A stretch of DNA of 64,000 nt, taken from assembly GCA_017428325.1 (NCBI GenBank), contig JAFRRA010000002.1, positions 372,001-436,000 of the forward strand, read 5' to 3'. Below the pieces are notes generated by a model. That model was not told the origin of the DNA. It searched no databases and was given only the letters and a program-made list of their open reading frames with translations. Both the position numbers and the translations under genes were made by a program. The stretch is from Bacteroidales bacterium. GTDB lineage: Bacteria; Bacteroidota; Bacteroidia; Bacteroidales; UBA932. Of this stretch, positions 1 through 64,000 are shown piece by piece. Numbering within the stretch: position 1 is the stretch's first letter; every line of letters starts with the position of its first letter.

Positions 1-286
1 TTTCGAGTGGGAGAAGGAAATCCCTGTTTCCGAGGTTCAGGACCTGCTTAAGATATGCGAGCCTGGTGTCATCGACAAGACCCGCTATCTGGTAAAGGCC
101 GGTGAACACACCTTCGAGGTAGACGAGTTCTACGGAGACAACGAGGGTCTTACCGTAGCCGAGGTTGAGCTAGGAAGCGAGAGCGAGGCTTTCGTAAAGC
201 CTGAATGGTTGGGTGAGGAAGTCACTGGAGATGTGAAGTATTACAACTCCATGCTGATGAAGAACCCGTACAAGAACTGGAAGTAA
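1..286 (+). CDS. CYTH domain protein, 3' part only
   Basis: The gene enters from the left edge; 94 codons remain, in frame from base 2, ending in TAA at 284-286. The visible part has the alternating acidic/basic strands of CYTH (triphosphate tunnel metalloenzyme) proteins: a TRYLV strand, GEHTFEVDEF, then AEVELGSE and KPEWLGEEVTGD, followed by a tail with YYN and NPY. These fit the C-terminal half of the tunnel fold, which binds triphosphate or polyphosphate with divalent metal. The exact substrate in Bacteroidales is not known to me. The stop overlaps the next start (TAATG), so the transporter gene downstream is probably translationally coupled. Confidence 0.85.
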   Translation, partial: FEWEKEIPVSEVQDLLKICEPGVIDKTRYLVKAGEHTFEVDEFYGDNEGLTVAEVELGSESEAFVKPEWLGEEVTGDVKYYNSMLMKNPYKNWK

Positions 287-1860
287 TGGATGTTCTGGAC
301 CTGAACAACTATAAGATCGAGAAGCTGCCGAAGATGCAGAAATCCGGTTTCGAGCGGACCATGCAGCGCTTCGGCGGCCCTCTCGCTATCTTGGTGTTCA
401 TCCTGTTGTATTACGTTGTCAAGATTTCGTTCCTGGACAATCTTGACACCAGTTCCCTCTCCGGTGCGGCGCTGAAGCGTTTCAATGAGCTTGGGCTTGA
501 CGGTTTCATCAGGGCGAACTATGCCATGCTGGCCATCTTTGTGGCGGCGATAGTGCTCTGGATCACCGAGGCCATACCTAACTATCTGACCTCGCTCATT
601 GTCATACTCGCGATAGTGCTGACCAACATCACCACGGACAAGACGGCCTACGCCCAGCTTGGACATCCGGTGATGTGGCTGAACATACTCTCGTTCGTGC
701 TGGCTTCTATGCTTGTCAAGACACAGGTAGCCAAGAGGTTTGCCCTGTGGTTCGTGATCAAGTTCGGCAAGAGCGCCGGAGGCGTGATTTTCAGCTTCAT
801 CATCATCAACCTGGTCCTGTCCGCTTTCATATCGGCGACAACTGCAAAGGCTGCCATCCTTCTCCCGATTATGATGGTTATTTGCGCCATTTACGGAGCG
901 ACTGGCGGAGAGCACCGCAACAACTTTGGACGTAACCTGATGCTCCAGAACCTCTTCCAGATCAACCTGGGAGCCAACGCCTTCCTTACCGGATCCGGTG
1001 CGACCCTGCTTGCAGGATCCCTGATTGCCGGAGCGCTTGGCATCGGTTCCTTCAGTTATCAGGACTGGTTCAAGGCGGCTTTCCCTATGAACGTTCTCCT
1101 CATTTTGATCGGCTGGTTCGTTGGAACCAAGATAATCTTCAGGATGAAGAAAGAGGAGAAGAAGCCTCAGATTGAAGGTGGTATGGAAAGGCTCCGCGAT
1201 GAGCTCAAGGCTATGGGCAAGATGAAGGGAATCGAGTACAGGGCTATCGCGATCTTCCTTTGCGTGCTGATTCTCTGGGCAACCGACAAGCAGCACGGCA
1301 TTAACCAGACGGCTGTTGCCTTCCTGGGTGCCGTTGTGGCCCTGATGCCTAGAATCGGCATTGTCAAGTGGAACGACGTGGACATTCCTTGGCATCTCCT
1401 CCTCTTCTCGGCCGGAGCCTATACCCTGGGAGCAGGTCTGGACGCTACAGGTCTTCCCGGAACTGCTGTCAATGCGGCATTCGCATCAATGGGAATCACG
1501 GCACAGACTCCATATTGGGCTCTGTACATGATTCTTACGAGTACGATGCTGCTCAGCGCCCTGATTTTCCAGAGCAAGACTATGCAGACGCTCATCTTTG
1601 TTCCTATAGCTATTGGTGTTGCACAGAGTTTCGGTTATCCGGTAATGAGCCTGGCCTTCCCGATCGCTATGCTGGTAGGGCACGTTTACGTGCTTCCTTT
1701 CAACAGTAAGCCGGCCGCCCTGCTCTACACCACCAACCAGTACGGCTGGAGCGACACTTTCAAGTTCGGAATAACGATGATGTTCATCAGCTGGCTGATG
1801 ATACTTCTCTGGGGCCAGACCGTACTGCACTGGTTCGGCTATACCCCAGGACTTTTTTAA
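286..1860 (+). CDS. DASS/SLC13-family sodium:anion symporter
   Basis: A 524-residue polytopic membrane protein with about a dozen hydrophobic segments after a cytoplasmic N-terminus of about 28 residues. The family's two substrate/sodium hairpins are recognisable: SATTAKAAILLPI in the first half and FNSKPAALLY in the second. They replace the usual SNT motifs with SAT- and NSK-type variants. LWITEAIP near residue 87 is also typical of the family. Such transporters take up dicarboxylates, citrate or sulfate with Na+; the variant motifs prevent a firm substrate call. A lysine-rich loop (KKEEKK) lies at mid-protein. The start overlaps the CYTH stop by one base, and the MgtC-like gene follows after 21 bases. 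Confidence 0.85.
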   Translation: MDVLDLNNYKIEKLPKMQKSGFERTMQRFGGPLAILVFILLYYVVKISFLDNLDTSSLSGAALKRFNELGLDGFIRANYAMLAIFVAAIVLWITEAIPNYLTSLIVILAIVLTNITTDKTAYAQLGHPVMWLNILSFVLASMLVKTQVAKRFALWFVIKFGKSAGGVIFSFIIINLVLSAFISATTAKAAILLPIMMVICAIYGATGGEHRNNFGRNLMLQNLFQINLGANAFLTGSGATLLAGSLIAGALGIGSFSYQDWFKAAFPMNVLLILIGWFVGTKIIFRMKKEEKKPQIEGGMERLRDELKAMGKMKGIEYRAIAIFLCVLILWATDKQHGINQTAVAFLGAVVALMPRIGIVKWNDVDIPWHLLLFSAGAYTLGAGLDATGLPGTAVNAAFASMGITAQTPYWALYMILTSTMLLSALIFQSKTMQTLIFVPIAIGVAQSFGYPVMSLAFPIAMLVGHVYVLPFNSKPAALLYTTNQYGWSDTFKFGITMMFISWLMILLWGQTVLHWFGYTPGLF

Positions 1861-1881
1861 ACAATTAATTACAAAGGCATT

Positions 1882-2502
1882 ATGACAATCGATTGGAATT
1901 TTATACTTAGAATATTCATCGCCGGACTGCTTGGCGGACTCATCGGCTTTGAAAGGGAGATGAGGGCAAAGGAGGCCGGAGTGCGAACCCATTTCGTGGT
2001 TGCCCTCGGCAGCGCCCTGTTCATGATTATCTCCCAATTCGCCTTCAAGGGCGTTCACGACGAGGCCCGAGTTGCGGCACAGGTGGTTTCCGGTATCGGT
2101 TTCATAGGTGCCGGCGTGATAATCTTCCAGAAGAACGCGGTCCGCGGCGTAACAACCGCGGCCGGTCTCTGGGTAGCTGCAGCCATAGGCTTAACCTGTG
2201 GAGCCGAGATGTATTCATTGGCTATAGCAGCTTCTTTGTTCACCATTTTATGTCTTGAAGCAATGCATTTCATCACACACAGGTTTGGAGAGAAGGCTCT
2301 GACCATCAACATTTCATCCCCAAGCAGCGAGCAGCTGTCAGGAATAATCAAGTCCATCAAGGATATGGGAGCTGATATCCAGCTTCTTACGGTAGTTGAC
2401 GAGGTGGCCACATTCCAGCTCCACGTAAAGCAGAAAGAGTATCTGTCCACCATAGACAAGCTCCTCCTTCTCTGCAAAGGCCTTAAGCTGGAAATCTCCT
2501 GA
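1882..2502 (+). CDS. MgtC/SapB family membrane protein
   Basis: A 206-residue protein with the MgtC core: GGLIGFEREMRAKEAGVRTH near the N-terminus, then GIGFIGAGVI and RGVTTAAGLWVAAAIGL, within four or five transmembrane segments. After about residue 130 comes a soluble ACT-like tail (SSEQLSGIIKSIKDMG, FQLHVK). MgtC proteins affect growth in low magnesium and, in Salmonella, inhibit the F-type ATP synthase; the role in this organism is an inference. The gene lies 21 bases after the transporter and is probably cotranscribed with it. A promoter for the next gene begins just after the stop. Confidence 0.88.
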   Translation: MTIDWNFILRIFIAGLLGGLIGFEREMRAKEAGVRTHFVVALGSALFMIISQFAFKGVHDEARVAAQVVSGIGFIGAGVIIFQKNAVRGVTTAAGLWVAAAIGLTCGAEMYSLAIAASLFTILCLEAMHFITHRFGEKALTINISSPSSEQLSGIIKSIKDMGADIQLLTVVDEVATFQLHVKQKEYLSTIDKLLLLCKGLKLEIS

Positions 2503-2507
2503 TTTGC

Positions 2508-2515
2508 TATATTTG
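2508..2515 (+). promoter_or_regulatory. -7 promoter element for the fucosidase gene
   Basis: TATATTTG matches the Bacteroidota -7 consensus TAnnTTTG. No clear TTTG is seen about 20 bases upstream. The ATG lies 22 bases downstream, and between them is one copy of the CTCAGCGAT word (2528-2536). Confidence 0.55.
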
Positions 2516-2537
2516 TTGAGAATTCATCTCAGCGATT

Positions 2538-3911
2538 ATGGCATTCAGAACAATTACAGCCCTTTTATTCTTTCTTCTCACTTTTATTCCGGCGTTTTCC
2601 CAGGAGAGGGAAGATGTCATTAGGCAGTCGGACGGTTACCAGTGGCCGACCGACGAGGCTGTGCTCCGGAAACTGGACAGATGGCAGGACCTGAAGTTCG
2701 GTGTTCTGATGCACTGGGGAATCTATTCCGTTCCCGGTATCATAGAATCCTGGAGCATCTGTAACGAGGATTGGATAAGAAGGCCGGAAGGATCTGTTTA
2801 CGAGGACTACAAGAAGTGGTACTGGGGGCTCAGCGATGAGTTTGACCCGGTGAAATTCAATCCGGAGCAATGGGCCGAGGTCTTCTCCCGCGCCGGAATG
2901 AAGTATATGATCTTCACTACCAAGCACCACGACGGCTTCTGCATGTTCGATTCTGAATACTCCGATTACGGCATTGCCCACGGTCCATTCAAGGATAATC
3001 CCAAGAAGGATATTGCAAAATATGTATTTGAAGCCTTCCGAGGCAAAGGCTTTATGGTTGGAGCATACTTTTCCAAGCCGGACTGGCATCACAAGGGCTT
3101 CTGGAATCCTTACTACGCCACACCGAACCGCCATCCGAACTATGACATCAAGAAGCATCCTGACTGGTGGCAGAGTTACGTTACATACACTCAGAATCAG
3201 CTAAATGAACTTACCGGCGGCAGATACGGAAAACTGGACATCCTCTGGCTGGACGGCGGCTGGATTACCGGAGATGCCGTTGGAATCAACGAGATACTCC
3301 CTGATGCCAGAAAGGTAAGCCCTGGTCTGATTTGCGTGGACCGCACCATCAAAGGCCCCAACGAAAACTATCAGACTCCAGAACAGTCAATTCCCAAAAC
3401 TCAGATCAATCATCCGTGGGAAAGCTGCATCACTCTTACTGACAGCTGGGGCTGGGTTCCTAACGCTGGTTTCAAATCCTCAAGGAAAGTAATAGGCATT
3501 CTTGCAGAAATTACCGCTAAGGGAGGTTGCCTGGTTCTTGGTGTCGGACCTACTCCTGAAGGCCTTATAGAAGATGCAGCCATCCCGATTCTGGAGGGGA
3601 TAGGGGAATGGCTTTCCCGCTGTGGAAAAGCCATCTATTCCACAAGGACTATAGAAGATTACAACCAGGGAAAAATCTGGTTCACAAGGTCTAAGGACAG
3701 AAAAACTGTCTATGCGGTCTATGCTCTTGAAGACGGAGAAACTCTTCCTGAATCAATATCCTGGAACGGTAATCTTCCTAAAGGCAAAGTAACTCTCCTT
3801 AACACAGGCAAGACTGTAAAAGCCAAAATCAAGGACAGTGTTGTTACAATTACGCTTCCAAGGAATATCGGGCAGGAACCGTTGGCTTTTTTGTATAACT
3901 TTGATTATTGA
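2538..3911 (+). CDS. Alpha-L-fucosidase, GH29, secreted
   Basis: A 457-residue protein with a signal peptide (about residues 1-21, ending in AFSQ). The GH29 catalytic barrel shows HWG at 59-61, TKHHDGF around 128-134, and the strand LDILWLDGGW, whose Asp239 is the expected nucleophile. A small beta domain follows after about residue 375. It hydrolyses alpha-linked fucose from host or plant glycans, most likely in the periplasm. It is not next to a SusC/SusD pair, so it is not part of an obvious polysaccharide utilisation locus. The ATG follows a -7 element and lacks a Shine-Dalgarno site. A CTCAGCGAT word lies just before the start and another inside the gene at 2829. Confidence 0.93.
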   Translation: MAFRTITALLFFLLTFIPAFSQEREDVIRQSDGYQWPTDEAVLRKLDRWQDLKFGVLMHWGIYSVPGIIESWSICNEDWIRRPEGSVYEDYKKWYWGLSDEFDPVKFNPEQWAEVFSRAGMKYMIFTTKHHDGFCMFDSEYSDYGIAHGPFKDNPKKDIAKYVFEAFRGKGFMVGAYFSKPDWHHKGFWNPYYATPNRHPNYDIKKHPDWWQSYVTYTQNQLNELTGGRYGKLDILWLDGGWITGDAVGINEILPDARKVSPGLICVDRTIKGPNENYQTPEQSIPKTQINHPWESCITLTDSWGWVPNAGFKSSRKVIGILAEITAKGGCLVLGVGPTPEGLIEDAAIPILEGIGEWLSRCGKAIYSTRTIEDYNQGKIWFTRSKDRKTVYAVYALEDGETLPESISWNGNLPKGKVTLLNTGKTVKAKIKDSVVTITLPRNIGQEPLAFLYNFDY

Positions 3912-3940
3912 TATTTGTTGCACTTTAAAAGAATCCGAAT

Positions 3941-5434
3941 ATGAAAGCTTTAGCTGTAACCGTAGCGTTGATGTCTTTTCTGCTGATTAATGAAGGGACA
4001 TATGCGCAAGTCACTCCGGTAAGCAACGCCGCCTGTGCAGAATGCGGAGGAGTAGGGGCACACAAGCCATCCTGCCGCCATTACGTAGCTCCAAACAATG
4101 ACTCTGAAAGCTCATCGCAGAGCAATACATTAAAGCCTAATGTCCGCCAGTCTACTAAAGGTGATGAGCCTTATACAGACAGCGATATCTTTTCCTCAGT
4201 TGAGGGCAAGCCTCTGACTAACAAGGAGTACTGGAGTATATTGATGGATGCCTGCACAGAGTGCGGAGCCAGGAACAACCATTCGCACACGCCGGATTGT
4301 GTTATCGGCAGAAGCTATAAATGGTATAAAGAGTATTCCGAACAAGGCAAAAAGTGGGATGCCATCCGTATGAGGGACAATATTGTCCAATTGAAACTCA
4401 ACACGGCAAAAGGAAAGGCCATGCTCGCCGCAATGCGCAACCCTTCCGGCACCAAACCTTCAACCACCACAACCAGTTCGGCATCCAAACCAGCCACTAA
4501 TACATCAACAAATACCAGCACGAGTCTGAAGGACTATGCCCCGGCACCGGAAAAGCCGAAACCGGCTGTGGGCAACCCTGTTATGCCACGCCCGATAATG
4601 GTACGCACTCCTGAGTTTTCCGGAATAAACGAGCACAGCATCGTCTATGACAAACCTCAAAGCATAGACGGAGAGCATCCTTGGGGAACGGTGGATATGA
4701 ATGCTTTCCGCCAAAGCCAGAAAGGCGGCTGGAGGGTCTTCGCCGATTATGACATTGAGCGTTACACCAATACCCCTAATGGCGTTGTAATTCTGGGTAA
4801 ACGCCAGCCTGACGGACATATCCTGTGGATGTGGTTGTCTTTTGACAAGGATACCGGGAAATATCGGGCGTATGAGAGTGAGAATGAAGAAGAAGACCGG
4901 AGCGGCAAAAAGGTGGCGCTTAAAGATATCCGTTTCGAAGCAGAAGGAGAAATCCTCGTAAAAGAGTATTCGGATGGCTATAAAAGAGTTACCAATGTCT
5001 TTGGGAATTATATTGCATCCGGATACAATATCAAAGTTCTTCCTATGAAGGTTGACGGGCACCGTATCATAGCACACGGTCAGGATCCAACCAGAGGAAA
5101 ACTCGCAAATGATATCTGGGTTTATGACGATACGGGAAAACTCATCGCCGCTGGTGAAGAACTTGAATATTTCGACGATGCCATTATCGCCCGCTCCAAG
5201 GGATTTGCAACTTTATATAACTGGAAAGGCCAGAGCATCTATTTTGACAAGGGTGGCTGGACATCAAACTATGCGGATGAAATACAGGCTTTCACCAGCG
5301 ACAAAGGACGCTATTATGTGATCAAGGTCAAGGAAGGACGATATGCTCTGGAAACCCAGGACTTCCGCCCTGTAGGAGGCTTCTACTCAACCGCCCAGGA
5401 AGCTCACGATGCCTGGAACAGGCTTGTGCCGTGA
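3941..5434 (+). CDS. Secreted protein with duplicated Cys/His motifs, unknown function
   Basis: I do not recognise this 497-residue protein. It has a signal peptide (residues 1-23, ending in TYAQ). Two copies of a possible metal-binding motif follow: C32-x2-C35-x5-H41-x3-C45 and C105-x2-C108-x7-H116-x3-C120. Next is a Ser/Thr/Pro-rich linker (about 165-205), then about 270 residues rich in Trp, Tyr and Asp with repeated short beta-strand patterns, which suggests a beta-propeller-like or WG-repeat-like fold. The motifs recall short zinc knuckles, but no function follows. Its last 31 bases overlap the 3' end of cutC on the other strand. Confidence 0.8.
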   Translation: MKALAVTVALMSFLLINEGTYAQVTPVSNAACAECGGVGAHKPSCRHYVAPNNDSESSSQSNTLKPNVRQSTKGDEPYTDSDIFSSVEGKPLTNKEYWSILMDACTECGARNNHSHTPDCVIGRSYKWYKEYSEQGKKWDAIRMRDNIVQLKLNTAKGKAMLAAMRNPSGTKPSTTTTSSASKPATNTSTNTSTSLKDYAPAPEKPKPAVGNPVMPRPIMVRTPEFSGINEHSIVYDKPQSIDGEHPWGTVDMNAFRQSQKGGWRVFADYDIERYTNTPNGVVILGKRQPDGHILWMWLSFDKDTGKYRAYESENEEEDRSGKKVALKDIRFEAEGEILVKEYSDGYKRVTNVFGNYIASGYNIKVLPMKVDGHRIIAHGQDPTRGKLANDIWVYDDTGKLIAAGEELEYFDDAIIARSKGFATLYNWKGQSIYFDKGGWTSNYADEIQAFTSDKGRYYVIKVKEGRYALETQDFRPVGGFYSTAQEAHDAWNRLVP

Positions 5435-6036
5435 AATTGAGGGGCCTTGGAATCTATGGCTATCTGCTTGAGATTCTGAGGCCTTATTCCTTTTCCTGCA
5501 ATAATTGTTATTCTTCCGGCTGCCTGTTCTACCAGACGGGCAATGTTGAACCTTCCTGCAAATGCATCTTCCATATTTCCGGAAGTGAGAAGATGGGTGC
5601 AGCCCAGTGAAATGATATCTTCCAGTGCCTTTGACGGATTTGCAACCTGGTCAAAAGCCCTGTGGAAAGTAACCGGTTTTCCGCCCACCTCAGCCATCAG
5701 TCTTTTCATCGCTGAGATATCAACCTCATTTTCAGGCTTCAGGCATCCGAATATAAATCCGTTTATTCCCGTTTTCTTGTAAGAGCGGATATCCTCGATC
5801 ATCTGCAGTATTTCTTCTTCAGAATAGACAAAGTTTCCTCCCCGGGGACGGATCATCACGTTTACGGGAATCGCTGAGGTGGAAAGAACTTTCTTCACAA
5901 GAGAAAGGGACGGGGTAACTCCGCCAATGGCTATATCCTCGCACAGCTCTATCCTGTCTGCACCACAGGCGCAGGCTCTTTTAACCTCCTCAAGGCTTGT
6001 GCAGCAGCTTTCCAGATATAGTTTCTCCTTGCTCAT
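5404..6036 (-). CDS. cutC: CutC family protein
   Basis: A 210-residue TIM-barrel protein of the CutC family. Typical segments are LESCCTSLEEV, GADRIELCEDIAIGGVTPS, VNVMIRPRGGNF, KPVTFHRAFDQ and LTSGN. CutC was named for copper homeostasis, but its biochemical activity is still unclear. Family members are usually near 240-250 residues. This copy stops right after QFHGTS and lacks the last stretch, and its 3' end runs 31 bases into the convergent gene, so the C-terminus looks shortened. The -7 element lies only four bases before the ATG, which implies a leaderless message. Two ATCGCTGAG words lie inside the gene (5708, 5870). Confidence 0.9.
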   Translation of the reverse strand: MSKEKLYLESCCTSLEEVKRACACGADRIELCEDIAIGGVTPSLSLVKKVLSTSAIPVNVMIRPRGGNFVYSEEEILQMIEDIRSYKKTGINGFIFGCLKPENEVDISAMKRLMAEVGGKPVTFHRAFDQVANPSKALEDIISLGCTHLLTSGNMEDAFAGRFNIARLVEQAAGRITIIAGKGIRPQNLKQIAIDSKAPQFHGTSLFQAS

Positions 6037-6040
6037 GTCA

Positions 6041-6048
6041 CAAAAGTA
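6041..6048 (-). promoter_or_regulatory. -7 promoter element for cutC
   Basis: Read on the minus strand this is TACTTTTG, a match to TAnnTTTG, ending four bases before the cutC ATG. The transcript would start at or within a few bases of the start codon. Confidence 0.5.
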
Positions 6049-6067
6049 ATCAAATTCCTTTTTTGGT

Positions 6068-6075
6068 TAAATTTG
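6068..6075 (+). promoter_or_regulatory. -7 promoter element for the transglutaminase-like lipoprotein
   Basis: TAAATTTG matches TAnnTTTG and ends five bases before the ATG at 6081. It is divergent from and adjacent to the cutC element, so the two genes share a compact control region. Confidence 0.5.
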
Positions 6076-6080
6076 CATAT

Positions 6081-8423
6081 ATGAGAAAGATTCTTGCTTT
6101 AGTTTCAACGATAGCTGTTTTTTCTGTTGTTTTCGAGTCCTGTACAAAAGAGAAGGATGTACGGTATTATACAGATTTCCTTCTGAAAAATATGAGCAGT
6201 GCGGATAGTATAATCTATACGGAACAATTCTGGGAAGAGAATGTTGCAAAGACGCTTCAGGTCAGGGAGAATATGGGGTGGAATGTTTCAGAGAGGGATT
6301 TCAAATACTTTGTCCTTCCATTGAGGGTTAACAACGAGAATCTTGATGATTTCCGTACAGAGTGGGCGGATTCGCTGTGCAGAAGGGTAAAGGGAATGAG
6401 TATGGAGCAGGCCATCCTTGAGATTAACCACTGGTGCCACGAGATGGCTACCTACGCACCGTCCGATGCCAGGACATCTTCCCCGCTTGCCACAATCCGC
6501 AAAGGTCTTGGGAGATGCGGTGAGGAATCCGTGCTTGCGGTTTCCGCATTGAGAGCCGTAGGAATCCCTGCCCGCCAGGTTTATACTCCGCGATGGGCTC
6601 ACACAGACGATAACCACGCCTGGGTTGAGGCAATCTCCGATGACGGCAAATGGCATTTCATCGGTGCCTGCGAGCCTGAGCCTAAGCTGGATATGGCCTG
6701 GTTCAACGCTCCTGTATCCAGGGCGATGCTTCTTCACACCAAGGTATTCGGAAAAGACTATGACGGTCCGGAAGAAGTCATACAGAGAACTCCTGCGTAC
6801 ACGGAAATAAATGTAACCGCCAATTATGTACCTGTTGTAAAACGTGTTGTGGAAGTTGTGGATGAAGCCGGAAATCCTGTGGAAGGCGCTGAGGTATCTT
6901 TCAAAATCTACAATTATGCCGAGTTCTATACGGTTGCCACATATTTAACGGATTCCAAAGGCTACGCTTCCCTTACTACCGGCAATGGTGATATGCTGAT
7001 AGAGGCATCGAGGGGAGATAAGTTCGGACTTTCCAAGGCATCTGGTGACCCTCTGGTAAAGATTGAGCTCAACAAGGAAATAGGTCAGAGATATTCCTTT
7101 GACTTTGATATAGTTCCTCCGGTTGAAGATCCAATTCCATCTTCTGCGACCAAAAAGGAAATCGCCGAGAATAAAAAGAGGTTTGAACTTGAGAACCAGA
7201 TGAGGGAGGCCAGGCCTAAAGGAAACCAGGCTGTGATAGAGGCTTTCTGGAAATTTGCGGACAGCCTCGGTGGCATTCAGCGATATTCCGATATTCTCGA
7301 GTCTTTGTCAGTTAAAGACATGAATGATGTTTCTTTAGCTGTTCTCACGGATGCCTATCATCATTCAGAGGCTCCGTTCAGCAAGTTCATGCATTGCCCG
7401 AGAGTGGAGCTGGAGTTCCTGTATCCATATTTTGATGAAATAGGGCAGGGCATTGGCATCAAATCTCCAGCAGATGCGGCCAAATGGACGGATGAGAATA
7501 TTAGGACGGATACTGTCGGGAATCCGCAGCATCTAAGAATTCCTCCGGTCTTTGTCTGGAGAAGCCGAGTTGCGGACCCGTTGTCAAAAGATATTTTCTT
7601 TGTGGCTCTTTGCAGGGCAAAGGGTTTTGAAGCCAGGATTGACGAGGCAACAGGCAAGGCCCAGTACAGGGAAGGAGAAGAATGGTTAGACCTTCATACT
7701 GGAGTGAAAGCTCCGCAAGGAATGCTCTTGGGAACCTGTGAAAATATTCCGGATCCGCTGTATTACAAGCACTTCTCAATTTCTAAGGTCGACGGAAGCA
7801 AGGCGGTACAACTGGCTCTGGATGAGAATATCGACATTCCTTTCAGCAAAATGTTCGCACCAACTTATCCGCTGGACTGCGGTTATTATATGCTGACAAG
7901 CGGAAACAGGATGGCGGACGGAAGCGTTCTGGCGCATATCGATTTCTTCCCGATAGAAGAGAATAAGACTACCACCATAGAGCTGGTAATCAGAAAGGAT
8001 GACCAGAAGATTTCCGTAATTGGAAGTATGGATCCGGAAAAGAAGTTCCTGAAGGACGGGGAAGAAGTTTCTATTCTTAGTCAGACCGGCCGGGGATATT
8101 TCCTGGTTGCCTGCCTTGGTTACAAGGACGAGCCTACGACCCATGCTGTCAGGCAGCTGACTTCAATCTCTGAACTGATAAATGACAAAGGTCTTAAGGT
8201 TGTTGCTTTAGGCCAGGCGCAGCCTAATGGCATCAGTGGTCTTGTAAAGGGTGAGGACAAGGATGATTCGGTCAGGAAAATGCTTTCCGATGGTTGCAAG
8301 AAAGATGGCAGGACTCTGCCTGTAATTGCTCTCTGCGACAGTTTCGGCCGGATTGTGTACTATTCCCAGGGTTACAACACCTCCCTCGCCGAGGAAATTA
8401 AAAAAGTCTTATTACAAATATAA
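6081..8423 (+). CDS. Transglutaminase-like lipoprotein
   Basis: I place the start at the ATG at 6081 because it gives a lipoprotein signal (MRKILAL...FESC, lipidated Cys21). The upstream in-frame extension has no such signal and crosses the promoter. The 780-residue product has a transglutaminase-like core with a catalytic Cys in GRCGEES and a His in DDNHAWVEA. After it come a carboxypeptidase-regulatory-like beta domain (VVDEAGNPVEGAEVSFKIY), a helical region, further beta domains and a thioredoxin-like C-terminal part (VVALGQAQPN, PVIALCDSFGRIVYY). Bacteroidota encode many such surface or periplasmic proteins; whether they act as proteases or cross-linking enzymes is not established. Confidence 0.82.
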   Translation: MRKILALVSTIAVFSVVFESCTKEKDVRYYTDFLLKNMSSADSIIYTEQFWEENVAKTLQVRENMGWNVSERDFKYFVLPLRVNNENLDDFRTEWADSLCRRVKGMSMEQAILEINHWCHEMATYAPSDARTSSPLATIRKGLGRCGEESVLAVSALRAVGIPARQVYTPRWAHTDDNHAWVEAISDDGKWHFIGACEPEPKLDMAWFNAPVSRAMLLHTKVFGKDYDGPEEVIQRTPAYTEINVTANYVPVVKRVVEVVDEAGNPVEGAEVSFKIYNYAEFYTVATYLTDSKGYASLTTGNGDMLIEASRGDKFGLSKASGDPLVKIELNKEIGQRYSFDFDIVPPVEDPIPSSATKKEIAENKKRFELENQMREARPKGNQAVIEAFWKFADSLGGIQRYSDILESLSVKDMNDVSLAVLTDAYHHSEAPFSKFMHCPRVELEFLYPYFDEIGQGIGIKSPADAAKWTDENIRTDTVGNPQHLRIPPVFVWRSRVADPLSKDIFFVALCRAKGFEARIDEATGKAQYREGEEWLDLHTGVKAPQGMLLGTCENIPDPLYYKHFSISKVDGSKAVQLALDENIDIPFSKMFAPTYPLDCGYYMLTSGNRMADGSVLAHIDFFPIEENKTTTIELVIRKDDQKISVIGSMDPEKKFLKDGEEVSILSQTGRGYFLVACLGYKDEPTTHAVRQLTSISELINDKGLKVVALGQAQPNGISGLVKGEDKDDSVRKMLSDGCKKDGRTLPVIALCDSFGRIVYYSQGYNTSLAEEIKKVLLQI

Positions 8424-8426
8424 TAA

Positions 8427-8473
8427 GGCACTTTAGTGCCCGGCTCGGAGAGCCGTAATCCCCCTAGAGGGGG
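8427..8473. repeat. Cluster of three short hairpins
   Basis: Immediately after the stop of the lipoprotein gene come three perfect small inverted repeats in tandem: GGCACT/AGTGCC at 8427-8440, CGGCTC/GAGCCG at 8441-8455 and CCCCC/GGGGG around 8460-8473. No uridine run follows, so this is not a plain terminator. It may be a dispersed intergenic repeat unit of the genome; only this copy is in the window. Confidence 0.6.
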
Positions 8474-8490
8474 TGCAGGGGGTGAGCTTG

Positions 8491-8530
8491 CACAAAAATA
8501 GCTGACCAGACTTGGTCAGCTATTTTTGTG
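8491..8530. terminator. Strong bidirectional palindrome, terminator of tRNA-Leu
   Basis: A perfect 18-bp inverted repeat with a GACT loop (arms 8491-8508 and 8513-8530). The outer part is A/T-rich, so a T-run ends the stem in either direction. It abuts the 3' end of the minus-strand tRNA, whose acceptor strand begins at 8530. Confidence 0.8.
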
Positions 8531-8611
8531 CCCAGGACAAGAGTCGAACTTGCACACCATTGCTGGCACTAGTCCCTGAAACTAGCGTGTCTACCATTCC
8601 ACCACCTGGGC
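8529..8611 (-). tRNA. tRNA-Leu (anticodon CAG)
   Basis: On the minus strand the acceptor arms GCCCAGG/CCTGGGC pair. The anticodon arm is CTAGT-TTCAGGG-ACTAG with anticodon CAG, there is a long class II variable arm, and the T-arm contains GTTCGAC. The CCA end is not encoded. Confidence 0.95.
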
Positions 8612-8622
8612 GACAGGGAGTG

Positions 8623-8630
8623 CAAATATA
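8623..8630 (-). promoter_or_regulatory. -7 promoter element for tRNA-Leu
   Basis: TATATTTG on the minus strand, 11 bases before the tRNA 5' end. ATTG lies about 18 bases further upstream as a possible weak -33 element. Confidence 0.55.
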
Positions 8631-8684
8631 CAACTTTTGTTGAAACTGCAATCATTTCTTCGAGGTTTTTGGCACGGGGTTTTG

Positions 8685-8692
8685 TAACTTTG
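8685..8692 (+). promoter_or_regulatory. -7 promoter element for menG
   Basis: TAACTTTG matches TAnnTTTG and ends ten bases before the ATG, so any 5' leader would be only a few bases long. Confidence 0.5.
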
Positions 8693-8702
8693 AGTCCGTT
8701 TT

Positions 8703-9449
8703 ATGGATACGGCGCCAATTTTCAACAAAATCAGCGGAGATTACGACCGGTTTAACCACCTCTTTTCTTTGTCTATAGACAAAAGATGGAGGAGGGGGGC
8801 TACCCGTGTGGCTTCTCGGATAGCCCGTAAGATGGCTTTTTCAAGAGGCTGCCAGGTGTCTGATATCAAGGTGGTTGATCTTGCCTGTGGAACAGGGGAC
8901 CTGAGCATTATGCTGGCAAAGAGGGGGCTAACTGTAACAGGTTTGGACATATCGGAAGGAATGCTGGAAAAAGGCAGGGAGAAGGTGGAGAAACTCTGGA
9001 AAGGAGAGTTTTCAAGATATCCTAAACCGGTGCTAACTTTGGGAGACGGGGCTGACATGAGCTTTGAGGACGGATCTGTAGACATAATCACAATCGCTTA
9101 CGGAATAAGGAATTTCGATGACAGGCCTTCATCGCTGAGAGAGATAATAAGAGTGCTTTCTCCCGGCGGGGCGCTGCTGATATTGGAATTCGGAGAGCCG
9201 AAGAACGCTCTGTTCAGACTGGTTTACAAGCCTTACTTCCGTCACATTATGCCAGGAATGGCATCTGCGCTTACGCTTGGAAAAGATGCCGCCGCGTACA
9301 GATACTTCATATCTTCAGTTGAAAAATTTCCTAAATTTGAAAGGTTTTGCAAAGAACTCTCGCAGGCCGGTTTCCAGTTTGTAGGGCATAAATGCCAGAC
9401 TGGAGGGATATCGGTGCTTTACAGGGCTTTCAAATCGGTTGGGAAATGA
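8703..9449 (+). CDS. menG: Demethylmenaquinone methyltransferase (UbiE/MenG)
   Basis: A 248-residue class I SAM-dependent methyltransferase. It shows the family start FNKISGDYDRFNHLFS, the SAM-binding loop VVDLACGTGDLS, and GLDISEGML, AYGIRNFDD and LEFGEP. It methylates demethylmenaquinone in the last step of menaquinone synthesis, at the membrane surface. The other men genes are not in the window. Its stop overlaps the start of the cardiolipin synthase gene (ATGA), so the two membrane-related enzymes are probably translated together. It carries an ATCGCTGAG word at 9131. Confidence 0.93.
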   Translation: MDTAPIFNKISGDYDRFNHLFSLSIDKRWRRGATRVASRIARKMAFSRGCQVSDIKVVDLACGTGDLSIMLAKRGLTVTGLDISEGMLEKGREKVEKLWKGEFSRYPKPVLTLGDGADMSFEDGSVDIITIAYGIRNFDDRPSSLREIIRVLSPGGALLILEFGEPKNALFRLVYKPYFRHIMPGMASALTLGKDAAAYRYFISSVEKFPKFERFCKELSQAGFQFVGHKCQTGGISVLYRAFKSVGK

Positions 9450-10939
9450 TACTCTTCTCTTGGCATACATTCTGGCCTGTATTGTCGGCTGTTCTATACG
9501 CGATGAATATGTGCATCGCCGTGTATGCTTCTGTTTCAATGATCCTAAGGAAGCAGGACCCTGTCAAGACACTTTCCTGGACGGCTGTAATGATTCTTCT
9601 GCCATATCTCGGTATCATACTGTATCTCACCTTCGGGCAGAATTACCGCAAGAAGAAGATGTTTTCCAGAAAAGGCCTGGCGGACCTGAAGACCAGGCAG
9701 GAAATCTGCGCAGACGAGAAAGACGCTCTGGATTCTTTTCCGGAATTCCTTTCCGGAGATATGGCGCCGTTTAAGAAACTTATCTATCAGAACCTGAGGA
9801 ACAGCTATTCCCTGATTGATTTCAACAAGGACATAGAGTTCTTTTTTGACGGGAAATCTGCCCTGGACTCTATGTATAATACAATGCTTAAGGCTGAGCA
9901 TCATATTCATCTCCAGACATATATACTTGAGGATGACCGCATAGGGAACAAGTTCATATCCCTGCTTATGGAGAAGGCCAGGAGCGGGGTGGAGGTCCGT
10001 CTGATGTACGATGATGTGGGAAGCAGCGGCATAGGCAAGTCCCTGGTCCGGCAGATGAAAAATGCCGGGATAGAGGTTCTTGTCTTTTCTCCGGTGCATT
10101 TCTTCATGCCGATGAGCAAGGTCAATTACCGCAATCACCGAAAGATACTTGTGGTGGACGGGGATACGGGCTTCCTGGGCGGAGTCAACATCGCTGACAG
10201 GTATTATTACGGCACGGAAAGCGGACCTTGGCGGGACACCCAGATAAAGATTGCCGGAGAGAGCGTGTTCAATCTTCAGGCAAGTTTCCTTCTGGACCGT
10301 TTCTTTGTGCTCAACCACGGACTGCACAACACCAGAAAGTATTACCCGAACATCAAGATCGGGAAGAAAGATTTGTCGGGGCCAAACAAGGATGTCTATT
10401 CCCAGATTATTTCCTCAGGACCGGACAGCGACTGGGCTGGGATTATGCAGTGCTTTTTCACAGCCATAACCAGCGCTCAGTCAAGAATATACATAACTAC
10501 GCCATATTTTACTCCAAACTCTACAATTCTCAATGCAGTAAAGGTAGCCGCGCTTGGAAACATAGACGTAAGGCTTATGATTCCACAGAGGGGAGACAGC
10601 CGTATGGCACATTACAGCACCCGATCCTACATAACCGAACTTCTGGAAGCCGGGGTGAAGATTTACCTGTTCAAACAGGGATTCAACCATTCCAAGACAA
10701 TCAGCGTGGACGGGAAGATGGCCATAATAGGCTCGGCGAATATGGATCAGAGGAGTTTTGAGCATAACTTTGAAGTTATGGGTGTGCTGTATGACAGGGG
10801 ATGCTCGGCGACAGTGGAAAAGCGCTTTATGGAAGATTTGACTTTGTGCGAGAAAGTTGAACTTGGTTCCTGGAAGAAAAGAAGCCTGGGGCAGAAGATC
10901 GGCGAGAGCTTCTTCAGACTGCTTTCTCCATTGATTTAG
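9446..10939 (+). CDS. cls: Cardiolipin synthase, phospholipase D type
   Basis: I start the gene at the ATG at 9446, which overlaps the menG stop as ATGA and gives a normal N-terminus; the longer in-frame extension only reads through menG. The 497-residue protein has two N-terminal transmembrane segments (PLDc_N type, including ILLPYLGIILYLTFG). Two HKD catalytic motifs follow: NHRKILVVDG with GGVNIADRY, and NHSKTISVDG with GSANMDQRS. It condenses phosphatidylglycerol, or PG with another phospholipid, to cardiolipin at the inner membrane. Length and motif layout match bacterial Cls. Confidence 0.93.
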   Translation: MILFSWHTFWPVLSAVLYAMNMCIAVYASVSMILRKQDPVKTLSWTAVMILLPYLGIILYLTFGQNYRKKKMFSRKGLADLKTRQEICADEKDALDSFPEFLSGDMAPFKKLIYQNLRNSYSLIDFNKDIEFFFDGKSALDSMYNTMLKAEHHIHLQTYILEDDRIGNKFISLLMEKARSGVEVRLMYDDVGSSGIGKSLVRQMKNAGIEVLVFSPVHFFMPMSKVNYRNHRKILVVDGDTGFLGGVNIADRYYYGTESGPWRDTQIKIAGESVFNLQASFLLDRFFVLNHGLHNTRKYYPNIKIGKKDLSGPNKDVYSQIISSGPDSDWAGIMQCFFTAITSAQSRIYITTPYFTPNSTILNAVKVAALGNIDVRLMIPQRGDSRMAHYSTRSYITELLEAGVKIYLFKQGFNHSKTISVDGKMAIIGSANMDQRSFEHNFEVMGVLYDRGCSATVEKRFMEDLTLCEKVELGSWKKRSLGQKIGESFFRLLSPLI

Positions 10940-10963
10940 AAACAAATAACAAACACTGAAGAT

Positions 10964-11908
10964 ATGAAAAAGAATTACGTTGCAGGTGTCGATATCGGAG
11001 GCCAGACAGCCAAGATCGGCATCGTTGACAGAAAGGGCAATATACTTGCCAGGAAGGTAATCAGCACCAAGTACAAGGATGCAGGAAAGTTTATCGGTTT
11101 GCTCAGCGACAGCATCCGCGAGATGACGGCAGACATAGGTCTGGACAACATCAACGGAGTGGGAGTGGGGGCTCCTGACGGAAACTACTACACCGGAGAC
11201 ATCGTAGAGGCAACTAACCTTATGTGGGCGAAGGGCAAGACCGTCCACTTTGCCAATGAACTGAGCAAAATGCTTGGTGGCCTGAAGGTTACCATTACCA
11301 ACGATGCCAATGCCGCTGCCATCGGAGAGATGAAGTACGGTGCCGCAAAAGGGATGAAGAACTTCATAGAGATTACCCTGGGAACCGGAGTCGGCAGCGG
11401 AATCGTCATAGACGGAAAGCTGGTCTATGGCCACGACGGATTTGCCGGAGAACTTGGCCATACCTGCGCAGTCAAGGGCGGTCGGGACTGCGGATGTGGC
11501 CAGAAGGGCTGCCTGGAGTGCTATTGCTCGGCTACCGGCGTTGCCCGCACGGCAGTGGAGATGCTCGCCAAGACCAAAACCAAGAGCCTGCTTCACGGAA
11601 TGAAGGACATCACATCCAAGGACGTGTTCGACGCAGCGGAAAAGGGAGACAAGCTGGCAATCAAGATATTCGAATATACCGGAAAGATTATGGGGGAGAA
11701 GTTTGCGGACTTCATCCCGTTCTCCGCTCCGGAGGCAATCATCCTCTTCGGAGGCCTTACTCACGCCAAGGACTACTTTATGAAGTATCTGGTGGACACT
11801 ATGAACGAGAAGGTCGTATTTCTGTGGAAGGGCAAGGTAAAGGTGCTCGTCAGTGCCCTCAACGAGTCTGACGCCGCCATTTTGGGAGCATCCGCCCTTG
11901 CCTGGTAA
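10964..11908 (+). CDS. ROK family sugar kinase, probable glucokinase
   Basis: A 314-residue ROK kinase. The N-terminus has the phosphate-binding GVDIGGQTAKIGIVD. TLGTGVGSGIVIDG, the catalytic-region NDANAAA and the ROK zinc motif (GH, then CGCGQKGCLE) are all present. The lack of an N-terminal helix-turn-helix marks it as a kinase rather than a repressor. In Bacteroidota such enzymes serve as ATP glucokinases or N-acetylhexosamine kinases; glucose is the default guess. It is 12 bases upstream of the hydroxyacid dehydrogenase gene. Confidence 0.88.
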   Translation: MKKNYVAGVDIGGQTAKIGIVDRKGNILARKVISTKYKDAGKFIGLLSDSIREMTADIGLDNINGVGVGAPDGNYYTGDIVEATNLMWAKGKTVHFANELSKMLGGLKVTITNDANAAAIGEMKYGAAKGMKNFIEITLGTGVGSGIVIDGKLVYGHDGFAGELGHTCAVKGGRDCGCGQKGCLECYCSATGVARTAVEMLAKTKTKSLLHGMKDITSKDVFDAAEKGDKLAIKIFEYTGKIMGEKFADFIPFSAPEAIILFGGLTHAKDYFMKYLVDTMNEKVVFLWKGKVKVLVSALNESDAAILGASALAW

Positions 11909-11920
11909 AATCTCCGCGAT

Positions 11921-12856
11921 ATGAAGATAGTTTTTCTGGATGCCGCTTCTATCGGCGAAGATGTTTCCCTGGAACCCATCGCGAGACTGGGTGAACTCGT
12001 GACCTATCCGTTTACTTCACCGGAGCAGGTGGAGGAAAGGATAGGAGACTGCGATGTGCTTATAATCAACAAGGTGCAGATCCGCAAGCGGCAGATTGAC
12101 TGGGGCAGGAATCTCAAACTCATCTGCATTGCCGCCACCGGAACCAACAATGTGGACCTGGAATATGCCGCAAGCAAGGGCATTCCGGTAAAGAATGTTG
12201 CTGGATATTCAACGGAAAGCGTTGCGCAGGTAACAATGGCTATGCTTCTTGGCCTTTCCTGCCATACAGCATATTACGATAACAAGGTCAAGAGCGGAGA
12301 CTACACAAGAGGAAATCTTGTATCCGATGTTACCAGAAAATGGGGGGAACTTAAAGGCCAGAGACTTGGAATCATAGGTCTTGGAACAATCGGCAGCAGG
12401 GTTGCAGCGTTGGCAGAAGGCTTCGGAATGGAGGTCTGCTATTATGCCACAAGCGGAAAGCCGCATTCAGACAAGTATCAGAGCCTCAGCCTGGACGAAC
12501 TCCTTCAAACCTCGGATTTCATCTCCGTCCATGCTCCGTTGAACGAGAGAACCCTCAACCTCATTACCTATGACAAGTTGAAGCTTTGCAAGAAAACGGC
12601 AAAGGTCATCAACATAGGGCGAGGCGGAATCATCAACGAGGAAGACCTTGTGAAAGCACTGAACGACAATCTCATTGAAGGAATCGGCATAGACGTCTTC
12701 TCAAAGGAGCCTATCCCGGAAGACTCTCCGTACCTGAAGATTGAAGACAAGACAAAAGCGATACTTCTGCCTCACATCGGCTGGACCGGCAGGGAGGCCC
12801 GAATTCTCCTCGTTGCCAAGATCGCTGAGAATATAAAAACCGAGGGGATAGGATAG
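11921..12856 (+). CDS. D-2-hydroxyacid dehydrogenase (glycerate dehydrogenase-like)
   Basis: A 311-residue NAD-dependent D-2-hydroxyacid dehydrogenase with nucleotide loop GIIGLGTIGSRVA and catalytic residues Arg234 (NIGRGG), Glu263 (SKEP) and His285 (LPHIGW). Similarity in length and in the ATGTNNVD segment points to hydroxypyruvate/glycerate dehydrogenase rather than SerA, since there is no ACT domain. It probably reduces hydroxypyruvate or glyoxylate, or a related 2-keto acid. It lies directly after the ROK kinase and is likely cotranscribed. ATCGCTGAG (12821) encodes Ile-Ala-Glu near the C-terminus. Confidence 0.87.
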   Translation: MKIVFLDAASIGEDVSLEPIARLGELVTYPFTSPEQVEERIGDCDVLIINKVQIRKRQIDWGRNLKLICIAATGTNNVDLEYAASKGIPVKNVAGYSTESVAQVTMAMLLGLSCHTAYYDNKVKSGDYTRGNLVSDVTRKWGELKGQRLGIIGLGTIGSRVAALAEGFGMEVCYYATSGKPHSDKYQSLSLDELLQTSDFISVHAPLNERTLNLITYDKLKLCKKTAKVINIGRGGIINEEDLVKALNDNLIEGIGIDVFSKEPIPEDSPYLKIEDKTKAILLPHIGWTGREARILLVAKIAENIKTEGIG

Positions 12857-12899
12857 ATTCATTCAGAAAGGTTGAAGGTCTGAACTCTTGCAGATAGCT

Positions 12900-13040
12900 C
12901 TAATATCTGCGGTAATGGTCTTTGACTCTTTCAACCTTGCCGTTGCGAATGCGTTTAAACGCTTTCACTTTGACCAGTCTGACTTTCTCCGTCCTAATGG
13001 AGATGCAGACAATTCTTGCGTGAGTTCTTCTTTTTAACAT
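12900..13040 (-). CDS. Small basic protein, 46 residues, unknown function
   Basis: The product starts MLKRRTHARIV and ends KVERVKDHYRRY; about a third of its residues are Arg or Lys. I place the start at the ATG at 13040. The longer frame (from 13088) would begin inside the structured leader and adds residues without any coding look. The ordered pattern KAFKRIRNGKVERVKDHYRRY-like tail (basic, RNGKVE turn, terminal HYR) suggests a real conserved protein, possibly nucleic-acid binding; this is inference. It is preceded by a canonical promoter and a leader of about 125 bases with terminator-like and start-codon-pairing structures. Confidence 0.6.
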   Translation of the reverse strand: MLKRRTHARIVCISIRTEKVRLVKVKAFKRIRNGKVERVKDHYRRY

Positions 13041-13165
13041 ATATGTGATTTTAAGACTTGAAAGAACTTCAGGCTCCCTGTTCGGCACTTCCCCTCGGTT
13101 AATGAAAAACCAGATGTCCTTTTAGAGCAAAGACATCTGGTTCATCGCTTAAAATCACATATGTT
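13036..13165 (-). promoter_or_regulatory. Structured leader RNA with start-codon-sequestering inverted repeat
   Basis: The segment 13148-13165 (CTTAAAATCACATATGTT on the plus strand) is the reverse complement of 13036-13055 apart from a two-base AT insertion. In the predicted minus-strand transcript, the extreme 5' end would pair with the sequence holding the ATG (13040-13038) of the 46-residue protein. Between the arms lies a strong hairpin with a U-run. The layout suggests a translational or transcriptional switch. The alternative is an invertible DNA segment bounded by these repeats. Confidence 0.5.
13104..13142 (-). terminator. Intrinsic terminator-like hairpin inside the leader
   Basis: On the minus strand AACCAGATGTC (13142-13132) pairs with GACATCTGGTT (13118-13108), with extra TTT/AAA pairing in the loop, and is followed by a short U-run ending in C. 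It lies about 25 bases downstream of the predicted transcript start, so it could end a short RNA or attenuate the small gene. Confidence 0.65.
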
Positions 13166-13173
13166 TCTTATTG

Positions 13174-13204
13174 CAAAGATATTTAAAATAATTTTTCATA
13201 CAAA
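13174..13204 (-). promoter_or_regulatory. Canonical promoter TTTG-N19-TATCTTTG
   Basis: Read on the minus strand, TTTG (13204-13201) is followed by 19 bases and TATCTTTG (13181-13174). This is the full Bacteroidota primary sigma consensus and faces the leader and the 46-residue gene. Confidence 0.75.
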
Positions 13205-13243
13205 TGTCGTTTCGTTTATTTCTTTGGCAAATGTAAAATGAAA

Positions 13244-13268
13244 CCGGATGGTTTTCCAAACCATCCGG
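13244..13268 (-). terminator. Terminator of the gyrB-M23-spt-SDR operon
   Basis: Perfect 11-bp stem CCGGATGGTTT/AAACCATCCGG with a 3-base loop, followed on the minus strand by a T-rich tract. It lies about 50 bases after the SDR stop. Confidence 0.75.
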
Positions 13269-13318
13269 TAAAATTGACTCTGTCCGCCCCTAAAAAGGAC
13301 GATTCTACAATTGTAAAA

Positions 13319-14143
13319 TTACTTTAGTGGGGAGTCTGGTTCCTTCTTCATGTAGTTGTATTCCAGGCGGTCTACCAACCTAGGGAAGAACTTGTTCAGA
13401 TTGACGGTCAGTTTGCCGATAGGGGTTAGGATTACCTGGGATTTGCGCTTGTAAACGGCCTGCGTGAGTTTCTTGGCGCAGGTCTCCGCGCTCATCATCT
13501 TGCCTTCTTCTCTCGGTGTCTGGCCCTGAGGGGTGCCGTCAGCAGTCAGAGCCGCAAACCTAACGTTGGAGGCTGTGAATCCGGGAGCGAAAATCAGGAC
13601 GTTCAGGTTGTCTTTAAGATGCTCTACGCGGAGAGTGTCCATAAAGCCGTAGATAGCAAACTTGGAGGCTGAATAGCCCGTTCTGGCAGGAAGGCCCTTG
13701 AAGCCGGCAATGGAGATTACTCCGACAACGGTTCCCTTGGTTTCCAGCAGGTAAGGCAGGGCGTACTTGGTGCAATAGACGGTTCCCCAGAAATTCACGT
13801 CCATAAGCCTTCTGATCACATCCAGATCCAGGTCTTTGAACATTGCCCTCATGGATATACCGGCATTGTTTACCAGCACGTCTATCTTGCCGAACTTTTC
13901 AACCGTGCAGCGGATGAGCCTCTGGCAGTCTTCCTCCTTGGTTACATCAGTAGGGACAGCCAGGAAGCGGTCTCCGTACTCTCCCTTGTTGGAAAGCTCG
14001 CAGAACGTCTGCTTTAGTTTGTCCGCGCTCCTTGCCGCCAGAACCACGCTTGCCCCTTCAGAGGCGAACTGACGCGCAGCGGCCAGTCCGATACCCGAAC
14101 TGGCCCCTGTGATAATCACGACTTTACCGTCAAATCTTCCCAT
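13319..14143 (-). CDS. Short-chain dehydrogenase, probable 3-ketosphinganine reductase
   Basis: A 274-residue classical SDR with cofactor loop TGASSGIG, NNAG, and the catalytic Ser/Tyr/Lys set (VISIAG, YSASK). Its ATG overlaps the last base of the serine palmitoyltransferase stop (TAATG), so the two are translationally coupled. Serine palmitoyltransferase makes 3-ketosphinganine, and the next step is its reduction by an NADPH-dependent SDR; the coupling makes this the natural candidate. Family assignment is firm; the substrate is inferred from position. SDR sequences alone do not define specificity. The C-terminal hydrophobic/basic tail could favour membrane association. Confidence 0.8.
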   Translation of the reverse strand: MGRFDGKVVIITGASSGIGLAAARQFASEGASVVLAARSADKLKQTFCELSNKGEYGDRFLAVPTDVTKEEDCQRLIRCTVEKFGKIDVLVNNAGISMRAMFKDLDLDVIRRLMDVNFWGTVYCTKYALPYLLETKGTVVGVISIAGFKGLPARTGYSASKFAIYGFMDTLRVEHLKDNLNVLIFAPGFTASNVRFAALTADGTPQGQTPREEGKMMSAETCAKKLTQAVYKRKSQVILTPIGKLTVNLNKFFPRLVDRLEYNYMKKEPDSPLK

Positions 14144-15399
14144 TAGTCAATAGCTTTGTCCTGAATGTCGGTGTCTCCGCTGTAGAAGCCCTGCTCGTGT
14201 TTCTTCTTGATCTCGGCCCAAGCCTTCAGGGTGTATTCAACGTGCTCCATCTGGTGCATCTGGGTGCAGATGAGGCGGAACATTATCACTCCCTGAGGAA
14301 CAACAGGATAAACAACTACAGAGCAGAAAATGTTGTAGTTCTCCCTGAGGTCTACCAGCATGTTGGTTGCCTCCGGAACAGTTCCGTGAACGAATACCGG
14401 AGTGATGCAGGCCTCAGCAGGACCTACGTCAAATCCAAGCTCTCTGAGTCCATTCTGAAGGGCTCTTGCAATTTTGAAAAGATGCTTTCTGCGGTCGTCT
14501 CCCTTGCGGATCAGGTCCAGTCTCTTGAGGTTACCCTCAACGAACGGCATAGGAAGGCTCTTTGCATAGATCTGGCTGCGGAGATTGTAGCGGAGGTAGT
14601 TTATGATGTCCTTAGGGCCGGCAACGAATCCTCCTATGGAGGCCATCGCCTTTGCAAAGGCTCCGAAATAGAGGTCGATGCCGTCGATGCAGTGCAGTTC
14701 CTCGCTTGTTCCTCTTCCGTGCTCTCCCATTACGCCGAATCCGTGGGCATCGTCGATGAGAATTCTGAAATTGTATTTTTTCTTGAGTTCAACGATCTTG
14801 TCAAGGATTCCCATTGCTCCGGTCATTCCGTAAACTCCCTCGGTGACAAGCAGTACGCCTCCGCCCTGCTCCTCGGCCCTCTTGGTGGCTCTGGCAAGAA
14901 CTTTCTCGCAGTCCGCGATATCGTTATGGGCATATTTCATGCGGTAACCGATATGGAGTCTCAGACCATCCATGATGCAGGCGTGGCATTCCTCGTCGTA
15001 CACGGCCACATCCCTTCTTGTCAGGAGGGCGTCCAGGGTGGAAATCATTCCCTGATAGCCGAAGTTGAACAGGAAGGCGTCTTCCTTGCACTCGAACTCG
15101 GCAAGCTCCCTCTCCAGCTGCTCGTGCAGGGAAGTGTGTCCGCTCATCATTCTGGCGCCCATAGGATAAGCCAGTCCCCATTTTGCGGCAGCCTCGGCAT
15201 CAACCTTTCTGACTTCCGGATCGTTTGCAAGTCCCAGATAGTTGTTGAAAGTCCATGCAAGCATCTTCTTGCCCTGGAATGTTATATAAGGCTGGATTTC
15301 TCCTTCAAGCTTCGGGAACATGAAATAACCCTTGGCTCTCTTGCGGTACTGTCCCAGAGGACCTCCCTCGTTCTGTTGAATTCTTTCAAAAATGTCCAT
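14143..15399 (-). CDS. spt: Serine palmitoyltransferase (alpha-oxoamine synthase family)
   Basis: A 418-residue PLP enzyme. It shows NNYLGLANDP, GARMMSGHTSLHEQLE, the cofactor Asp/His in IDDAHGFG (Asp216, His219) and the Schiff-base Lys250 in FAKAMASIGG. Length and these motifs match the serine palmitoyltransferase of Bacteroidales sphingolipid synthesis, more closely than the related glycine C-acetyltransferase (Kbl) or BioF. It condenses L-serine and a long-chain acyl-CoA or acyl-ACP to 3-ketosphinganine. It sits 12 bases after the M23 peptidase gene and is coupled to the SDR downstream. Related alpha-oxoamine synthases differ in acyl donor, so Kbl-like activity is the alternative. Confidence 0.9.
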   Translation of the reverse strand: MDIFERIQQNEGGPLGQYRKRAKGYFMFPKLEGEIQPYITFQGKKMLAWTFNNYLGLANDPEVRKVDAEAAAKWGLAYPMGARMMSGHTSLHEQLERELAEFECKEDAFLFNFGYQGMISTLDALLTRRDVAVYDEECHACIMDGLRLHIGYRMKYAHNDIADCEKVLARATKRAEEQGGGVLLVTEGVYGMTGAMGILDKIVELKKKYNFRILIDDAHGFGVMGEHGRGTSEELHCIDGIDLYFGAFAKAMASIGGFVAGPKDIINYLRYNLRSQIYAKSLPMPFVEGNLKRLDLIRKGDDRRKHLFKIARALQNGLRELGFDVGPAEACITPVFVHGTVPEATNMLVDLRENYNIFCSVVVYPVVPQGVIMFRLICTQMHQMEHVEYTLKAWAEIKKKHEQGFYSGDTDIQDKAID

Positions 15400-15411
15400 T
15401 TTATAATAGTT

Positions 15412-18556
<3,145 letters not shown>

Positions 18557-18573
18557 TTAAAATTAAATCCTAG

Positions 18574-18581
18574 CAAATTTA
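18574..18581 (-). promoter_or_regulatory. -7 promoter element for gyrB
   Basis: TAAATTTG on the minus strand, 23 bases before the gyrB ATG. No TTTG is seen at the usual -33 distance. Confidence 0.5.
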
Positions 18582-18589
18582 GGAAAAAA

Positions 18590-20428
18590 TCAGAACTTAA
18601 CCAAGAGTCCAAAGCCAATATTTATACCCTTTTCCACATACATTCCGTAGTTTACGCGGCGGGCGTTGAGAAGGTTGCCTCCATTGACATATGCAGTAAA
18701 GTGATTGTCAATGACATACTGAGCATATACACCTAGGTCCGCATAGCCTTTGTACTTGATTTTTTTGTCATTGTAGAGGAAGGTGGAAGCAGGGGTGGAA
18801 CTCCTTGCATATAGGGTGGCTCCAACGAACAGTTTTTCATCCCAGTTTGCCTCGGCGTAGAAGTTGGCTTCAAACGGTGCATAACCAGCCGGCTTTCCCT
18901 TGACCGCATAATCTTCAGGAGCCGGTGAAACAATGCTCAGTCCGTCAACTCCCGGAATAGCTCCGCCATACCTCTCTCCCTTGGTCCAGAAAGAGAATTT
19001 GGCATCTGCCCCGGCTGCAAATCCAACAGTCCTGTAACCCAATTTGCCGCCCAGGAATCCCTCATAGTGGTTGGAGTATACAGCATCCAGAGGATTGCCC
19101 GCGAACTGGATCATTCCCTTGCGGTAAGATGCGCCGAGATAAACGTCATAATCAACCACTTCAGAGGCCTTCCCCTTGATACCGGCCTTCGTAAACAGAG
19201 GTGTTCCGCTTTCCCTGAGGTCTATCATCGGAGAAAGATATGGAGCTCTTTCAAGCAGAGCGGCATAGCTGTTTATCACATTTCCTCCGTCTGCAATGGC
19301 GTAAGCCCAGGTTCTCTCGTCATCCATCCTGTAGGTAATGGATGCCTTCGGAGATAAATAGTTGTGGTATTTGTCTCCGCCGTCCTTGTTGGTGAAGCAG
19401 AAGCTGATTCTTGCTCCCAGATCCATAGACAGTCGGTTTCTCCGGAGCTTGTAGGAGAGAGTTCCTTCCAGCAGACTCAGATGATAGTCCTGAGCATTCT
19501 TGTAAATGGCTGTCTGGGAGTTTATGCCGGCTGTAACCATCGAGTACTTTCCGATGGTAGGACCGGCCTCCAGATTGAACTTAATCAGGTTCTCCTGAAG
19601 TTTGAACCGGCTTGGTCCGAAGCCGAATTTCGCATCGTCAGAAGTATGTGTCACGCTGAACCTTGCATCGTATCTTACCGTTCCGCTGTAATCATCAGAA
19701 TCCAGGCTGTTTGCTCCAAGGGAGAATACAAACTGGTTGTATTCGTGGGAAAGGTTGTCCTTCATAAAGTTCTTCTTGTTGTAATCCTCTATGTTGAAAG
19801 CAACTCCCTTCTCCTTGAATCTTGCTATGTCAACGCCGTAGTAGTTGTAGAAGGCATTTCTGAAACCGATTCCCGCATCCAGCTGGTGCTCGTCCCAAAG
19901 GTGGGTGTATGATACCCCGGCAGTGTTCTTGACCTGTTTTGCCTGGGCATCGTTACTCATGGCGTACACCTTGCCCGATGCATCCACATCCGCAAGCTTT
20001 GCCGTTCCGTAGTAGGAATCGTGACCGGCCTTTACGGTAACGATATCCGAATTGCTTCCGGTATCAGGCTGCCACCACAGTCCCAGAGTAGGGGCAAACG
20101 GGAATGAAACGCCGATTTTGGCGGCAAATGACGGGACTTCAGGTTTCAGTGCGGAGGAAACCTTGGCGGACGGCATCGGAGAGAAAGAATAGAGGTCTTT
20201 TATCTGCCTGTCCTGGATGCGGTAATCCATGTTCAGGTCAAACTTTTTCAGAGTGTCCGAAAAGTCGATTTTCAGCACCCCTTTCTTTGCTCCGGTAAGG
20301 TCGGTTTCATAATCTTTCTTCACTTCCACTTTACCGCCCGGATTCTGGGCAAACGAGGCCGTAGAGAGCGCAGTGGCAAGAGTCAGCACCAACAAAGCCT
20401 TGAATGTTTTCAGTTTTTTTCTTTTCAT
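18590..20428 (-). CDS. Outer-membrane beta-barrel protein, TonB-receptor-like
   Basis: I prefer the ATG at 20428, which gives the signal peptide MKRKKLKTFK...STASFAQ; a second ATG five codons upstream (20443) is possible. The product, about 612 residues, ends in a terminal Phe (GFGLLVKF) after a long run of alternating aromatic strands, as in outer-membrane barrels. It resembles the barrel part of TonB-dependent receptors but has no recognisable plug or TonB box; the N-terminal 100 residues are short and unlike a plug. It follows the large TPR gene by about 30 bases, and the two probably form a unit. Substrate unknown; a porin-like role is possible. Confidence 0.75.
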   Translation of the reverse strand: MKRKKLKTFKALLVLTLATALSTASFAQNPGGKVEVKKDYETDLTGAKKGVLKIDFSDTLKKFDLNMDYRIQDRQIKDLYSFSPMPSAKVSSALKPEVPSFAAKIGVSFPFAPTLGLWWQPDTGSNSDIVTVKAGHDSYYGTAKLADVDASGKVYAMSNDAQAKQVKNTAGVSYTHLWDEHQLDAGIGFRNAFYNYYGVDIARFKEKGVAFNIEDYNKKNFMKDNLSHEYNQFVFSLGANSLDSDDYSGTVRYDARFSVTHTSDDAKFGFGPSRFKLQENLIKFNLEAGPTIGKYSMVTAGINSQTAIYKNAQDYHLSLLEGTLSYKLRRNRLSMDLGARISFCFTNKDGGDKYHNYLSPKASITYRMDDERTWAYAIADGGNVINSYAALLERAPYLSPMIDLRESGTPLFTKAGIKGKASEVVDYDVYLGASYRKGMIQFAGNPLDAVYSNHYEGFLGGKLGYRTVGFAAGADAKFSFWTKGERYGGAIPGVDGLSIVSPAPEDYAVKGKPAGYAPFEANFYAEANWDEKLFVGATLYARSSTPASTFLYNDKKIKYKGYADLGVYAQYVIDNHFTAYVNGGNLLNARRVNYGMYVEKGINIGFGLLVKF

Positions 20429-20458
20429 ATCGTTGATTATCATATTATTCTGCGATGG

Positions 20459-23347
20459 TTACTTTTTCGGTTTCATTTTGGCGGCCTGCTGTGCTTTAGC
20501 CTTGGCGGTTTCCTTTGTCTGGGCATCCTCTCCATTGTAAGATGAAGCGATACTCTTGTAAACGGCTTCCGCCTGCTCGTAATCCTCCTGGTCATAGTAA
20601 CTGTCACCCAGGATCAGGTAAGCCTTTGCGAGCCAGGTTCGGTCTATTACCTGCTCCGAGAGCTCAAATACCATATTCTCCACTTTCCCGAACTTTCCCC
20701 TGTCGTAGGCGTCCTTTACAAGCAGATAAGCGGCCTCGCCCCCAACCTCATCTTCAGTTCCTTCCGCAACAAACTTGAGCGGTTCAAGGGCTTTGTCAGC
20801 ATCTCCGGTAGCCAGATAAGACTTGGCGATGTAATAGGCTATATATTTCTTTTGGCTTGCCGGCGAATAGTTTCTCTCCATCAATTCAGACGATCTTTCA
20901 ATGATTTTGTTGTATTCCTTACCCTTGAAAAGCATCTCGACTCCATTCCCAATGCAGAGGGATGGTAATACTGTATTCCCTTCTGCTCTGGCAATTGAAT
21001 CCAGATGGAAATAGGCCTGTGCCGCTCCCTTGTAGTCAGCAATCAGGGAAAGGCTTTCTGCCAGGTAATACCAGGATTTGGACGGATTGTAGTCCGGATA
21101 CTCGGTGATGAAGGATTTGAACGCTTCTGCCGCAGCATCGAATTTTTCCGCCAGGAATATCTGTTCTGCAGCGTTGAACAGCATTTTTGCATTATCGTCA
21201 CCGGCTGAATCATTTCCGCTCCGGCTGGAAACCCACTTGAAGAACTCGTCAGGATTTCCTTCTTCGTTGCAGATATTCTGGTAGGCGTTCATGGCCGCCT
21301 GGACTTCTTCAGAAGAAAGGTCGCTCTCGGCAGACTTGCGGTAGCATTCCTTGGCTTTTGAGCTGCTATTCTGGTTAGCGTACAGCATGCCTAGTTCCAT
21401 TAATGCCTTGCCGTAGAACAGGCTGTCCACAGGATTCTCCACGAGGCTTCTGAAGGCCTTTTCCGCTTCCTTGCTGTCTGAAGACTGGAGCCTTGTCTTT
21501 CCAAGTTCATACAAAAGTTCCGTGTATTGGGATGCGGTGGAATAATAGTCGGAAGAGTATTTCCCTAGAATCTCCAGCTTTTTCCTGGTATTCCCCATAA
21601 GCCCCTGGCTGATAGCCTCCTGAATTGGTGCATACAAATCATATTCGGCAGTTGTCTGGCTCAGCGACGAATAAAGTTTTGAGGCTTGGGCAAAGTCTCT
21701 CTGCATAAACTTGCAGTCTGCCATCCTCATCTTGGCCTCAAGTGAGTACTCTCCGTTTTCTCCCTCAAGTTCCAGGTATTTCGAGAAATCCCTGTAGGCA
21801 TTGCCTATGTCCTTGAGCCTGAAGCGGGCATATCCGCTGTTGAAAAACGACACCGGATATTCCCCGGTCCCCTTGAACAGCCTTGCAGCCTGGAGCCTTT
21901 CCAGAACATCCAGGGCCTCGCGGTATTTTCCCGTGCGGAAATAGCTCTCCGCCAGCCAGAAATCGGCGAGGTTAGAGATTTTGATATCAGAATCATTTTC
22001 CGCTGCATCGTCCAGAAACTCCGCTGCCGCGGAATACCTGCCTTCGTTCATGAAGGCAATTCCTCTGAAGAAGTTTGCTTTCTGAAGATTCTTCCTGTCT
22101 GAAGCGGTAGGGGAAGAAATCTTGTCCAAAGCAGTTATCGCATCCTGGAAGTTGTTGTCCTCAAGGCATTTGGCGGCAATATATCCATAGGTTTCGTCAT
22201 TCTTTGCTTTAGATGACGGATATTTGTCCAGATACTCATACAGGCGGTCTGCATTGCCCCACAGGTCGAAGCTCAGTTTTGCATAGTTGAAGAACGCGTC
22301 TTCCTTGACCTCCGTGTTGAAATCCATCTCGGATGCCTTCTTGAAAGCTTCAGCAGCAGCCACCTTGTCCTTTTCCTCAATAAAGCAGCGGGCCTGGCGG
22401 TAGAGGGCGTTCTGGGTAAGGGAGTCCGCATCGCCGAACTGGATGCATTTTTCAAACTTGCCGATGGCCTCCCTCCAGTTTCCCTGCTCGTAAGACAGCA
22501 TTCCGGAGAAGAAATTGTCCGTCTTGCTGAGTTCTTTCTGCTCTGAGTAAATCCTAAAGTATTGTTCGGCGTCAGACTTCTGCCCCAATGCGTATGCGGA
22601 TTCTGAAACGATCCTTGCAAAATGCGCTCTTTCAGCCCCTTCGTATTTGTTTAATTCGGATGCATGTTCGCAGACATAGAGATAGTCCTTCAGCATGAAA
22701 TGGCAGTCCGCCACCATCAGAGGAACTTTCGGATGGTCTGATTTCAGGAAATAGTTCAGGGCATCGGCAAAGTTCCCTTCCTGGTACTCGGAGTATCCGA
22801 GATAATACTGGGCCTGGCCCCACAATCTGCTCTTCTCCGGTATTTCCATAAAGTGATTCTGAGCTTCTACGGTCCTGAAGTCCTTCATCAGGCAGATGCC
22901 TTTCTCCAGAAGATAGCGGTCCCTGTCTTCCTTGTCTATGTCAGACGGCTGGAGCTCTTCCATAAGGCTGAGGGCCCTGCCGTAATCTTCCCTGGAGAAG
23001 TATGAACTGGCTGCCGCAAATCTGATCTTTGGAATCAGTGGAGAGGACGGGAACTTTCGTATATAGTTCCATGAACTGGCCTCCGCTCCCTTCTGCTGCA
23101 ACTTGATGGCGCAAAGCAGGCGGTAGCCTTCGGCCTCCTCGTACGAACGGGATGTCACGCCTTCCTCTTCCTGGATCTGCCGTGCGGCTTTCTGGAATAG
23201 TGTCTGGGCGTTGGAATATATCTTGTTGATGTACAGCTGCTTTGCTTCTTTAAGATTCTCCTGCCAGCTTTGGGCGGAGAGAGTAGAAGGGGCCATCAGA
23301 ATCAAAAAGGCAACCGTCGCTGAGAAAAAATACCTGTATCGTGTCAT
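20459..23347 (-). CDS. Large periplasmic TPR protein
   Basis: A 962-residue protein with a signal peptide (residues 1-25, ending in LSAQ), followed by tandem tetratricopeptide-type helical hairpins to the C-terminus. Typical segments are AQYYLGYSEYQEGNFADALNYF-like repeats, with conserved Gly/Ala/Tyr at TPR positions. No catalytic domain is visible. Such proteins act as scaffolds, and in Bacteroidota they are often paired with an outer-membrane barrel, as here. The C-terminus is Lys-rich. The encoded role is unknown; assembly of an envelope complex is an inference. Confidence 0.85.
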   Translation of the reverse strand: MTRYRYFFSATVAFLILMAPSTLSAQSWQENLKEAKQLYINKIYSNAQTLFQKAARQIQEEEGVTSRSYEEAEGYRLLCAIKLQQKGAEASSWNYIRKFPSSPLIPKIRFAAASSYFSREDYGRALSLMEELQPSDIDKEDRDRYLLEKGICLMKDFRTVEAQNHFMEIPEKSRLWGQAQYYLGYSEYQEGNFADALNYFLKSDHPKVPLMVADCHFMLKDYLYVCEHASELNKYEGAERAHFARIVSESAYALGQKSDAEQYFRIYSEQKELSKTDNFFSGMLSYEQGNWREAIGKFEKCIQFGDADSLTQNALYRQARCFIEEKDKVAAAEAFKKASEMDFNTEVKEDAFFNYAKLSFDLWGNADRLYEYLDKYPSSKAKNDETYGYIAAKCLEDNNFQDAITALDKISSPTASDRKNLQKANFFRGIAFMNEGRYSAAAEFLDDAAENDSDIKISNLADFWLAESYFRTGKYREALDVLERLQAARLFKGTGEYPVSFFNSGYARFRLKDIGNAYRDFSKYLELEGENGEYSLEAKMRMADCKFMQRDFAQASKLYSSLSQTTAEYDLYAPIQEAISQGLMGNTRKKLEILGKYSSDYYSTASQYTELLYELGKTRLQSSDSKEAEKAFRSLVENPVDSLFYGKALMELGMLYANQNSSSKAKECYRKSAESDLSSEEVQAAMNAYQNICNEEGNPDEFFKWVSSRSGNDSAGDDNAKMLFNAAEQIFLAEKFDAAAEAFKSFITEYPDYNPSKSWYYLAESLSLIADYKGAAQAYFHLDSIARAEGNTVLPSLCIGNGVEMLFKGKEYNKIIERSSELMERNYSPASQKKYIAYYIAKSYLATGDADKALEPLKFVAEGTEDEVGGEAAYLLVKDAYDRGKFGKVENMVFELSEQVIDRTWLAKAYLILGDSYYDQEDYEQAEAVYKSIASSYNGEDAQTKETAKAKAQQAAKMKPKK

Positions 23348-23383
23348 AAAAGAATAAATCCAACTTTAAAAATAGAAAATTCT

Positions 23384-23391
23384 TAACTTTG
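23384..23391 (+). promoter_or_regulatory. -7 promoter element for ftsE
   Basis: TAACTTTG matches TAnnTTTG, 27 bases before the ATG at 23419. It also argues against the in-frame TTG at 23389, which lies inside the element. Confidence 0.5.
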
Positions 23392-23418
23392 TACAAACCA
23401 ATATTTGCTGAGAAAATT

Positions 23419-24177
23419 ATGCCACAAAATCAAGGAAACGGATTTGTCACCTCAAATGCTCTTCCTCTGGTTCAATTGGAGGGCGTTGACATAGTCAACG
23501 AGGACAACCTTATACTCACCGATGTCAGTTTCAAGGTGAGTCGCGGGGAACTGGTTTATCTGGTGGGCAAAGTGGGCAGCGGCAAGAGTTCCATACTCAA
23601 GACGCTGGATGCGGAACTGCCAGTGAAAAAGGGGAAGGCCAGAGTGGGGGATTATGACCTGAAGACCATAAAAAACCGCCAGATTCCGCTGCTAAGGCGC
23701 AATCTCGGAGTGGTTTTCCAGGATTTCCAGCTCCTTTCAGACCGCACGGTGGAAGATAACCTGATGTTTGTACTCAACGCCACGGGATGGGAAGACCAGA
23801 AGAAGATGCAGGAAAGATGTTCTCAGGTCCTTGATATGGTGGATCTTAAGACTAAGGCTCACAAGATGCCGCACCAGCTCAGCGGAGGGGAGCAGCAGAG
23901 AGTGGCCATTGCCCGTGCCCTGCTTAACAATCCGGACGTGGTGCTTGCAGACGAGCCAACCGGAAACCTGGACGCGGAAACAGCTGACGGGATAATGACT
24001 CTGATGATGAAAATCCATCACCAGTACAAGCCTGCAATCATAATTGTAACCCATAACCGCACAATAATTGACCGCTATCCCGGCCGTGTCCTACTGTGCA
24101 GCGAAGGCCGCCTGAGAGAAGTGACTGACGAGCTGTCTTCCAGCAAGATAGACGCGGCAGACGATATGCCGGCATAA
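23419..24177 (+). CDS. ftsE: FtsE-like ABC transporter ATPase
   Basis: I start at the ATG at 23419 because the upstream in-frame TTG lies in the promoter. The 252-residue ATPase has Walker [11 protein letters not shown]-loop VFQDFQLL, signature [16 protein letters not shown], Walker [13 protein letters not shown] and the switch His in THN. These match FtsE, which with FtsX controls peptidoglycan hydrolases at the division site. No ftsX is adjacent, so the partner must lie elsewhere, as is common in this phylum; a LolD-like exporter ATPase is the alternative. nth follows after 11 bases. Confidence 0.85.
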
Positions 24178-24188
24178 TAATTTCTGTA

Positions 24189-24833
24189 ATGGCAACATCC
24201 AGGAAGATAGTGGAGTGGTTCAAGGAGAACGCCAGGGGAGAGGAGAGCGAACTTCTTTTCAGTAATCCCTTTGAGCTTATAGTTGCCGTGATTCTCAGTG
24301 CTCAGTGCACGGACAAAAGAGTCAATCTGGTAACCCCTGCACTTCTGAAGGCCTATCCCACACCGGAAAAGATGGCCAAAGCCACAAAAGAAGATATTTA
24401 CACATATATAAAATCGGTTTCCTATCCAAACAGCAAGGCAGACCATCTTCTGAAAATGAGCCGGAAACTCCTCAGCGATTTTGACGGCAAGGTCCCGGAC
24501 AATATCACTGATCTGATGACTCTTCCGGGTGTCGGCCGCAAAACGGCCAATGTGGTGGCTTCCATCTGTTTCAACAGCCCAGTCATTGCTGTGGACACAC
24601 ACGTTTTCAGGGTTGCCCACCGCCTTGGGCTGTCCAGGGGAAAGACTCCATTCGAGGTAGAAAAAGATCTTGAGAAACTGATAAAAAAGGAAGACCGAGC
24701 AAGGGCCCATCACTGGCTTATCCTCCACGGTAGATATGTGTGCAAGGCCCAGAAGCCGGACTGCGGAAATTGCGGAATAAACCACCTTTGCCCGAAACTT
24801 ATGGAAGGCAGCAAACTCAGCGATGGCAGATAG
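24189..24833 (+). CDS. nth: Endonuclease III
   Basis: A 214-residue DNA glycosylase/AP lyase of base-excision repair. The helix-hairpin-helix LPGVGRKTANV holds the catalytic Lys118, Asp136 is in VDTHVFR, and the [4Fe-4S] cluster cysteines 185, 192, 195 and 201 have the C-x6-C-x2-C-x5-C spacing. It removes oxidised pyrimidines. The 3' end overlaps the xerD start by 11 bases. Two CTCAGCGAT words fall in its sequence, one (24816-24824) running into the xerD ATG. Confidence 0.96.
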   Translation: MATSRKIVEWFKENARGEESELLFSNPFELIVAVILSAQCTDKRVNLVTPALLKAYPTPEKMAKATKEDIYTYIKSVSYPNSKADHLLKMSRKLLSDFDGKVPDNITDLMTLPGVGRKTANVVASICFNSPVIAVDTHVFRVAHRLGLSRGKTPFEVEKDLEKLIKKEDRARAHHWLILHGRYVCKAQKPDCGNCGINHLCPKLMEGSKLSDGR

Positions 24834-25737
24834 GTTTCAGACATATTTAAAAGAGTTTGCGGATCATCTGCGTCTGGAGAGGAGTCTGAGCAAAAACACT
24901 ATATCTTCCTATTGCTCAGACATCAGCATCTTTGCAGACTGGCTGAAAGATCAAGGCAGAAAGTCTTTTGAAGAGGCTACGGCTGAGGATGTCGACAGTT
25001 TCATATCCGGGAAATTTTCAACCGCTTCATCTCCCAGGAGCCAGAGCCGGACGATAAGCTCCCTGAAGGCTTTTTACAAGTTCCTGAAGATCGAATATGA
25101 TTTCAAGGGCAATCCGCTGGAAACCATAGACACTCCAAAGATTACCCGCCGGCTTCCTGATGTGTTGTCCGTGGAGGAAATCGACAAGATTCTCTCAACC
25201 TGTAATCTTGCAACTTATGAGGGCCTGAGGAACAGGGCTATGCTGGAGATGCTCTACAGTTGCGGACTCAGGGTAAGCGAGCTTATAAACCTCAGGGTAT
25301 CAGACATATTCTTCAAAGAACAGTTTGTGAGGATTATCGGCAAGGGAAACAAGCAGCGCCTTGTTCCTATAGGGGAATTTGCCATTTCCGCTGTTAATAA
25401 CTACCTCCCGGAACGCTGGAGTTGCCTCCAGAGCTCAAAGAATCCAGGCCCTGGATCTGACGAGACTCTATTCCTTAATCGCAGAGGAAGAAAAATGACC
25501 AGGGTAATGGTCTTTACAATTGTGAAAAAGCAGGCGGAACTTGCCGGCATAAAGAAAGACGTGCACCCTCACACATTCCGCCATTCCTTTGCCACTCACC
25601 TGGTTGAGAACGGGGCAGACCTCCGTGCCGTGCAGGATATGCTGGGCCATGAGAGTATCCTGACCACTGAAATCTATACCCACGTCAGTTCACAGCAATG
25701 GATGAAAAACATCCTTGACCACCATCCTCAGCGATAA
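24823..25737 (+). CDS. xerD: Tyrosine site-specific recombinase XerD/XerC
   Basis: A 304-residue tyrosine recombinase with an N-terminal SAM-like DNA-binding domain and a complete catalytic set: Arg150, Lys174, His250, Arg253, His276 and Tyr285. Size, lack of inserts and the position among housekeeping genes indicate the chromosome-dimer resolution recombinase rather than a phage integrase. Whether it is the XerC or XerD partner cannot be settled here. Its end (HHPQR) is formed by a CTCAGCGAT word (25727-25735) and overlaps the 3' end of the convergent phzF gene by 53 bases. Confidence 0.9.
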   Translation: MADRFQTYLKEFADHLRLERSLSKNTISSYCSDISIFADWLKDQGRKSFEEATAEDVDSFISGKFSTASSPRSQSRTISSLKAFYKFLKIEYDFKGNPLETIDTPKITRRLPDVLSVEEIDKILSTCNLATYEGLRNRAMLEMLYSCGLRVSELINLRVSDIFFKEQFVRIIGKGNKQRLVPIGEFAISAVNNYLPERWSCLQSSKNPGPGSDETLFLNRRGRKMTRVMVFTIVKKQAELAGIKKDVHPHTFRHSFATHLVENGADLRAVQDMLGHESILTTEIYTHVSSQQWMKNILDHHPQR

Positions 25738-26527
25738 CGGCTCTTCCGCCGACGGTTACCCGTCCTTCCCGTATTTTCAAATGGAGGATTCCTCCTCGTG
25801 TGGAGGCTTGACAGGCCGTGAGTTCTGTCTTGCCAAGAATCTCTGCCCATAATGGTCCGAGTGTGCAGTGAGCAGAGCCTGTTACAGGATCTTCATCAAT
25901 GGCTTCTTTAGGGAAGAAGCATCGCGATACAAAGTCATACTTTCCGTTTCCTGGAGCTGTGATCAGCAGGTTGAAATCTCCAGGAATGGTTTTTATCTTC
26001 TCATAGTCGGGGCGGAAATTCTTTACCTCTTCAGCTGTCTTAAATACAGCTATATAGTCTATTCCGCGATAGATTTCTTTTGGGAACGAAGGCTTAAGCG
26101 CGTAATTCACCGCTTCAATTTCATCCGGGTCTGTGACTTTTTCCACACCATACATAGGGAAGTCCATAAGTATAATGAAGTCTTCTGTCCTTCTTACATT
26201 TAACTCTCCGCTTCTGCTTTGGAAATGAAGCGATTCGGCTTCCTTGTAGAAATACTTGAACAATATGTAGGAGGTAGCAAGCGTAGCGTGTCCGCACAGG
26301 TCAACTTCACATCCTGGAGTAAACCAGCGAATATGGAACCTCGGATTCAGTCTGTCATCGCTGAGGCAAAGGCAAAATGCCGTCTCAGACAGGTTGTTCT
26401 CCTTTGCAATTTGCTGCATTTCCTCATCGGATGGCCATCTGTCTACAATGCATACAGCAGCAGGATTGCCAAGGTATCCCTCTTCGGCAAAGGCATTAAC
26501 GAAATACTGCTGGAAGGTGTCCATCAT
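25685..26527 (-). CDS. PhzF family isomerase-like protein
   Basis: About 280 residues of the PhzF/diaminopimelate-epimerase fold: [17 protein letters not shown], the catalytic Glu in [27 protein letters not shown] and DPVTGSAHC. The substrate of such proteins outside phenazine pathways is unknown. I use the ATG at 26527, whose ATGA overlaps the guaA stop; a GTG two codons upstream is possible. The family usually ends near the GGRAV motif. Here 13 further residues (IAEDGGQ...) extend antisense into xerD, starting with an ATCGCTGAG word. Confidence 0.88.
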
Positions 26528-28149
26528 TCCCACTCGATTGTTGCAGGTGGTTTGGAGGATATATCGTAGCAGACTCGGTTTACTCCCTTGACCTTGTTTA
26601 TGATCTCGTTGGAGACTTTTGCAAGGAATTCGTACGGGATGTGAACCCAGTCTGCTGTCATTCCGTCATTTGAGACAACGGCCCTGAGGGCAATCGTGTA
26701 CTCGTAGGTCCTTTCGTCTCCCATAACGCCGACGCTGCGTACCGGAAGCAGGATTGTTCCAGCCTGCCAAATGGAGTCGTAGAGCGGCCTCATCTTTTTT
26801 CCGTTGACGGTTACTTCAGATTCTTCAGCCGCAAAACCGTTGGATGCAGGAGGGAGTTCCGTCATATACGTTCTGAGGTTGGAAATGAAGATATGGTCTG
26901 CTTCCTTGAGAATGTTCAACTTTTCTGCTGTAACCTCTCCCAGCACCCTGATACCCAGGCCAGGACCCGGGAACGGATGGCGTGATATGAGTTCTCGTTT
27001 GATGCCAAGTGCCCTTCCGGTCCTTCTTACTTCATCCTTGAAGAGGGAGCGGAGAGGCTCCACGATCTTGAGGTTCATCTTCTCAGGCAGTCCGCCCACA
27101 TTGTGGTGGGACTTGATGGTGGCGGAAGGGCCCTTAACGCTGCTGGACTCGATTACATCCGGGTAGATGGTGCCCTGGGCCAGCCATTTGGCATTCTTAA
27201 TCTTCTGAGCTTCGGCATCGAACACTTCTATGAACGTGCGTCCAATGGCCTTGCGCTTACCTTCCGGCTCGGAAATGCCCTTGAGAGCCTCCAAGAAGCG
27301 GTCTGCCGCCCTTACGCCGGTTACGTTGAGGCCCATGTCCTGATACTGAGAGAGCACATCTTCAAACTCGTTCTTTCTAAGAAGGCCGTTATCAACAAAT
27401 ATGCAGTGGAGGCGGTTTCCTATGGCCTTGTTCAGAAGGACGGCGGCTACTGAAGAATCCACTCCGCCGCTAAGGCCCAGTATAACTTCATCATCGCCAA
27501 GCTTGGCCTTAAGGTCCTTTACGGTTGCCTCGATGAAGGATTCCGTAGTCCAGTCTCCCTTGCATCCGCAGATGCCTTTTACAAAGTTGCGGAGCATAAT
27601 CCCGCCGTAAGCGGTGTGGAAAACCTCAGGATGGAACTGGAAGGCATAAATGTTTTTCTCAGCGATCTTGTAGGCTGCATTCCTGACGCTAGGGGTGGAG
27701 GCAATCAATGTGGCCCCCACAGGAAGCTTTGTGATGGAATCTCCGTGGCTCATCCAAACCTGGGATGTCTTTGGAATATCCCTGAACATAGGTTCGTTCT
27801 CATCTGCGACAGTCAGTTCCGCCCTGCCGTATTCCCTTGTATTGGAGGCCTCAACCGCTCCGCCACAGGTGTGGGCGATATACTGGGCTCCGTAGCAGAT
27901 GCCGAGGATTGGCAGTTTGCCTTCAAAATCGCCGAGATTGACCTTAGGACTGTTTTCGTCCCTTACTGAGAACGGGCTTCCTGACAGGATCAGGCCCTTC
28001 ACATCCTCCGGGATGGTCTTCTTTTCCGGATCGGCGAAAGGGAATTTGTTGAAGGGGTAGATTTCGCAGTAAACATCCAGTTCCCTGACCCTTCTGCCTA
28101 TGACCTGAGTCACCTGGGAACCGAAATCGAGTATGATTATTCTCTCCAT
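26524..28149 (-). CDS. guaA: GMP synthase (glutamine-hydrolysing)
   Basis: The start is placed at [12 protein letters not shown] (28149); the upstream extension crosses the promoter. The 541-residue enzyme has a class I glutamine amidotransferase domain (GICYGAQ with Cys85; FQFHPEV) and an ATP-pyrophosphatase domain with the P-loop GLSGGVDSS. The dimerisation domain ends in the usual PPATIEWE. It converts XMP to GMP with glutamine and ATP. It is coupled to phzF by ATGA. A -7 element lies 24 bases upstream. Confidence 0.97.
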
Positions 28150-28173
28150 TGGATTTTGATTGATGAGGCTTCG

Positions 28174-28181
28174 CAAATATA
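28174..28181 (-). promoter_or_regulatory. -7 promoter element for guaA
   Basis: TATATTTG on the minus strand, 24 bases before the guaA ATG; no clear -33 element. Confidence 0.5.
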
Positions 28182-28279
28182 GTGCAATTAGAGAGAATTT
28201 GGAGTATCTTTCTCGCTTCGCTCGCAAGATAGGCTGCATCTCGGAAAATTGAACAAGTTCATTTTCGCTCGATTTGCAC

Positions 28280-28287
28280 TATCTTTG
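28280..28287 (+). promoter_or_regulatory. -7 promoter element for typA
   Basis: TATCTTTG followed by C, ending eight bases before the ATG. The predicted transcript begins at or next to the start codon. Confidence 0.6.
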
Positions 28288-28295
28288 CGGCCGTT

Positions 28296-30107
28296 ATGCA
28301 AAATATAAGGAATATAGCGATTGTGGCCCATGTGGACCACGGAAAGACCACGCTCGTGGACAAGATGATTGCCCAGGCCAAGGTAACGAGGGAAAGCGAG
28401 AAGAATCCAGGGCAGCTGATTCTGGACAACAATGACCTTGAGAGGGAAAGGGGCATCACCATCCTCTCCAAGAACGTGAGCGTGCCGTACAAGGGTTACA
28501 AAATCAACATCATAGACACTCCGGGCCACGCCGATTTCGGCGGTGAGGTGGAGCGTGTTCTCAATATGGCGGATGGCGTGCTGTTGCTGGTGGACGCGTT
28601 CGAGGGCTGCATGCCGCAGACCAGGTTCGTGCTCCAGAAGGCCCTGGAATTAGGGAAAAAGCCTCTGGTTGTAATCAATAAGGTGGACAAGCTCAACTGC
28701 CGTCCGGAGGAGGTCAACGACCAGGTATTCGAACTTATGTTCAACCTCAACGCCAACGACGACCAGCTTAATTTTAAGACCGTATACGGTTGCGCAAAGC
28801 AGGGCTGGATGAGCCTGGACTGGAGGAAGCCGACTACGGACCTGACAACCCTGATGGACCTTATCATCAGCGAGATCCCCGGTCCGGAACAGGACCTTGA
28901 GGGCACTCCGCAGATGCTCATATCCTCTCTGGAGTACTCGCCATATGTCGGCCGTATTGCCGTAGGAAGGGTAAGGAGGGGTGTGCTTAAGGCCGGACAG
29001 GAAATAACGCTTTGCCATCGTGACGGAACACTTGTCAGGCAGAGAATCAAGGATCTGATGGTGTTCACGGGAATCGAGAAGACCAAGGCGGAAACAGTTG
29101 AGAGCGGAGATATCTGCGCCGTGGTGGGCATTGAAGGCTTTGAAATCGGCGACACGATAGCTGACCATGAGAACCCGGAGCCTCTGCCTCCTATTACCAT
29201 CGACGAGCCTACAATGAGCATGCTCTTCTGCATCAACGATTCCCCGTTCTTCGGCAGAGACGGCAAATATGTCACTTCCCGCCACCTGAAGGAAAGGCTG
29301 GACAAGGAACTGGAGAAAAACCTTGCCCTGAGGGTCAAGCCTGGCAAGACTTCTGACTCCTTTATAGTATATGGCAGGGGCGTGCTTCATCTCTCTATCC
29401 TCATTGAGACTATGCGGAGGGAAGGATTCGAGCTCCAGATCGGCCAGCCGAAAGTCATTGACAAGAACATTAACGGAACCCGCTGCGAGCCTGTGGAGCA
29501 TCTTATCATCGATGTTCCCGAGGAATTCGTGGGCAGGGCTATAGAGATGACGACCCGCCGGAAAGGAGCGCTTCTGCATATGGATCATCGCGGAGACAGG
29601 GTGCATCTGGACTTTGACATCCCGTCCAGAGGAATCATAGGATTGAGGAGCAACCTCATCACAGCCACTTCCGGAGAGGCCATCATGGCTCACCGGTTCA
29701 AGGATTACGAGCCGTACAAGGGAGAAATTGAAAAGAGGACAAACGGCTCTCTGGTGGCTCTGGAGACCGGTCAGGCTATAGCTTACTCTATGTGGAAGCT
29801 TCTGGACAGGGGCAAATGGATTATCAATCCGGGAGACGAAGTCTATGCCGGAGAGGTGGTTGGCGAGTATACCCGCGCCATGGACCTTAACGTGAATGTC
29901 TGCATAAAGAAGAAGCTTACAAATGTAAGGGCTTCTGGTTCAGATGAGAAGGCTGTGCTTCCTCCTCCGATGCAGTTCACTTTGGAAGAAATGCTGGAAT
30001 ACATCCAGGACGACGAGCTGGTGGAAGTTACCCCTAAGCATCTGAGAATCCGCAAGATCTATCTTGACGAGAACGAGCGCAAGAGACATAAGATGCAGAA
30101 CCAGTAA
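28296..30107 (+). CDS. typA: Ribosome-associated GTPase TypA/BipA
   Basis: A 603-residue translational GTPase with G1 [10 protein letters not shown]2 around RERGITI, G3 [15 protein letters not shown]4 NKVDK, then beta-barrel and EF-G-like domains III and V and the TypA-specific C-terminal domain. It binds ribosomes and supports 50S assembly and stress or low-temperature growth. The sequence is full length and without gaps. The ATG lies eight bases after a -7 element and lacks a Shine-Dalgarno site, so translation is probably leaderless. Confidence 0.96.
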
Positions 30108-30127
30108 GCCAAAAGGCTGACTGAGAC

Positions 30128-30157
30128 TTGCAAATTGTAAAAAAGTTAGTATCTTTG
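30128..30157 (+). promoter_or_regulatory. Promoter for DUF177-rpmF-fabH
   Basis: TATCTTTG at 30150-30157, with TTG at 30128-30130 and a 19-base spacer. As at typA, the element ends eight bases before the ATG. Confidence 0.6.
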
Positions 30158-30165
30158 CGCCCCCT

Positions 30166-30696
30166 ATGGATTACAAGATTCACATAAGCGGACTTGCCCA
30201 GGGAAAGTATGAATATGAGTTCCCGGTGAAGGGAGACTTGTTCCGTGAGTTTGAGAACCAGCAGGTTATTGATGCGGATATAGTTGCAAGGGTAACCCTG
30301 GAGAAGGGCAGCGGATGGATGAACGCCCATCTGAGAGGAGAGGGAAAGGTGACGGTTGAGTGTGACAGATGCCTTGAGAATGTGGACGTTCCGGTGAATT
30401 TCGAGTCCAGCCTTGCAATCCGCACGGCCAAACTGGGTGAGGATGTGGAAGACTCTGACGAGTTTATAATCGTGGATCCGTCAGAGGCCGAGGTAGACCT
30501 GAAGCAGTTCATTTATGATTACATCTGCGTGAACCTGCCTATGATAAGCCGTCATCCGGAAGGGGAGTGCAACCCTGAGATGCTTGCAAAGATAGAGGCT
30601 CTCAGAGCAGGGAACGATAAAAAGGAAGAAACAGAAAACTATTCCCCGTTCAGCGGTCTGAAAGACCTTCTGAGCAAAAGCGGGAAAAAGAAATAG
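30166..30696 (+). CDS. DUF177 (YceD) family protein
   Basis: A 176-residue protein of the DUF177/YceD family with the conserved core VECDRCLENVDVPV, the acidic middle (EDSDEFIIVDPSE) and DLKQFIYDYICVNLPM followed by the family's His/Cys stretch. The gene is almost always next to rpmF, as here. In E. coli YceD has been linked to 23S rRNA or ribosome maturation, but the exact role is not settled. It is the first gene of a DUF177-rpmF-fabH operon. Confidence 0.92.
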   Translation: MDYKIHISGLAQGKYEYEFPVKGDLFREFENQQVIDADIVARVTLEKGSGWMNAHLRGEGKVTVECDRCLENVDVPVNFESSLAIRTAKLGEDVEDSDEFIIVDPSEAEVDLKQFIYDYICVNLPMISRHPEGECNPEMLAKIEALRAGNDKKEETENYSPFSGLKDLLSKSGKKK

Positions 30697-30722
30697 AGTT
30701 TTAAAATATTAAATTATAAGAG

Positions 30723-30905
30723 ATGGCACATCCTAAACACAAGATCTCCAAACAGAGGAGAGACAAGAGAAGAACACACGACAAGGCAGAACTGCCTACA
30801 CTGTCTACTTGTTCCAACTGCGGTGCTACTGTTATGTATCATCACGTTTGCCCTGAGTGCGGCTACTATCGTGGACGTCTGGTCATAGCAAAGGAAAATG
30901 CATAA
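30723..30905 (+). CDS. rpmF: 50S ribosomal protein L32
   Basis: A 60-residue basic protein starting MAHPKHKISKQRRDKRRTH. It has a zinc ribbon made of CSNC and CPEC pairs, and YYRGR near the end. This is the four-cysteine form of L32. The last 8 bases overlap fabH. Confidence 0.97.
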   Translation: MAHPKHKISKQRRDKRRTHDKAELPTLSTCSNCGATVMYHHVCPECGYYRGRLVIAKENA

Positions 30906-31893
30906 CAAGCCAAAGGCCATAATCACAGGTATCGAGGCCTACATTCCTGATTATGTGCTGACCAACCAGGAGCTCTCGACCATAGTGGATACCTCGGACG
31001 AATGGATAATGTCCAGGGTAGGCATCAGGGAGAGACGTATCCTCAAGGAAGATGGTCTTGGAACATCCTTCATGGCTTCAATAGCCGTGCAGAGACTGCT
31101 CAAGGCCACACACACAGATCCGTCGGAGGTTCAGATGCTAGTATGCCATACCGTTACTCCGGATATGGTTTTCACGGCTACCTCCAACATAATCTGCGAC
31201 AAGGTCGGCATAAAGAATGCCTGGGGTTATGACACAAACGCAGGCTGCAGCGGGTTCCTGTTCACCTTCGAGACGGTACGCCGTTTCATAGAGACAGGGG
31301 AATACAAGAAAATAGTGCTGGTTTGCGGGGAGAGAATGAGCAGCATAGTCAACTATGAGGACCGTACAACCTGTCCTCTGTTCGGTGACGCTGCCGTTGC
31401 GCTTATGATAGAGCCGAGTGAGGACGACAGCCTGGGATTCCAGGATTCCATCCTTCACGTTGACGGCATCGGCAGAAGATATCTGTATCAGACAGCCGGC
31501 GGAAGCCTCTATCCTGCAAGCCACGACAATGTGGACAAGCGTATGCACTTCATCCACCAGGAGGGTCAGGGCGTATTCAAGTATGCCGTAGTTAATATGG
31601 CAGACGTATCTGAAGAGATGATGAAACGCCACAACCTTACCGCAGAGGATATCGCATACCTGGTTCCTCATCAGGCAAACCTTAGAATAATTGATGCTAC
31701 CGCCAGAAGGATGGGTCTTCCTAAAGAGAAGGTGCTCATCAACATTGACCGTTTCGGCAATACGGCGGGAACGTCCATCCCTCTTGCAATCTGGGACTTC
31801 AAGTCCAGGTTCAAGAAGGGCGACAACCTGATCCTGAGCGCATTCGGAGCGGGATTCACGTGGGGCAGCATCTTCTACAGGTGGGCGTACTAA
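30898..31893 (+). CDS. fabH: 3-oxoacyl-ACP synthase III
   Basis: A 331-residue KAS III with the Cys117-His258-Asn288 triad (NAGCSG, PHQAN, GNTAG) and the terminal AFGAGFTWGS. It starts fatty acid synthesis by condensing acetyl- or branched acyl-CoA with malonyl-ACP. It overlaps rpmF by 8 bases, in a conserved order. tRNA-Arg follows 20 bases after the stop. No plsX is present between rpmF and fabH, which is a common variation. Confidence 0.95.
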   Translation: MHNKPKAIITGIEAYIPDYVLTNQELSTIVDTSDEWIMSRVGIRERRILKEDGLGTSFMASIAVQRLLKATHTDPSEVQMLVCHTVTPDMVFTATSNIICDKVGIKNAWGYDTNAGCSGFLFTFETVRRFIETGEYKKIVLVCGERMSSIVNYEDRTTCPLFGDAAVALMIEPSEDDSLGFQDSILHVDGIGRRYLYQTAGGSLYPASHDNVDKRMHFIHQEGQGVFKYAVVNMADVSEEMMKRHNLTAEDIAYLVPHQANLRIIDATARRMGLPKEKVLINIDRFGNTAGTSIPLAIWDFKSRFKKGDNLILSAFGAGFTWGSIFYRWAY

Positions 31894-31913
31894 AGACAGC
31901 CCTTAAAGGTCTG

Positions 31914-31984
31914 GTCCTATAGTTCAACGGATAGAACGGAAGTTTCCTAAACTTCAAATCTGGGTTCGATTCCCGGTGGGACTA
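31914..31984 (+). tRNA. tRNA-Arg (anticodon CCT)
   Basis: The anticodon arm GAAGT-TTCCTAA-ACTTC carries CCT. D-arm and T-arm (GGGTTCGATTCCC) pair normally, and the acceptor pairs GTCCTAT with GTGGGAC through two GU pairs. ACCA follows directly, so CCA may be encoded. Confidence 0.94.
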
Positions 31985-31987
31985 CCA

Positions 31988-32027
31988 AAACCTCGTATAA
32001 CTTAAAGTTATGCGGGGTTTTTCTTTT
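31988..32027 (+). terminator. Terminator after tRNA-Arg
   Basis: Stem AACCTCGTATAACTT/AAGTTATGCGGGGTT with two mismatches, followed by TTTTTCTTTT. Confidence 0.8.
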
Positions 32028-32096
32028 CCACAGGTTCTCTGTTGATAACTTTTAGGAATTATCATCTCAAATACCTCTTCTAATATGTTTTTTTGT

Positions 32097-32104
32097 TAAC
32101 TTTG
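32097..32104 (+). promoter_or_regulatory. -7 promoter element for the fimbrillin-like locus
   Basis: TAACTTTG, 35 bases upstream of the small peptide gene. The surrounding sequence is AT-rich; no TTTG at the -33 distance. Confidence 0.5.
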
Positions 32105-32139
32105 AAACCCATTGTGCAACCAAATCAACTATCAATAAT

Positions 32140-32289
32140 ATGTTAAAAGTATTTAAAACAACACTCGTAGAGCAATATAAAGCTCCGGTGTGTGAAATCC
32201 AGTACCTCCAGTCAGAAGGCATCATATGTGCCAGCGGAGACGGCTCCATCGAAGATTGGGAGGATGACGGAGATCCTATTACTATCTAA
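32140..32289 (+). CDS. Small peptide of 49 residues upstream of the fimbrillin-like gene
   Basis: The gene runs ATG to TAA. The N-terminal half is basic/amphipathic (MLKVFKTTLVEQYKAPVCEI). A Gly/Ser turn (CASGDGS) follows, with an acidic C-terminus (IEDWEDDGDPITI). There is no signal peptide. Similar short proteins with a KAP-V/E-I pattern, a CASG-like turn and an acidic tail often precede secreted adhesin or fimbrillin genes in Bacteroidota; that is from memory. It sits behind a -7 element and 12 bases before the lipoprotein gene, so both are probably one transcript. Function unknown. Confidence 0.65.
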   Translation: MLKVFKTTLVEQYKAPVCEIQYLQSEGIICASGDGSIEDWEDDGDPITI

Positions 32290-32301
32290 AACCCTGCAGT
32301 T

Positions 32302-34434
32302 ATGGCAAAGAATTTCAAATCTTATGTTTTGAGTGCTTTGGCAGTAGCTGCCATTGCATTCTCCAGTTGCTCGAAGAGCGATGAAGGAATGACTCCTGCC
32401 CAGAAGAAAGACTTCTCAGTTGTCCTTTCTGGTGTATCTACCAAGACTACCAATAACGGCATGAAAACCGAGTGGAAAGCTAATGATGCAATAAATCTTT
32501 TCCATTGTGTTGCAGGTACAACCACTTATGTCAGTGATGGTGAATTCAAGACATCTGACAATGGTGCCACAGCTACCTTTAAAGGTACCCTTGCAGAAGG
32601 TTTTGATGATACTAAAACCTATAACTGGTATGCCATTTATCCATATAATAAATATAATACAACTCCTGCTAATACTGGAGATGATGGCTATGTTGTAATA
32701 GGAAGCAAGAGTAATGCAAAACAGTCTCAGACAGGAAACAACAGTACTGCCCACATAAGTGGAACTAACTATCCTGTTGCTGGTGTTGTAGAGAAAATAG
32801 CCGGCACAGAAAAGCCTTCATTTACTATGAAGCATCTTACGGCTCTTGTTGCTATTACTGTTAAAAACGGAACAACGGCTCCAATTACCGTTTCCAATGT
32901 TGCTTTGACTTCTGATCCGATAACAACTCCAGATATCGTTGGTACTTATTTTATTGATTTTGCAAGTTCCGGTACCCCTGTTTATAAAAAAAGCGGTGAT
33001 ACTTATGTAAGCAATACCGCAAGTCTGGAAGTTAAGAATGGAGAGGAAATTGCACCTGGCAAAACTGCAACATTCTATATGGCTGTTAAACCTTTCCAAG
33101 TAGCAAATGGTGATGACTTCACTGTCTCTATTACTGGATCTAATGGAGTAGACGAAAAGACAATAACTTCTCCTAAAGACTTTGACTTTGAAGCAGGAAA
33201 GGTAAAAACAATCAACTATACTTATACTAATACCGTTGCTACTTACGACTTTGAGGACTGCGCAACCATCAACCAGTTAGCAGAAGCCGCCGGAAGTACA
33301 GAAACTGAATACTTCGGTAAACTTACAAATGCTGTCATTTCGTTTGTTGGAAACACCCAAAATGCAATCATTAAGGATGCCTCAGGTTCAGCTTTGGTTT
33401 ACAAGTCAAGCCATGGCCTTAAGCAGGGCCAGACCTTCTCTGGAACAATGACTATCAAGGTTAAAGCATATCAGGGATTAAATGAGATTACTGCAATTGA
33501 TGCTTCATTCACTGGCACAGAAACTAATGTAGATCCTGAAGAGTTGACAGTAGCCCAGCTAATTGGCAATTACTCTACATATCAGAACGCTTATGCAAAA
33601 CTGACCGGTCTGGAAGTTACTGCAGTGGACGGAAAGAATGTTAGTGTAAAAGATGGCACAAATGCTTATTTGGTTTTCACCAATTATGGCAATGCTTCTT
33701 GTGCTGTAGGTGACAAGATAACTGTATTAGGAACAGTTACCAGACACAACACTGATGAAGAACTCAAGGTTTGGAAGGCTGATGACATAACAGTTACCTA
33801 CCATGCTCCAACAACACATAAGGTAACCTTCACTCAGCCAACAGATGGCAGCGGATCGTTTACCGTAAGTGTTGACGGCTCAAATATTTCAACTGGGGCT
33901 GATGTAATGGAAGGCAAGACTGTTACTATCACAGCCACAGCAAATTCTGGATACAAGTTCTCTTCATGGACAGTAAGTGGTGCAACACCTGCATCAGCTA
34001 CATCATCACCAACAACCTTCGAAATGGGTTCTTCCGATGTTGCCATATCAGCTTCATTTGTAAGTGCTGGAGTCGATCTGATAGACTTCTCAACTTTGGG
34101 ACTGACCAATGGGACGGCATATAATGATCCGTTTACACAAGGTGATTTTACTATCACTTTCCCTGCAAAAGGAAATAACGGAAAGTATTATACTTCTGGT
34201 ACAGCTATACGTAGTTATGGCGGTTGTACTTTTATTGTTGCTTCTACCACTAAAACTATAAGCAAAATAGAACTTACATACGGTGCAGATGACGGTACAA
34301 ATGCGATTACTGCTAATGTGGGAACCTTCAGTACTGACACATGGACTGGCTCTGCAAAATCTGTTACATTCACAGTGGGTGGAACAAGTGGTCATAGAAG
34401 AATCAAAGCTGTTAAAGTTACATATAGCGATTAA
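32302..34434 (+). CDS. Fimbrillin-like multidomain surface lipoprotein
   Basis: A 710-residue protein with a lipoprotein signal (Cys23 in AFSSCSKSD). Residues about 35-310 look like a fimbrillin/Mfa-type domain, with WKANDAINLF and a KHLTALVAITVK strand. An OB-fold-like region follows (about 315-490; VAQLIGNYSTYQNAYAKLTG, GDKITVLGTVTRH), then an InlB B-repeat-like domain (about 495-590; GKTVTITATANSGYKFSSW). The beta-rich C-terminal domain ends IKAVKVTYSD. It is probably surface-exposed. The coding sequence is visibly AT-richer than its neighbours, as expected for a variable adhesin. The domain mix is more like a modular adhesin than a polymerising pilin. Confidence 0.75.
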   Translation: MAKNFKSYVLSALAVAAIAFSSCSKSDEGMTPAQKKDFSVVLSGVSTKTTNNGMKTEWKANDAINLFHCVAGTTTYVSDGEFKTSDNGATATFKGTLAEGFDDTKTYNWYAIYPYNKYNTTPANTGDDGYVVIGSKSNAKQSQTGNNSTAHISGTNYPVAGVVEKIAGTEKPSFTMKHLTALVAITVKNGTTAPITVSNVALTSDPITTPDIVGTYFIDFASSGTPVYKKSGDTYVSNTASLEVKNGEEIAPGKTATFYMAVKPFQVANGDDFTVSITGSNGVDEKTITSPKDFDFEAGKVKTINYTYTNTVATYDFEDCATINQLAEAAGSTETEYFGKLTNAVISFVGNTQNAIIKDASGSALVYKSSHGLKQGQTFSGTMTIKVKAYQGLNEITAIDASFTGTETNVDPEELTVAQLIGNYSTYQNAYAKLTGLEVTAVDGKNVSVKDGTNAYLVFTNYGNASCAVGDKITVLGTVTRHNTDEELKVWKADDITVTYHAPTTHKVTFTQPTDGSGSFTVSVDGSNISTGADVMEGKTVTITATANSGYKFSSWTVSGATPASATSSPTTFEMGSSDVAISASFVSAGVDLIDFSTLGLTNGTAYNDPFTQGDFTITFPAKGNNGKYYTSGTAIRSYGGCTFIVASTTKTISKIELTYGADDGTNAITANVGTFSTDTWTGSAKSVTFTVGGTSGHRRIKAVKVTYSD

Positions 34435-34456
34435 TTAGATTTTTCTATGTTTTTTA

Positions 34457-34491
34457 GAGGCTGACCCATAATTCGGTCAGCCTCTTTTTTT
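34457..34491 (+). terminator. Terminator of the fimbrillin-like gene
   Basis: Perfect 10-bp stem GAGGCTGACC/GGTCAGCCTC with an 8-base loop and seven T after it, 20 bases past the stop. Confidence 0.88.
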
Positions 34492-34537
34492 ATCGCTGAT
34501 GAATAATGCAAAAGACTCTCAAGCAATCGGGATATGG

Positions 34538-34693
34538 CTATTGTTCCATGCCGGTGCGGTAGCCGTCCATGAAAGCGGACCAGTTGGAGATGAGTTCGAT
34601 GGCAAACCAGGCTACAATGACTGTTATTGTAAGCCAAATAATCTGTTTTCTGTTTTCACTGATGAAAGACTTCAACTTTTTCATTGTTTCCAT
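34538..34693 (-). CDS. Small single-pass membrane protein, 51 residues
   Basis: Starts METMKKLKSFISENRKQ and continues with one transmembrane segment (IIWLTITVIVAWFAIELI) and a short tail NWSAFMDGYRTGMEQ. A basic N-terminus, one membrane helix and a Trp/Tyr-rich tail make a coherent small membrane protein. An alternative ATG lies three codons in. I recall similar KKLKxFxxxN...W..A.F...DGY proteins in Bacteroidales, without known function. It is a lone gene on the minus strand between the fimbrillin-like gene and hydF, divergent from hydF. Confidence 0.65.
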   Translation of the reverse strand: METMKKLKSFISENRKQIIWLTITVIVAWFAIELISNWSAFMDGYRTGMEQ

Positions 34694-34771
34694 TTGTTTT
34701 TGAATTTATACACGTGTGCAATTTAAATGGCTGTATAGACGGGCGGTTGCCAAATGGTAAATAAATTTGAT

Positions 34772-34779
34772 TACATTTG
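34772..34779 (+). promoter_or_regulatory. -7 promoter element for hydF
   Basis: TACATTTG, 70 bases before the ATG, with GTTG 22 bases upstream as a weak -33 candidate. Confidence 0.45.
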
Positions 34780-34849
34780 AAGAAAATGTTGATCCTGTTA
34801 TCGTGTAAGTTGATTATGCGTTTGAATCGTTTGTCAAGAATCTGATATT

Positions 34850-36061
34850 ATGGAAGTTAGAAATATTATTGTGTTGGGGCGCAGAAATGTGGGAAAGAGT
34901 TCCCTGGTTAATCTTTTGACAGGGCAGAATGTATCCATTGTTTCTGATGTTGCTGGTACGACCACTGATCCTGTGCGCAAGAGGATGGAGATTAAGGGTG
35001 TGGGGCCGTGCAATATCGTAGACACGGCCGGTGTGGATGACAGTGGGGATGTGGGGGCCTTGAGAAGTGATGCGTCGCTGAGGCAGGTTGTAGGGGCGGA
35101 TCTGGCGCTTCTTGTCTTTACCGGGAATACTTTTGGAGATTATGAAAGGGCTTTGGCAGAGGCGTTGAAGAAGAGCAAGGCCCCGTTTATACTGGTTCAT
35201 AATCAAGAAGATATAGAGCATCTGGAGGAGGATGTGAGAGCCTCTCTCAGCGATGAATTCATGTGCCCTGTAGTGAGGTTTACCTGCTTGAAGAACATAA
35301 GCGAAATGTATATCTCTGAACTTGTTGATGCTATCTCAGGGTTACTGAAGAGTTCAGGTGAGTCTGATATGGACTTGGTTCCAAAGTCATTGGCCGGGGA
35401 AGGGGATAGGGTGTTGCTCGTTTGTCCGATAGATGAGGGAGCTCCTGAAGGAAGGCTGATTCTCCCTCAGGTTCAGGTCCTTCGCAGTCTTTTGGATAAC
35501 AAGGCCGTAGTAACTGTTATCCAGCCATCTGAACTCAAGGATGTATTTCCTGGAGGGAAGTATAAGGTTGTGATAACGGACAGCCAGGCTTTCTCGGAGG
35601 TGGCTGCAGCGGTGCCGAAAGGTATTCCTGTTGGAAGTTTCAGCATATTGTTTGCCCGAAGAAAGGGGCCGTTCAAATTGTTTATGGAGTCGGTCGCAGC
35701 GATTGACTTGCTTAAGGACGGGGACAAGGTCCTGATAATGGAAAGTTGCACACACAGAGCAAGTTGCGATGATATTGGCAGGGTAAAGATTCCTGCTTTG
35801 CTTCGCCGTTTCACCGGAAAGGAACTGTCTTTTGAATTTGTTTCGGGGAATGACCCGTTGCCTGAGGATTTCCAGTCATTTGCCATTGCACTTCAGTGCG
35901 GGGGATGTATGGCCACTGCTACACAGATAAGTTCCAGAGTTGCGGCTGTCGCTGAGAATAATGTTCCTGTGACAAACTATGGTCTTGCCATTGCCTATAT
36001 GAAAGGCCTGTTCTCAAACTGCAATTTCAAAGAATTTTTGAAATTGGTATCAGAGAAATAG
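34850..36061 (+). CDS. hydF: [FeFe]-hydrogenase maturation GTPase HydF
   Basis: A 403-residue protein with an N-terminal Era-like GTPase domain (P-loop GRRNVGKSS, DTAG), a dimerisation domain and an iron-sulfur domain with Cys300-Thr-His302 and Cys350-Gly-Gly-Cys353. HydF carries the diiron precursor of the H-cluster to hydrogenase. The usual motif is CxH...HCxxC. Here the residue before Cys350 is Gln349 instead of His, while all three cysteines and His302 remain. hydE, hydG and the hydrogenase gene are not in the window. It is the only gene in this stretch that points to hydrogen metabolism. Confidence 0.9.
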   Translation: MEVRNIIVLGRRNVGKSSLVNLLTGQNVSIVSDVAGTTTDPVRKRMEIKGVGPCNIVDTAGVDDSGDVGALRSDASLRQVVGADLALLVFTGNTFGDYERALAEALKKSKAPFILVHNQEDIEHLEEDVRASLSDEFMCPVVRFTCLKNISEMYISELVDAISGLLKSSGESDMDLVPKSLAGEGDRVLLVCPIDEGAPEGRLILPQVQVLRSLLDNKAVVTVIQPSELKDVFPGGKYKVVITDSQAFSEVAAAVPKGIPVGSFSILFARRKGPFKLFMESVAAIDLLKDGDKVLIMESCTHRASCDDIGRVKIPALLRRFTGKELSFEFVSGNDPLPEDFQSFAIALQCGGCMATATQISSRVAAVAENNVPVTNYGLAIAYMKGLFSNCNFKEFLKLVSEK

Positions 36062-36097
36062 CAGAATTCGCGGAATTTTCTATATTTTTGTGATTGC

Positions 36098-36123
36098 CCC
36101 GTCCGTAAAGGCTCGGGTTTTTA
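36098..36123 (+). terminator. Possible weak terminator after hydF
   Basis: An imperfect CCCG-CC/GG-CGGG stem followed by TTTTT, between hydF and ppdK. The internal loop makes it uncertain. Confidence 0.4.
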
Positions 36124-36169
36124 ACTTTTGTGGAAAGCAAATAGAGATAATATATTAAAATTCAAAACG

Positions 36170-38887
36170 ATGTCAGAAGTAAAAAGAGTTTACCGCTTTG
36201 GCGGTGTAAATGCCGATGGTGACGGCTCCATGCGTAACCTTCTCGGCGGAAAGGGAGCTAACCTTGCAGAAATGTGTAAGCTCGGAATCCCTGTACCGGC
36301 TGGTTTCACAATCACCACAGACACTTGCAACGAGTATTACGATCTGGGATGTAAGTTCCCTGAAGGCCTTAAGGCTGAGGTTGATGCAGCTCTTGCTGCT
36401 ACTGAGGAGATTATGGGCCGCAAGTTCGGTGACCCAAAGAATCCTCTCCTGGTTTCATGCCGTAGCGGTGCCAGAAGCTCAATGCCTGGTATGATGGAGA
36501 CCGTGCTTAACATTGGTCTTTGCTCTGAGACAATTCCTGGCCTTATCGAGGCAACCAAGAACCCTAGATTCGTATATGACGCATACAGACGTCTGATCAT
36601 GATGTACTCTGATGTCGTTATGGAGAAGGCTGAGGGCATCGAGCCTTCAGACGGAAACGGTATTCGCCAGCAGCTTGACCGTATGCTTGCAAAGGTAAAG
36701 TCAGAGAAGGGTTATGCTTCTGACACTGACCTTACTGAGGAAGATCTGAAGGCTCTCTGCGAGGACTTCAAGATCAGGGTAAAGCAGGAACTCGGCAAGC
36801 CATTCCCGGATAACGCTATGGACCAGCTCTGGGGCGGTATCGCAGCCGTGTTCAAATCCTGGAACGGTAAGAGAGCGGTTTCCTACAGGAAGATCGAGGG
36901 AATTCCAGACACGTGGGGAACAGCAGTATCCGTACAGAGTATGGTATTCGGTAACATGGGTGAGAACTCAGCAACCGGTGTTGCTTTCTCACGTAACCCT
37001 GCAACCGGAGAGAACAAGTTCTACGGCGAGTGGCTGATCAACGCTCAGGGAGAGGACGTTGTGGCTGGTATCCGCACTCCAAACCCTCTGAACGATTCCA
37101 CTAAGAGCGAGCACAACCAGCATCTGCTTTCACTCGAAAAGGCTATGCCGGATGTATACGAGCAGCTGAACACCATCCAGCACAATCTGGAGCAGCATTT
37201 CCACGATATGCAGGACCTCGAGTTCACTATCCAGGACGGAAAGCTCTGGATGCTCCAGTGCCGTGTAGGAAAGCGTACCGGTCTGGCAGCCCTGAACATG
37301 GCTATGGACATGCTTGCAGAAGGTCTTATCGACGAGAAGACTGCTGTAATGAGGGTCGCTCCTAAGCAGCTCGACGAGATTCTGCACCCGATTCTGGACG
37401 CTACCCAGGAGAAGAAGTTCACTCCTGTGGCTCACGGACTTCCGGCAGGTCCTGGCGGATCTGTAGGAAGAATCGTCTTCACTCCGGAGGCTGCCGTTGA
37501 GGCCGCCAAGAGAAAGGAGAAGGTTATCCTCGTCCGCGAGGAGACCAACCCTGAGGATGTTGAGGGTATGAGGGCTGCTGACGGCCTTCTGACCGCAAGA
37601 GGAGGTATGACTTCCCATGCCGCTCTGGTTGCAAGAGGATGGGGCAAGTGCTGCATCGTAGGATGCGACGCAGTTCACATCAACATGCTCACAAGAACCA
37701 TGACTATCGGTGACAAGGCTTACAAGGAAGGAGACGTATTCTCACTGAACGGAATTCGCGGACTCGTTTATGACCAGGCAGTTCCGACAATCAACGCTTC
37801 CGAGAACAAGAGCTTCATAGACTATATGAAGATCGTTGACAAGTACCGTGTTCTGGGCGTTAGGACCAACGCTGACAACCCTGATGATGCACAGACAGCT
37901 CTCAACTTCGGCGCTGAGGGAATCGGACTGTTCCGTATCGAGCATATGTTCTACGGAAAGAACTCCGAGGAGCCTCTTGCTAAACTCCGCAAGATGATCC
38001 TTTCCAACACTCCTGCAGAGAGAAAGATGGCTCTGGATGAGCTGGAACCATATGTAACAGCTTCTGTAAGGGCTACTATGAAGGTTATGGACGGCAAGCC
38101 AGTTACCTTCCGTCTGCTCGACCCGCCATTGCACGAGTTCGTTCCTCAGTCCGCAGAGAAGAGGCAGGAACTTGCAAACGCCCTCCATATCACACTTGAG
38201 GACGTTGCAAAGAGAGGCGAGGCTCTCCATGAGGTTAACCCTATGATGGGTCACCGTGGAGTACGTCTGGGTATCTCCTATCCTGAGATTTCCGAGATGC
38301 AGTTCAGGGCAATCTTCACCGCTACGGCACAGCTCATCAACGAGGGCTATCATCCGCAGCCGGAGATCATGATCCCTGTAACTATCTCTTACAAGGAGCT
38401 CAACGACCAGAAGGCAATCTGCGAGAGGGCTTACGACCAGGTATTCAAGCAGACCGGAATCGAGATCAAGTACCTCTTCGGAACTATGATCGAGATCCCA
38501 AGGGCAGCAATCATGGCAGACCGCATGGCAAGGACCGCACAGTTCTTCTCATTCGGAACCAACGACCTGACCCAGATGACCTTCGGTTTCTCAAGGGACG
38601 ACGTCGGAGGCTTTATGCAGGACTACATCGACAAGAAGATTATCGCTGCCGATCCGTTCCAGAGCATTGACCCTCATTCAGTTGGAAAACTTGTAGAGAT
38701 GGGTGTCAAGGGTGGACGCACAACCAATCCTAACCTGAAGTGCGGTGTCTGCGGCGAGCACGGTGGAGACCCTGCTTCCGTAGAGCTGTTCCACAAGTTC
38801 GGAATGAACTACGTTTCCTGCTCACCGTTCCGTGTTCCAATCGCACGCCTTGCAGCCGCCCAGGCAGCCATCAAGAGCTACAAGTAG
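36170..38887 (+). CDS. ppdK: Pyruvate, phosphate dikinase
   Basis: I start at MSEVKRVYRFGG (36170); the upstream in-frame TTG start lacks support. The 905-residue enzyme has the N-terminal ATP-grasp domain (GGKGANLAEM, GIPVPAGFT), the swivelling His domain with the phosphorylated His in GGMTSHAALVARGWG, and the C-terminal PEP/pyruvate barrel (GTMIEIPRAA, FFSFGTNDLTQM, CGVCGEHGGDP). It interconverts pyruvate and PEP with ATP/AMP and phosphate or pyrophosphate. It is common in anaerobic Bacteroidales. Codon use is strongly biased, as in highly expressed genes. The gene ends with a double hairpin. Confidence 0.97.
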   Translation: MSEVKRVYRFGGVNADGDGSMRNLLGGKGANLAEMCKLGIPVPAGFTITTDTCNEYYDLGCKFPEGLKAEVDAALAATEEIMGRKFGDPKNPLLVSCRSGARSSMPGMMETVLNIGLCSETIPGLIEATKNPRFVYDAYRRLIMMYSDVVMEKAEGIEPSDGNGIRQQLDRMLAKVKSEKGYASDTDLTEEDLKALCEDFKIRVKQELGKPFPDNAMDQLWGGIAAVFKSWNGKRAVSYRKIEGIPDTWGTAVSVQSMVFGNMGENSATGVAFSRNPATGENKFYGEWLINAQGEDVVAGIRTPNPLNDSTKSEHNQHLLSLEKAMPDVYEQLNTIQHNLEQHFHDMQDLEFTIQDGKLWMLQCRVGKRTGLAALNMAMDMLAEGLIDEKTAVMRVAPKQLDEILHPILDATQEKKFTPVAHGLPAGPGGSVGRIVFTPEAAVEAAKRKEKVILVREETNPEDVEGMRAADGLLTARGGMTSHAALVARGWGKCCIVGCDAVHINMLTRTMTIGDKAYKEGDVFSLNGIRGLVYDQAVPTINASENKSFIDYMKIVDKYRVLGVRTNADNPDDAQTALNFGAEGIGLFRIEHMFYGKNSEEPLAKLRKMILSNTPAERKMALDELEPYVTASVRATMKVMDGKPVTFRLLDPPLHEFVPQSAEKRQELANALHITLEDVAKRGEALHEVNPMMGHRGVRLGISYPEISEMQFRAIFTATAQLINEGYHPQPEIMIPVTISYKELNDQKAICERAYDQVFKQTGIEIKYLFGTMIEIPRAAIMADRMARTAQFFSFGTNDLTQMTFGFSRDDVGGFMQDYIDKKIIAADPFQSIDPHSVGKLVEMGVKGGRTTNPNLKCGVCGEHGGDPASVELFHKFGMNYVSCSPFRVPIARLAAAQAAIKSYK

Positions 38888-38898
38888 CAGAAAACAAA

Positions 38899-38923
38899 AT
38901 CGCTGAGAATAAAGCTCAGCGAT
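38899..38923. repeat. Head-to-head pair of the 9-mer forming a hairpin
   Basis: ATCGCTGAG at 38899-38907 and CTCAGCGAT at 38915-38923, separated by AATAAAG, form a perfect 9-bp stem just after the ppdK stop. It precedes a separate T-rich terminator. Confidence 0.85.
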
Positions 38924-38933
38924 GGAGTAAAGT

Positions 38934-38964
38934 AAAGGCTCGGATTTCTCCGGGCCTTTTTCTT
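38934..38964 (+). terminator. Terminator of ppdK
   Basis: Stem AAAGGCTCGGA/TCCGGGCCTTT with a TTTC loop, then TTCTTC. It also lies close to the phoH stop on the other strand. Confidence 0.8.
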
Positions 38965-38990
38965 CTAGTTATTGCAATTGGCAAAAACTT

Positions 38991-40532
38991 CTACAGTTTC
39001 TTGCCGGCCAGTTCGCTGAGGCGGCTCCTTTCTCCCATAATCAGGTTGACGTGTTCGAAAAGCTTCTCTCCATAGAGCTTGTCGCTGATGTGGGTGAGCC
39101 CGTTGGAATACTTGTCCAGATATGGCTGGTCGATCTGCTGTACATCACCGGTAAAGACAATCTTGGTGCCCTCTCCGGCACGGGTGATGATGGTCTTTAC
39201 CTCGTGAGGGGTGAGGTTCTGGGCCTCGTCGATGATGAAATAGGTCTTCTGGAGGCTTCTTCCTCTGATGTAGGCGAGAGGGGAGATTTCCAGTTTCTTG
39301 GTCCTGATCATCTCCTCGATCTTGATATTCTCCTTGGATGAGATGCCGAAGTTCTTCTTTATGACAGCGATGTTGTCGTACAGTGGCTGCATGAACGGGG
39401 CTAGTTTCTCGTCTACGCTGCCAGGCAGGAAACCCATCTCCTCGTTCTGTAGGGTTATGACAGGCCTTGCCACCAGAATCTGCTCGTAGTGGTCTGCCTG
39501 TGCCAGGGCTCCGGCAACTGCAATCAGGGTCTTTCCGGTTCCGGCGGTTCCCGTAAGAGACACAAGCTCAACGTCTTTGTTCATAACGGCATCCATCGCG
39601 AACACCTGCTCCTCGTTTCTTGGAGAAACTCCGTACTGGGTCTGAGGAAGGACTCTCACAACCTTGCCGCTGCGGGCATCAAAGCGGGCCAGGATGATGT
39701 AGTCGCGTATAGGGTCACGGTCTTCCCCGTTCATATTGAGGTACTCGTCCTCGCCGTTGTTAGGATCTACATCCACGTGTGTCGTAGGAATCCTGAACAG
39801 TTGGTTGAACGCTGGCTTAGTGTTGAGTTTAAGGTCTTTGAAATCCACTCCATCTCCGTTCATCAGGGTGTGTATGGCTTTAAGCGGAACGTTTGTCAGC
39901 GGGATCACGCGGTCATAGTCCTGGGTAAACCTTTCCTCTCGGATATGGTCGTTCAGGTAATCCTGGGTGAACATACCCAGGGCCTTGGCCTTGAGTCGCA
40001 GGTTAACGTCCTTGGTTACAAGGCATACTGTGCGGTTAGGGAACTGGTTTTTGTACCAGATAGCGGTTGCAAGTATCCTATGGTCAGGAACATCGTTGGT
40101 AAAACAGTCCTTCAGTTCATCCGGGAACGGACGGTTGAGTGATACTATAATATTACCCATCCCGGGACCAAGGGAAAAACCATTCTCAGGATCGTAGAGC
40201 CTGTGCTCGGAAATCTCGTCTGCCTTTCTAACAAACTCGCGGGCGTTGTAGTTGATTGTGCCGTCGCCCTTCTTGAACTTGTCCAGTTCCTCTATAACAG
40301 CCAGAGGAATCACGAGGTCGTTCTCCTGGAACTTGAAGATGGAGCGCCAGTCGTGCAGGAGCACATTGGTGTCAAGCACAAAAATCTTTGGCTGTCTGGT
40401 CTTTACCTTAATAACGTTTTCCAGGCCTCCAAGTTTCTTGCTAGTGGTTTTGGTCTTACCCTTGGCCTTAGCCCTGCTCTTGGTTGTTTTTGTGGCAGTG
40501 CTTTTCCTTCTGTCCGTCTTAGTCTCTTTCAT
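38991..40532 (-). CDS. PhoH family protein with PIN domain
   Basis: A 513-residue protein with a Lys/Thr/Arg-rich N-terminus (about 1-45), a PIN nuclease domain (KIFVLDTNVLLHDW at about 49-62) and a C-terminal PhoH ATPase with Walker A LTGTAGTGKTLIA and Walker B YFIIDEAQN. PIN-PhoH (PhoH2-type) proteins couple RNA unwinding to cleavage and are linked to RNA turnover. The ATG overlaps the purL stop as ATGA, so it is translated with purL, although no functional link is obvious. The basic N-terminus may bind nucleic acid. Confidence 0.92.
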   Translation of the reverse strand: MKETKTDRRKSTATKTTKSRAKAKGKTKTTSKKLGGLENVIKVKTRQPKIFVLDTNVLLHDWRSIFKFQENDLVIPLAVIEELDKFKKGDGTINYNAREFVRKADEISEHRLYDPENGFSLGPGMGNIIVSLNRPFPDELKDCFTNDVPDHRILATAIWYKNQFPNRTVCLVTKDVNLRLKAKALGMFTQDYLNDHIREERFTQDYDRVIPLTNVPLKAIHTLMNGDGVDFKDLKLNTKPAFNQLFRIPTTHVDVDPNNGEDEYLNMNGEDRDPIRDYIILARFDARSGKVVRVLPQTQYGVSPRNEEQVFAMDAVMNKDVELVSLTGTAGTGKTLIAVAGALAQADHYEQILVARPVITLQNEEMGFLPGSVDEKLAPFMQPLYDNIAVIKKNFGISSKENIKIEEMIRTKKLEISPLAYIRGRSLQKTYFIIDEAQNLTPHEVKTIITRAGEGTKIVFTGDVQQIDQPYLDKYSNGLTHISDKLYGEKLFEHVNLIMGERSRLSELAGKKL

Positions 40533-43500
40533 ATTGAATGTTTTTGATTTTTCTCAGCGATGTTATTCTTGTTTTCTGCGCACCATTTGACAGCCGCCCT
40601 AAACATCTCTATCCAAGGGGTCACCTGGTCCGAGTATTTCCTATTGTCGGGGTAATAGGCCCAGTTCCAAGGCCTTATGCAGCGCTCCGGATGAGGCATC
40701 ATTGCAAGGTGCCTTCCGTCCGGAGAGCAGACTCCGGCGATGCCAAACGGGGAGCCGTTAGGGTTGGCCGGGTAGTTGTCGTAAGTGTACCGGAGAGCAA
40801 TATCCATATCCGGGGTTTTGCCGTCCGATGAGATGCCAACTATTCCTTTTATTTTCCTGACAGTTTGTGCCAGGTTGGCTGATGAACATTCTATGTGCTG
40901 TGCAGGGAAGTTGAAGCGTCCCTCTCCGTGAGCAACCCAAATGCCCAGGCGTGTGCCTTCCAGAGGCTTGAGCAGGATGGAATTGCTCTTTGGAATCTCC
41001 ACTCCAACAAATCCGCTCTCGAACTTGTGAGAAATGTTGTGGAGCATCTTCGGCGATTTCTCTCTCTGATCCGGAGTTATCAGCCCGAGTTCCGCCATAA
41101 GCTGGCATCCGTTGCAGATACCCAGGGAAAGAGTGTCTTTCCTGGCGTAGAAATCGTTGAGAGCCTTGTTGGCCTTCTCGTTGTATAGGAAGGCTCCTGC
41201 CCAGCCCTTTGCGCTTCCCAGGGTGTCTGCATTGGAGAATCCTCCCACAAACACAATCATCTGCACGTTTTTCAGAGTTTCCCTTCCGCTTGTAAGGTCT
41301 GTCATGTGGACGTCCTTTACGCGGAAACCGGCCAGATGCAGGCACCAGGCCATTTCACGGTCTCCGTTGCTGCCTTTCTCGCGTATGATGGCGGCAACCG
41401 GAGCGTTCTTTCTGTCGGCAGAAACGGCCTTTCCTTCAAATCCCTTCGGGAACTTGAACTCCAGAGGCTGCTTTTTGAAATTGGCGGCTCTCTGGCGGGC
41501 GCACAGGGCGTTAGTCTGGCGCAGCTCCATCTGGTAAGATGTTGAGTACCAGATATCCCGCATCTTGTCTATATTAATCCTGTAAGTATTCAGTATGTTA
41601 ATGAACCTCTTGCGGGAGTAGCGTCCGATTCTCATCATATACACGCCTTCCGGGTGCTTTTCGTCCGCCAGGGAAGACAGAATCTTGTCCACAGCCTTTA
41701 GCTTGCTGTCTCTTATCTGAAGAATTACTCCCGGCCTCTCGCTGAAGAAGAATTCCATAAGCGGCAGACTGGCTCCATAGATTTCCATTCCGCCATCGCG
41801 GTTTGCAAAGCACATCTCCAGCAGGGAGGTTATCATTCCGCCGGCTCCAATGTCGTGACCGGAGAGCACGAGTTTCTCTTTCACGAGTTTCTGTACGGCC
41901 TCAAAACACAGGGCGAAATACCCGGCGTCATCCACATCCGGAGCCTTGTCTCCGATCTGTCCGAGAACCTGGGCAAAGGCGCTACCGCCGAGTTCCGGAG
42001 CCGTACGTGTAAATGGTATGAATACGATTGTACTATTCTCAACAGCCTTAAGCACAGGAGATACCGTATTGCCCACATCCTCGACCGGTGCCGCAGCGGA
42101 TATGATAACCGTTCCCGGAGCAAGCACTTTTTCTCCGTCCGGATAGGTCTGGGTCATACTCATTGAGTCCTTGCCGGTAGGGACATTGATTCCCAGTTCC
42201 ACCGCAAAGTCGCTGACGGCCTTAACCGCCTTGTAGAGCCTTGCGTCCTCGCCCTTGTTGCGGCTCGGCCACATCCAGTTGGCGGAAAGGGAAACGCCCT
42301 TCAGGCCATCTTTCAGCGGAGCCCATACAATATTTGTAAGCGCCTCGGCGATGGACAGTCGGCTGCCGGCTGCAGAATCTATCAGTCCCGCTACAGGCGC
42401 GTGGCCAAGGGAGGTTGCGATACCTTCCTTGTTGTCATATCCGATGGCAGTGACAGCCAGGTTGTTAAGCGGAAACTGGATCTCGCCGCAGCACTGCTGA
42501 AGGGCTATCAGTCCTGTAACGGACCGGTCAACCTTGTCGGTGAGCCAGTCCTTGCAGGCCACGCTTTCCAGCCTGAGTACCATCTCAAGGTAATCGGTGA
42601 ACTTACCTGCACTGTATTTCAGCGGGTTGAAGCGGTACTCGGAGGTCTGCCCCTCCATAAATGTCTTCGGGGCGCTGCCAAACATATCCTTCATCTGAAG
42701 GTCGATGGCGCTCTCTCCCTTTTTCTCATCGCGGAGAAGGAATCTGTGGTCATCAGTAACCTCTCCGATTTCATAGAATGGAGCCCTTTCCCTCTCGGCG
42801 ATGTCTTTGAGCAGGGCCACATCTTTCTCCTTAAGTGCCAGTCCCATCCTTTCCTGGCTCTCGTTGCCGATGATTTCCTTAAGGCTCAAGGTAGGGTCGC
42901 CTACAGGGAGTTTGCTTATGTCCACCTTGCCTCCGGTTTCCTCCACGAGTTCGCTCAGGCAATTCAGATGGCCGCCTGCTCCGTGGTCGTGGACGGAGAT
43001 TATCGGGTTTTTGTCCATCTCGCTGAGGGCCCTGATGGCATTGTAATCCCTCTTCTGCATCTCTGCGTTGGCTCTCTGTATGGCGTTTAGTTCTATGGTG
43101 TTGCCATACTGGCCCGTGTTCACGCTGCTGACTGCTCCGCCGCCCATTCCGATTCGGTAGTTGTCTCCTCCGAGGAGTACCAGACGGTCTCCTGCAGACG
43201 GAACTTCCTTGGCTGCATCCGCTTTCTTGGCGAATCCCACGCCGCCTGCCAGCATTATCACCTTGTCATAGCCAAACTTCGGGTTGTCTTTCTCCACGCC
43301 CTTCTGATTAGCGGCATGCTCAAACGTCAGGAGAGATCCGCAGATTATCGTCTGCCCAAATTTGTTTCCAAAGTCGCTGGCTCCGTTAGATGCCTTTGTG
43401 AGGATCTCCTCCGGGCTCTGGTACAGCCACTTGCGTGGCTTGTCCTTCTGCCACGGCCTGAGAATCGGGTATGCATCCTTTGCGTTGAATCTCGGATAAC

Positions 43501-44377
43501 TGGTCATATAGACAGCAGTACCGGCAATAGGGAAGCTGCCCTTGCCTCCGGCCATACGGTCTCTGATTTCTCCGCCCGTTCCGGTTGCGGCACCGTTAAA
43601 TGGCTCAACGGTTGTAGGGAAGTTATGCGTCTCCGCCTTGAGGCTGATGACGGTTTCCCTTTCCTTGGTCTTGAAAAAAGACGGCTTGTCTCCCTTTTCC
43701 GGATAGAACATCTTTACCTTAGGGCCCTGGAGGAATGCGCAATTGTCCTTGTATGCGCTTACCACCAGGTTCGGGTTGAGTTTTGTGGTTTTCTTTATCA
43801 TCTGGAACAGAGATGATTCCATCTCCTTTCCGTCTATGATGAACGTTCCGTTGAATATCTTGTGGCGGCAGTGCTCGCTGTTTACCTGGCTGAATCCGAA
43901 CACCTCGCTGTCTGTAAGCGGACGGCCTATCTTCTTTGCCAATCCCTCGAGGTACCCGATCTCTTCCTTACTCAGAGCAAGTCCCTCCTTCTTGTTGTAT
44001 CGTGCCAGATCCTTGATGTAGACCACCTTGTCCGGCTTCTTGTTAACAGTGAAAATCTCCTGGTCAAGTCCCTCGTACAGCCTTTGCAGCATCTTGTCAT
44101 AAACCGCAGCACCCTTGTCAAAGACAGTAGGGAAGTATTCCTCCATCCTCACGATTCCCGGGATGTTCATATTCTGGGTAATCTCCACGGCAGTTGTGCT
44201 CCAAGGGGTTATCATCTCCCTTCTCGGACCGGTGAACTTCCCTTCCACAGCCTCGCCAGGAAGCAGCCTGGCATCGCCGAGCAACCATTTCAGAGCATTT
44301 ATATCATTGTCAGAGAGTCTATCAGAGCATTTTACGGCAACAACGCTGCCCACCTTTGATTTGAAGAACAGAATCAT
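40529..44377 (-). CDS. purL: Phosphoribosylformylglycinamidine synthase, large single-chain form
   Basis: I use the ATG at 44377 (MILFFKSKVG); one four codons upstream is possible. The product of about 1282 residues combines the linker and FGAM synthase domains (SVNSEHCRHK-type motif QVNSEHCRHK, AETHNFPTTVEPFNGAATGTGGEIRD), two PurM-like repeats and a C-terminal glutaminase (GICNGCQ, PHPERC). It makes FGAM from FGAR, ATP and glutamine in purine synthesis. This is the long type found in Proteobacteria and Bacteroidales, which needs no PurS/PurQ. The ATCGCTGAG word at 40553 encodes Ile-Ala-Glu close to the C-terminus. Confidence 0.96.
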   Translation of the reverse strand: MILFFKSKVGSVVAVKCSDRLSDNDINALKWLLGDARLLPGEAVEGKFTGPRREMITPWSTTAVEITQNMNIPGIVRMEEYFPTVFDKGAAVYDKMLQRLYEGLDQEIFTVNKKPDKVVYIKDLARYNKKEGLALSKEEIGYLEGLAKKIGRPLTDSEVFGFSQVNSEHCRHKIFNGTFIIDGKEMESSLFQMIKKTTKLNPNLVVSAYKDNCAFLQGPKVKMFYPEKGDKPSFFKTKERETVISLKAETHNFPTTVEPFNGAATGTGGEIRDRMAGGKGSFPIAGTAVYMTSYPRFNAKDAYPILRPWQKDKPRKWLYQSPEEILTKASNGASDFGNKFGQTIICGSLLTFEHAANQKGVEKDNPKFGYDKVIMLAGGVGFAKKADAAKEVPSAGDRLVLLGGDNYRIGMGGGAVSSVNTGQYGNTIELNAIQRANAEMQKRDYNAIRALSEMDKNPIISVHDHGAGGHLNCLSELVEETGGKVDISKLPVGDPTLSLKEIIGNESQERMGLALKEKDVALLKDIAERERAPFYEIGEVTDDHRFLLRDEKKGESAIDLQMKDMFGSAPKTFMEGQTSEYRFNPLKYSAGKFTDYLEMVLRLESVACKDWLTDKVDRSVTGLIALQQCCGEIQFPLNNLAVTAIGYDNKEGIATSLGHAPVAGLIDSAAGSRLSIAEALTNIVWAPLKDGLKGVSLSANWMWPSRNKGEDARLYKAVKAVSDFAVELGINVPTGKDSMSMTQTYPDGEKVLAPGTVIISAAAPVEDVGNTVSPVLKAVENSTIVFIPFTRTAPELGGSAFAQVLGQIGDKAPDVDDAGYFALCFEAVQKLVKEKLVLSGHDIGAGGMITSLLEMCFANRDGGMEIYGASLPLMEFFFSERPGVILQIRDSKLKAVDKILSSLADEKHPEGVYMMRIGRYSRKRFINILNTYRINIDKMRDIWYSTSYQMELRQTNALCARQRAANFKKQPLEFKFPKGFEGKAVSADRKNAPVAAIIREKGSNGDREMAWCLHLAGFRVKDVHMTDLTSGRETLKNVQMIVFVGGFSNADTLGSAKGWAGAFLYNEKANKALNDFYARKDTLSLGICNGCQLMAELGLITPDQREKSPKMLHNISHKFESGFVGVEIPKSNSILLKPLEGTRLGIWVAHGEGRFNFPAQHIECSSANLAQTVRKIKGIVGISSDGKTPDMDIALRYTYDNYPANPNGSPFGIAGVCSPDGRHLAMMPHPERCIRPWNWAYYPDNRKYSDQVTPWIEMFRAAVKWCAENKNNIAEKNQKHSI

Positions 44378-44500
44378 ATCGCAGAACATAATATCCTTGC
44401 GAATTTACGCATAAAAACCATAGGTTTTGCATATCCCGCATTGCTGGCAGGGAGAATTTATCAACCATGCCGTGTTGAAAAATAATCGGCGAGAAATACT

Positions 44501-44508
44501 TAAATTTG
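44501..44508 (+). promoter_or_regulatory. -7 promoter element for folC
   Basis: TAAATTTG, 24 bases before the ATG at 44533, with GTTG about 23 bases upstream. The in-frame TTG at 44506 lies within it and is therefore not the start. Confidence 0.5.
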
Positions 44509-44532
44509 TATGTGTATAGTTTACGTGGCAGT

Positions 44533-45966
44533 ATGACAGACAGCGAATACAATAAAGTGCTGGAGGAGATCTACGAGAGGTTTCCGTCTTTCCAGGTGGT
44601 AGGGGACAGGGCCTACAAGCCCGGCCTGGAGAATATGAGGGAACTGGACAAGGCTCTGGGCTTTCCGTCCAGAGATTTCCGCACTGTGCACGTTGCCGGA
44701 ACCAACGGCAAAGGCTCCGTAAGCCATATGATTGCCTCAGCCCTGATGCAACTGCCAAAGAACCCTGACTGTAAACTAAGCGTAGGCCTATACACTTCCC
44801 CGCATCTTGTAGATTTCCGGGAAAGGATCAAGGTCAACGGCCAGGTGGTGGAAAAGGAATGGGTGTATGACTTCCTTATCCGCAATAAACCTCTCTTTGA
44901 GGACCTTAACGCATCATTCTTCGAGATCACTACTGCAATGGCATTCTGCTGGTTCTCCTTCTGCAAGGTGGACGTGGCTGTGATTGAATGCGGGCTTGGC
45001 GGCCGTCTGGACAGCACCAACATTATAACCCCAATGGCAAGCGTCATAACCAACATCGGTTTTGACCATATGCAGTATCTGGGAGGCACCCTTGAGGAGA
45101 TCGCTTCGGAAAAGGCCGGCATCATCAAGCCCGGCGTTCCGGTCATAATCGGTGAGACAGGGGAAGTTGAGAGAGTTTTCATTGACAAGGCATCCAGTTG
45201 TGCTACAGATATTTACTTTGCAGAAAAACTTAATCCTTACAACCTGTCTCCTGACGGAGTTTTCCGCAGTTTTTCGCATCGCGATATAGACAATAGAGAG
45301 GAGGCACTGAGGTCTGTTGTCAGCCTTGCAACCTGTCTTCTGGGCAGTGTGGATTTGGATAATATGGATCTTAAGGGAGACTGCCAGAAGAAAAACATCA
45401 AGACAGTTTGCTGCGCCCTGGCGGTTGTTCTCCGGAAGATGTTGGAAGACAGCCAGTCAGACCTATCTGAAAGAACAATAACGGAAATGGTGGAAGCCAT
45501 AGAGAACGCCGCCAGAATTACAGGCCTCAGAGGCAGATGGGAAAGACTCAGCGACAATCCTCTCGTCATCTGCGACATAGGCCATAATGCCCACGGAATG
45601 AAACTGCTGATGCCACAGGTTGACCGGACATTTGCCCAGAGACTTGAGGAGTATGTTTCCCTGCCGGAAAAGCCTCGGCTCATAATGATCTTCGGCGTGA
45701 TGAAGGACAAGGACCTGGCATCCGAGGTTGAATATCTGCCTAAAGACGCATTTTATCTATATGTAAATGCCTCCACTCCGAGAGCCCTGCCGGCGGCAGA
45801 ACTTCGGGAAAAGATGCAGGCATTCGGTTTCAATGGTGAAACCGCACCCCAAGCTGGAAGCATAAGTGCTGGCCTTCAGTGGGTTAAGGATAATGTCCGC
45901 CCTCAGGATTTCGTGTTCATAGGCGGCAGTTCCTATGTTGTGGCAGAGGTGCTGAAGTTTTTTTGA
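44533..45966 (+). CDS. folC: Folylpolyglutamate synthase / dihydrofolate synthase
   Basis: A 477-residue Mur-ligase-like protein. It shows the P-loop HVAGTNGKGSVSHM, LYTSPHLVDFRERI, ECGLGGRLDSTN, TNIGFDHMQYLG and the C-terminal domain with DIGHNAHG. It adds glutamate to dihydropteroate or folates. The length is somewhat above the usual 420-440 residues because of a longer middle region (about 230-330). tRNA-Val follows 70 bases downstream on the same strand from its own promoter. The ATG chosen lies after the -7 element. Confidence 0.93.
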   Translation: MTDSEYNKVLEEIYERFPSFQVVGDRAYKPGLENMRELDKALGFPSRDFRTVHVAGTNGKGSVSHMIASALMQLPKNPDCKLSVGLYTSPHLVDFRERIKVNGQVVEKEWVYDFLIRNKPLFEDLNASFFEITTAMAFCWFSFCKVDVAVIECGLGGRLDSTNIITPMASVITNIGFDHMQYLGGTLEEIASEKAGIIKPGVPVIIGETGEVERVFIDKASSCATDIYFAEKLNPYNLSPDGVFRSFSHRDIDNREEALRSVVSLATCLLGSVDLDNMDLKGDCQKKNIKTVCCALAVVLRKMLEDSQSDLSERTITEMVEAIENAARITGLRGRWERLSDNPLVICDIGHNAHGMKLLMPQVDRTFAQRLEEYVSLPEKPRLIMIFGVMKDKDLASEVEYLPKDAFYLYVNASTPRALPAAELREKMQAFGFNGETAPQAGSISAGLQWVKDNVRPQDFVFIGGSSYVVAEVLKFF

Positions 45967-45996
45967 AGAAATACTTGCAAGTTTGAAAAATTACAC

Positions 45997-46004
45997 TACC
46001 TTTG
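45997..46004 (+). promoter_or_regulatory. -7 promoter element for tRNA-Val
   Basis: TACCTTTG, with TTG at 45975-45977 and a 19-base spacer, 32 bases before the mature tRNA. Confidence 0.6.
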
Positions 46005-46036
46005 CAGTCCCAATTCGGCCGTAGTGGCCACGATTC

Positions 46037-46111
46037 GGGAGCTTAGCTCAGTTGGTTTAGAGCATCTGCCTTACAAGCAGAGGGTCATAGGTTCGACTCC
46101 TATAGCTCCCA
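46037..46111 (+). tRNA. tRNA-Val (anticodon TAC)
   Basis: Acceptor GGGAGCT/AGCTCCC, anticodon arm CTGCC-TTACAAG-CAGAG with TAC, T-arm GGTTCGACTCC, discriminator A. CCA is not encoded. Confidence 0.96.
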
Positions 46112-46113
46112 CT

Positions 46114-46155
46114 AAAAAAGCCTTTCAGAGTTTTCTGAGAGGCTTTTTCTTTTTC
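46114..46155. terminator. Bidirectional terminator between tRNA-Val and the YbaK-type gene
   Basis: Stem AAAAAGCCTTTCAGAG/CTGAGAGGCTTTTT with T-runs on both strands, so it serves both convergent units. Confidence 0.8.
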
Positions 46156-46156
46156 A

Positions 46157-46654
46157 TTATACTTCAATTACCGTAGGAGTATGCCCGGTAATCTCGGGAA
46201 TCTTAAGTAGCAGTTCTGTGGGGACTTTCATATAACTGGTAAGAGTGCCGTCCGGGCAGCCGATACAGTCCAGATTGTCCAGAACATCCTTGTCTATGAT
46301 GTACCGTACCTTATGCCCGGGATCCAAAAGCAGGCAGAAAACCGTAGCGGCCCCATGTTCCGCGCCCATCATTTCCATAAGCTTCTCCGATGGCGCAAAT
46401 GATACCCTGGATATCTGTAGGGCCTTCCCGAAGTCCTTGGTGCTGAATGGCTTGTTCCCGCGTGTTATGAACAGATAGAAAGCAGTCTGCTGGCGGTTGC
46501 AAAGGAAGATATTCTTTACGACCTCGCATCCCAGTTTTTCTCCAATGGCGATACAATCCTCCATACTTGCCGCTGGGGAATTGTCAATGCGTTCAAAAGC
46601 AGTTCCCAGAGTGGCCAGGGCATTATATGCCTTCTCCTGAAGCAGATTGCTCAT
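46157..46654 (-). CDS. YbaK/ProX-domain aminoacyl-tRNA deacylase
   Basis: I choose the ATG at 46654 (MSNLLQEKAYN), giving 165 residues, the usual ProXp/PrdX length. The in-frame extension upstream would overlap the M48 gene. The domain shows GTAFERIDNSPA, KNIFLCNRQQTAFYLFI, ISRVSFAPSEKLMEMMG and the C-terminal TVIEV. Such proteins hydrolyse Ala- or Cys-tRNA(Pro) mischarged by prolyl-tRNA synthetase. The conserved Lys (K in VVKNIF) is present. It follows the M48 peptidase gene by about 50 bases on the same strand. Confidence 0.85.
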   Translation of the reverse strand: MSNLLQEKAYNALATLGTAFERIDNSPAASMEDCIAIGEKLGCEVVKNIFLCNRQQTAFYLFITRGNKPFSTKDFGKALQISRVSFAPSEKLMEMMGAEHGAATVFCLLLDPGHKVRYIIDKDVLDNLDCIGCPDGTLTSYMKVPTELLLKIPEITGHTPTVIEV

Positions 46655-46703
46655 CCGCTCCGGAGGAGTTGTAATGATATCGCTGACCTGAATCAAAGAT
46701 TCG

Positions 46704-47504
46704 CTATTTCTTCGTGGCAGGCCTCTTGTAGCCGTCCTTCTCTGCACGGGAAACCATCTTGGAGATTCTCTTGGCGGTGTCCGGGTGAGAGGAGAAGAGG
46801 TTGTTTACGGCGCTGGAAGTGTTGGCGTTGGCATTCAGACTCTCGAGTTTCTCAAATGCCATTGCCATATAGTAAGGATTCTTGCCGTTCTTAACAAGGA
46901 AGTCATAGCCGTAGTCGTCTGCCTCGCTCTCCTGCTTGCGTGAGAATGAGCTGCTTGCAAGCTGCTGGCCAAGGTCGCCGAGCTGGGAGGCTGACAGGGA
47001 TGCAACTGTTCCGCCGGCTGCCATGAGGCCGTAACGTGCTGCAACCACAAGCATAGCCTGCTGGAACTGTTTCTTTGTGTGCTTGAGACCTACGTGGCCG
47101 ATCTCGTGCCCTAGGACGCCGAGGACTTCATCGTCCGTCATAAGGTCCATAAGGCCACTGTAAACCCTTACGCTGCCGTCTGCACAGGCGAAAGCGTTAA
47201 CCTGGTTTGTCTTGTAGACCTTGAAGTTCAGAGGAGTGCCGTCAACTTCGGTAATGCCGGCAGTGAGTTTCCTAAGACGCTTGGTGTAAGGGTCGTTTTC
47301 GCCGAGAACGGTGTTCTGTTTGTCTTCGCTTGCAATGTACTGGCCAACATATGCCTTGATTTCAGCATCAGACAGAGTTGCAGCCTGAATGGCCTGCATT
47401 CCGCCTGCCAGAAGGGCCTCGGTGTTGAGAGTTCCGCATGAAGAAGTGGAAAATACTGCAGCGAGAACAATAATTGCTGTAGATAATGCCCTGAGAGTTT
47501 TCAT
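46704..47504 (-). CDS. M48 family metallopeptidase lipoprotein
   Basis: A 266-residue protein with a lipoprotein signal (Cys23 in STSSCGT), zinc motif HEIGH (His133, Glu134, His137) and the third ligand in ESEADDYG. No transmembrane segments beyond the signal. It resembles the YcaL/LoiP/BepA-type envelope proteases that degrade misfolded outer-membrane proteins. The C-terminal region carries the SSHPDTAKRIS motif typical of the family. It is divergent from the small lipoprotein gene at 47668, with 163 bases between. Confidence 0.92.
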   Translation of the reverse strand: MKTLRALSTAIIVLAAVFSTSSCGTLNTEALLAGGMQAIQAATLSDAEIKAYVGQYIASEDKQNTVLGENDPYTKRLRKLTAGITEVDGTPLNFKVYKTNQVNAFACADGSVRVYSGLMDLMTDDEVLGVLGHEIGHVGLKHTKKQFQQAMLVVAARYGLMAAGGTVASLSASQLGDLGQQLASSSFSRKQESEADDYGYDFLVKNGKNPYYMAMAFEKLESLNANANTSSAVNNLFSSHPDTAKRISKMVSRAEKDGYKRPATKK

Positions 47505-47583
47505 AAATGAATTATTTGTTTTTGTAAATATTTCTGTTGATAACTATATGGTTTGGATAGGAGAATCTTCTATATGTTTTTAC

Positions 47584-47591
47584 TAAATTTG
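47584..47591 (+). promoter_or_regulatory. -7 promoter element for the small lipoprotein gene
   Basis: TAAATTTG, 76 bases before the ATG, leaving an untranslated leader of about 70 bases that holds a palindrome. Confidence 0.5.
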
Positions 47592-47616
47592 TACGATTAG
47601 TATAATGCGTGTCTTA

Positions 47617-47641
47617 GCGTGTGCGGAACGTTCCGCTACGC
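47617..47641. promoter_or_regulatory. Palindrome in the leader of the small lipoprotein gene
   Basis: A perfect 14-base palindrome GCGGAACGTTCCGC (47623-47636), extended by GCGT/ACGC on its flanks, lies between the -7 element and the ATG. It could be an operator or, in RNA, a stable stem. No T-run follows, so it is not a terminator. Confidence 0.5.
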
Positions 47642-47667
47642 AAGTCTGAAACAAATTTATAAAAAAA

Positions 47668-48234
47668 ATGAGAGCAATACAATTATCCCTGCTTGCAGTT
47701 TTGTCTTTGGCTATGATTTCCTGCGTAGGTCCTGTAAAAGAAAATCTTCCCCAGAAGATAGATGATTTTGTAATCAAGGCCCAGGTAAACTGCAAGGACT
47801 ATACACAGGCAGACTGGGAGCAATCCGCCAAGGAGTATGAGGCCCTTATGGAAGAATACAACAAGAAAGAGAGCACTTTCACGGCTGAGGAAAAGCAGAA
47901 AGTTGCAAATGCTGCGGGCCGTTATCATGCTCTCCTTGTGGAGAATGCTATTGACCAGTCCTCTGCTGAGATAAAGGCCCTGCTAAAGGAACTGGCGGAC
48001 CAGAGCAAGCTTCTGCCTGCCTTTATGGACGGCTTCAAGGACGTGCTCCAGGGCGATTCTGTAAAGCTTGAGAATATATTCAGCGACATATTCGCATCCG
48101 ATCCTGTCAAAGAGATAATCGGCAGTATCGGCTCCCTTTTCGGCGGCCTGGGAAGTGTCCTGGAGGATGACGGAGAGATCGAGACAGTGGTGGATACCCT
48201 CGGACCAGCCGAACCGATTGATGTTGCACAGTAA
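47668..48234 (+). CDS. Small helical lipoprotein, DUF6565-like
   Basis: A 188-residue protein with a lipoprotein signal (Cys19 in MISCVG). A predicted helical bundle follows (KIDDFVIKAQ, YTQADWEQSAKEYEALMEEY, EEKQKVANAAGRYHALL), then a Gly-rich hydrophobic stretch (IGSIGSLFGGLG) and an acidic tail. It resembles the DUF6565 lipoproteins of Bacteroidota, whose function is unknown. It lies just upstream of the rhamnose genes but has its own promoter, so it need not belong to them. Confidence 0.7.
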   Translation: MRAIQLSLLAVLSLAMISCVGPVKENLPQKIDDFVIKAQVNCKDYTQADWEQSAKEYEALMEEYNKKESTFTAEEKQKVANAAGRYHALLVENAIDQSSAEIKALLKELADQSKLLPAFMDGFKDVLQGDSVKLENIFSDIFASDPVKEIIGSIGSLFGGLGSVLEDDGEIETVVDTLGPAEPIDVAQ

Positions 48235-48261
48235 CAGAAACAGTAACCAATTGACAGCATA

Positions 48262-49152
48262 ATGAAAGGAATTGTACTAGCAGGAGGTTCAGGAACAAGA
48301 CTTTATCCTATAACCAAGGGTGTTAGCAAGCAGCTGCTTCCAATTTACGACAAACCTATGATCTATTACCCGATTTCCGTGCTCATGCATGCCGGAATCA
48401 GGGAGATACTTATAATATCCACACCGGAAGACATGCCTTCTTTCAAGAGGCTGCTCGGCGATGGAAGCAGTTTTGGAGTTCGTTTCAGCTATGAGGTTCA
48501 GCCATCCCCGGACGGACTGGCCCAGGCGTTTATCATTGGAGAGAAGTTCATTGGAGATGACTCTGTTTGCCTTGTTCTGGGAGACAATATCTTCTACGGC
48601 AACAATTTCTACACTCTCCTTGGAAACGCTGTCAGAAATGTGGGAGACAACAAGGCCACAGTATTCGTATATTGGGTAAATGATCCTCAGCGATACGGAG
48701 TCGCCGAGTTTGATGCGGCAGGAAATGTGCTGAGCATAGAGGAGAAGCCAAAGGAGCCTAAGAGCAACTATGCCGTCGTTGGCCTTTATTTCTATCCGAA
48801 CAGCGTGGTGGAGATTGCAAAGAACGTGAAGCCATCCTGGAGAGGGGAGCTTGAGATTACTTCCGTTAACCAGGAATACCTCCGCCGTGGCCAGCTTAAG
48901 GCAGAGAAGTTCGGATATGGTTTCGCCTGGCTGGATACCGGCACGCACGATTCTCTGTACCAGGCAACTAACTTCGTGCATGTTCTGGAAGAGCGTCAGG
49001 GCATCAAGATTGCCTGTCTTGAGGGCATAGCCTTCATTAAAGGATGGATCACTGCTTCTGAACTTGAAAAGATTGCCGCTCCTATGGCCAAGAACCCGTA
49101 CGGGCAGTACCTGCTGGATCTTGCTGCCGGCAAAATACAGGTGGACCTGTAA
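48262..49152 (+). CDS. rmlA: Glucose-1-phosphate thymidylyltransferase
   Basis: A 296-residue nucleotidyltransferase with [22 protein letters not shown] split motifs (GGSGTRLYP), [16 protein letters not shown] and WLDTGTHDS. It makes dTDP-glucose, the first step to dTDP-L-rhamnose. The segment usually read DPERYGV is DPQRYGV here, and Gln143-Arg144 are encoded by a CTCAGCGAT word. It heads the rmlACDB cluster, with rmlC 27 bases downstream. Confidence 0.97.
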
Positions 49153-49179
49153 TAAACAAGACATTGGGAGAATAGTCGA

Positions 49180-49746
49180 ATGGAAATCATAAAGACAGAC
49201 ATAGAAGGATTACTGATTCTTAAGCCACAGGTATTCGGAGATGACCGGGGCTATTTCTATGAGAGCTATAACCGCAAGACACTCAAGAAACTGGCACCTC
49301 AGATTCCTGTTTTTGTGCAGGATAACCAGAGCTATAGCAGATATGGAGTGGTTCGCGGCCTTCATTTCCAGAAGGCTCCTTATGCACAGGCTAAACTTAT
49401 CCGGGTTATTCAGGGAAAGGTTCTGGATGTGGCTGTGGATCTGAGAAAGGGATCCCAAACTTTCGGCAAGTACGTATCTGTGGAACTGAGTGCGGAAAAC
49501 CAGCTCCAGTTTTTTATTCCTGAGGGATTTGCGCACGGTTTTTCCGTCTTGAGCCCTGAAGTGATTTTCCAGTACAAATGCAGTGGATACTATAACAAGG
49601 AATCTGAGGGAGGTATAATCTACAACGATCCGACATTGGCAATAGACTGGAAGATTGCTCCGGAGGATATGGTCCTGAGCCCTAAGGATAAACTTCATCC
49701 AACCCTAAAACAATACATTAAAGCCGGTTATCCCGGAGGTTTTTAA
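49180..49746 (+). CDS. rmlC: dTDP-4-dehydrorhamnose 3,5-epimerase
   Basis: A 188-residue cupin with FGDDRGYFYESYN, DNQSYSRYGVVRGLHFQ (catalytic His in LHFQ), KVLDVAVDLRKGS and FIPEGFAHGF. It performs the third step of dTDP-L-rhamnose synthesis. Full length and ungapped. rmlD begins 11 bases later. Confidence 0.96.
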   Translation: MEIIKTDIEGLLILKPQVFGDDRGYFYESYNRKTLKKLAPQIPVFVQDNQSYSRYGVVRGLHFQKAPYAQAKLIRVIQGKVLDVAVDLRKGSQTFGKYVSVELSAENQLQFFIPEGFAHGFSVLSPEVIFQYKCSGYYNKESEGGIIYNDPTLAIDWKIAPEDMVLSPKDKLHPTLKQYIKAGYPGGF

Positions 49747-49757
49747 TATTCTTTATT

Positions 49758-50687
49758 ATGAAAGGACGGGATAGTTTGAAAAACATTCTGATAACGGGAG
49801 CCAACGGTCAGTTGGGTACGTCCCTTGCCCTTATGGCAAACAGCGGGGATGCAAATTTCTTCTTCACCGATGTGGACACCCTGGACATTACGGACTATAA
49901 GGCTGTCCGTAATTATATGAAGGCAAATCATATAGACATTGTGATAAACTGTGCCGCTTACACTAACGTGGACAAGGCTGAGGATGACAGGGATATGGCG
50001 TTTAAGATCAACGCCGAAGCCCCGGGCAACTTGGCCAAGGCCTGCAGGATCGGTAATGCCGCACTGATTCATATCTCCACAGACTATGTCTTTGGAAAGG
50101 AGCGTTCAACTCTTCCTAGAACAGAAGAGGTCAAGCCTTCCCCGTCCGGAGTTTACGGTGAGAGCAAACTGGAAGGAGAAAAGAGCATTATCGCTGAGTT
50201 TGAAGGAAATGATGTTTCGCAGAAACAGGTTGACAGGGCCCGTTATGCCATCATCAGAACAGCCTGGCTTTATTCAGAATACGGAAAGAATTTCGTTAAG
50301 ACAATGCTGAGCCTGCTTTCGGCAAAGGACAAGGCGAACGTGGTATTTGACCAGGTGGGTACTCCTACATATGCCGGAGACCTGGCTGCCGTGGTTTACA
50401 GAATCGCGCTTGAAATGGCTTGCGGATATTTCCGAAAAGTTGATAACGGTATCTACAACTTCACCGATGAGGGTGTTTGCTCCTGGTATGATTTTGCCAC
50501 TGCCATCGCTGAGTTAAGTAATTCTGACTGCAAGGTATTGCCTTGCCACTCAGATGAATTCCCGAGTAAGGTAAAGCGCCCGAGCTTTTCCGTTTTGGAC
50601 AAGAGCAAGATTAAGCAGCGGTTCCAGATCGAGATTCCTCACTGGAGAGAATCGCTGAAAATCTGCCTGAAAGCATTGAATAAATGA
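49758..50687 (+). CDS. rmlD: dTDP-4-dehydrorhamnose reductase
   Basis: A 309-residue extended SDR with NAD(P) loop GANGQLGTSLA, NCAAYTNVDKAEDD, STDYVF and the active-site YGESKLEGE. It reduces dTDP-4-dehydrorhamnose to dTDP-L-rhamnose. An extra segment (about 125-150, before RYAIIRTAWLYSEYG) makes it slightly longer than the E. coli enzyme. Two ATCGCTGAG words (50190, 50505) both encode Ile-Ala-Glu. It sits 6 bases before rmlB. Confidence 0.95.
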   Translation: MKGRDSLKNILITGANGQLGTSLALMANSGDANFFFTDVDTLDITDYKAVRNYMKANHIDIVINCAAYTNVDKAEDDRDMAFKINAEAPGNLAKACRIGNAALIHISTDYVFGKERSTLPRTEEVKPSPSGVYGESKLEGEKSIIAEFEGNDVSQKQVDRARYAIIRTAWLYSEYGKNFVKTMLSLLSAKDKANVVFDQVGTPTYAGDLAAVVYRIALEMACGYFRKVDNGIYNFTDEGVCSWYDFATAIAELSNSDCKVLPCHSDEFPSKVKRPSFSVLDKSKIKQRFQIEIPHWRESLKICLKALNK

Positions 50688-50693
50688 TTTGAT

Positions 50694-51773
50694 ATGAAAG
50701 CAATACTGATAACCGGAGGGGCCGGGTTCATTGGCTCGCACGTGGTGAGGATGTTCGTCAAGAAGTATCCGAGGACTAAGATAATCAATTACGACAAGCT
50801 GACATATGCCGGCAACCTCTCCAACCTCAAGGACATAGAGAACCGCAAGAACTATGTCTTTGTGAAAGGGGATATCTGTGATTTCAATAAGGTAATGCAG
50901 ACCCTGAAAGAGTATGAGGTAGACGGTATTATCCATTTTGCTGCAGAAAGCCATGTGGACCGCAGTATCAAGGATCCTTTTGCTTTTGCCAAGACCAATG
51001 TCATTGGAACTCTCACCTTGCTTCAGGCAGCAAAGGAATATTGGGGCTGCAACCTGGGCAATGCCAGGCAGATGGAGAAGAAACACCGTTTCTATCACAT
51101 ATCAACTGACGAGGTTTACGGATCCCTGAAGTTTGACAAAAGGCTCTTCAAGGAGAGCGACCGTTACGAGCCTCATTCCCCGTATTCCGCTTCAAAGGCA
51201 TCCTCAGACCACTTTGTAAGGGCTTATCACGATACTTTCGGCCTGCCTGTAGTCCTGACAAACTGCAGCAACAACTATGGCCCATATCAATTCCCTGAAA
51301 AGCTTATTCCTCTGATGATAAACAACATAGAGCACAATAAACCTCTGCCAGTATACGGAAAGGGAATAAATGTCAGAGACTGGCTCTACGTGGAAGACCA
51401 CGCAAGGGCAATAGACCTTGTTTTCCATAAGGGAACAATTGGGGAGACATATAACATAGGCGGATTCAACGAGTGGAAGAACATAGATATCGTCAAGCTC
51501 ATTATCAAGATTGTGGACCGCGAGCTCGGCCGCCCTAAGGGCACAAGCGAGAAGCTCATTACTTATGTTGCAGACCGTGCCGGACACGATCTCCGATATG
51601 CCATTGATTCCTCAAAGCTCCGCAAGAAACTCGGCTGGAAGCCGGAGACAAGCTTCCCTGTAGGCATAGAGAAGACTGTCAAATGGTATCTTGAAAACAA
51701 GGAGTGGGTGGAAAACATAACAAAGGGAGCTTACAAGCGTTATTACAAGGATATGTATTCCAACAGGAAATAA
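50694..51773 (+). CDS. rmlB: dTDP-glucose 4,6-dehydratase
   Basis: A 359-residue extended SDR: GGAGFIGSHVVRMF, HFAAESHVDRSI, STDEVYGSL, YSASKASSDHFVRAYH and NCSNNYGPYQFPEKLIPL. It catalyses the second step of dTDP-L-rhamnose synthesis with NAD+. It completes the set; the order A-C-D-B is common in Bacteroidales capsule or O-antigen regions. The aldolase and flippase genes follow on the same strand. Confidence 0.97.
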   Translation: MKAILITGGAGFIGSHVVRMFVKKYPRTKIINYDKLTYAGNLSNLKDIENRKNYVFVKGDICDFNKVMQTLKEYEVDGIIHFAAESHVDRSIKDPFAFAKTNVIGTLTLLQAAKEYWGCNLGNARQMEKKHRFYHISTDEVYGSLKFDKRLFKESDRYEPHSPYSASKASSDHFVRAYHDTFGLPVVLTNCSNNYGPYQFPEKLIPLMINNIEHNKPLPVYGKGINVRDWLYVEDHARAIDLVFHKGTIGETYNIGGFNEWKNIDIVKLIIKIVDRELGRPKGTSEKLITYVADRAGHDLRYAIDSSKLRKKLGWKPETSFPVGIEKTVKWYLENKEWVENITKGAYKRYYKDMYSNRK

Positions 51774-51816
51774 GAGGATAAGTAAATCTTAAACGGATAG
51801 TTAAACAGATAACGGT

Positions 51817-52473
51817 ATGAAATTCTTTATTGACACGGCAAACCTGGACCAGATCCGTCAGGCTCAGTCTTTGGGCATCCTGGACGGCGTTACCACCAAC
51901 CCTTCCCTAATGGCAAAGGAAGGAGTAAAGGGCAAAGAAATGATTTTCAAGCACTACAAGGCAATTTGCGATATCGTGGACGGTCCTGTGAGCGCTGAGG
52001 TTTTCTCCACGGATTATGAGGGAATGATTGCTGAGGGAGAAGAATTATACCAGATAGATCCGGATAAGATTACAATAAAGCTTCCTTGCACGGAAGACGG
52101 AATCAGGGCAGTAAAGCATTTTGCAGACAAGGGCTACCGCACCAACTGCACTCTGGTATTCTCTGTTGGACAGGCTTTGCTTGCAGCCAAGGCCGGCGCT
52201 ACTTTCTGCAGTCCGTTCATCGGCCGTCTGGACGACATCGGTGAGGATGGTATACAGCTGATTGAGCAGATAGTGGATATGTATTCATACTATGGCTTCG
52301 AGACTCAGGTACTGGCTGCGTCTATCAGGCATACCAACCATATTCTCAGGTGTATAGAAGCTGGAGCCGATGTCGCTACATGTCCATTCAAGGCCATCAT
52401 AGGCCTTATAGACCATCCTCTTACCACCAAGGGTCTGGACATTTTCTGCAAAGCTGCGGACTCAATGAAATAA
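51817..52473 (+). CDS. Transaldolase-like fructose-6-phosphate aldolase
   Basis: A 218-residue class I aldolase of the TalC/FSA type with FIDTANLDQIRQ, GVTTNPSLMAKEG and the Schiff-base Lys88 in ITIKLPCTEDG. The short length, about 220 residues, separates it from the longer TalA/B enzymes. It may act as transaldolase in the pentose phosphate pathway, since many Bacteroidales rely on this type, or as a fructose-6-phosphate aldolase. Sequence alone does not decide. It lies between rmlB and the flippase gene, which starts two bases after its stop. Confidence 0.9.
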   Translation: MKFFIDTANLDQIRQAQSLGILDGVTTNPSLMAKEGVKGKEMIFKHYKAICDIVDGPVSAEVFSTDYEGMIAEGEELYQIDPDKITIKLPCTEDGIRAVKHFADKGYRTNCTLVFSVGQALLAAKAGATFCSPFIGRLDDIGEDGIQLIEQIVDMYSYYGFETQVLAASIRHTNHILRCIEAGADVATCPFKAIIGLIDHPLTTKGLDIFCKAADSMK

Positions 52474-52474
52474 A

Positions 52475-53962
52475 ATGGCGGACAACCTCAAACAGAAGGC
52501 AATCAGCGGGGCAAGGTGGGGTTTCATAGAAAACCTCTCTTCCCTGGCTGTGGCTTTTGTTGTGGCGCTTGTCCTTCAAAGATGGTTCCTGTCCCCTAGG
52601 GAATTCGGTCTTATTGGGGATCTGGCCATTTTTATCGCGATCTCCATTTCCTTCATAGACAATGGATTCTCCTCAGCAATTATAAAGAAACCCGAGCCAA
52701 CCAGGAAGGATCTCTCCACCACATTTGTCACCAACCTGGTGATGAGCCTGGTCTGCTTTGCTATCCTTCAGCTGGTGGCTCCTTATGTGGCTTCATACTT
52801 CGGGGAGCCTGAACTCACCAAGCTGCTGAGGGTGCTGTCATTTGTGCTGATTGTCAATGCGATCTCCATTATCCAGAGAGTTCTTCTGGTTAAAGCCGTG
52901 GATTTCAAGGCTCTTACCAAATGCTCGCTGACTTCTGCCATCATAAGCGGCATAGTGGGCATAGGGATGGCTTTCAGGGGTTATGGAGTGTGGAGCTTGG
53001 TTGGCCAACAGCTCTCCAAGCAGATTGTCAACACAATAATGCTTTGGATAATAGGACACTGGAGACCTAGCCTGGTCTTTTCAGGCAAGAGTTTCAGAGA
53101 GCTGTTTTCGTACGGCTCCAAGGTTCTTGTAACAGGCCTTCTGGATACCATTTTCAAGAACATTTACTTTCCGGTAATAGGAAAAGGCTTCGGCACGGCA
53201 GTTCTTGGCCAGTACACCAGCGCAGAGAAATATAGCAACGTTACTTCCAACAACCTTTCCCAGGTGGTTAACCGTGTCAGTTTCCCTGTTTTGAGCAAGG
53301 TCCAGGATGACGACGACCGCCTCCGTAACGCTTTCCGGACAATCCTTAAAGTGGTTATGGCCGTTTCCGTTCTTGTATCTTTCTGGCTCTCAGCTGTATC
53401 GTATCCGTTTATAGTAGGTTTGGTAGGTGAGCAGTGGACTCCTGCCGCCCATATACTGTCTATAATATGTCTTGCCGGGGCATTCTATCCGGCTCATTAT
53501 CTTTACCAGAACATACTTCAGGTAAAAGGCAAGATGCGCCTGTATCTGGCTCTGGATATCCTCAAGAAGGTGCTTATGGCTATTTCCATTGTCATAGGTA
53601 TTGTCTTCAGGAGCCTTGATCTCCTTCTTTGGGGCATGGTTGCGGCATCCATCCTTACACTTTTCATAAACGCTTATTTCTCAGGCAAGACCATCGGCTA
53701 TTTCCCGATAAGCCAGATTAAGGATCTTCTTCCTATGTTCATTGTGGCTGTGATAATAGCGCTTGGAATCGGCATTCTGGCTGCCCTCTTTGTATGGCTT
53801 TGCAAGAATTGCGGTTGGTACGACCAGACTTGGACAAACCTTGCAGCAGTAGCCGTCGCGTCTATGATAGGTGGCCTTGTAGTGCTTGCTCTCTACAAGT
53901 TCCTCCCCAAGAAAGAAGCACAGGAGATAAAGAATTTACTCTCAATCTGGAAAAAGAACTAG
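52475..53962 (+). CDS. Polysaccharide flippase, MOP/Wzx type
   Basis: A 495-residue membrane protein with about 14 hydrophobic segments and the N-terminal motif SGARWGFIENLSS typical of WzxC-like oligosaccharide flippases. Further family segments are FIDNGFSSAIIKK, GTAVLGQYTSAEKYSN and RVSFPVLSKVQDD. It would move lipid-linked sugar units across the inner membrane for capsule, exopolysaccharide or O-antigen assembly. No glycosyltransferase genes are nearby, so it looks detached from its polysaccharide locus. Its TAG stop overlaps the stop of the convergent gene in a shared CTAG. Confidence 0.9.
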   Translation: MADNLKQKAISGARWGFIENLSSLAVAFVVALVLQRWFLSPREFGLIGDLAIFIAISISFIDNGFSSAIIKKPEPTRKDLSTTFVTNLVMSLVCFAILQLVAPYVASYFGEPELTKLLRVLSFVLIVNAISIIQRVLLVKAVDFKALTKCSLTSAIISGIVGIGMAFRGYGVWSLVGQQLSKQIVNTIMLWIIGHWRPSLVFSGKSFRELFSYGSKVLVTGLLDTIFKNIYFPVIGKGFGTAVLGQYTSAEKYSNVTSNNLSQVVNRVSFPVLSKVQDDDDRLRNAFRTILKVVMAVSVLVSFWLSAVSYPFIVGLVGEQWTPAAHILSIICLAGAFYPAHYLYQNILQVKGKMRLYLALDILKKVLMAISIVIGIVFRSLDLLLWGMVAASILTLFINAYFSGKTIGYFPISQIKDLLPMFIVAVIIALGIGILAALFVWLCKNCGWYDQTWTNLAAVAVASMIGGLVVLALYKFLPKKEAQEIKNLLSIWKKN

Positions 53963-54828
53963 TATAACTTCTTCCATTTTAAGCTGCCTTGATTGCGGAT
54001 GAGGGGGTATTGATCAAGGGGCATTAGAGCGATGTCTCCTTGTTGCGTTTCCCGTTGAAGTAAGGACCATTGGCGGGGATTGATTCGCCTGAATGTCTGT
54101 GGATCAATGTGATATACCACAGGAGGGGTGCTGCCTGCTAGTTCGAATCCGAGTTTATGGTATACATCTCCTTCTCCCCACTCATTATCCGAGTAACTCA
54201 TAATCTCAAAGCCCTCATCATCGTGCTTAAAACGGACGTCACGGACAAATTGTTCCAGGATTTTGCCCATTCCGCCGGCAATTCGGACATCAGGCAGGCT
54301 TGCATACCGTGTCCACTCATATTTTCTGCTGGGTTCCCCCTCAGGTTGCAAGGAACAGACAGTTTTATCAGTATGTGGCTGGTAGGTCTGCTGGAACTGA
54401 GCGGCGGCAACGATATCGTCTTTATAAAGAAGTAGATAGCCAGTCTGCCTGTTAAGATATCCGTAAGTATGGAACGAATCCAGGAACTTCTTGATTTTAT
54501 CTTTGAAAGCGGTTGGGCTGAGGCCAAAATCCTTGCAGTTGATTTCTGAAACCACTCTGCAGAGCCGGGCGTGGATTCTTCTGAACTTTCCCAGCCGTGC
54601 CATCAGTCTCTGCGATGTTACGCTCCGGGAGCATCTCCACCGGTCTTCATACAGAAACACGGTGCTTTGCTGTTCCCTACATCCCTCAATAATGTACGAT
54701 GGGAGAGGAACGAGCATCAGATCAAGATGTTTGGAAGGGAAACGCAAAATATTGCCATCATCTTCAAATTCTATCCCATGGCTTCTGAGAAAGCCGATTA
54801 CTTCGTCTCTGAAGGATAAAATTTGCAT
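53959..54828 (-). CDS. Hypothetical protein with GNAT-like middle region
   Basis: I cannot name this 289-residue protein (start at the ATG at 54828; the in-frame TTG upstream lies in the tRNA-Lys promoter). The N-terminal part (FRDEVIGFLRSHGIEFEDD) and the basic middle (about 75-120) are followed by a region with acetyltransferase-like order: LLLYKDDIVAAAQF, RIAGGMGKILEQFVRD, IMSYSDNEWGEGDVYHKLGFE. The SYSDNEWGEGDVYHKLGF pattern recalls proteins linked to phage homing endonucleases (SYADRRWS...NLYEKLGF), from memory. It lies between a flippase gene and tRNA-Lys, a typical spot for acquired genes. Confidence 0.65.
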   Translation of the reverse strand: MQILSFRDEVIGFLRSHGIEFEDDGNILRFPSKHLDLMLVPLPSYIIEGCREQQSTVFLYEDRWRCSRSVTSQRLMARLGKFRRIHARLCRVVSEINCKDFGLSPTAFKDKIKKFLDSFHTYGYLNRQTGYLLLYKDDIVAAAQFQQTYQPHTDKTVCSLQPEGEPSRKYEWTRYASLPDVRIAGGMGKILEQFVRDVRFKHDDEGFEIMSYSDNEWGEGDVYHKLGFELAGSTPPVVYHIDPQTFRRINPRQWSLLQRETQQGDIALMPLDQYPLIRNQGSLKWKKLY

Positions 54829-54853
54829 AAAATAATTATAATCTATACTTTTG
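54822..54853 (+). promoter_or_regulatory. Canonical promoter TTTG-N20-TACTTTTG for tRNA-Lys
   Basis: TTTG at 54822-54825, a 20-base spacer and TACTTTTG at 54846-54853, 14 bases before the mature tRNA. The -33 box overlaps the first codons of the divergent hypothetical gene. Confidence 0.75.
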
Positions 54854-54867
54854 CAACCCAATACGGA

Positions 54868-54940
54868 GATCCGCTAGCTCAGTTGGTAGAGCACAACACT
54901 TTTAATGTTGGGGTCTCGGGTTCGAGCCCCGAGCGGGTCA
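54868..54940 (+). tRNA. tRNA-Lys (anticodon TTT)
   Basis: Acceptor GATCCGC/GCGGGTC with one GU pair, anticodon arm CAACA-CTTTTAA-TGTTG, T-arm GGGTTCGAGCCC, discriminator A. CCA is not encoded. Confidence 0.96.
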
Positions 54941-54944
54941 CATC

Positions 54945-54977
54945 AAAGCTCAGACTTTCTGTCTGGGCTTTTTTGTT
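54945..54977 (+). terminator. Terminator after tRNA-Lys
   Basis: Stem AAGCTCAGAC/GTCTGGGCTT with a TTTCT loop, followed by TTTT. It lies 10 bases from the clpC stop on the other strand. Confidence 0.8.
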
Positions 54978-54986
54978 CATGTGCCA

Positions 54987-57581
54987 TTAGGCAGAGGTGG
55001 CTGGCGGAGGGGTTTTGGATTTGACTGTGATCTGCGAGTCCGCGTAGCTTAACTCGATTGTTTCTCCCACCTGGAACTTGCCGGATATTATGGCCTCAGA
55101 TACAGGATCCTCAACAAGTTTCTGGATGGCACGCTTGAGCGGACGGGCACCGTATTGAGGGTCATAACCTTCCTCGGCGATGAACTTCTTGGCGGCTGCG
55201 GTGATCTTAAGCTTGTAGCCAATCTGTTCCACTCTTGAGTACAGGCCCTTGAGCTCTATGTCAATAATTTTCTCGATATCCTCACGGGTGAGCGGGTTGA
55301 ACAGGATCTGCTCGTCCAGACGGTTCAGGAACTCCGGCGAGAAGTGGTTCTTCAGAGCCTTGTCTATGATGCTCTTGTTCTTGCTTACGATATCCCTCTT
55401 TGTAACAGTGGCATAGCCGACTCCCTGACCGAAATCCTTGAGCTCCTTGGTTCCGATATTGGAAGTAAGTATGAGGATTGTGTTGCGGAAATCGATATTG
55501 CGGCCGTTGCTGTCCGTCAGCCTTCCCTCGTCCAGAACCTGGAGAAGCAGGTTGAAGATATCCGGATGGGCCTTTTCTATCTCATCCAGAAGGACCACAC
55601 TGTATGGCTTGCGGCGTACTTTCTCGGAAAGTTCACCACCCTCGTTGTAGCCGATATAGCCTGGAGGCGCACCTATGAGGCGGCTTACTGAGAACTTCTC
55701 CATAAACTCGCTCATGTCTATGCGTATAAGAGACTCTTCAGTGTCGAACAGGTTACGTGCCAGAACCTTGGCGAGCTGGGTCTTACCAACGCCTGTAGGG
55801 CCAAGGAACAGGAATGTGCCGATAGGCTTCCCCGGATCCTTAAGGCCTGCACGGTTACGGAGGATTGCACGGGTAACCTTTTCTATGGCCTCATCTTGCC
55901 CGATTACGCTCTCCTTGAGGGTCTTGCTCATATTCAGCAAGCGGTTGCTCTCGCTCTGGGCCAGCTTCTGGATAGGGATCTTGGTAGTCTGGCTAAGAAC
56001 AGCCTCGATATCCTCCTTGTCCACGACAACAGGATTGTTCTCCATCTTGGCCCTCCATTTCTTGCGGGCGTTCTCAAGCTCTTCCTCCTTTGTCTTGAGC
56101 ATATCGCGGAGCATAGAAGCCTGCTTGAAATTCTTCTCCCTGATGGCCTTGCTCTTTTCGTTCTGGAGAATGGTCACGGCACTCTCCAGCTCAGACAGGC
56201 TCTTTGGCACCTTGAGGTTCTTGATGTGGGCGCGGCTGCCGGCCTCGTCCATTATATCCACAGCCTTGTCAGGCAGGCAGCGGTCTGATATGTATCTCTG
56301 ACTCAGTGATATGCAGCTCTTTAAGGCATCATCCGTATAGGTGACGTTATGATGGGCCTCGTAGCGGGGCTTGATGTTCTGAAGTATCAGAAGAGTGTCG
56401 TCGAAATCAGTAGGCTCCACCATAACTTTCTGGAAACGCCTTTCCAGGGCGCCGTCCTTCTCAATTACCTCTCTGAACTCGTCCAGGGTAGTGGCGCCGA
56501 TGCACTGGATTTCTCCGCGTGCGAGTGCCGGTTTGAGCATGTTTGCGGCATCCAGGCTTCCGGAAGCGCCTCCGGCACCCACCAGCGTATGGAGCTCATC
56601 GATGAATAGTATAACATCGTCATTCTTTTTCAGTTCGTTCAGGATGGCCTTCATCCTTTCCTCAAACTGGCCCCTGTACTTGGTGCCGGCCACGATGCTG
56701 CCGATGTCCAGGGAGATTATCCTCTTGTCACTCAACGAATAAGGTACCTCCTTGTGGGCAATCTTGTTGGCCAGTCCCTCGGCGATGGCGCTCTTTCCAA
56801 CACCAGGCTCACCGATAAGGATAGGGTTGTTCTTCTTGCGGCGTCCGAGGATCTGGGCAACGCGGTCGATTTCCTTGTCACGGGCAACTACCGGGTCAAG
56901 TTCCTCCATAGCGGCAGCCCTTGTAAGGTCAAATCCGAAGTTGTCCAGTACCGGAGTCTTGCTTGAAGGTGCGCCGGACGCAGCCTGGCGTATGCCAGCT
57001 TCGCCTTGAACCTTGTCTGAAAAACTGTCTGCGCTCTGACCTTCAGGCCTGTCTTCGGAATCTCCGCTTGGCGCCGGACCGGAGGATGAAATGCCTCCCA
57101 AAAGATCATCCGCAGAGCCAGGCCTTCCGCCCAGTCCCTCCTGAGGGCCTTCCTGCGGCTCAATATTCTTGACCGTGGCATAGTGGATGCCCTGCATATG
57201 AAGATAGTCAATGGCAGCGGTCCCCGTGCCCCTCATGATAGCCAGCAGCAGATGCAGGCTTCCCGGAACGGCAGACTTAAGGCTTCTGGCCTCCAGGTAC
57301 ATTAGTTTCAGGGCCGTGCTTGCGGCAGAAGACAGGGCGATCTCGTTGGCCTTGCTCTCTGGAATTGGCTCTCCCTTGCCGATGGTCTCTTCAATGACCT
57401 TCTTCATGTCGGAAACGTCAATGCCCAGCTCTAGCAACCTTGTTACGGCGGCATTGTCCGAGTGCCTTATCATTCCGAGGACAAGATGGTCCGTAGTTAG
57501 AACGTAGCTTCCGAGTCTTATTGCCTCTTCCTTGGAGTAGGCGATAATCGCGTTGAGTATTTCAGGGAAATCTATATACAT
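54987..57581 (-). CDS. clpC: ClpC-type AAA+ chaperone of the Clp protease
   Basis: An 864-residue class I Clp/Hsp100 ATPase with an N-terminal Clp_N double repeat (about 1-145), a Gly/Ser/Pro/Asp-rich low-complexity linker (about 145-215), and D1 with Walker [13 protein letters not shown]-type coiled segment at about 430-480 ([24 protein letters not shown]) marks ClpC. D2 has GPTGVGKT and a ClpP-contact region near GIGYATV-type GVGYATV. It unfolds substrates for ClpP. The long acidic linker is unusual compared with Firmicute ClpC. It is divergent from gyrA across 223 bases. Confidence 0.93.
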
Positions 57582-57749
57582 GTCCTATATGTTTGTCTGT
57601 CTATGAACGATCTTTATTCTGAAGTTTATCCATTTGGGGTACAATATACGAATAATATGCCTTGTATGCGTCTATACGTGTATTTTTCTTTAAGATAAAA
57701 CGTCTTGGGAATACGTACTCCTCACGCGCGTAATTAATAGGTAAAAATG

Positions 57750-57781
57750 TTTGGAAAAAAGAGCCGGAATATGTAAATTTG
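57750..57781 (+). promoter_or_regulatory. Canonical promoter TTTG-N20-TAAATTTG for gyrA
   Basis: TTTG at 57750-57753, a 20-base spacer and TAAATTTG at 57774-57781. It is the clearest complete promoter in the window. The rest of the clpC-gyrA gap (57582-57749) is AT-rich, and I see no other clear signal there. Confidence 0.8.
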
Positions 57782-57794
57782 AAAGTTAAAATTT

Positions 57795-57800
57795 AGGAGG
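57795..57800 (+). promoter_or_regulatory. Strong Shine-Dalgarno site of gyrA
   Basis: AGGAGG four bases before the ATG. This is notable because nearly all other genes in the window start without a recognisable Shine-Dalgarno sequence. Confidence 0.65.
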
Positions 57801-57804
57801 AAAA

Positions 57805-60372
57805 ATGGACGAGAACAAGGATTTGAACGGCACACCGGTGCCAGAGGAGGAGGGCGGTTTCAACCACGGGATTATCCAGAGGATAAACATAGAGGATCAG
57901 ATGAAGACAGCCTACATCGATTACTCTATGAGCGTGATTGTTTCCCGTGCTCTTCCTGATGTAAGAGACGGACTGAAGCCTGTTCACCGCAGGATTCTTT
58001 ACGATATGGGAAAGGAGCTGAACATCACCTCCGGCGGCCAGACAAAGAAATCTGCCCGCGTGGTCGGAGACGTTCTTGGTAAGTTCCACCCGCACGGAGA
58101 CAGCAGCGTATATGACGCTATGGTACGCCTTGCCCAGACCTGGAGCATGCGCTACCCGCTGGTCTTCGGACAGGGAAACTTCGGCTCTATAGGAGGAGAC
58201 CCTCCTGCAGCTCAGCGATATACCGAGGTCAAGCTTATGCCGGCCGGCGAGGAAGTCCTCAAGGACCTTGAGAAGGATACCGTGGATTTCGTGCCGAACT
58301 TTGACGGCGAATATATGGAGCCGACAGTGCTCCCTGCAAAGCTTCCGCTTCTTCTGATAAACGGAACAAACGGTATCGCCGTGGGTATGGCCACAATGAT
58401 GCCGCCTCACAATCTCACCGAGGTCTGCGACGGCATAATAGCATACATAGACAATCCTGACATAGACACTGAAGGCCTGATGCAGTACATCAAGGGCCCT
58501 GATTTCCCTACGGGAGGCACCATTATGGGCCTTCAGGGCATCAAGGACGCGTACGAGACAGGAAAGGGCAGGATAATTCTCCGAGGAACCACAGACATCG
58601 AGGTTAACGAAAAGAGCGGAAGGGAGACCATCGTCATTAAGGAAATCCCTTATATGGTCAACAAGAACGAGCTCATCAAGCAGATCTCAATGCTCGTGGA
58701 CAACAAGAAGTTAGAGGACATCGTCTATGTGAACGACGAATCTGACCGCAAATCAGGAATGCGTCTGGTTGTCAAACTCAAGGTCGGCGCCGTGAGCCAG
58801 GTTGTGGTCAACAACCTCTACAAGCATACAGAGCTCCAGAGCAGCTTTGCCGTAAACAATGTGGCTCTGGTGGATGGCCGTCCGCGTCAGCTCAACCTTA
58901 AGCAACTGATCAAGTATTATGTTCGCCACCGTCACGATGTGGTTGTCCGCCGCCTGAAGTTTGATTTGAAGAAAGCTCAGGACCGTGTACACATCCTTGA
59001 AGGCCTGTGCATTGCACTCGACCACGTGGATGAGGTGATCAAGATAATCCGCGAGAGCGAGACTGTGGAAGCCGCCAAGGCAGCCCTCTGCGCAAGGTAC
59101 GGCCTGACTGAGATCCAGGCAGCCGCCATCGTTGAAATCCGTCTCCGCCAGCTGGCCAAACTGGAGAAGAAGAAGCTGGAAGACGAGCTTGCAGAGCTCC
59201 GCGCCCTGATTGACAAGATCAACACCATCCTCGGCGATGTAAAACTCCAGATGGGCATCATCAAGGAGGAACTCGAGGAAGTGAAGAAGAAGTTCGGCGA
59301 CGTTCGCCGCACCCAGATACATCCGGACGAGAGCGAGTTCAACTACGAGGACATCATCGCGGATGACGATATGGTGATCACCATATCCCACCTGGGATAC
59401 ATCAAGCGTACTCCTCTTACCGAATACCGCCTCCAGAATCGCGGAGGAAAGGGAAGCCGCGGCTCCGCCACAAGAGACGAGGACTTCATCGAGCATATCT
59501 ATGTGGCCAACATGCACTCCACGATGCTGTTCTTCACCAACAGCGGCAAGTGCTTCTGGCTCAAGGTATACCAGATACCGGAAGGCACCAAGACAACCAA
59601 GGGAAGGGCCATCCAGAACGTTCTGAGCATAGCCCAGGGAGAGAAGGTTTGCGCCTATATCAACGTAAACCGCCTCAAGGACGAGGAATACATCAACTCC
59701 CATTATGTTGTCCTGGCCACCAAGAAGGGTGTCATCAAGAAGACCACCCTGGAGGCTTACTCCCGTCCTAGGACCAACGGCGTGATTGCCGTGAACGTCA
59801 GGGAAGGGGACGAGCTCATCGAGGCAATCCTCACGGACGGCAACAACCAGATAATGCTCGCCGCCAAGGAAGGCAAGTGCGTAAGGTTCGATGAATCAAA
59901 GGTTCGCGCCATCGGACGTACCGGTACTGGAGTCCGCGGAATCGAGCTGGAAGAGGGCAACGAGGTCATCGGTATGATTTGTGTAGAACCGGGTACAACC
60001 GAAAAGACCATCCTGGTAGTCAGCGAGCACGGCTTCGGCAAACGCAGCCAGCTGGACGACTACAGGGTTACCAGCCGCGGATGCAAGGGCGTAAAGACCA
60101 TCAACATCACCGAGAAGACTGGCAAGCTTATTGCACTGAAGGCTGTAACTGACGAGAACGACCTTATGATCATCAACCGCTCCGGCATTGTCATAAGGGT
60201 AGCGGCATCCCTGATAAAGGTAGCCGGAAGAGCCACCCAGGGAGTCAAGCTCATCAACATAAAGGATACGGACAGTATCGCAGCCGTTTGCGCCGTACCA
60301 AAGAGCGAAGACCTTAAGGCTCAGGAGGCTGCAGAGAACGAGGATGACGAGCCAACCCAGCCACAGGAATAA
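57805..60372 (+). CDS. gyrA: DNA gyrase subunit A
   Basis: An 855-residue type IIA topoisomerase A subunit. It shows SYAM-type start [24 protein letters not shown] (in parts), [18 protein letters not shown], the active-site Arg138-Tyr139 and the C-terminal pinwheel with six blade repeats. The GyrA box-like [10 protein letters not shown] separates gyrase from ParC. The residue before the active Arg-Tyr is normally Met; here it is Gln137, encoded by CAG inside a CTCAGCGAT word (58211-58219). Quinolone-region Ser and Asp are wild type. It is followed by a TPR gene and has a canonical promoter and strong RBS. Confidence 0.96.
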
Positions 60373-60409
60373 CACACAGAAACAAATTATAAACTTAACA
60401 AATACAACA

Positions 60410-61714
60410 ATGAAAAGATTTTTTATCACATTAGCTGTAGCACTGATGATCGTTCCGACCGTCTTTGCACAATCCGGTGATAGCGGAAAGGCTCTCAAGG
60501 CTCTTGCCAAGGCTAAGGATGCTATCGCCAAGAAGCAGGATGCAGCCACCTGGATCAAGCTGGGTAACGCCTATGCAGACTGCTACGACGCTCCTATCAA
60601 CGGCCTCTTCCTCAAGAATTCCATGGATCAGACCAACCTCCTTCTCAAGGGCCAGGTACGTCTCGGCATGGAGCAGAAGGAAATCAACGGCAAGACCTAT
60701 AATGTTGTAACCTACATCGACAAGGAGGTTTACTATACAGAGAACGGAGTTCTCATGGGCTACAAGGTTATCAAGCCTCTGACAGAGGAGAATCCTCTGG
60801 AGAAATGCCTGGACGCATACGACAAGGCAGTTGAGAAAGGTGCTGCCGACAAGGATATGAACCCTCTCTTTGTTGCTCTTGCCAAGAGACATTGGGATGC
60901 CGCTATGGTTGCCTACAATATGCTGGACTACAACGATGCTTCCAAGGAGTTTGAGCAGAGTTACCTCATCAACTCCAGACCAGCTGTAGAGGCTTTGGAC
61001 ACCAATGCCCTTATCTACGCCGGTATTTCTTCCGTCCTCGGAAAAGACAGCAAAAGGTCAATCTCTCTCTTCGAGAAATGCGTTGACCTGAACATTGCAG
61101 ACGGAGACATCATCGCAATGCTTGCAGACAGCTACAAGGCCCAGGGAGACACTACCAAGTGCAAGGAGATCCTTGGCAAGGGATTCGAGAGATTCCCGAC
61201 CAACCAGGGTATTCTGGTTTCCCTGATTAACACCTATCTGGAGACCAACGACGATCCTGAGAAGATTATCGTAGTCCTCAAGAAGGCACAGGAGAACGAG
61301 CCAACCAACGCTTCCCTTGTTTACGCTGAGGGTAACCTCTACAAGAACATGAAGCAGTACGACAAGTGCATCGAGCTCTACCGCAAGGCTGCCGAGCTTA
61401 ATCCTACATACGTATTTGCTCCTTACAATGAGGGTGATACCTACTATCAGATGGCCCTTGACCTCCAGGACAAGGCTTCCGCAGAACCTGACGACAACAA
61501 GTTCATGGAACTCAACAACCAGATGAACGACTGCCTGAAGAAGGCTATAGAGCCTTTCGAGAGGGCTTTCTCAATCGCTGAGGATCCTGAAATCAAGCGT
61601 GGTTGCGCCGAGTACCTGAAGCAGATCTATTTCCGTTTCCGCGACGAGAAACCTGAGTATCAGGCCAACTACGACAAGTATCACAAGTTCCTTGAGGAGA
61701 CTGCTGCAAACTAG
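60410..61714 (+). CDS. Periplasmic TPR protein
   Basis: I start at MKRFFITLAVAL (60410), which gives a signal peptide ending in VFAQ at residue 21; the in-frame upstream ATG lies inside gyrA. The 434-residue protein has several tetratricopeptide hairpins (YDKAVEKGAADKDMNPLF, MLADSYKAQGDTTKCKEIL, YAEGNLYKNMKQYDKCIELYRKAAELNP). No catalytic domain. It follows gyrA by 37 bases and is probably cotranscribed. It likely acts as an envelope scaffold. Codon use is biased toward C-ending codons, as in highly expressed genes. ATCGCTGAG at 61574 encodes Ile-Ala-Glu. Confidence 0.88.
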   Translation: MKRFFITLAVALMIVPTVFAQSGDSGKALKALAKAKDAIAKKQDAATWIKLGNAYADCYDAPINGLFLKNSMDQTNLLLKGQVRLGMEQKEINGKTYNVVTYIDKEVYYTENGVLMGYKVIKPLTEENPLEKCLDAYDKAVEKGAADKDMNPLFVALAKRHWDAAMVAYNMLDYNDASKEFEQSYLINSRPAVEALDTNALIYAGISSVLGKDSKRSISLFEKCVDLNIADGDIIAMLADSYKAQGDTTKCKEILGKGFERFPTNQGILVSLINTYLETNDDPEKIIVVLKKAQENEPTNASLVYAEGNLYKNMKQYDKCIELYRKAAELNPTYVFAPYNEGDTYYQMALDLQDKASAEPDDNKFMELNNQMNDCLKKAIEPFERAFSIAEDPEIKRGCAEYLKQIYFRFRDEKPEYQANYDKYHKFLEETAAN

Positions 61715-61738
61715 TCTAAGTGCTTAGACATCAAAAAG

Positions 61739-61772
61739 AAACATCCGGCAAAACCGGATGTTTTCTTTTTTG
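61739..61772. terminator. Bidirectional terminator between the TPR and RRM genes
   Basis: Stem AACATCCGG/CCGGATGTT with a CAAAA loop and T-rich tracts on both strands. Confidence 0.85.
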
Positions 61773-61798
61773 TATCATCTCTTTGTGCAGAAACAGCT

Positions 61799-62053
61799 TT
61801 AAGAACGGGGAGTTCTCTCTGAAGTGGCGACAGCTACATTGATGGTCCTTCCCATATGCTCGGAACCGTTCAATGCCTCAATAGCTTTCTTTCCGTCCTC
61901 ATCATTCATTTCTACAAATCCATAACCCTTTGACCTGTGGGTTTCCTTATCAGTTATGATTCGTGCAGATGACACTTCCCCGAATGGGGCAAAAAGCTTT
62001 TCAAGGTCCTCCCTTCTTGCTCTGAAGCTCAGACTGGAAACAAAAATGTTCAT
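61799..62053 (-). CDS. RRM-domain RNA-binding protein
   Basis: An 84-residue single RNA-recognition motif with RNP2 IFVSSLSF and RNP1 KGYGFVEM, and a short tail ending in SERTPRS. I start at the ATG at 62053 (MNIFVSS), as the longer frame begins inside the promoter. Such proteins are abundant in Bacteroidota, which lack Hfq, and are thought to act as global RNA chaperones. The gene has a canonical promoter and is a single-gene unit. Confidence 0.93.
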   Translation of the reverse strand: MNIFVSSLSFRARREDLEKLFAPFGEVSSARIITDKETHRSKGYGFVEMNDEDGKKAIEALNGSEHMGRTINVAVATSERTPRS

Positions 62054-62080
62054 AGAGTTGATGTTGATTAATTCGTGTAA

Positions 62081-62112
62081 CAAATGTAAGCAATTATTAT
62101 AAAAATAGCAAA
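62081..62112 (-). promoter_or_regulatory. Canonical promoter TTTG-N20-TACATTTG for the RRM gene
   Basis: On the minus strand TTTG (62112-62109), a 20-base spacer and TACATTTG (62088-62081), 27 bases before the ATG. Confidence 0.75.
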
Positions 62113-62163
62113 AACTGCTATAATTATTAAGAAATCTCCACCTAGTACACTATAACCTCAATT

Positions 62164-64000
62164 CTATCTGCTGTAACCTCTCTTGTATGGATTGCCTTCG
62201 TACCAGTTGATGTATGCCTGAATAGCAGTCCTTGTTCCGCCTGGAGTAGGGTAGTCTCCGCTGAAATACCAGTCTCCGTTGTTCTGAGGACAGGCCTTGT
62301 GAAGATTCTCAATGCTCTGGAAGATGACCTTCACCCCGCAGGACAGACCTGCCGGAGTCACCATCTGTGCTATTCTTTCCGATATTTCCTTCTCAGTAAA
62401 CGGAGCGTAGATTTCCTTTACGTAATTCTCAATCATGCCGATAGCATCTCCCTTGGCCTTGCGCTTTCTCTTCTCGGCTTTCAAAATATCCACGGAAGTG
62501 CTTGTAAACTCCTCCAGCGGATGGCTTTCAGCTTCCTTGCACTTGCGGTACACGTCGCTGAGCAGCTTTTCCATTCCCCTTTCCTTGAGCAGGGACACGG
62601 CAGCGTTGAAGGCGATAAACTCTCCCATCCTGCTCATATCTATGCCGTAGCAGTCCGGATACCTGATCTGAGGAGAAGAGGAGATTATCACGATTTCCTC
62701 CGGCTCCAGCCTTGCCAGTATCTTGATGATGCTCTGCTTGAGAGTTGTTCCGCGGACAATACTGTCATCAATAACCGCAATGGAATCCATATTAGGCCGT
62801 ATACTATTATAGGTAATGTCATACACGTGAGCGGCCAGGTCATTCCTGGTGCTTCCCTCTGCGATAAAGGTTCTCATCTTTATGTCCTTGATTGCCAGCT
62901 TTTCCACCCTTATCTTGTGGGCCAGCACAGACTGAATCTTCTCGGCGGTAAAACCTTTAGTTCCTACCAGTGCGGATATCTTTTTGAGCTTTATCCCGTC
63001 CAGATACTCGTTCAAACCCTCCATCATGCCGAAAAAGGCCACCTCTGCGGTATTAGGGATGAAGGAGAAGACAGTCTTGTCCAGATCCCGTTTGCCGTCC
63101 TTGCCTGAACCGCTTTCCAGAATCTGAGGAATGAGGAGTTTCCCGAGCATCTTCCTTTCCTTGTAGATATCCGCGTCGCTACCTCTTGAAAAGTAGATTC
63201 TTTCAAAAGAGCAAGGTCTTGGATTTGCGGGCCTTACGAGGCAGCTTATGTTGTACTTCCCGTCCTTGTGGATAGTAATCGCCTCGCCCGGCTGAAGTAC
63301 CTGGACATTGTCGTATTTAACGTCCAGGGCTGTCTGGATGGCTGCCCTCTCAGAAGCGGCCACTATGATTTCATCGTCAATATAGTAGAAACACGGGCGG
63401 ATTCCCCACCTGTCGCGGAACACGAAACTCTCTCCGCTTCCAGTGGATCCCACAATGCAGAAACCACCGTCCCAGGTGCTTGAGGCCTCGGAAATGATAC
63501 CCTCTACATCTATGTTGTCTTCAATCTTTGCGTTCAGTTCCTCTCCGCTCAGGCCTTCCTTCTTGTACTTGCGGTACAGAGCCGAATGGTGCTCGTCCAG
63601 GAGAGCTCCCATCTGCTCCAGGATCAGGAAAGTGTCCGCATCACTCCTTGGATGCTGGCCTTGTCCCTGGACCATCGTGGCAAACAGTTCTTTCTCGTTG
63701 GTAATGTTGAAGTTGCCGGCGAGGCACAGGTTTCTGTTCCTCCAGTTGTTCCTCCTGAGGAAAGGATGAACGTAGCTCATACCGCTCCTTCCAGTGGTGG
63801 AATATCTCAAGTGACCGATGTACACTTCTCCAATGTATGGCAAATCAATGTCGTACACAGGCCCCTTGCGGGCTTCTTCTATCTCTTTGCTCACGTTCTC
63901 GAAGCACTCGGATATAGCTGTATTACCAAGAGCCCTCTGGCGGAAAATATACTCGCTGCCCGGCTTGGAATCGATCTTAACACATGCCAGGCCGGCACCC
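62164..64000 (-). CDS. Amidophosphoribosyltransferase-like protein, 5' end missing
   Basis: The reading frame stays open to the right edge, so the apparent GTG start at 63894 is internal and the N-terminus, including the Ntn nucleophile Cys, is outside the window. About 611 codons are visible. They contain the class II glutaminase part (GHLRYSTTGRSGMSYVHP, CLAGNFNITNE, FVFRDRWGIRPCFY) and a phosphoribosyltransferase domain with the PRPP loop VIDDSIVRGTT. The C-terminal extension (about 100 residues with CPQNNGDWYFSGDYPTPGG) is longer than in E. coli PurF and typical of a long Bacteroidales paralogue. It would make phosphoribosylamine, but the paralogue's exact role is uncertain. Confidence 0.88.
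   Translation of the reverse strand, partial: GAGLACVKIDSKPGSEYIFRQRALGNTAISECFENVSKEIEEARKGPVYDIDLPYIGEVYIGHLRYSTTGRSGMSYVHPFLRRNNWRNRNLCLAGNFNITNEKELFATMVQGQGQHPRSDADTFLILEQMGALLDEHHSALYRKYKKEGLSGEELNAKIEDNIDVEGIISEASSTWDGGFCIVGSTGSGESFVFRDRWGIRPCFYYIDDEIIVAASERAAIQTALDVKYDNVQVLQPGEAITIHKDGKYNISCLVRPANPRPCSFERIYFSRGSDADIYKERKMLGKLLIPQILESGSGKDGKRDLDKTVFSFIPNTAEVAFFGMMEGLNEYLDGIKLKKISALVGTKGFTAEKIQSVLAHKIRVEKLAIKDIKMRTFIAEGSTRNDLAAHVYDITYNSIRPNMDSIAVIDDSIVRGTTLKQSIIKILARLEPEEIVIISSSPQIRYPDCYGIDMSRMGEFIAFNAAVSLLKERGMEKLLSDVYRKCKEAESHPLEEFTSTSVDILKAEKRKRKAKGDAIGMIENYVKEIYAPFTEKEISERIAQMVTPAGLSCGVKVIFQSIENLHKACPQNNGDWYFSGDYPTPGGTRTAIQAYINWYEGNPYKRGYSR

Follow-up and report, generated by a model that had tools for sequence, protein, structure and literature searches.

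The stretch of DNA analysed here (the window, 64,000 nucleotides) belongs to G000, the genome of an uncultured rumen Bacteroidales of 1,946,911 bases, and holds 20 exact copies of the 9-mer ATCGCTGAG, 9 on the + and 11 on the - strand, which span positions 2528 to 61582. An earlier note on this DNA had counted 19 of them and pointed to a strong over-representation, which is borne out by an expectation of 0.51 copies and a maximum of 3 among 100 dinucleotide shuffles. The copies lie in genes, in either sense, and at or between gene borders, as called by an in-house longest-ORF routine:

2528..2536, -, between genes
2829..2837, -, antisense in ORF 2538-3911 (Leu-Ser-Asp)
5708..5716, +, antisense in ORF 5404-6036 (CutC-like, below family cut-off)
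5870..5878, +, antisense in ORF 5404-6036 (CutC-like, below family cut-off)
9131..9139, +, sense frame 2 in ORF 8703-9449 (UbiE/MenG-like)
12821..12829, +, sense (Ile-Ala-Glu) in ORF 11921-12856 (2-hydroxyacid dehydrogenase)
24471..24479, -, within two overlapping opposite-strand ORFs
24816..24824, -, gene edge, at the start of xerD-like ORF 24823-25737
25727..25735, -, 3' end of xerD-like ORF 24823-25737
26357..26365, +, antisense in ORF 25685-26533 (PhzF-like)
27658..27666, -, sense (Ile-Ala-Glu) in guaA
35246..35254, -, antisense in hydF-like ORF 34850-36061
38899..38907, +, left arm of inverted pair, 11 bases past the pyruvate phosphate dikinase gene
38915..38923, -, right arm of inverted pair, 7-base loop, folded stretch -14.3 kcal/mol
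40553..40561, -, sense (Ile-Ala-Glu) in ORF 40529-44389 (phosphoribosylformylglycinamidine synthase)
48686..48694, -, antisense in rmlA, opposite pair with 48700
50190..50198, +, sense in rmlD
50505..50513, +, sense in rmlD
58211..58219, -, antisense in ORF 57805-60372
61574..61582, +, sense in ORF 60344-61714

The 9-mer singled out by the earlier note is real, but it is only one form, the commonest, of a longer and degenerate motif whose local version, RTCGCNGAG, occurs 52 times in the window. The variant copies are:

1192..1200, -, ATCGCGGAG
4114..4122, +, ATCGCAGAG
6586..6594, -, ATCGCGGAG
7161..7169, +, ATCGCCGAG
8331..8339, -, GTCGCAGAG
10804..10812, -, GTCGCCGAG
11102..11110, -, GTCGCTGAG
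11912..11920, -, ATCGCGGAG
16240..16248, -, ATCGCGGAG
21660..21668, -, GTCGCTGAG
23316..23324, +, GTCGCTGAG
25478..25486, +, ATCGCAGAG
27928..27936, +, ATCGCCGAG
29587..29595, +, ATCGCGGAG
35074..35082, +, GTCGCTGAG
35948..35956, +, GTCGCTGAG
42344..42352, -, ATCGCCGAG
42728..42736, +, ATCGCGGAG
42794..42802, -, ATCGCCGAG
44273..44281, +, ATCGCCGAG
45547..45555, -, GTCGCTGAG
46974..46982, +, GTCGCCGAG
48454..48462, -, ATCGCCGAG
48700..48708, +, GTCGCCGAG, opposite pair with 48686
54608..54616, -, ATCGCAGAG
55173..55181, -, ATCGCCGAG
56103..56111, +, ATCGCGGAG
56778..56786, -, ATCGCCGAG
59230..59238, -, ATCGCCGAG
59438..59446, +, ATCGCGGAG
62554..62562, +, GTCGCTGAG
62857..62865, -, ATCGCAGAG

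Selection on the DNA of the window's genome

The whole genome contains 338 copies of ATCGCTGAG (185 and 153 by strand) and none of the reversed word. A sample of 569,198 bases, counted against Markov models as proposed in the earlier note, gave 107 copies versus 3.1 expected at order 2, 4.6 at order 3, 8.1 at order 4, 18.7 at order 5 and 60 at order 6, the last value being so high because high Markov orders absorb the word itself. For RTCGCNGAG, 363 copies were observed in the same sample against 22 expected. Shuffling of synonymous codons reduced the 17 genic copies of ATCGCTGAG in the window to a mean of 1.4 (maximum 4 in 200 shuffles), and the 344 genic copies of RTCGCNGAG in the sample to 63.1 (maximum 82), so that codon usage does not fully account for the excess, as had been argued before. 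Moreover, ATCGCTGAG lies above the mean of the shuffles for five of the six frame and strand classes of the sample, the remaining one, sense frame 1, having 0 copies versus a mean of 0.0. Selection thus acts on the DNA rather than on the protein, in agreement with the original claim.

Within the first 204 kb, the flanks are independent for 48 of 50 exact copies. Intergenic DNA of this genome is about twofold richer in the exact word than genic DNA (0.39 vs 0.18 per kb) and slightly richer in RTCGCNGAG (0.79 vs 0.63 per kb). Pairs of motifs in opposite orientation are few, two in the window and four in the 569 kb, and include the single inverted pair of ATCGCTGAG already noticed at 38899/38915, which sits between converging genes.

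A closed relative and the dialects of the genus

The closed genome of a relative, G034, carries 1,500 copies of a related form, CTRTCGNGA, compared with 93 of the reversed word. These are divided between strands as 744 and 756, and 138 of 267 sampled copies are in the leading-type orientation, with the GC skew of each stretch taken as proxy, which agrees with the lack of strand skew noted in the window. Codon shuffling left a mean of 13.1 of 211 genic copies (maximum 20 in 30 shuffles). Intergenic DNA is richer in the motif than genic DNA (1.88 vs 0.57 per kb), and four tight hairpin pairs of the motif were found between genes of the same direction. The analysis of flanks revealed an A-rich tract 3' of the motif both in G034 and in the window's clade, with enrichment at bases 3 to 6 after the GA (up to 70% A in G034).

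Throughout the genus (39 genomes), the common motif can be written as RTCG, one or two bases (N or CN) and GA, followed by the A-rich tract; its core is asymmetric and not palindromic, and its form differs by clade, with hundreds to about 1,500 copies per motif-bearing genome. Three dialects were distinguished: A, or RTCGCNGAG, in the window's clade; B, of the GTCGGGA type, in another clade; and CT, or CTRTCGNGA, elsewhere. At least 150 copies of the A word ATCGCTGAG occur in 11 of 37 genomes, which hold at most 25 of the B word TTGTCGGGA, and at least 90 copies of TTGTCGGGA occur in 11 of 39 genomes, with at most 11 of ATCGCTGAG. The A and B words are therefore mutually exclusive, whereas the B and CT forms grade into each other; two forms are found together in G013, G014 and G023, and six of the 39 genomes show no strong form. 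In a PPDK codon tree (FastTree, without support values; 30 loci from 35 genomes with a match), which covers 30 of the 39 genomes, ten A genomes group on a single branch, and all eight B genomes in the tree on another. The word GCATCTGAAC, considered as a further dialect in G015, turned out to be a clustered repeat with spacings of, for example, 24, 87 and 187 in G030.

Conservation at orthologous positions, another check raised by the earlier note, was found in eight loci with the A motif, where 55 of 101 sites were kept versus 28 expected; in two loci without the A motif, 1 of 13 was kept versus about 1.5. Motif density is even, its variance in blocks of 10 kb being similar to the mean. The B sample had no intergenic excess (0.38 vs 0.46 per kb in genes). 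Two polysaccharide regions are motif-poor, one of them chosen after its gap had been seen. The sparse stretch of G000 (contig C1, about 446-486 kb) has P = 6e-9 at genome density and 2e-4 after composition scaling, values that are post hoc because the stretch was picked for its visible gap. In G034, the lowest of 20 evenly drawn stretches (L233) gave 5e-4 and 2e-6 before allowing for the 20, and a second sparse stretch (L227) contains ordinary genes. A scarcity of the motif in polysaccharide islands is only suggested.

Outside these genomes, three loci with GuaA 81-86% identical (L010-L012) carry YRTCGNGA as 9 versus 1.2, 7 versus 2.3 and 14 versus 1.6. A comparable enrichment was not found in 68 loci of other genera (L015-L082), where YRTCGNGA reached at most about twofold, while YNRTCGGGA or RTCGCNGAG came to four- to sixfold in single loci with just 2 to 9 copies. 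Among 247 genomes of the order, CTRTCGNGA amounted to at most about four times the reversed word (G275, 198 vs 49), and no strong word appeared in three other genera of the family, sampled by 20-40 kb each, so that weaker words would be missed.

Known repeated words and competing explanations

Uptake sequences with tested function belong, in the literature consulted, to the Pasteurellaceae and Neisseriaceae, which take up DNA via type IV pili. For Haemophilus influenzae, 1,465 copies of a 9-base USS core are given, with a central CpG and A/T tracts in the Pasteurellaceae (PMC7811141), and a second source describes no general orientation bias, an excess outside ORFs and some inverted pairs (PMC2346458). 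The motif of the genus resembles the USS in its core with a CpG and the A-rich tract beside it and, in G034, in copy number, lack of orientation bias, intergenic excess and inverted pairs, but it differs in its core and in having several dialects inside a single genus. The DUS of Neisseriaceae, recognized by the ComP receptor, are described in another source as clade dialects that follow phylogeny around a short invariant core (PMC3630211), and the dialects of our genus likewise share a core and follow phylogeny. On the other hand, this core is RTCG..GA instead of the CTG of the DUS, and the length of its spacer varies between dialects. The pilus ATPase sets the genus apart from both systems: the T2SSE/type IV pilus ATPase family (PF00437) passed the cut-off in none of the 39 genomes versus 13 of 14 controls, weak, short matches below it being present in 30 of the 39, and thus no motor of the kind known from DUS/USS systems was detected in the genus.

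Among the alternatives, the one that survives best, although we hold it to be unlikely, is a HIP1-like word tied to an orphan DNA methyltransferase with clade-varying specificity and a function unrelated to uptake. The cyanobacterial HIP words are also highly repeated, and exceptional species have few of them or use other words instead (PMC4390886), much as some species of the genus do with the motif; the TCG of the motif and the palindromic centre of some copies (RTCGCGA) would suit a methylase too. However, the HIP words named there are palindromic or nearly so, GC-rich and methylase-linked, whereas the motif is asymmetric, with a degenerate spacer of one or two bases and a one-sided A-rich tract. 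Moreover, dialect shifts keep the RTCG..GA core, as would be expected from a mutating receptor, with no replacement of the whole word. The HIP1 word GCGATCGC has no copy in the window. A slightly poorer prospect is that the motif is bound by an abundant nucleoid-associated or global DNA-bending protein and that selection maintains its many sites. An A-rich tract adjoining a fixed core would fit a protein-DNA interface, and the even density also speaks for this reading, but selection would then have to preserve from hundreds to 1,500 sites on both strands, within genes and in several frames, and yet the motif is altered or missing in entire clades.

A polar site of the Chi or KOPS type, for recombination or segregation, seems very improbable: the motif is short, frequent and non-palindromic like Chi, yet it has no strand skew in G034 and differs or is missing between species of one genus. 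As for the possibility that codon or dipeptide usage, or dispersed repeats, merely mimic such a signal, many copies do encode Ile-Ala-Glu or Leu-x-Asp and the two frame-0 classes take 215 of the 344 genic copies of RTCGCNGAG, but the codon shuffles and independent flanks refute it as a full explanation, intergenic copies exist, and we give it almost no credence.

A probable uptake-type sequence and its meaning

The explanation we favour is that this genus of rumen Bacteroidales probably has a recognition sequence of the DNA-uptake type, with ATCGCTGAG as its core. The preference of the earlier note for an uptake word over Chi holds as the better of the two, given the lack of skew in G034, the dialects, the A-rich flanks and the intergenic excess and hairpins of G034, but the pilus ATPase of the known uptake systems passed the cut-off in no genome of the genus; the best reading would be an uptake-type sequence with a putative non-pilus receptor. 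The com genes whose presence was to be checked do occur: ComEC is over the cut-off in 38 of the 39 genomes, DprA in 36 (with any match in 38) and HHH_3 (ComEA-like) in all 39, and in two genomes an HHH protein was read whose N-terminus has a hydrophobic segment. The presence of these com genes is nonetheless non-decisive, because the six genomes that show no strong form of the motif all have the three as well, and no difference in com genes with motif loss was detected in the 39 genomes.

A putative surface or periplasmic protein would bind double-stranded DNA at RTCG-(N or CN)-GA and the downstream A-rich tract. DNA bearing the motif would then be pulled in and pass through ComEC as a single strand, to be protected by DprA and recombined. 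Since motif DNA of the own species would enter preferentially, recombination would distribute copies over the genome on either strand, both in and between genes. A shift in receptor specificity would carry the set of copies along, leading to one dialect per clade, and the copies would decay wherever specificity or uptake was lost. Both the drive and the assignment of the recogniser to an uptake machine are what we infer from these patterns. In this line, PMC7965970 reports a preference for own DNA in Riemerella columbina, also of the Bacteroidota. We see roughly even chances for the wider proposal of a pilus-free, self-recognising DNA uptake system in Bacteroidota that several branches would apparently have lost. 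Its receptor would have changed specificity repeatedly within the genus, including the length of the RTCG/GA spacer, and so have given a dialect to every clade that bears the motif.

Even with another function, a motif that can reach 1,500 copies in a genome and switches between sister clades would point to a strong genomic force, of which no report was found for this group of Bacteroidales in the open-access literature. If the uptake explanation is true, Bacteroidota would provide a further, independent case in which sequence-specific uptake does without a pilus motor and has evolved with another receptor. To this receptor the dialect series within one genus would offer a comparative route, and the dialects would hint at the partners of DNA exchange among rumen Bacteroidales.

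The word, its degenerate motif and their controls

A recount of the 9-mer ATCGCTGAG gave 20 copies in the window (9 on the plus and 11 on the minus strand) versus 0.51 expected, so the 19 copies of the earlier note were nearly right. In the genome of the window there are 338 copies (185/153), and the reversed word is absent. One-mismatch neighbours revealed the position preferences, namely A (or G), TCGC, any base (T>C>G>A) and GAG, and ATCGCTGAG is the commonest form of a degenerate motif, RTCGCNGAG, with 52 copies within the window. In 569 kb of sampled sequence this motif was observed 363 times versus 22 under an order-2 Markov model, whereas its reversed control remained at 20 versus 21.5 expected. 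The claim that codon usage is insufficient to explain a word read in several frames was borne out: after 200 synonymous-codon shuffles of the window a mean of 1.4 exact words remained versus 17 observed, 30 shuffles of a larger sample left 63 of 344 RTCGCNGAG copies, and the motif exceeded the shuffle mean in all six frame and strand classes. Flanks were independent for 48 of the 50 exact copies found in the first 204 kb. The genes carrying the motif are ordinary ones (guaA, phosphoribosylformylglycinamidine synthase, xerD-like, rmlA, rmlD, hydF-like and UbiE-like, among others), and the closest GuaA matches come from uncultured Bacteroidales, including rumen and omasum genomes from water buffalo and yak.

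Conservation at orthologous sites, a check put forward with the original observation, was also found. Alignment of the window to eight loci that carry the motif gave 101 site comparisons, of which 55 kept it, versus 28 for matched control words; these comparisons are not independent, as the loci are themselves related. Two loci without this form of the motif kept it in 1 of 13, versus about 1.5.

A second enriched word, CATAGAC/GTCTATG, was seen in samples of the window's genome (156 versus 43) and in genome G063 of a sister genus (20 versus 4.2, stretches L277-L278); within the window it is partly explained by codons (27 versus 10.5 after shuffling, maximum 21).

Dialects across the genus

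Dialect words were initially found de novo from samples of the genus, represented here by 39 genomes. The word ATCGCTGAG (A dialect) reaches at least 150 copies in 11 of the 37 genomes counted, G061 and G062 being left out, and many others hold 0.5 to 10 copies. At least 90 copies of TTGTCGGGA, the word of a GTCGGGA-type B dialect, occur in 11 of 39 genomes; no genome belongs to both sets, and neither word exceeds 25 copies in the set of the other. A CT dialect, CTRTCGNGA, is abundant in several genomes, and stays at the control level or somewhat higher in A genomes (152 versus 154 in the window's genome, 239 versus 146 in G026).

Copies of CTRTCGNGA versus its reversed word
G034 (closed relative): 1,500 versus 93
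G010: 907 versus 85
G001: 854 versus 50
G009: 584 versus 89

The B and CT dialects are not separate, since CTGTCGGGA matches both and eight genomes (G007, G009, G010, G012, G016, G018, G022 and G024) are high for both. Three genomes carry both ATCGCTGAG and YTATCGGGA.

Copies of ATCGCTGAG and of YTATCGGGA
G014: 168 and 107
G013: 76 and 203
G023: 52 and 113

Among the forms counted (ATCGCTGAG, TTGTCGGGA, YTATCGGGA and CTRTCGNGA), no strong motif was seen in six of the 39 genomes (G008, G015, G020, G030, G035 and G062), with a mild TTGTCGGGA excess in G015 (46 versus 17) and G030 (38 versus 17); the motif is weak in G002, G033 (samples masked) and G036. A tree built from pyruvate phosphate dikinase (PPDK) codons for 30 of the 39 genomes, drawn without support values, groups the A genomes except G014 (ten) on one branch and the B genomes (8 of 11 present) on another, with CT/YTATCGGGA forms elsewhere in the tree. 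Outside the genus, 247 genomes of the order were counted, some of them from three other genera of the family, and in none did CTRTCGNGA exceed its reversed word by more than about fourfold; loci of 3-22 kb from other genera showed no comparable enrichment.

Other frequent words were met in these searches. In G003 samples (L091, L110-L112) the variant ATCGTTGAA accompanies the A dialect (11 versus 0.6) and is perhaps a drifting form of it. The word GCATCTGAAC, frequent in G015 and G030, was rejected as a dialect: it is a repeat family, tightly clustered in G030 in both orientations with spacings of, for example, 24, 87 and 187 bases. Locally frequent words in other Bacteroidales loci (L017, L018, L022, L027 and L038), such as GTCGATGA, GTCGACGA and GTTGTCGA, may stem from codon usage or be different words, and CTTGTCCA was enriched in loci L061 and L077 (9 versus 0.7-0.8).

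Common plan and placement along genomes

All forms follow the plan RTCG, spacer and GA, where the spacer is one base (B, CT) or two (CN in A). Downstream, at bases 3 to 6 past GA, A is enriched in G034 (57, 48, 55 and 70%, 265 sites), in the window's genome (49, 37, 39 and 48%, 361 sites) and in G032 plus G003 (53, 45, 41 and 48%, 92 sites), and in the B sample at position 3 only (69%, 161 sites); upstream, G034 shows 67% A at -2.

The 267 copies found in the 400 kb sampled from G034 (2.7 expected) are denser between genes (1.88/kb) than within them (0.57/kb), and 47 of 53 gap sites lie between same-direction genes, a class of gap that accounts for 18.1 kb of the 26.2 kb in all gaps. In the window's genome, RTCGCNGAG is slightly denser between genes than within them (0.79 versus 0.63/kb) and exact ATCGCTGAG about twofold (0.39 versus 0.18/kb); such an excess is present in a first A sample of four genomes (1.03 versus 0.64/kb) and absent from the B sample (0.38 versus 0.46/kb). 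The earlier note's reading of no strand skew held in G034, with 138 of 267 copies leading-type by GC skew and 744/756 in the two orientations genome-wide. Seven opposite pairs within 40 bases occur there (four tight, one within an ORF, two loose); the tight ones all sit in same-direction gaps, with folding energies of -10 to -22 kcal/mol. In the window, one such pair forms a hairpin:

38899/38915: opposite pair behind the PPDK gene, -14.3 kcal/mol

In other respects the copies are evenly spread, with a mean and variance of 6.7 and 7.2 per 10 kb in G034 and of 6.4 and 7.8 in the window's genome. Two regions that carry genes for polysaccharide synthesis (glycosyltransferases, sugar transferase, EpsG or Wzy_C, MBOAT) are motif-poor. 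That of the window's genome, chosen after the gap was noticed, has 3 copies in 39.9 kb versus 27.1 from genome density and 15.1 scaled by composition; that of G034 has 3 in 20 kb versus 13.9 and 20.4 expected, the lowest among 20 stretches. Another sparse stretch, L227, contains ordinary genes (e.g., mfd-like), at odds with this pattern.

Competence genes and a probable role in uptake

Of the competence genes raised in the earlier note, ComEC has matches in 38 of 39 genus genomes and DprA is over the cut-off in 36 (any match in 38); the HHH_3 family, to which ComEA-like proteins belong, has matches in all 39. The six genomes lacking a strong form of the motif have matches to all three families as well. 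Like ComEA, a 295-residue protein in the window's genome has HHH repeats and an N-terminal hydrophobic segment, the latter by our own reading of the sequence, and so does the corresponding protein of G034. The secretion/pilus ATPase PF00437 was over the cut-off in none of the 39 genomes (30 with weak short matches) versus 13 of 14 control genomes. As the search turned up no pilus motor, the motif is described as uptake-like and not as a member of the uptake sequences; on the genomic evidence it would work like one.

The Haemophilus uptake sequence has a core with AT-tracts in 1,465 copies, uptake requiring the inner core and the tracts contributing (PMC7811141), and shows no general orientation bias, an excess outside ORFs and inverted pairs (PMC2346458); the genus motif resembles it in combining a core and an A-rich tract with many copies and, in G034, with neutral orientation, intergenic excess and some inverted pairs. 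The uptake-sequence dialects of the Neisseriaceae keep a common core and a distribution that tracks phylogeny (PMC3630211), as do those of the genus. For Riemerella columbina, also of the Bacteroidota, one paper reports a preference for own DNA and gives frequent k-mers as putative uptake words, one example being A-rich (PMC7965970); listings of open-access literature yielded no report of an uptake sequence in Bacteroidetes or Bacteroidales.

Among the alternatives, a methylase-linked word, with HIP1 words (PMC4390886) as the nearest rival, and a nucleoid-protein site are both of low probability, and a Chi/KOPS role is highly improbable. An uptake-type sequence with a putative non-pilus receptor is, with moderate confidence, the most likely reading, and the architecture common to all dialects looks like the mark of a single putative DNA-binding surface, the specificity of which would have been shifting.
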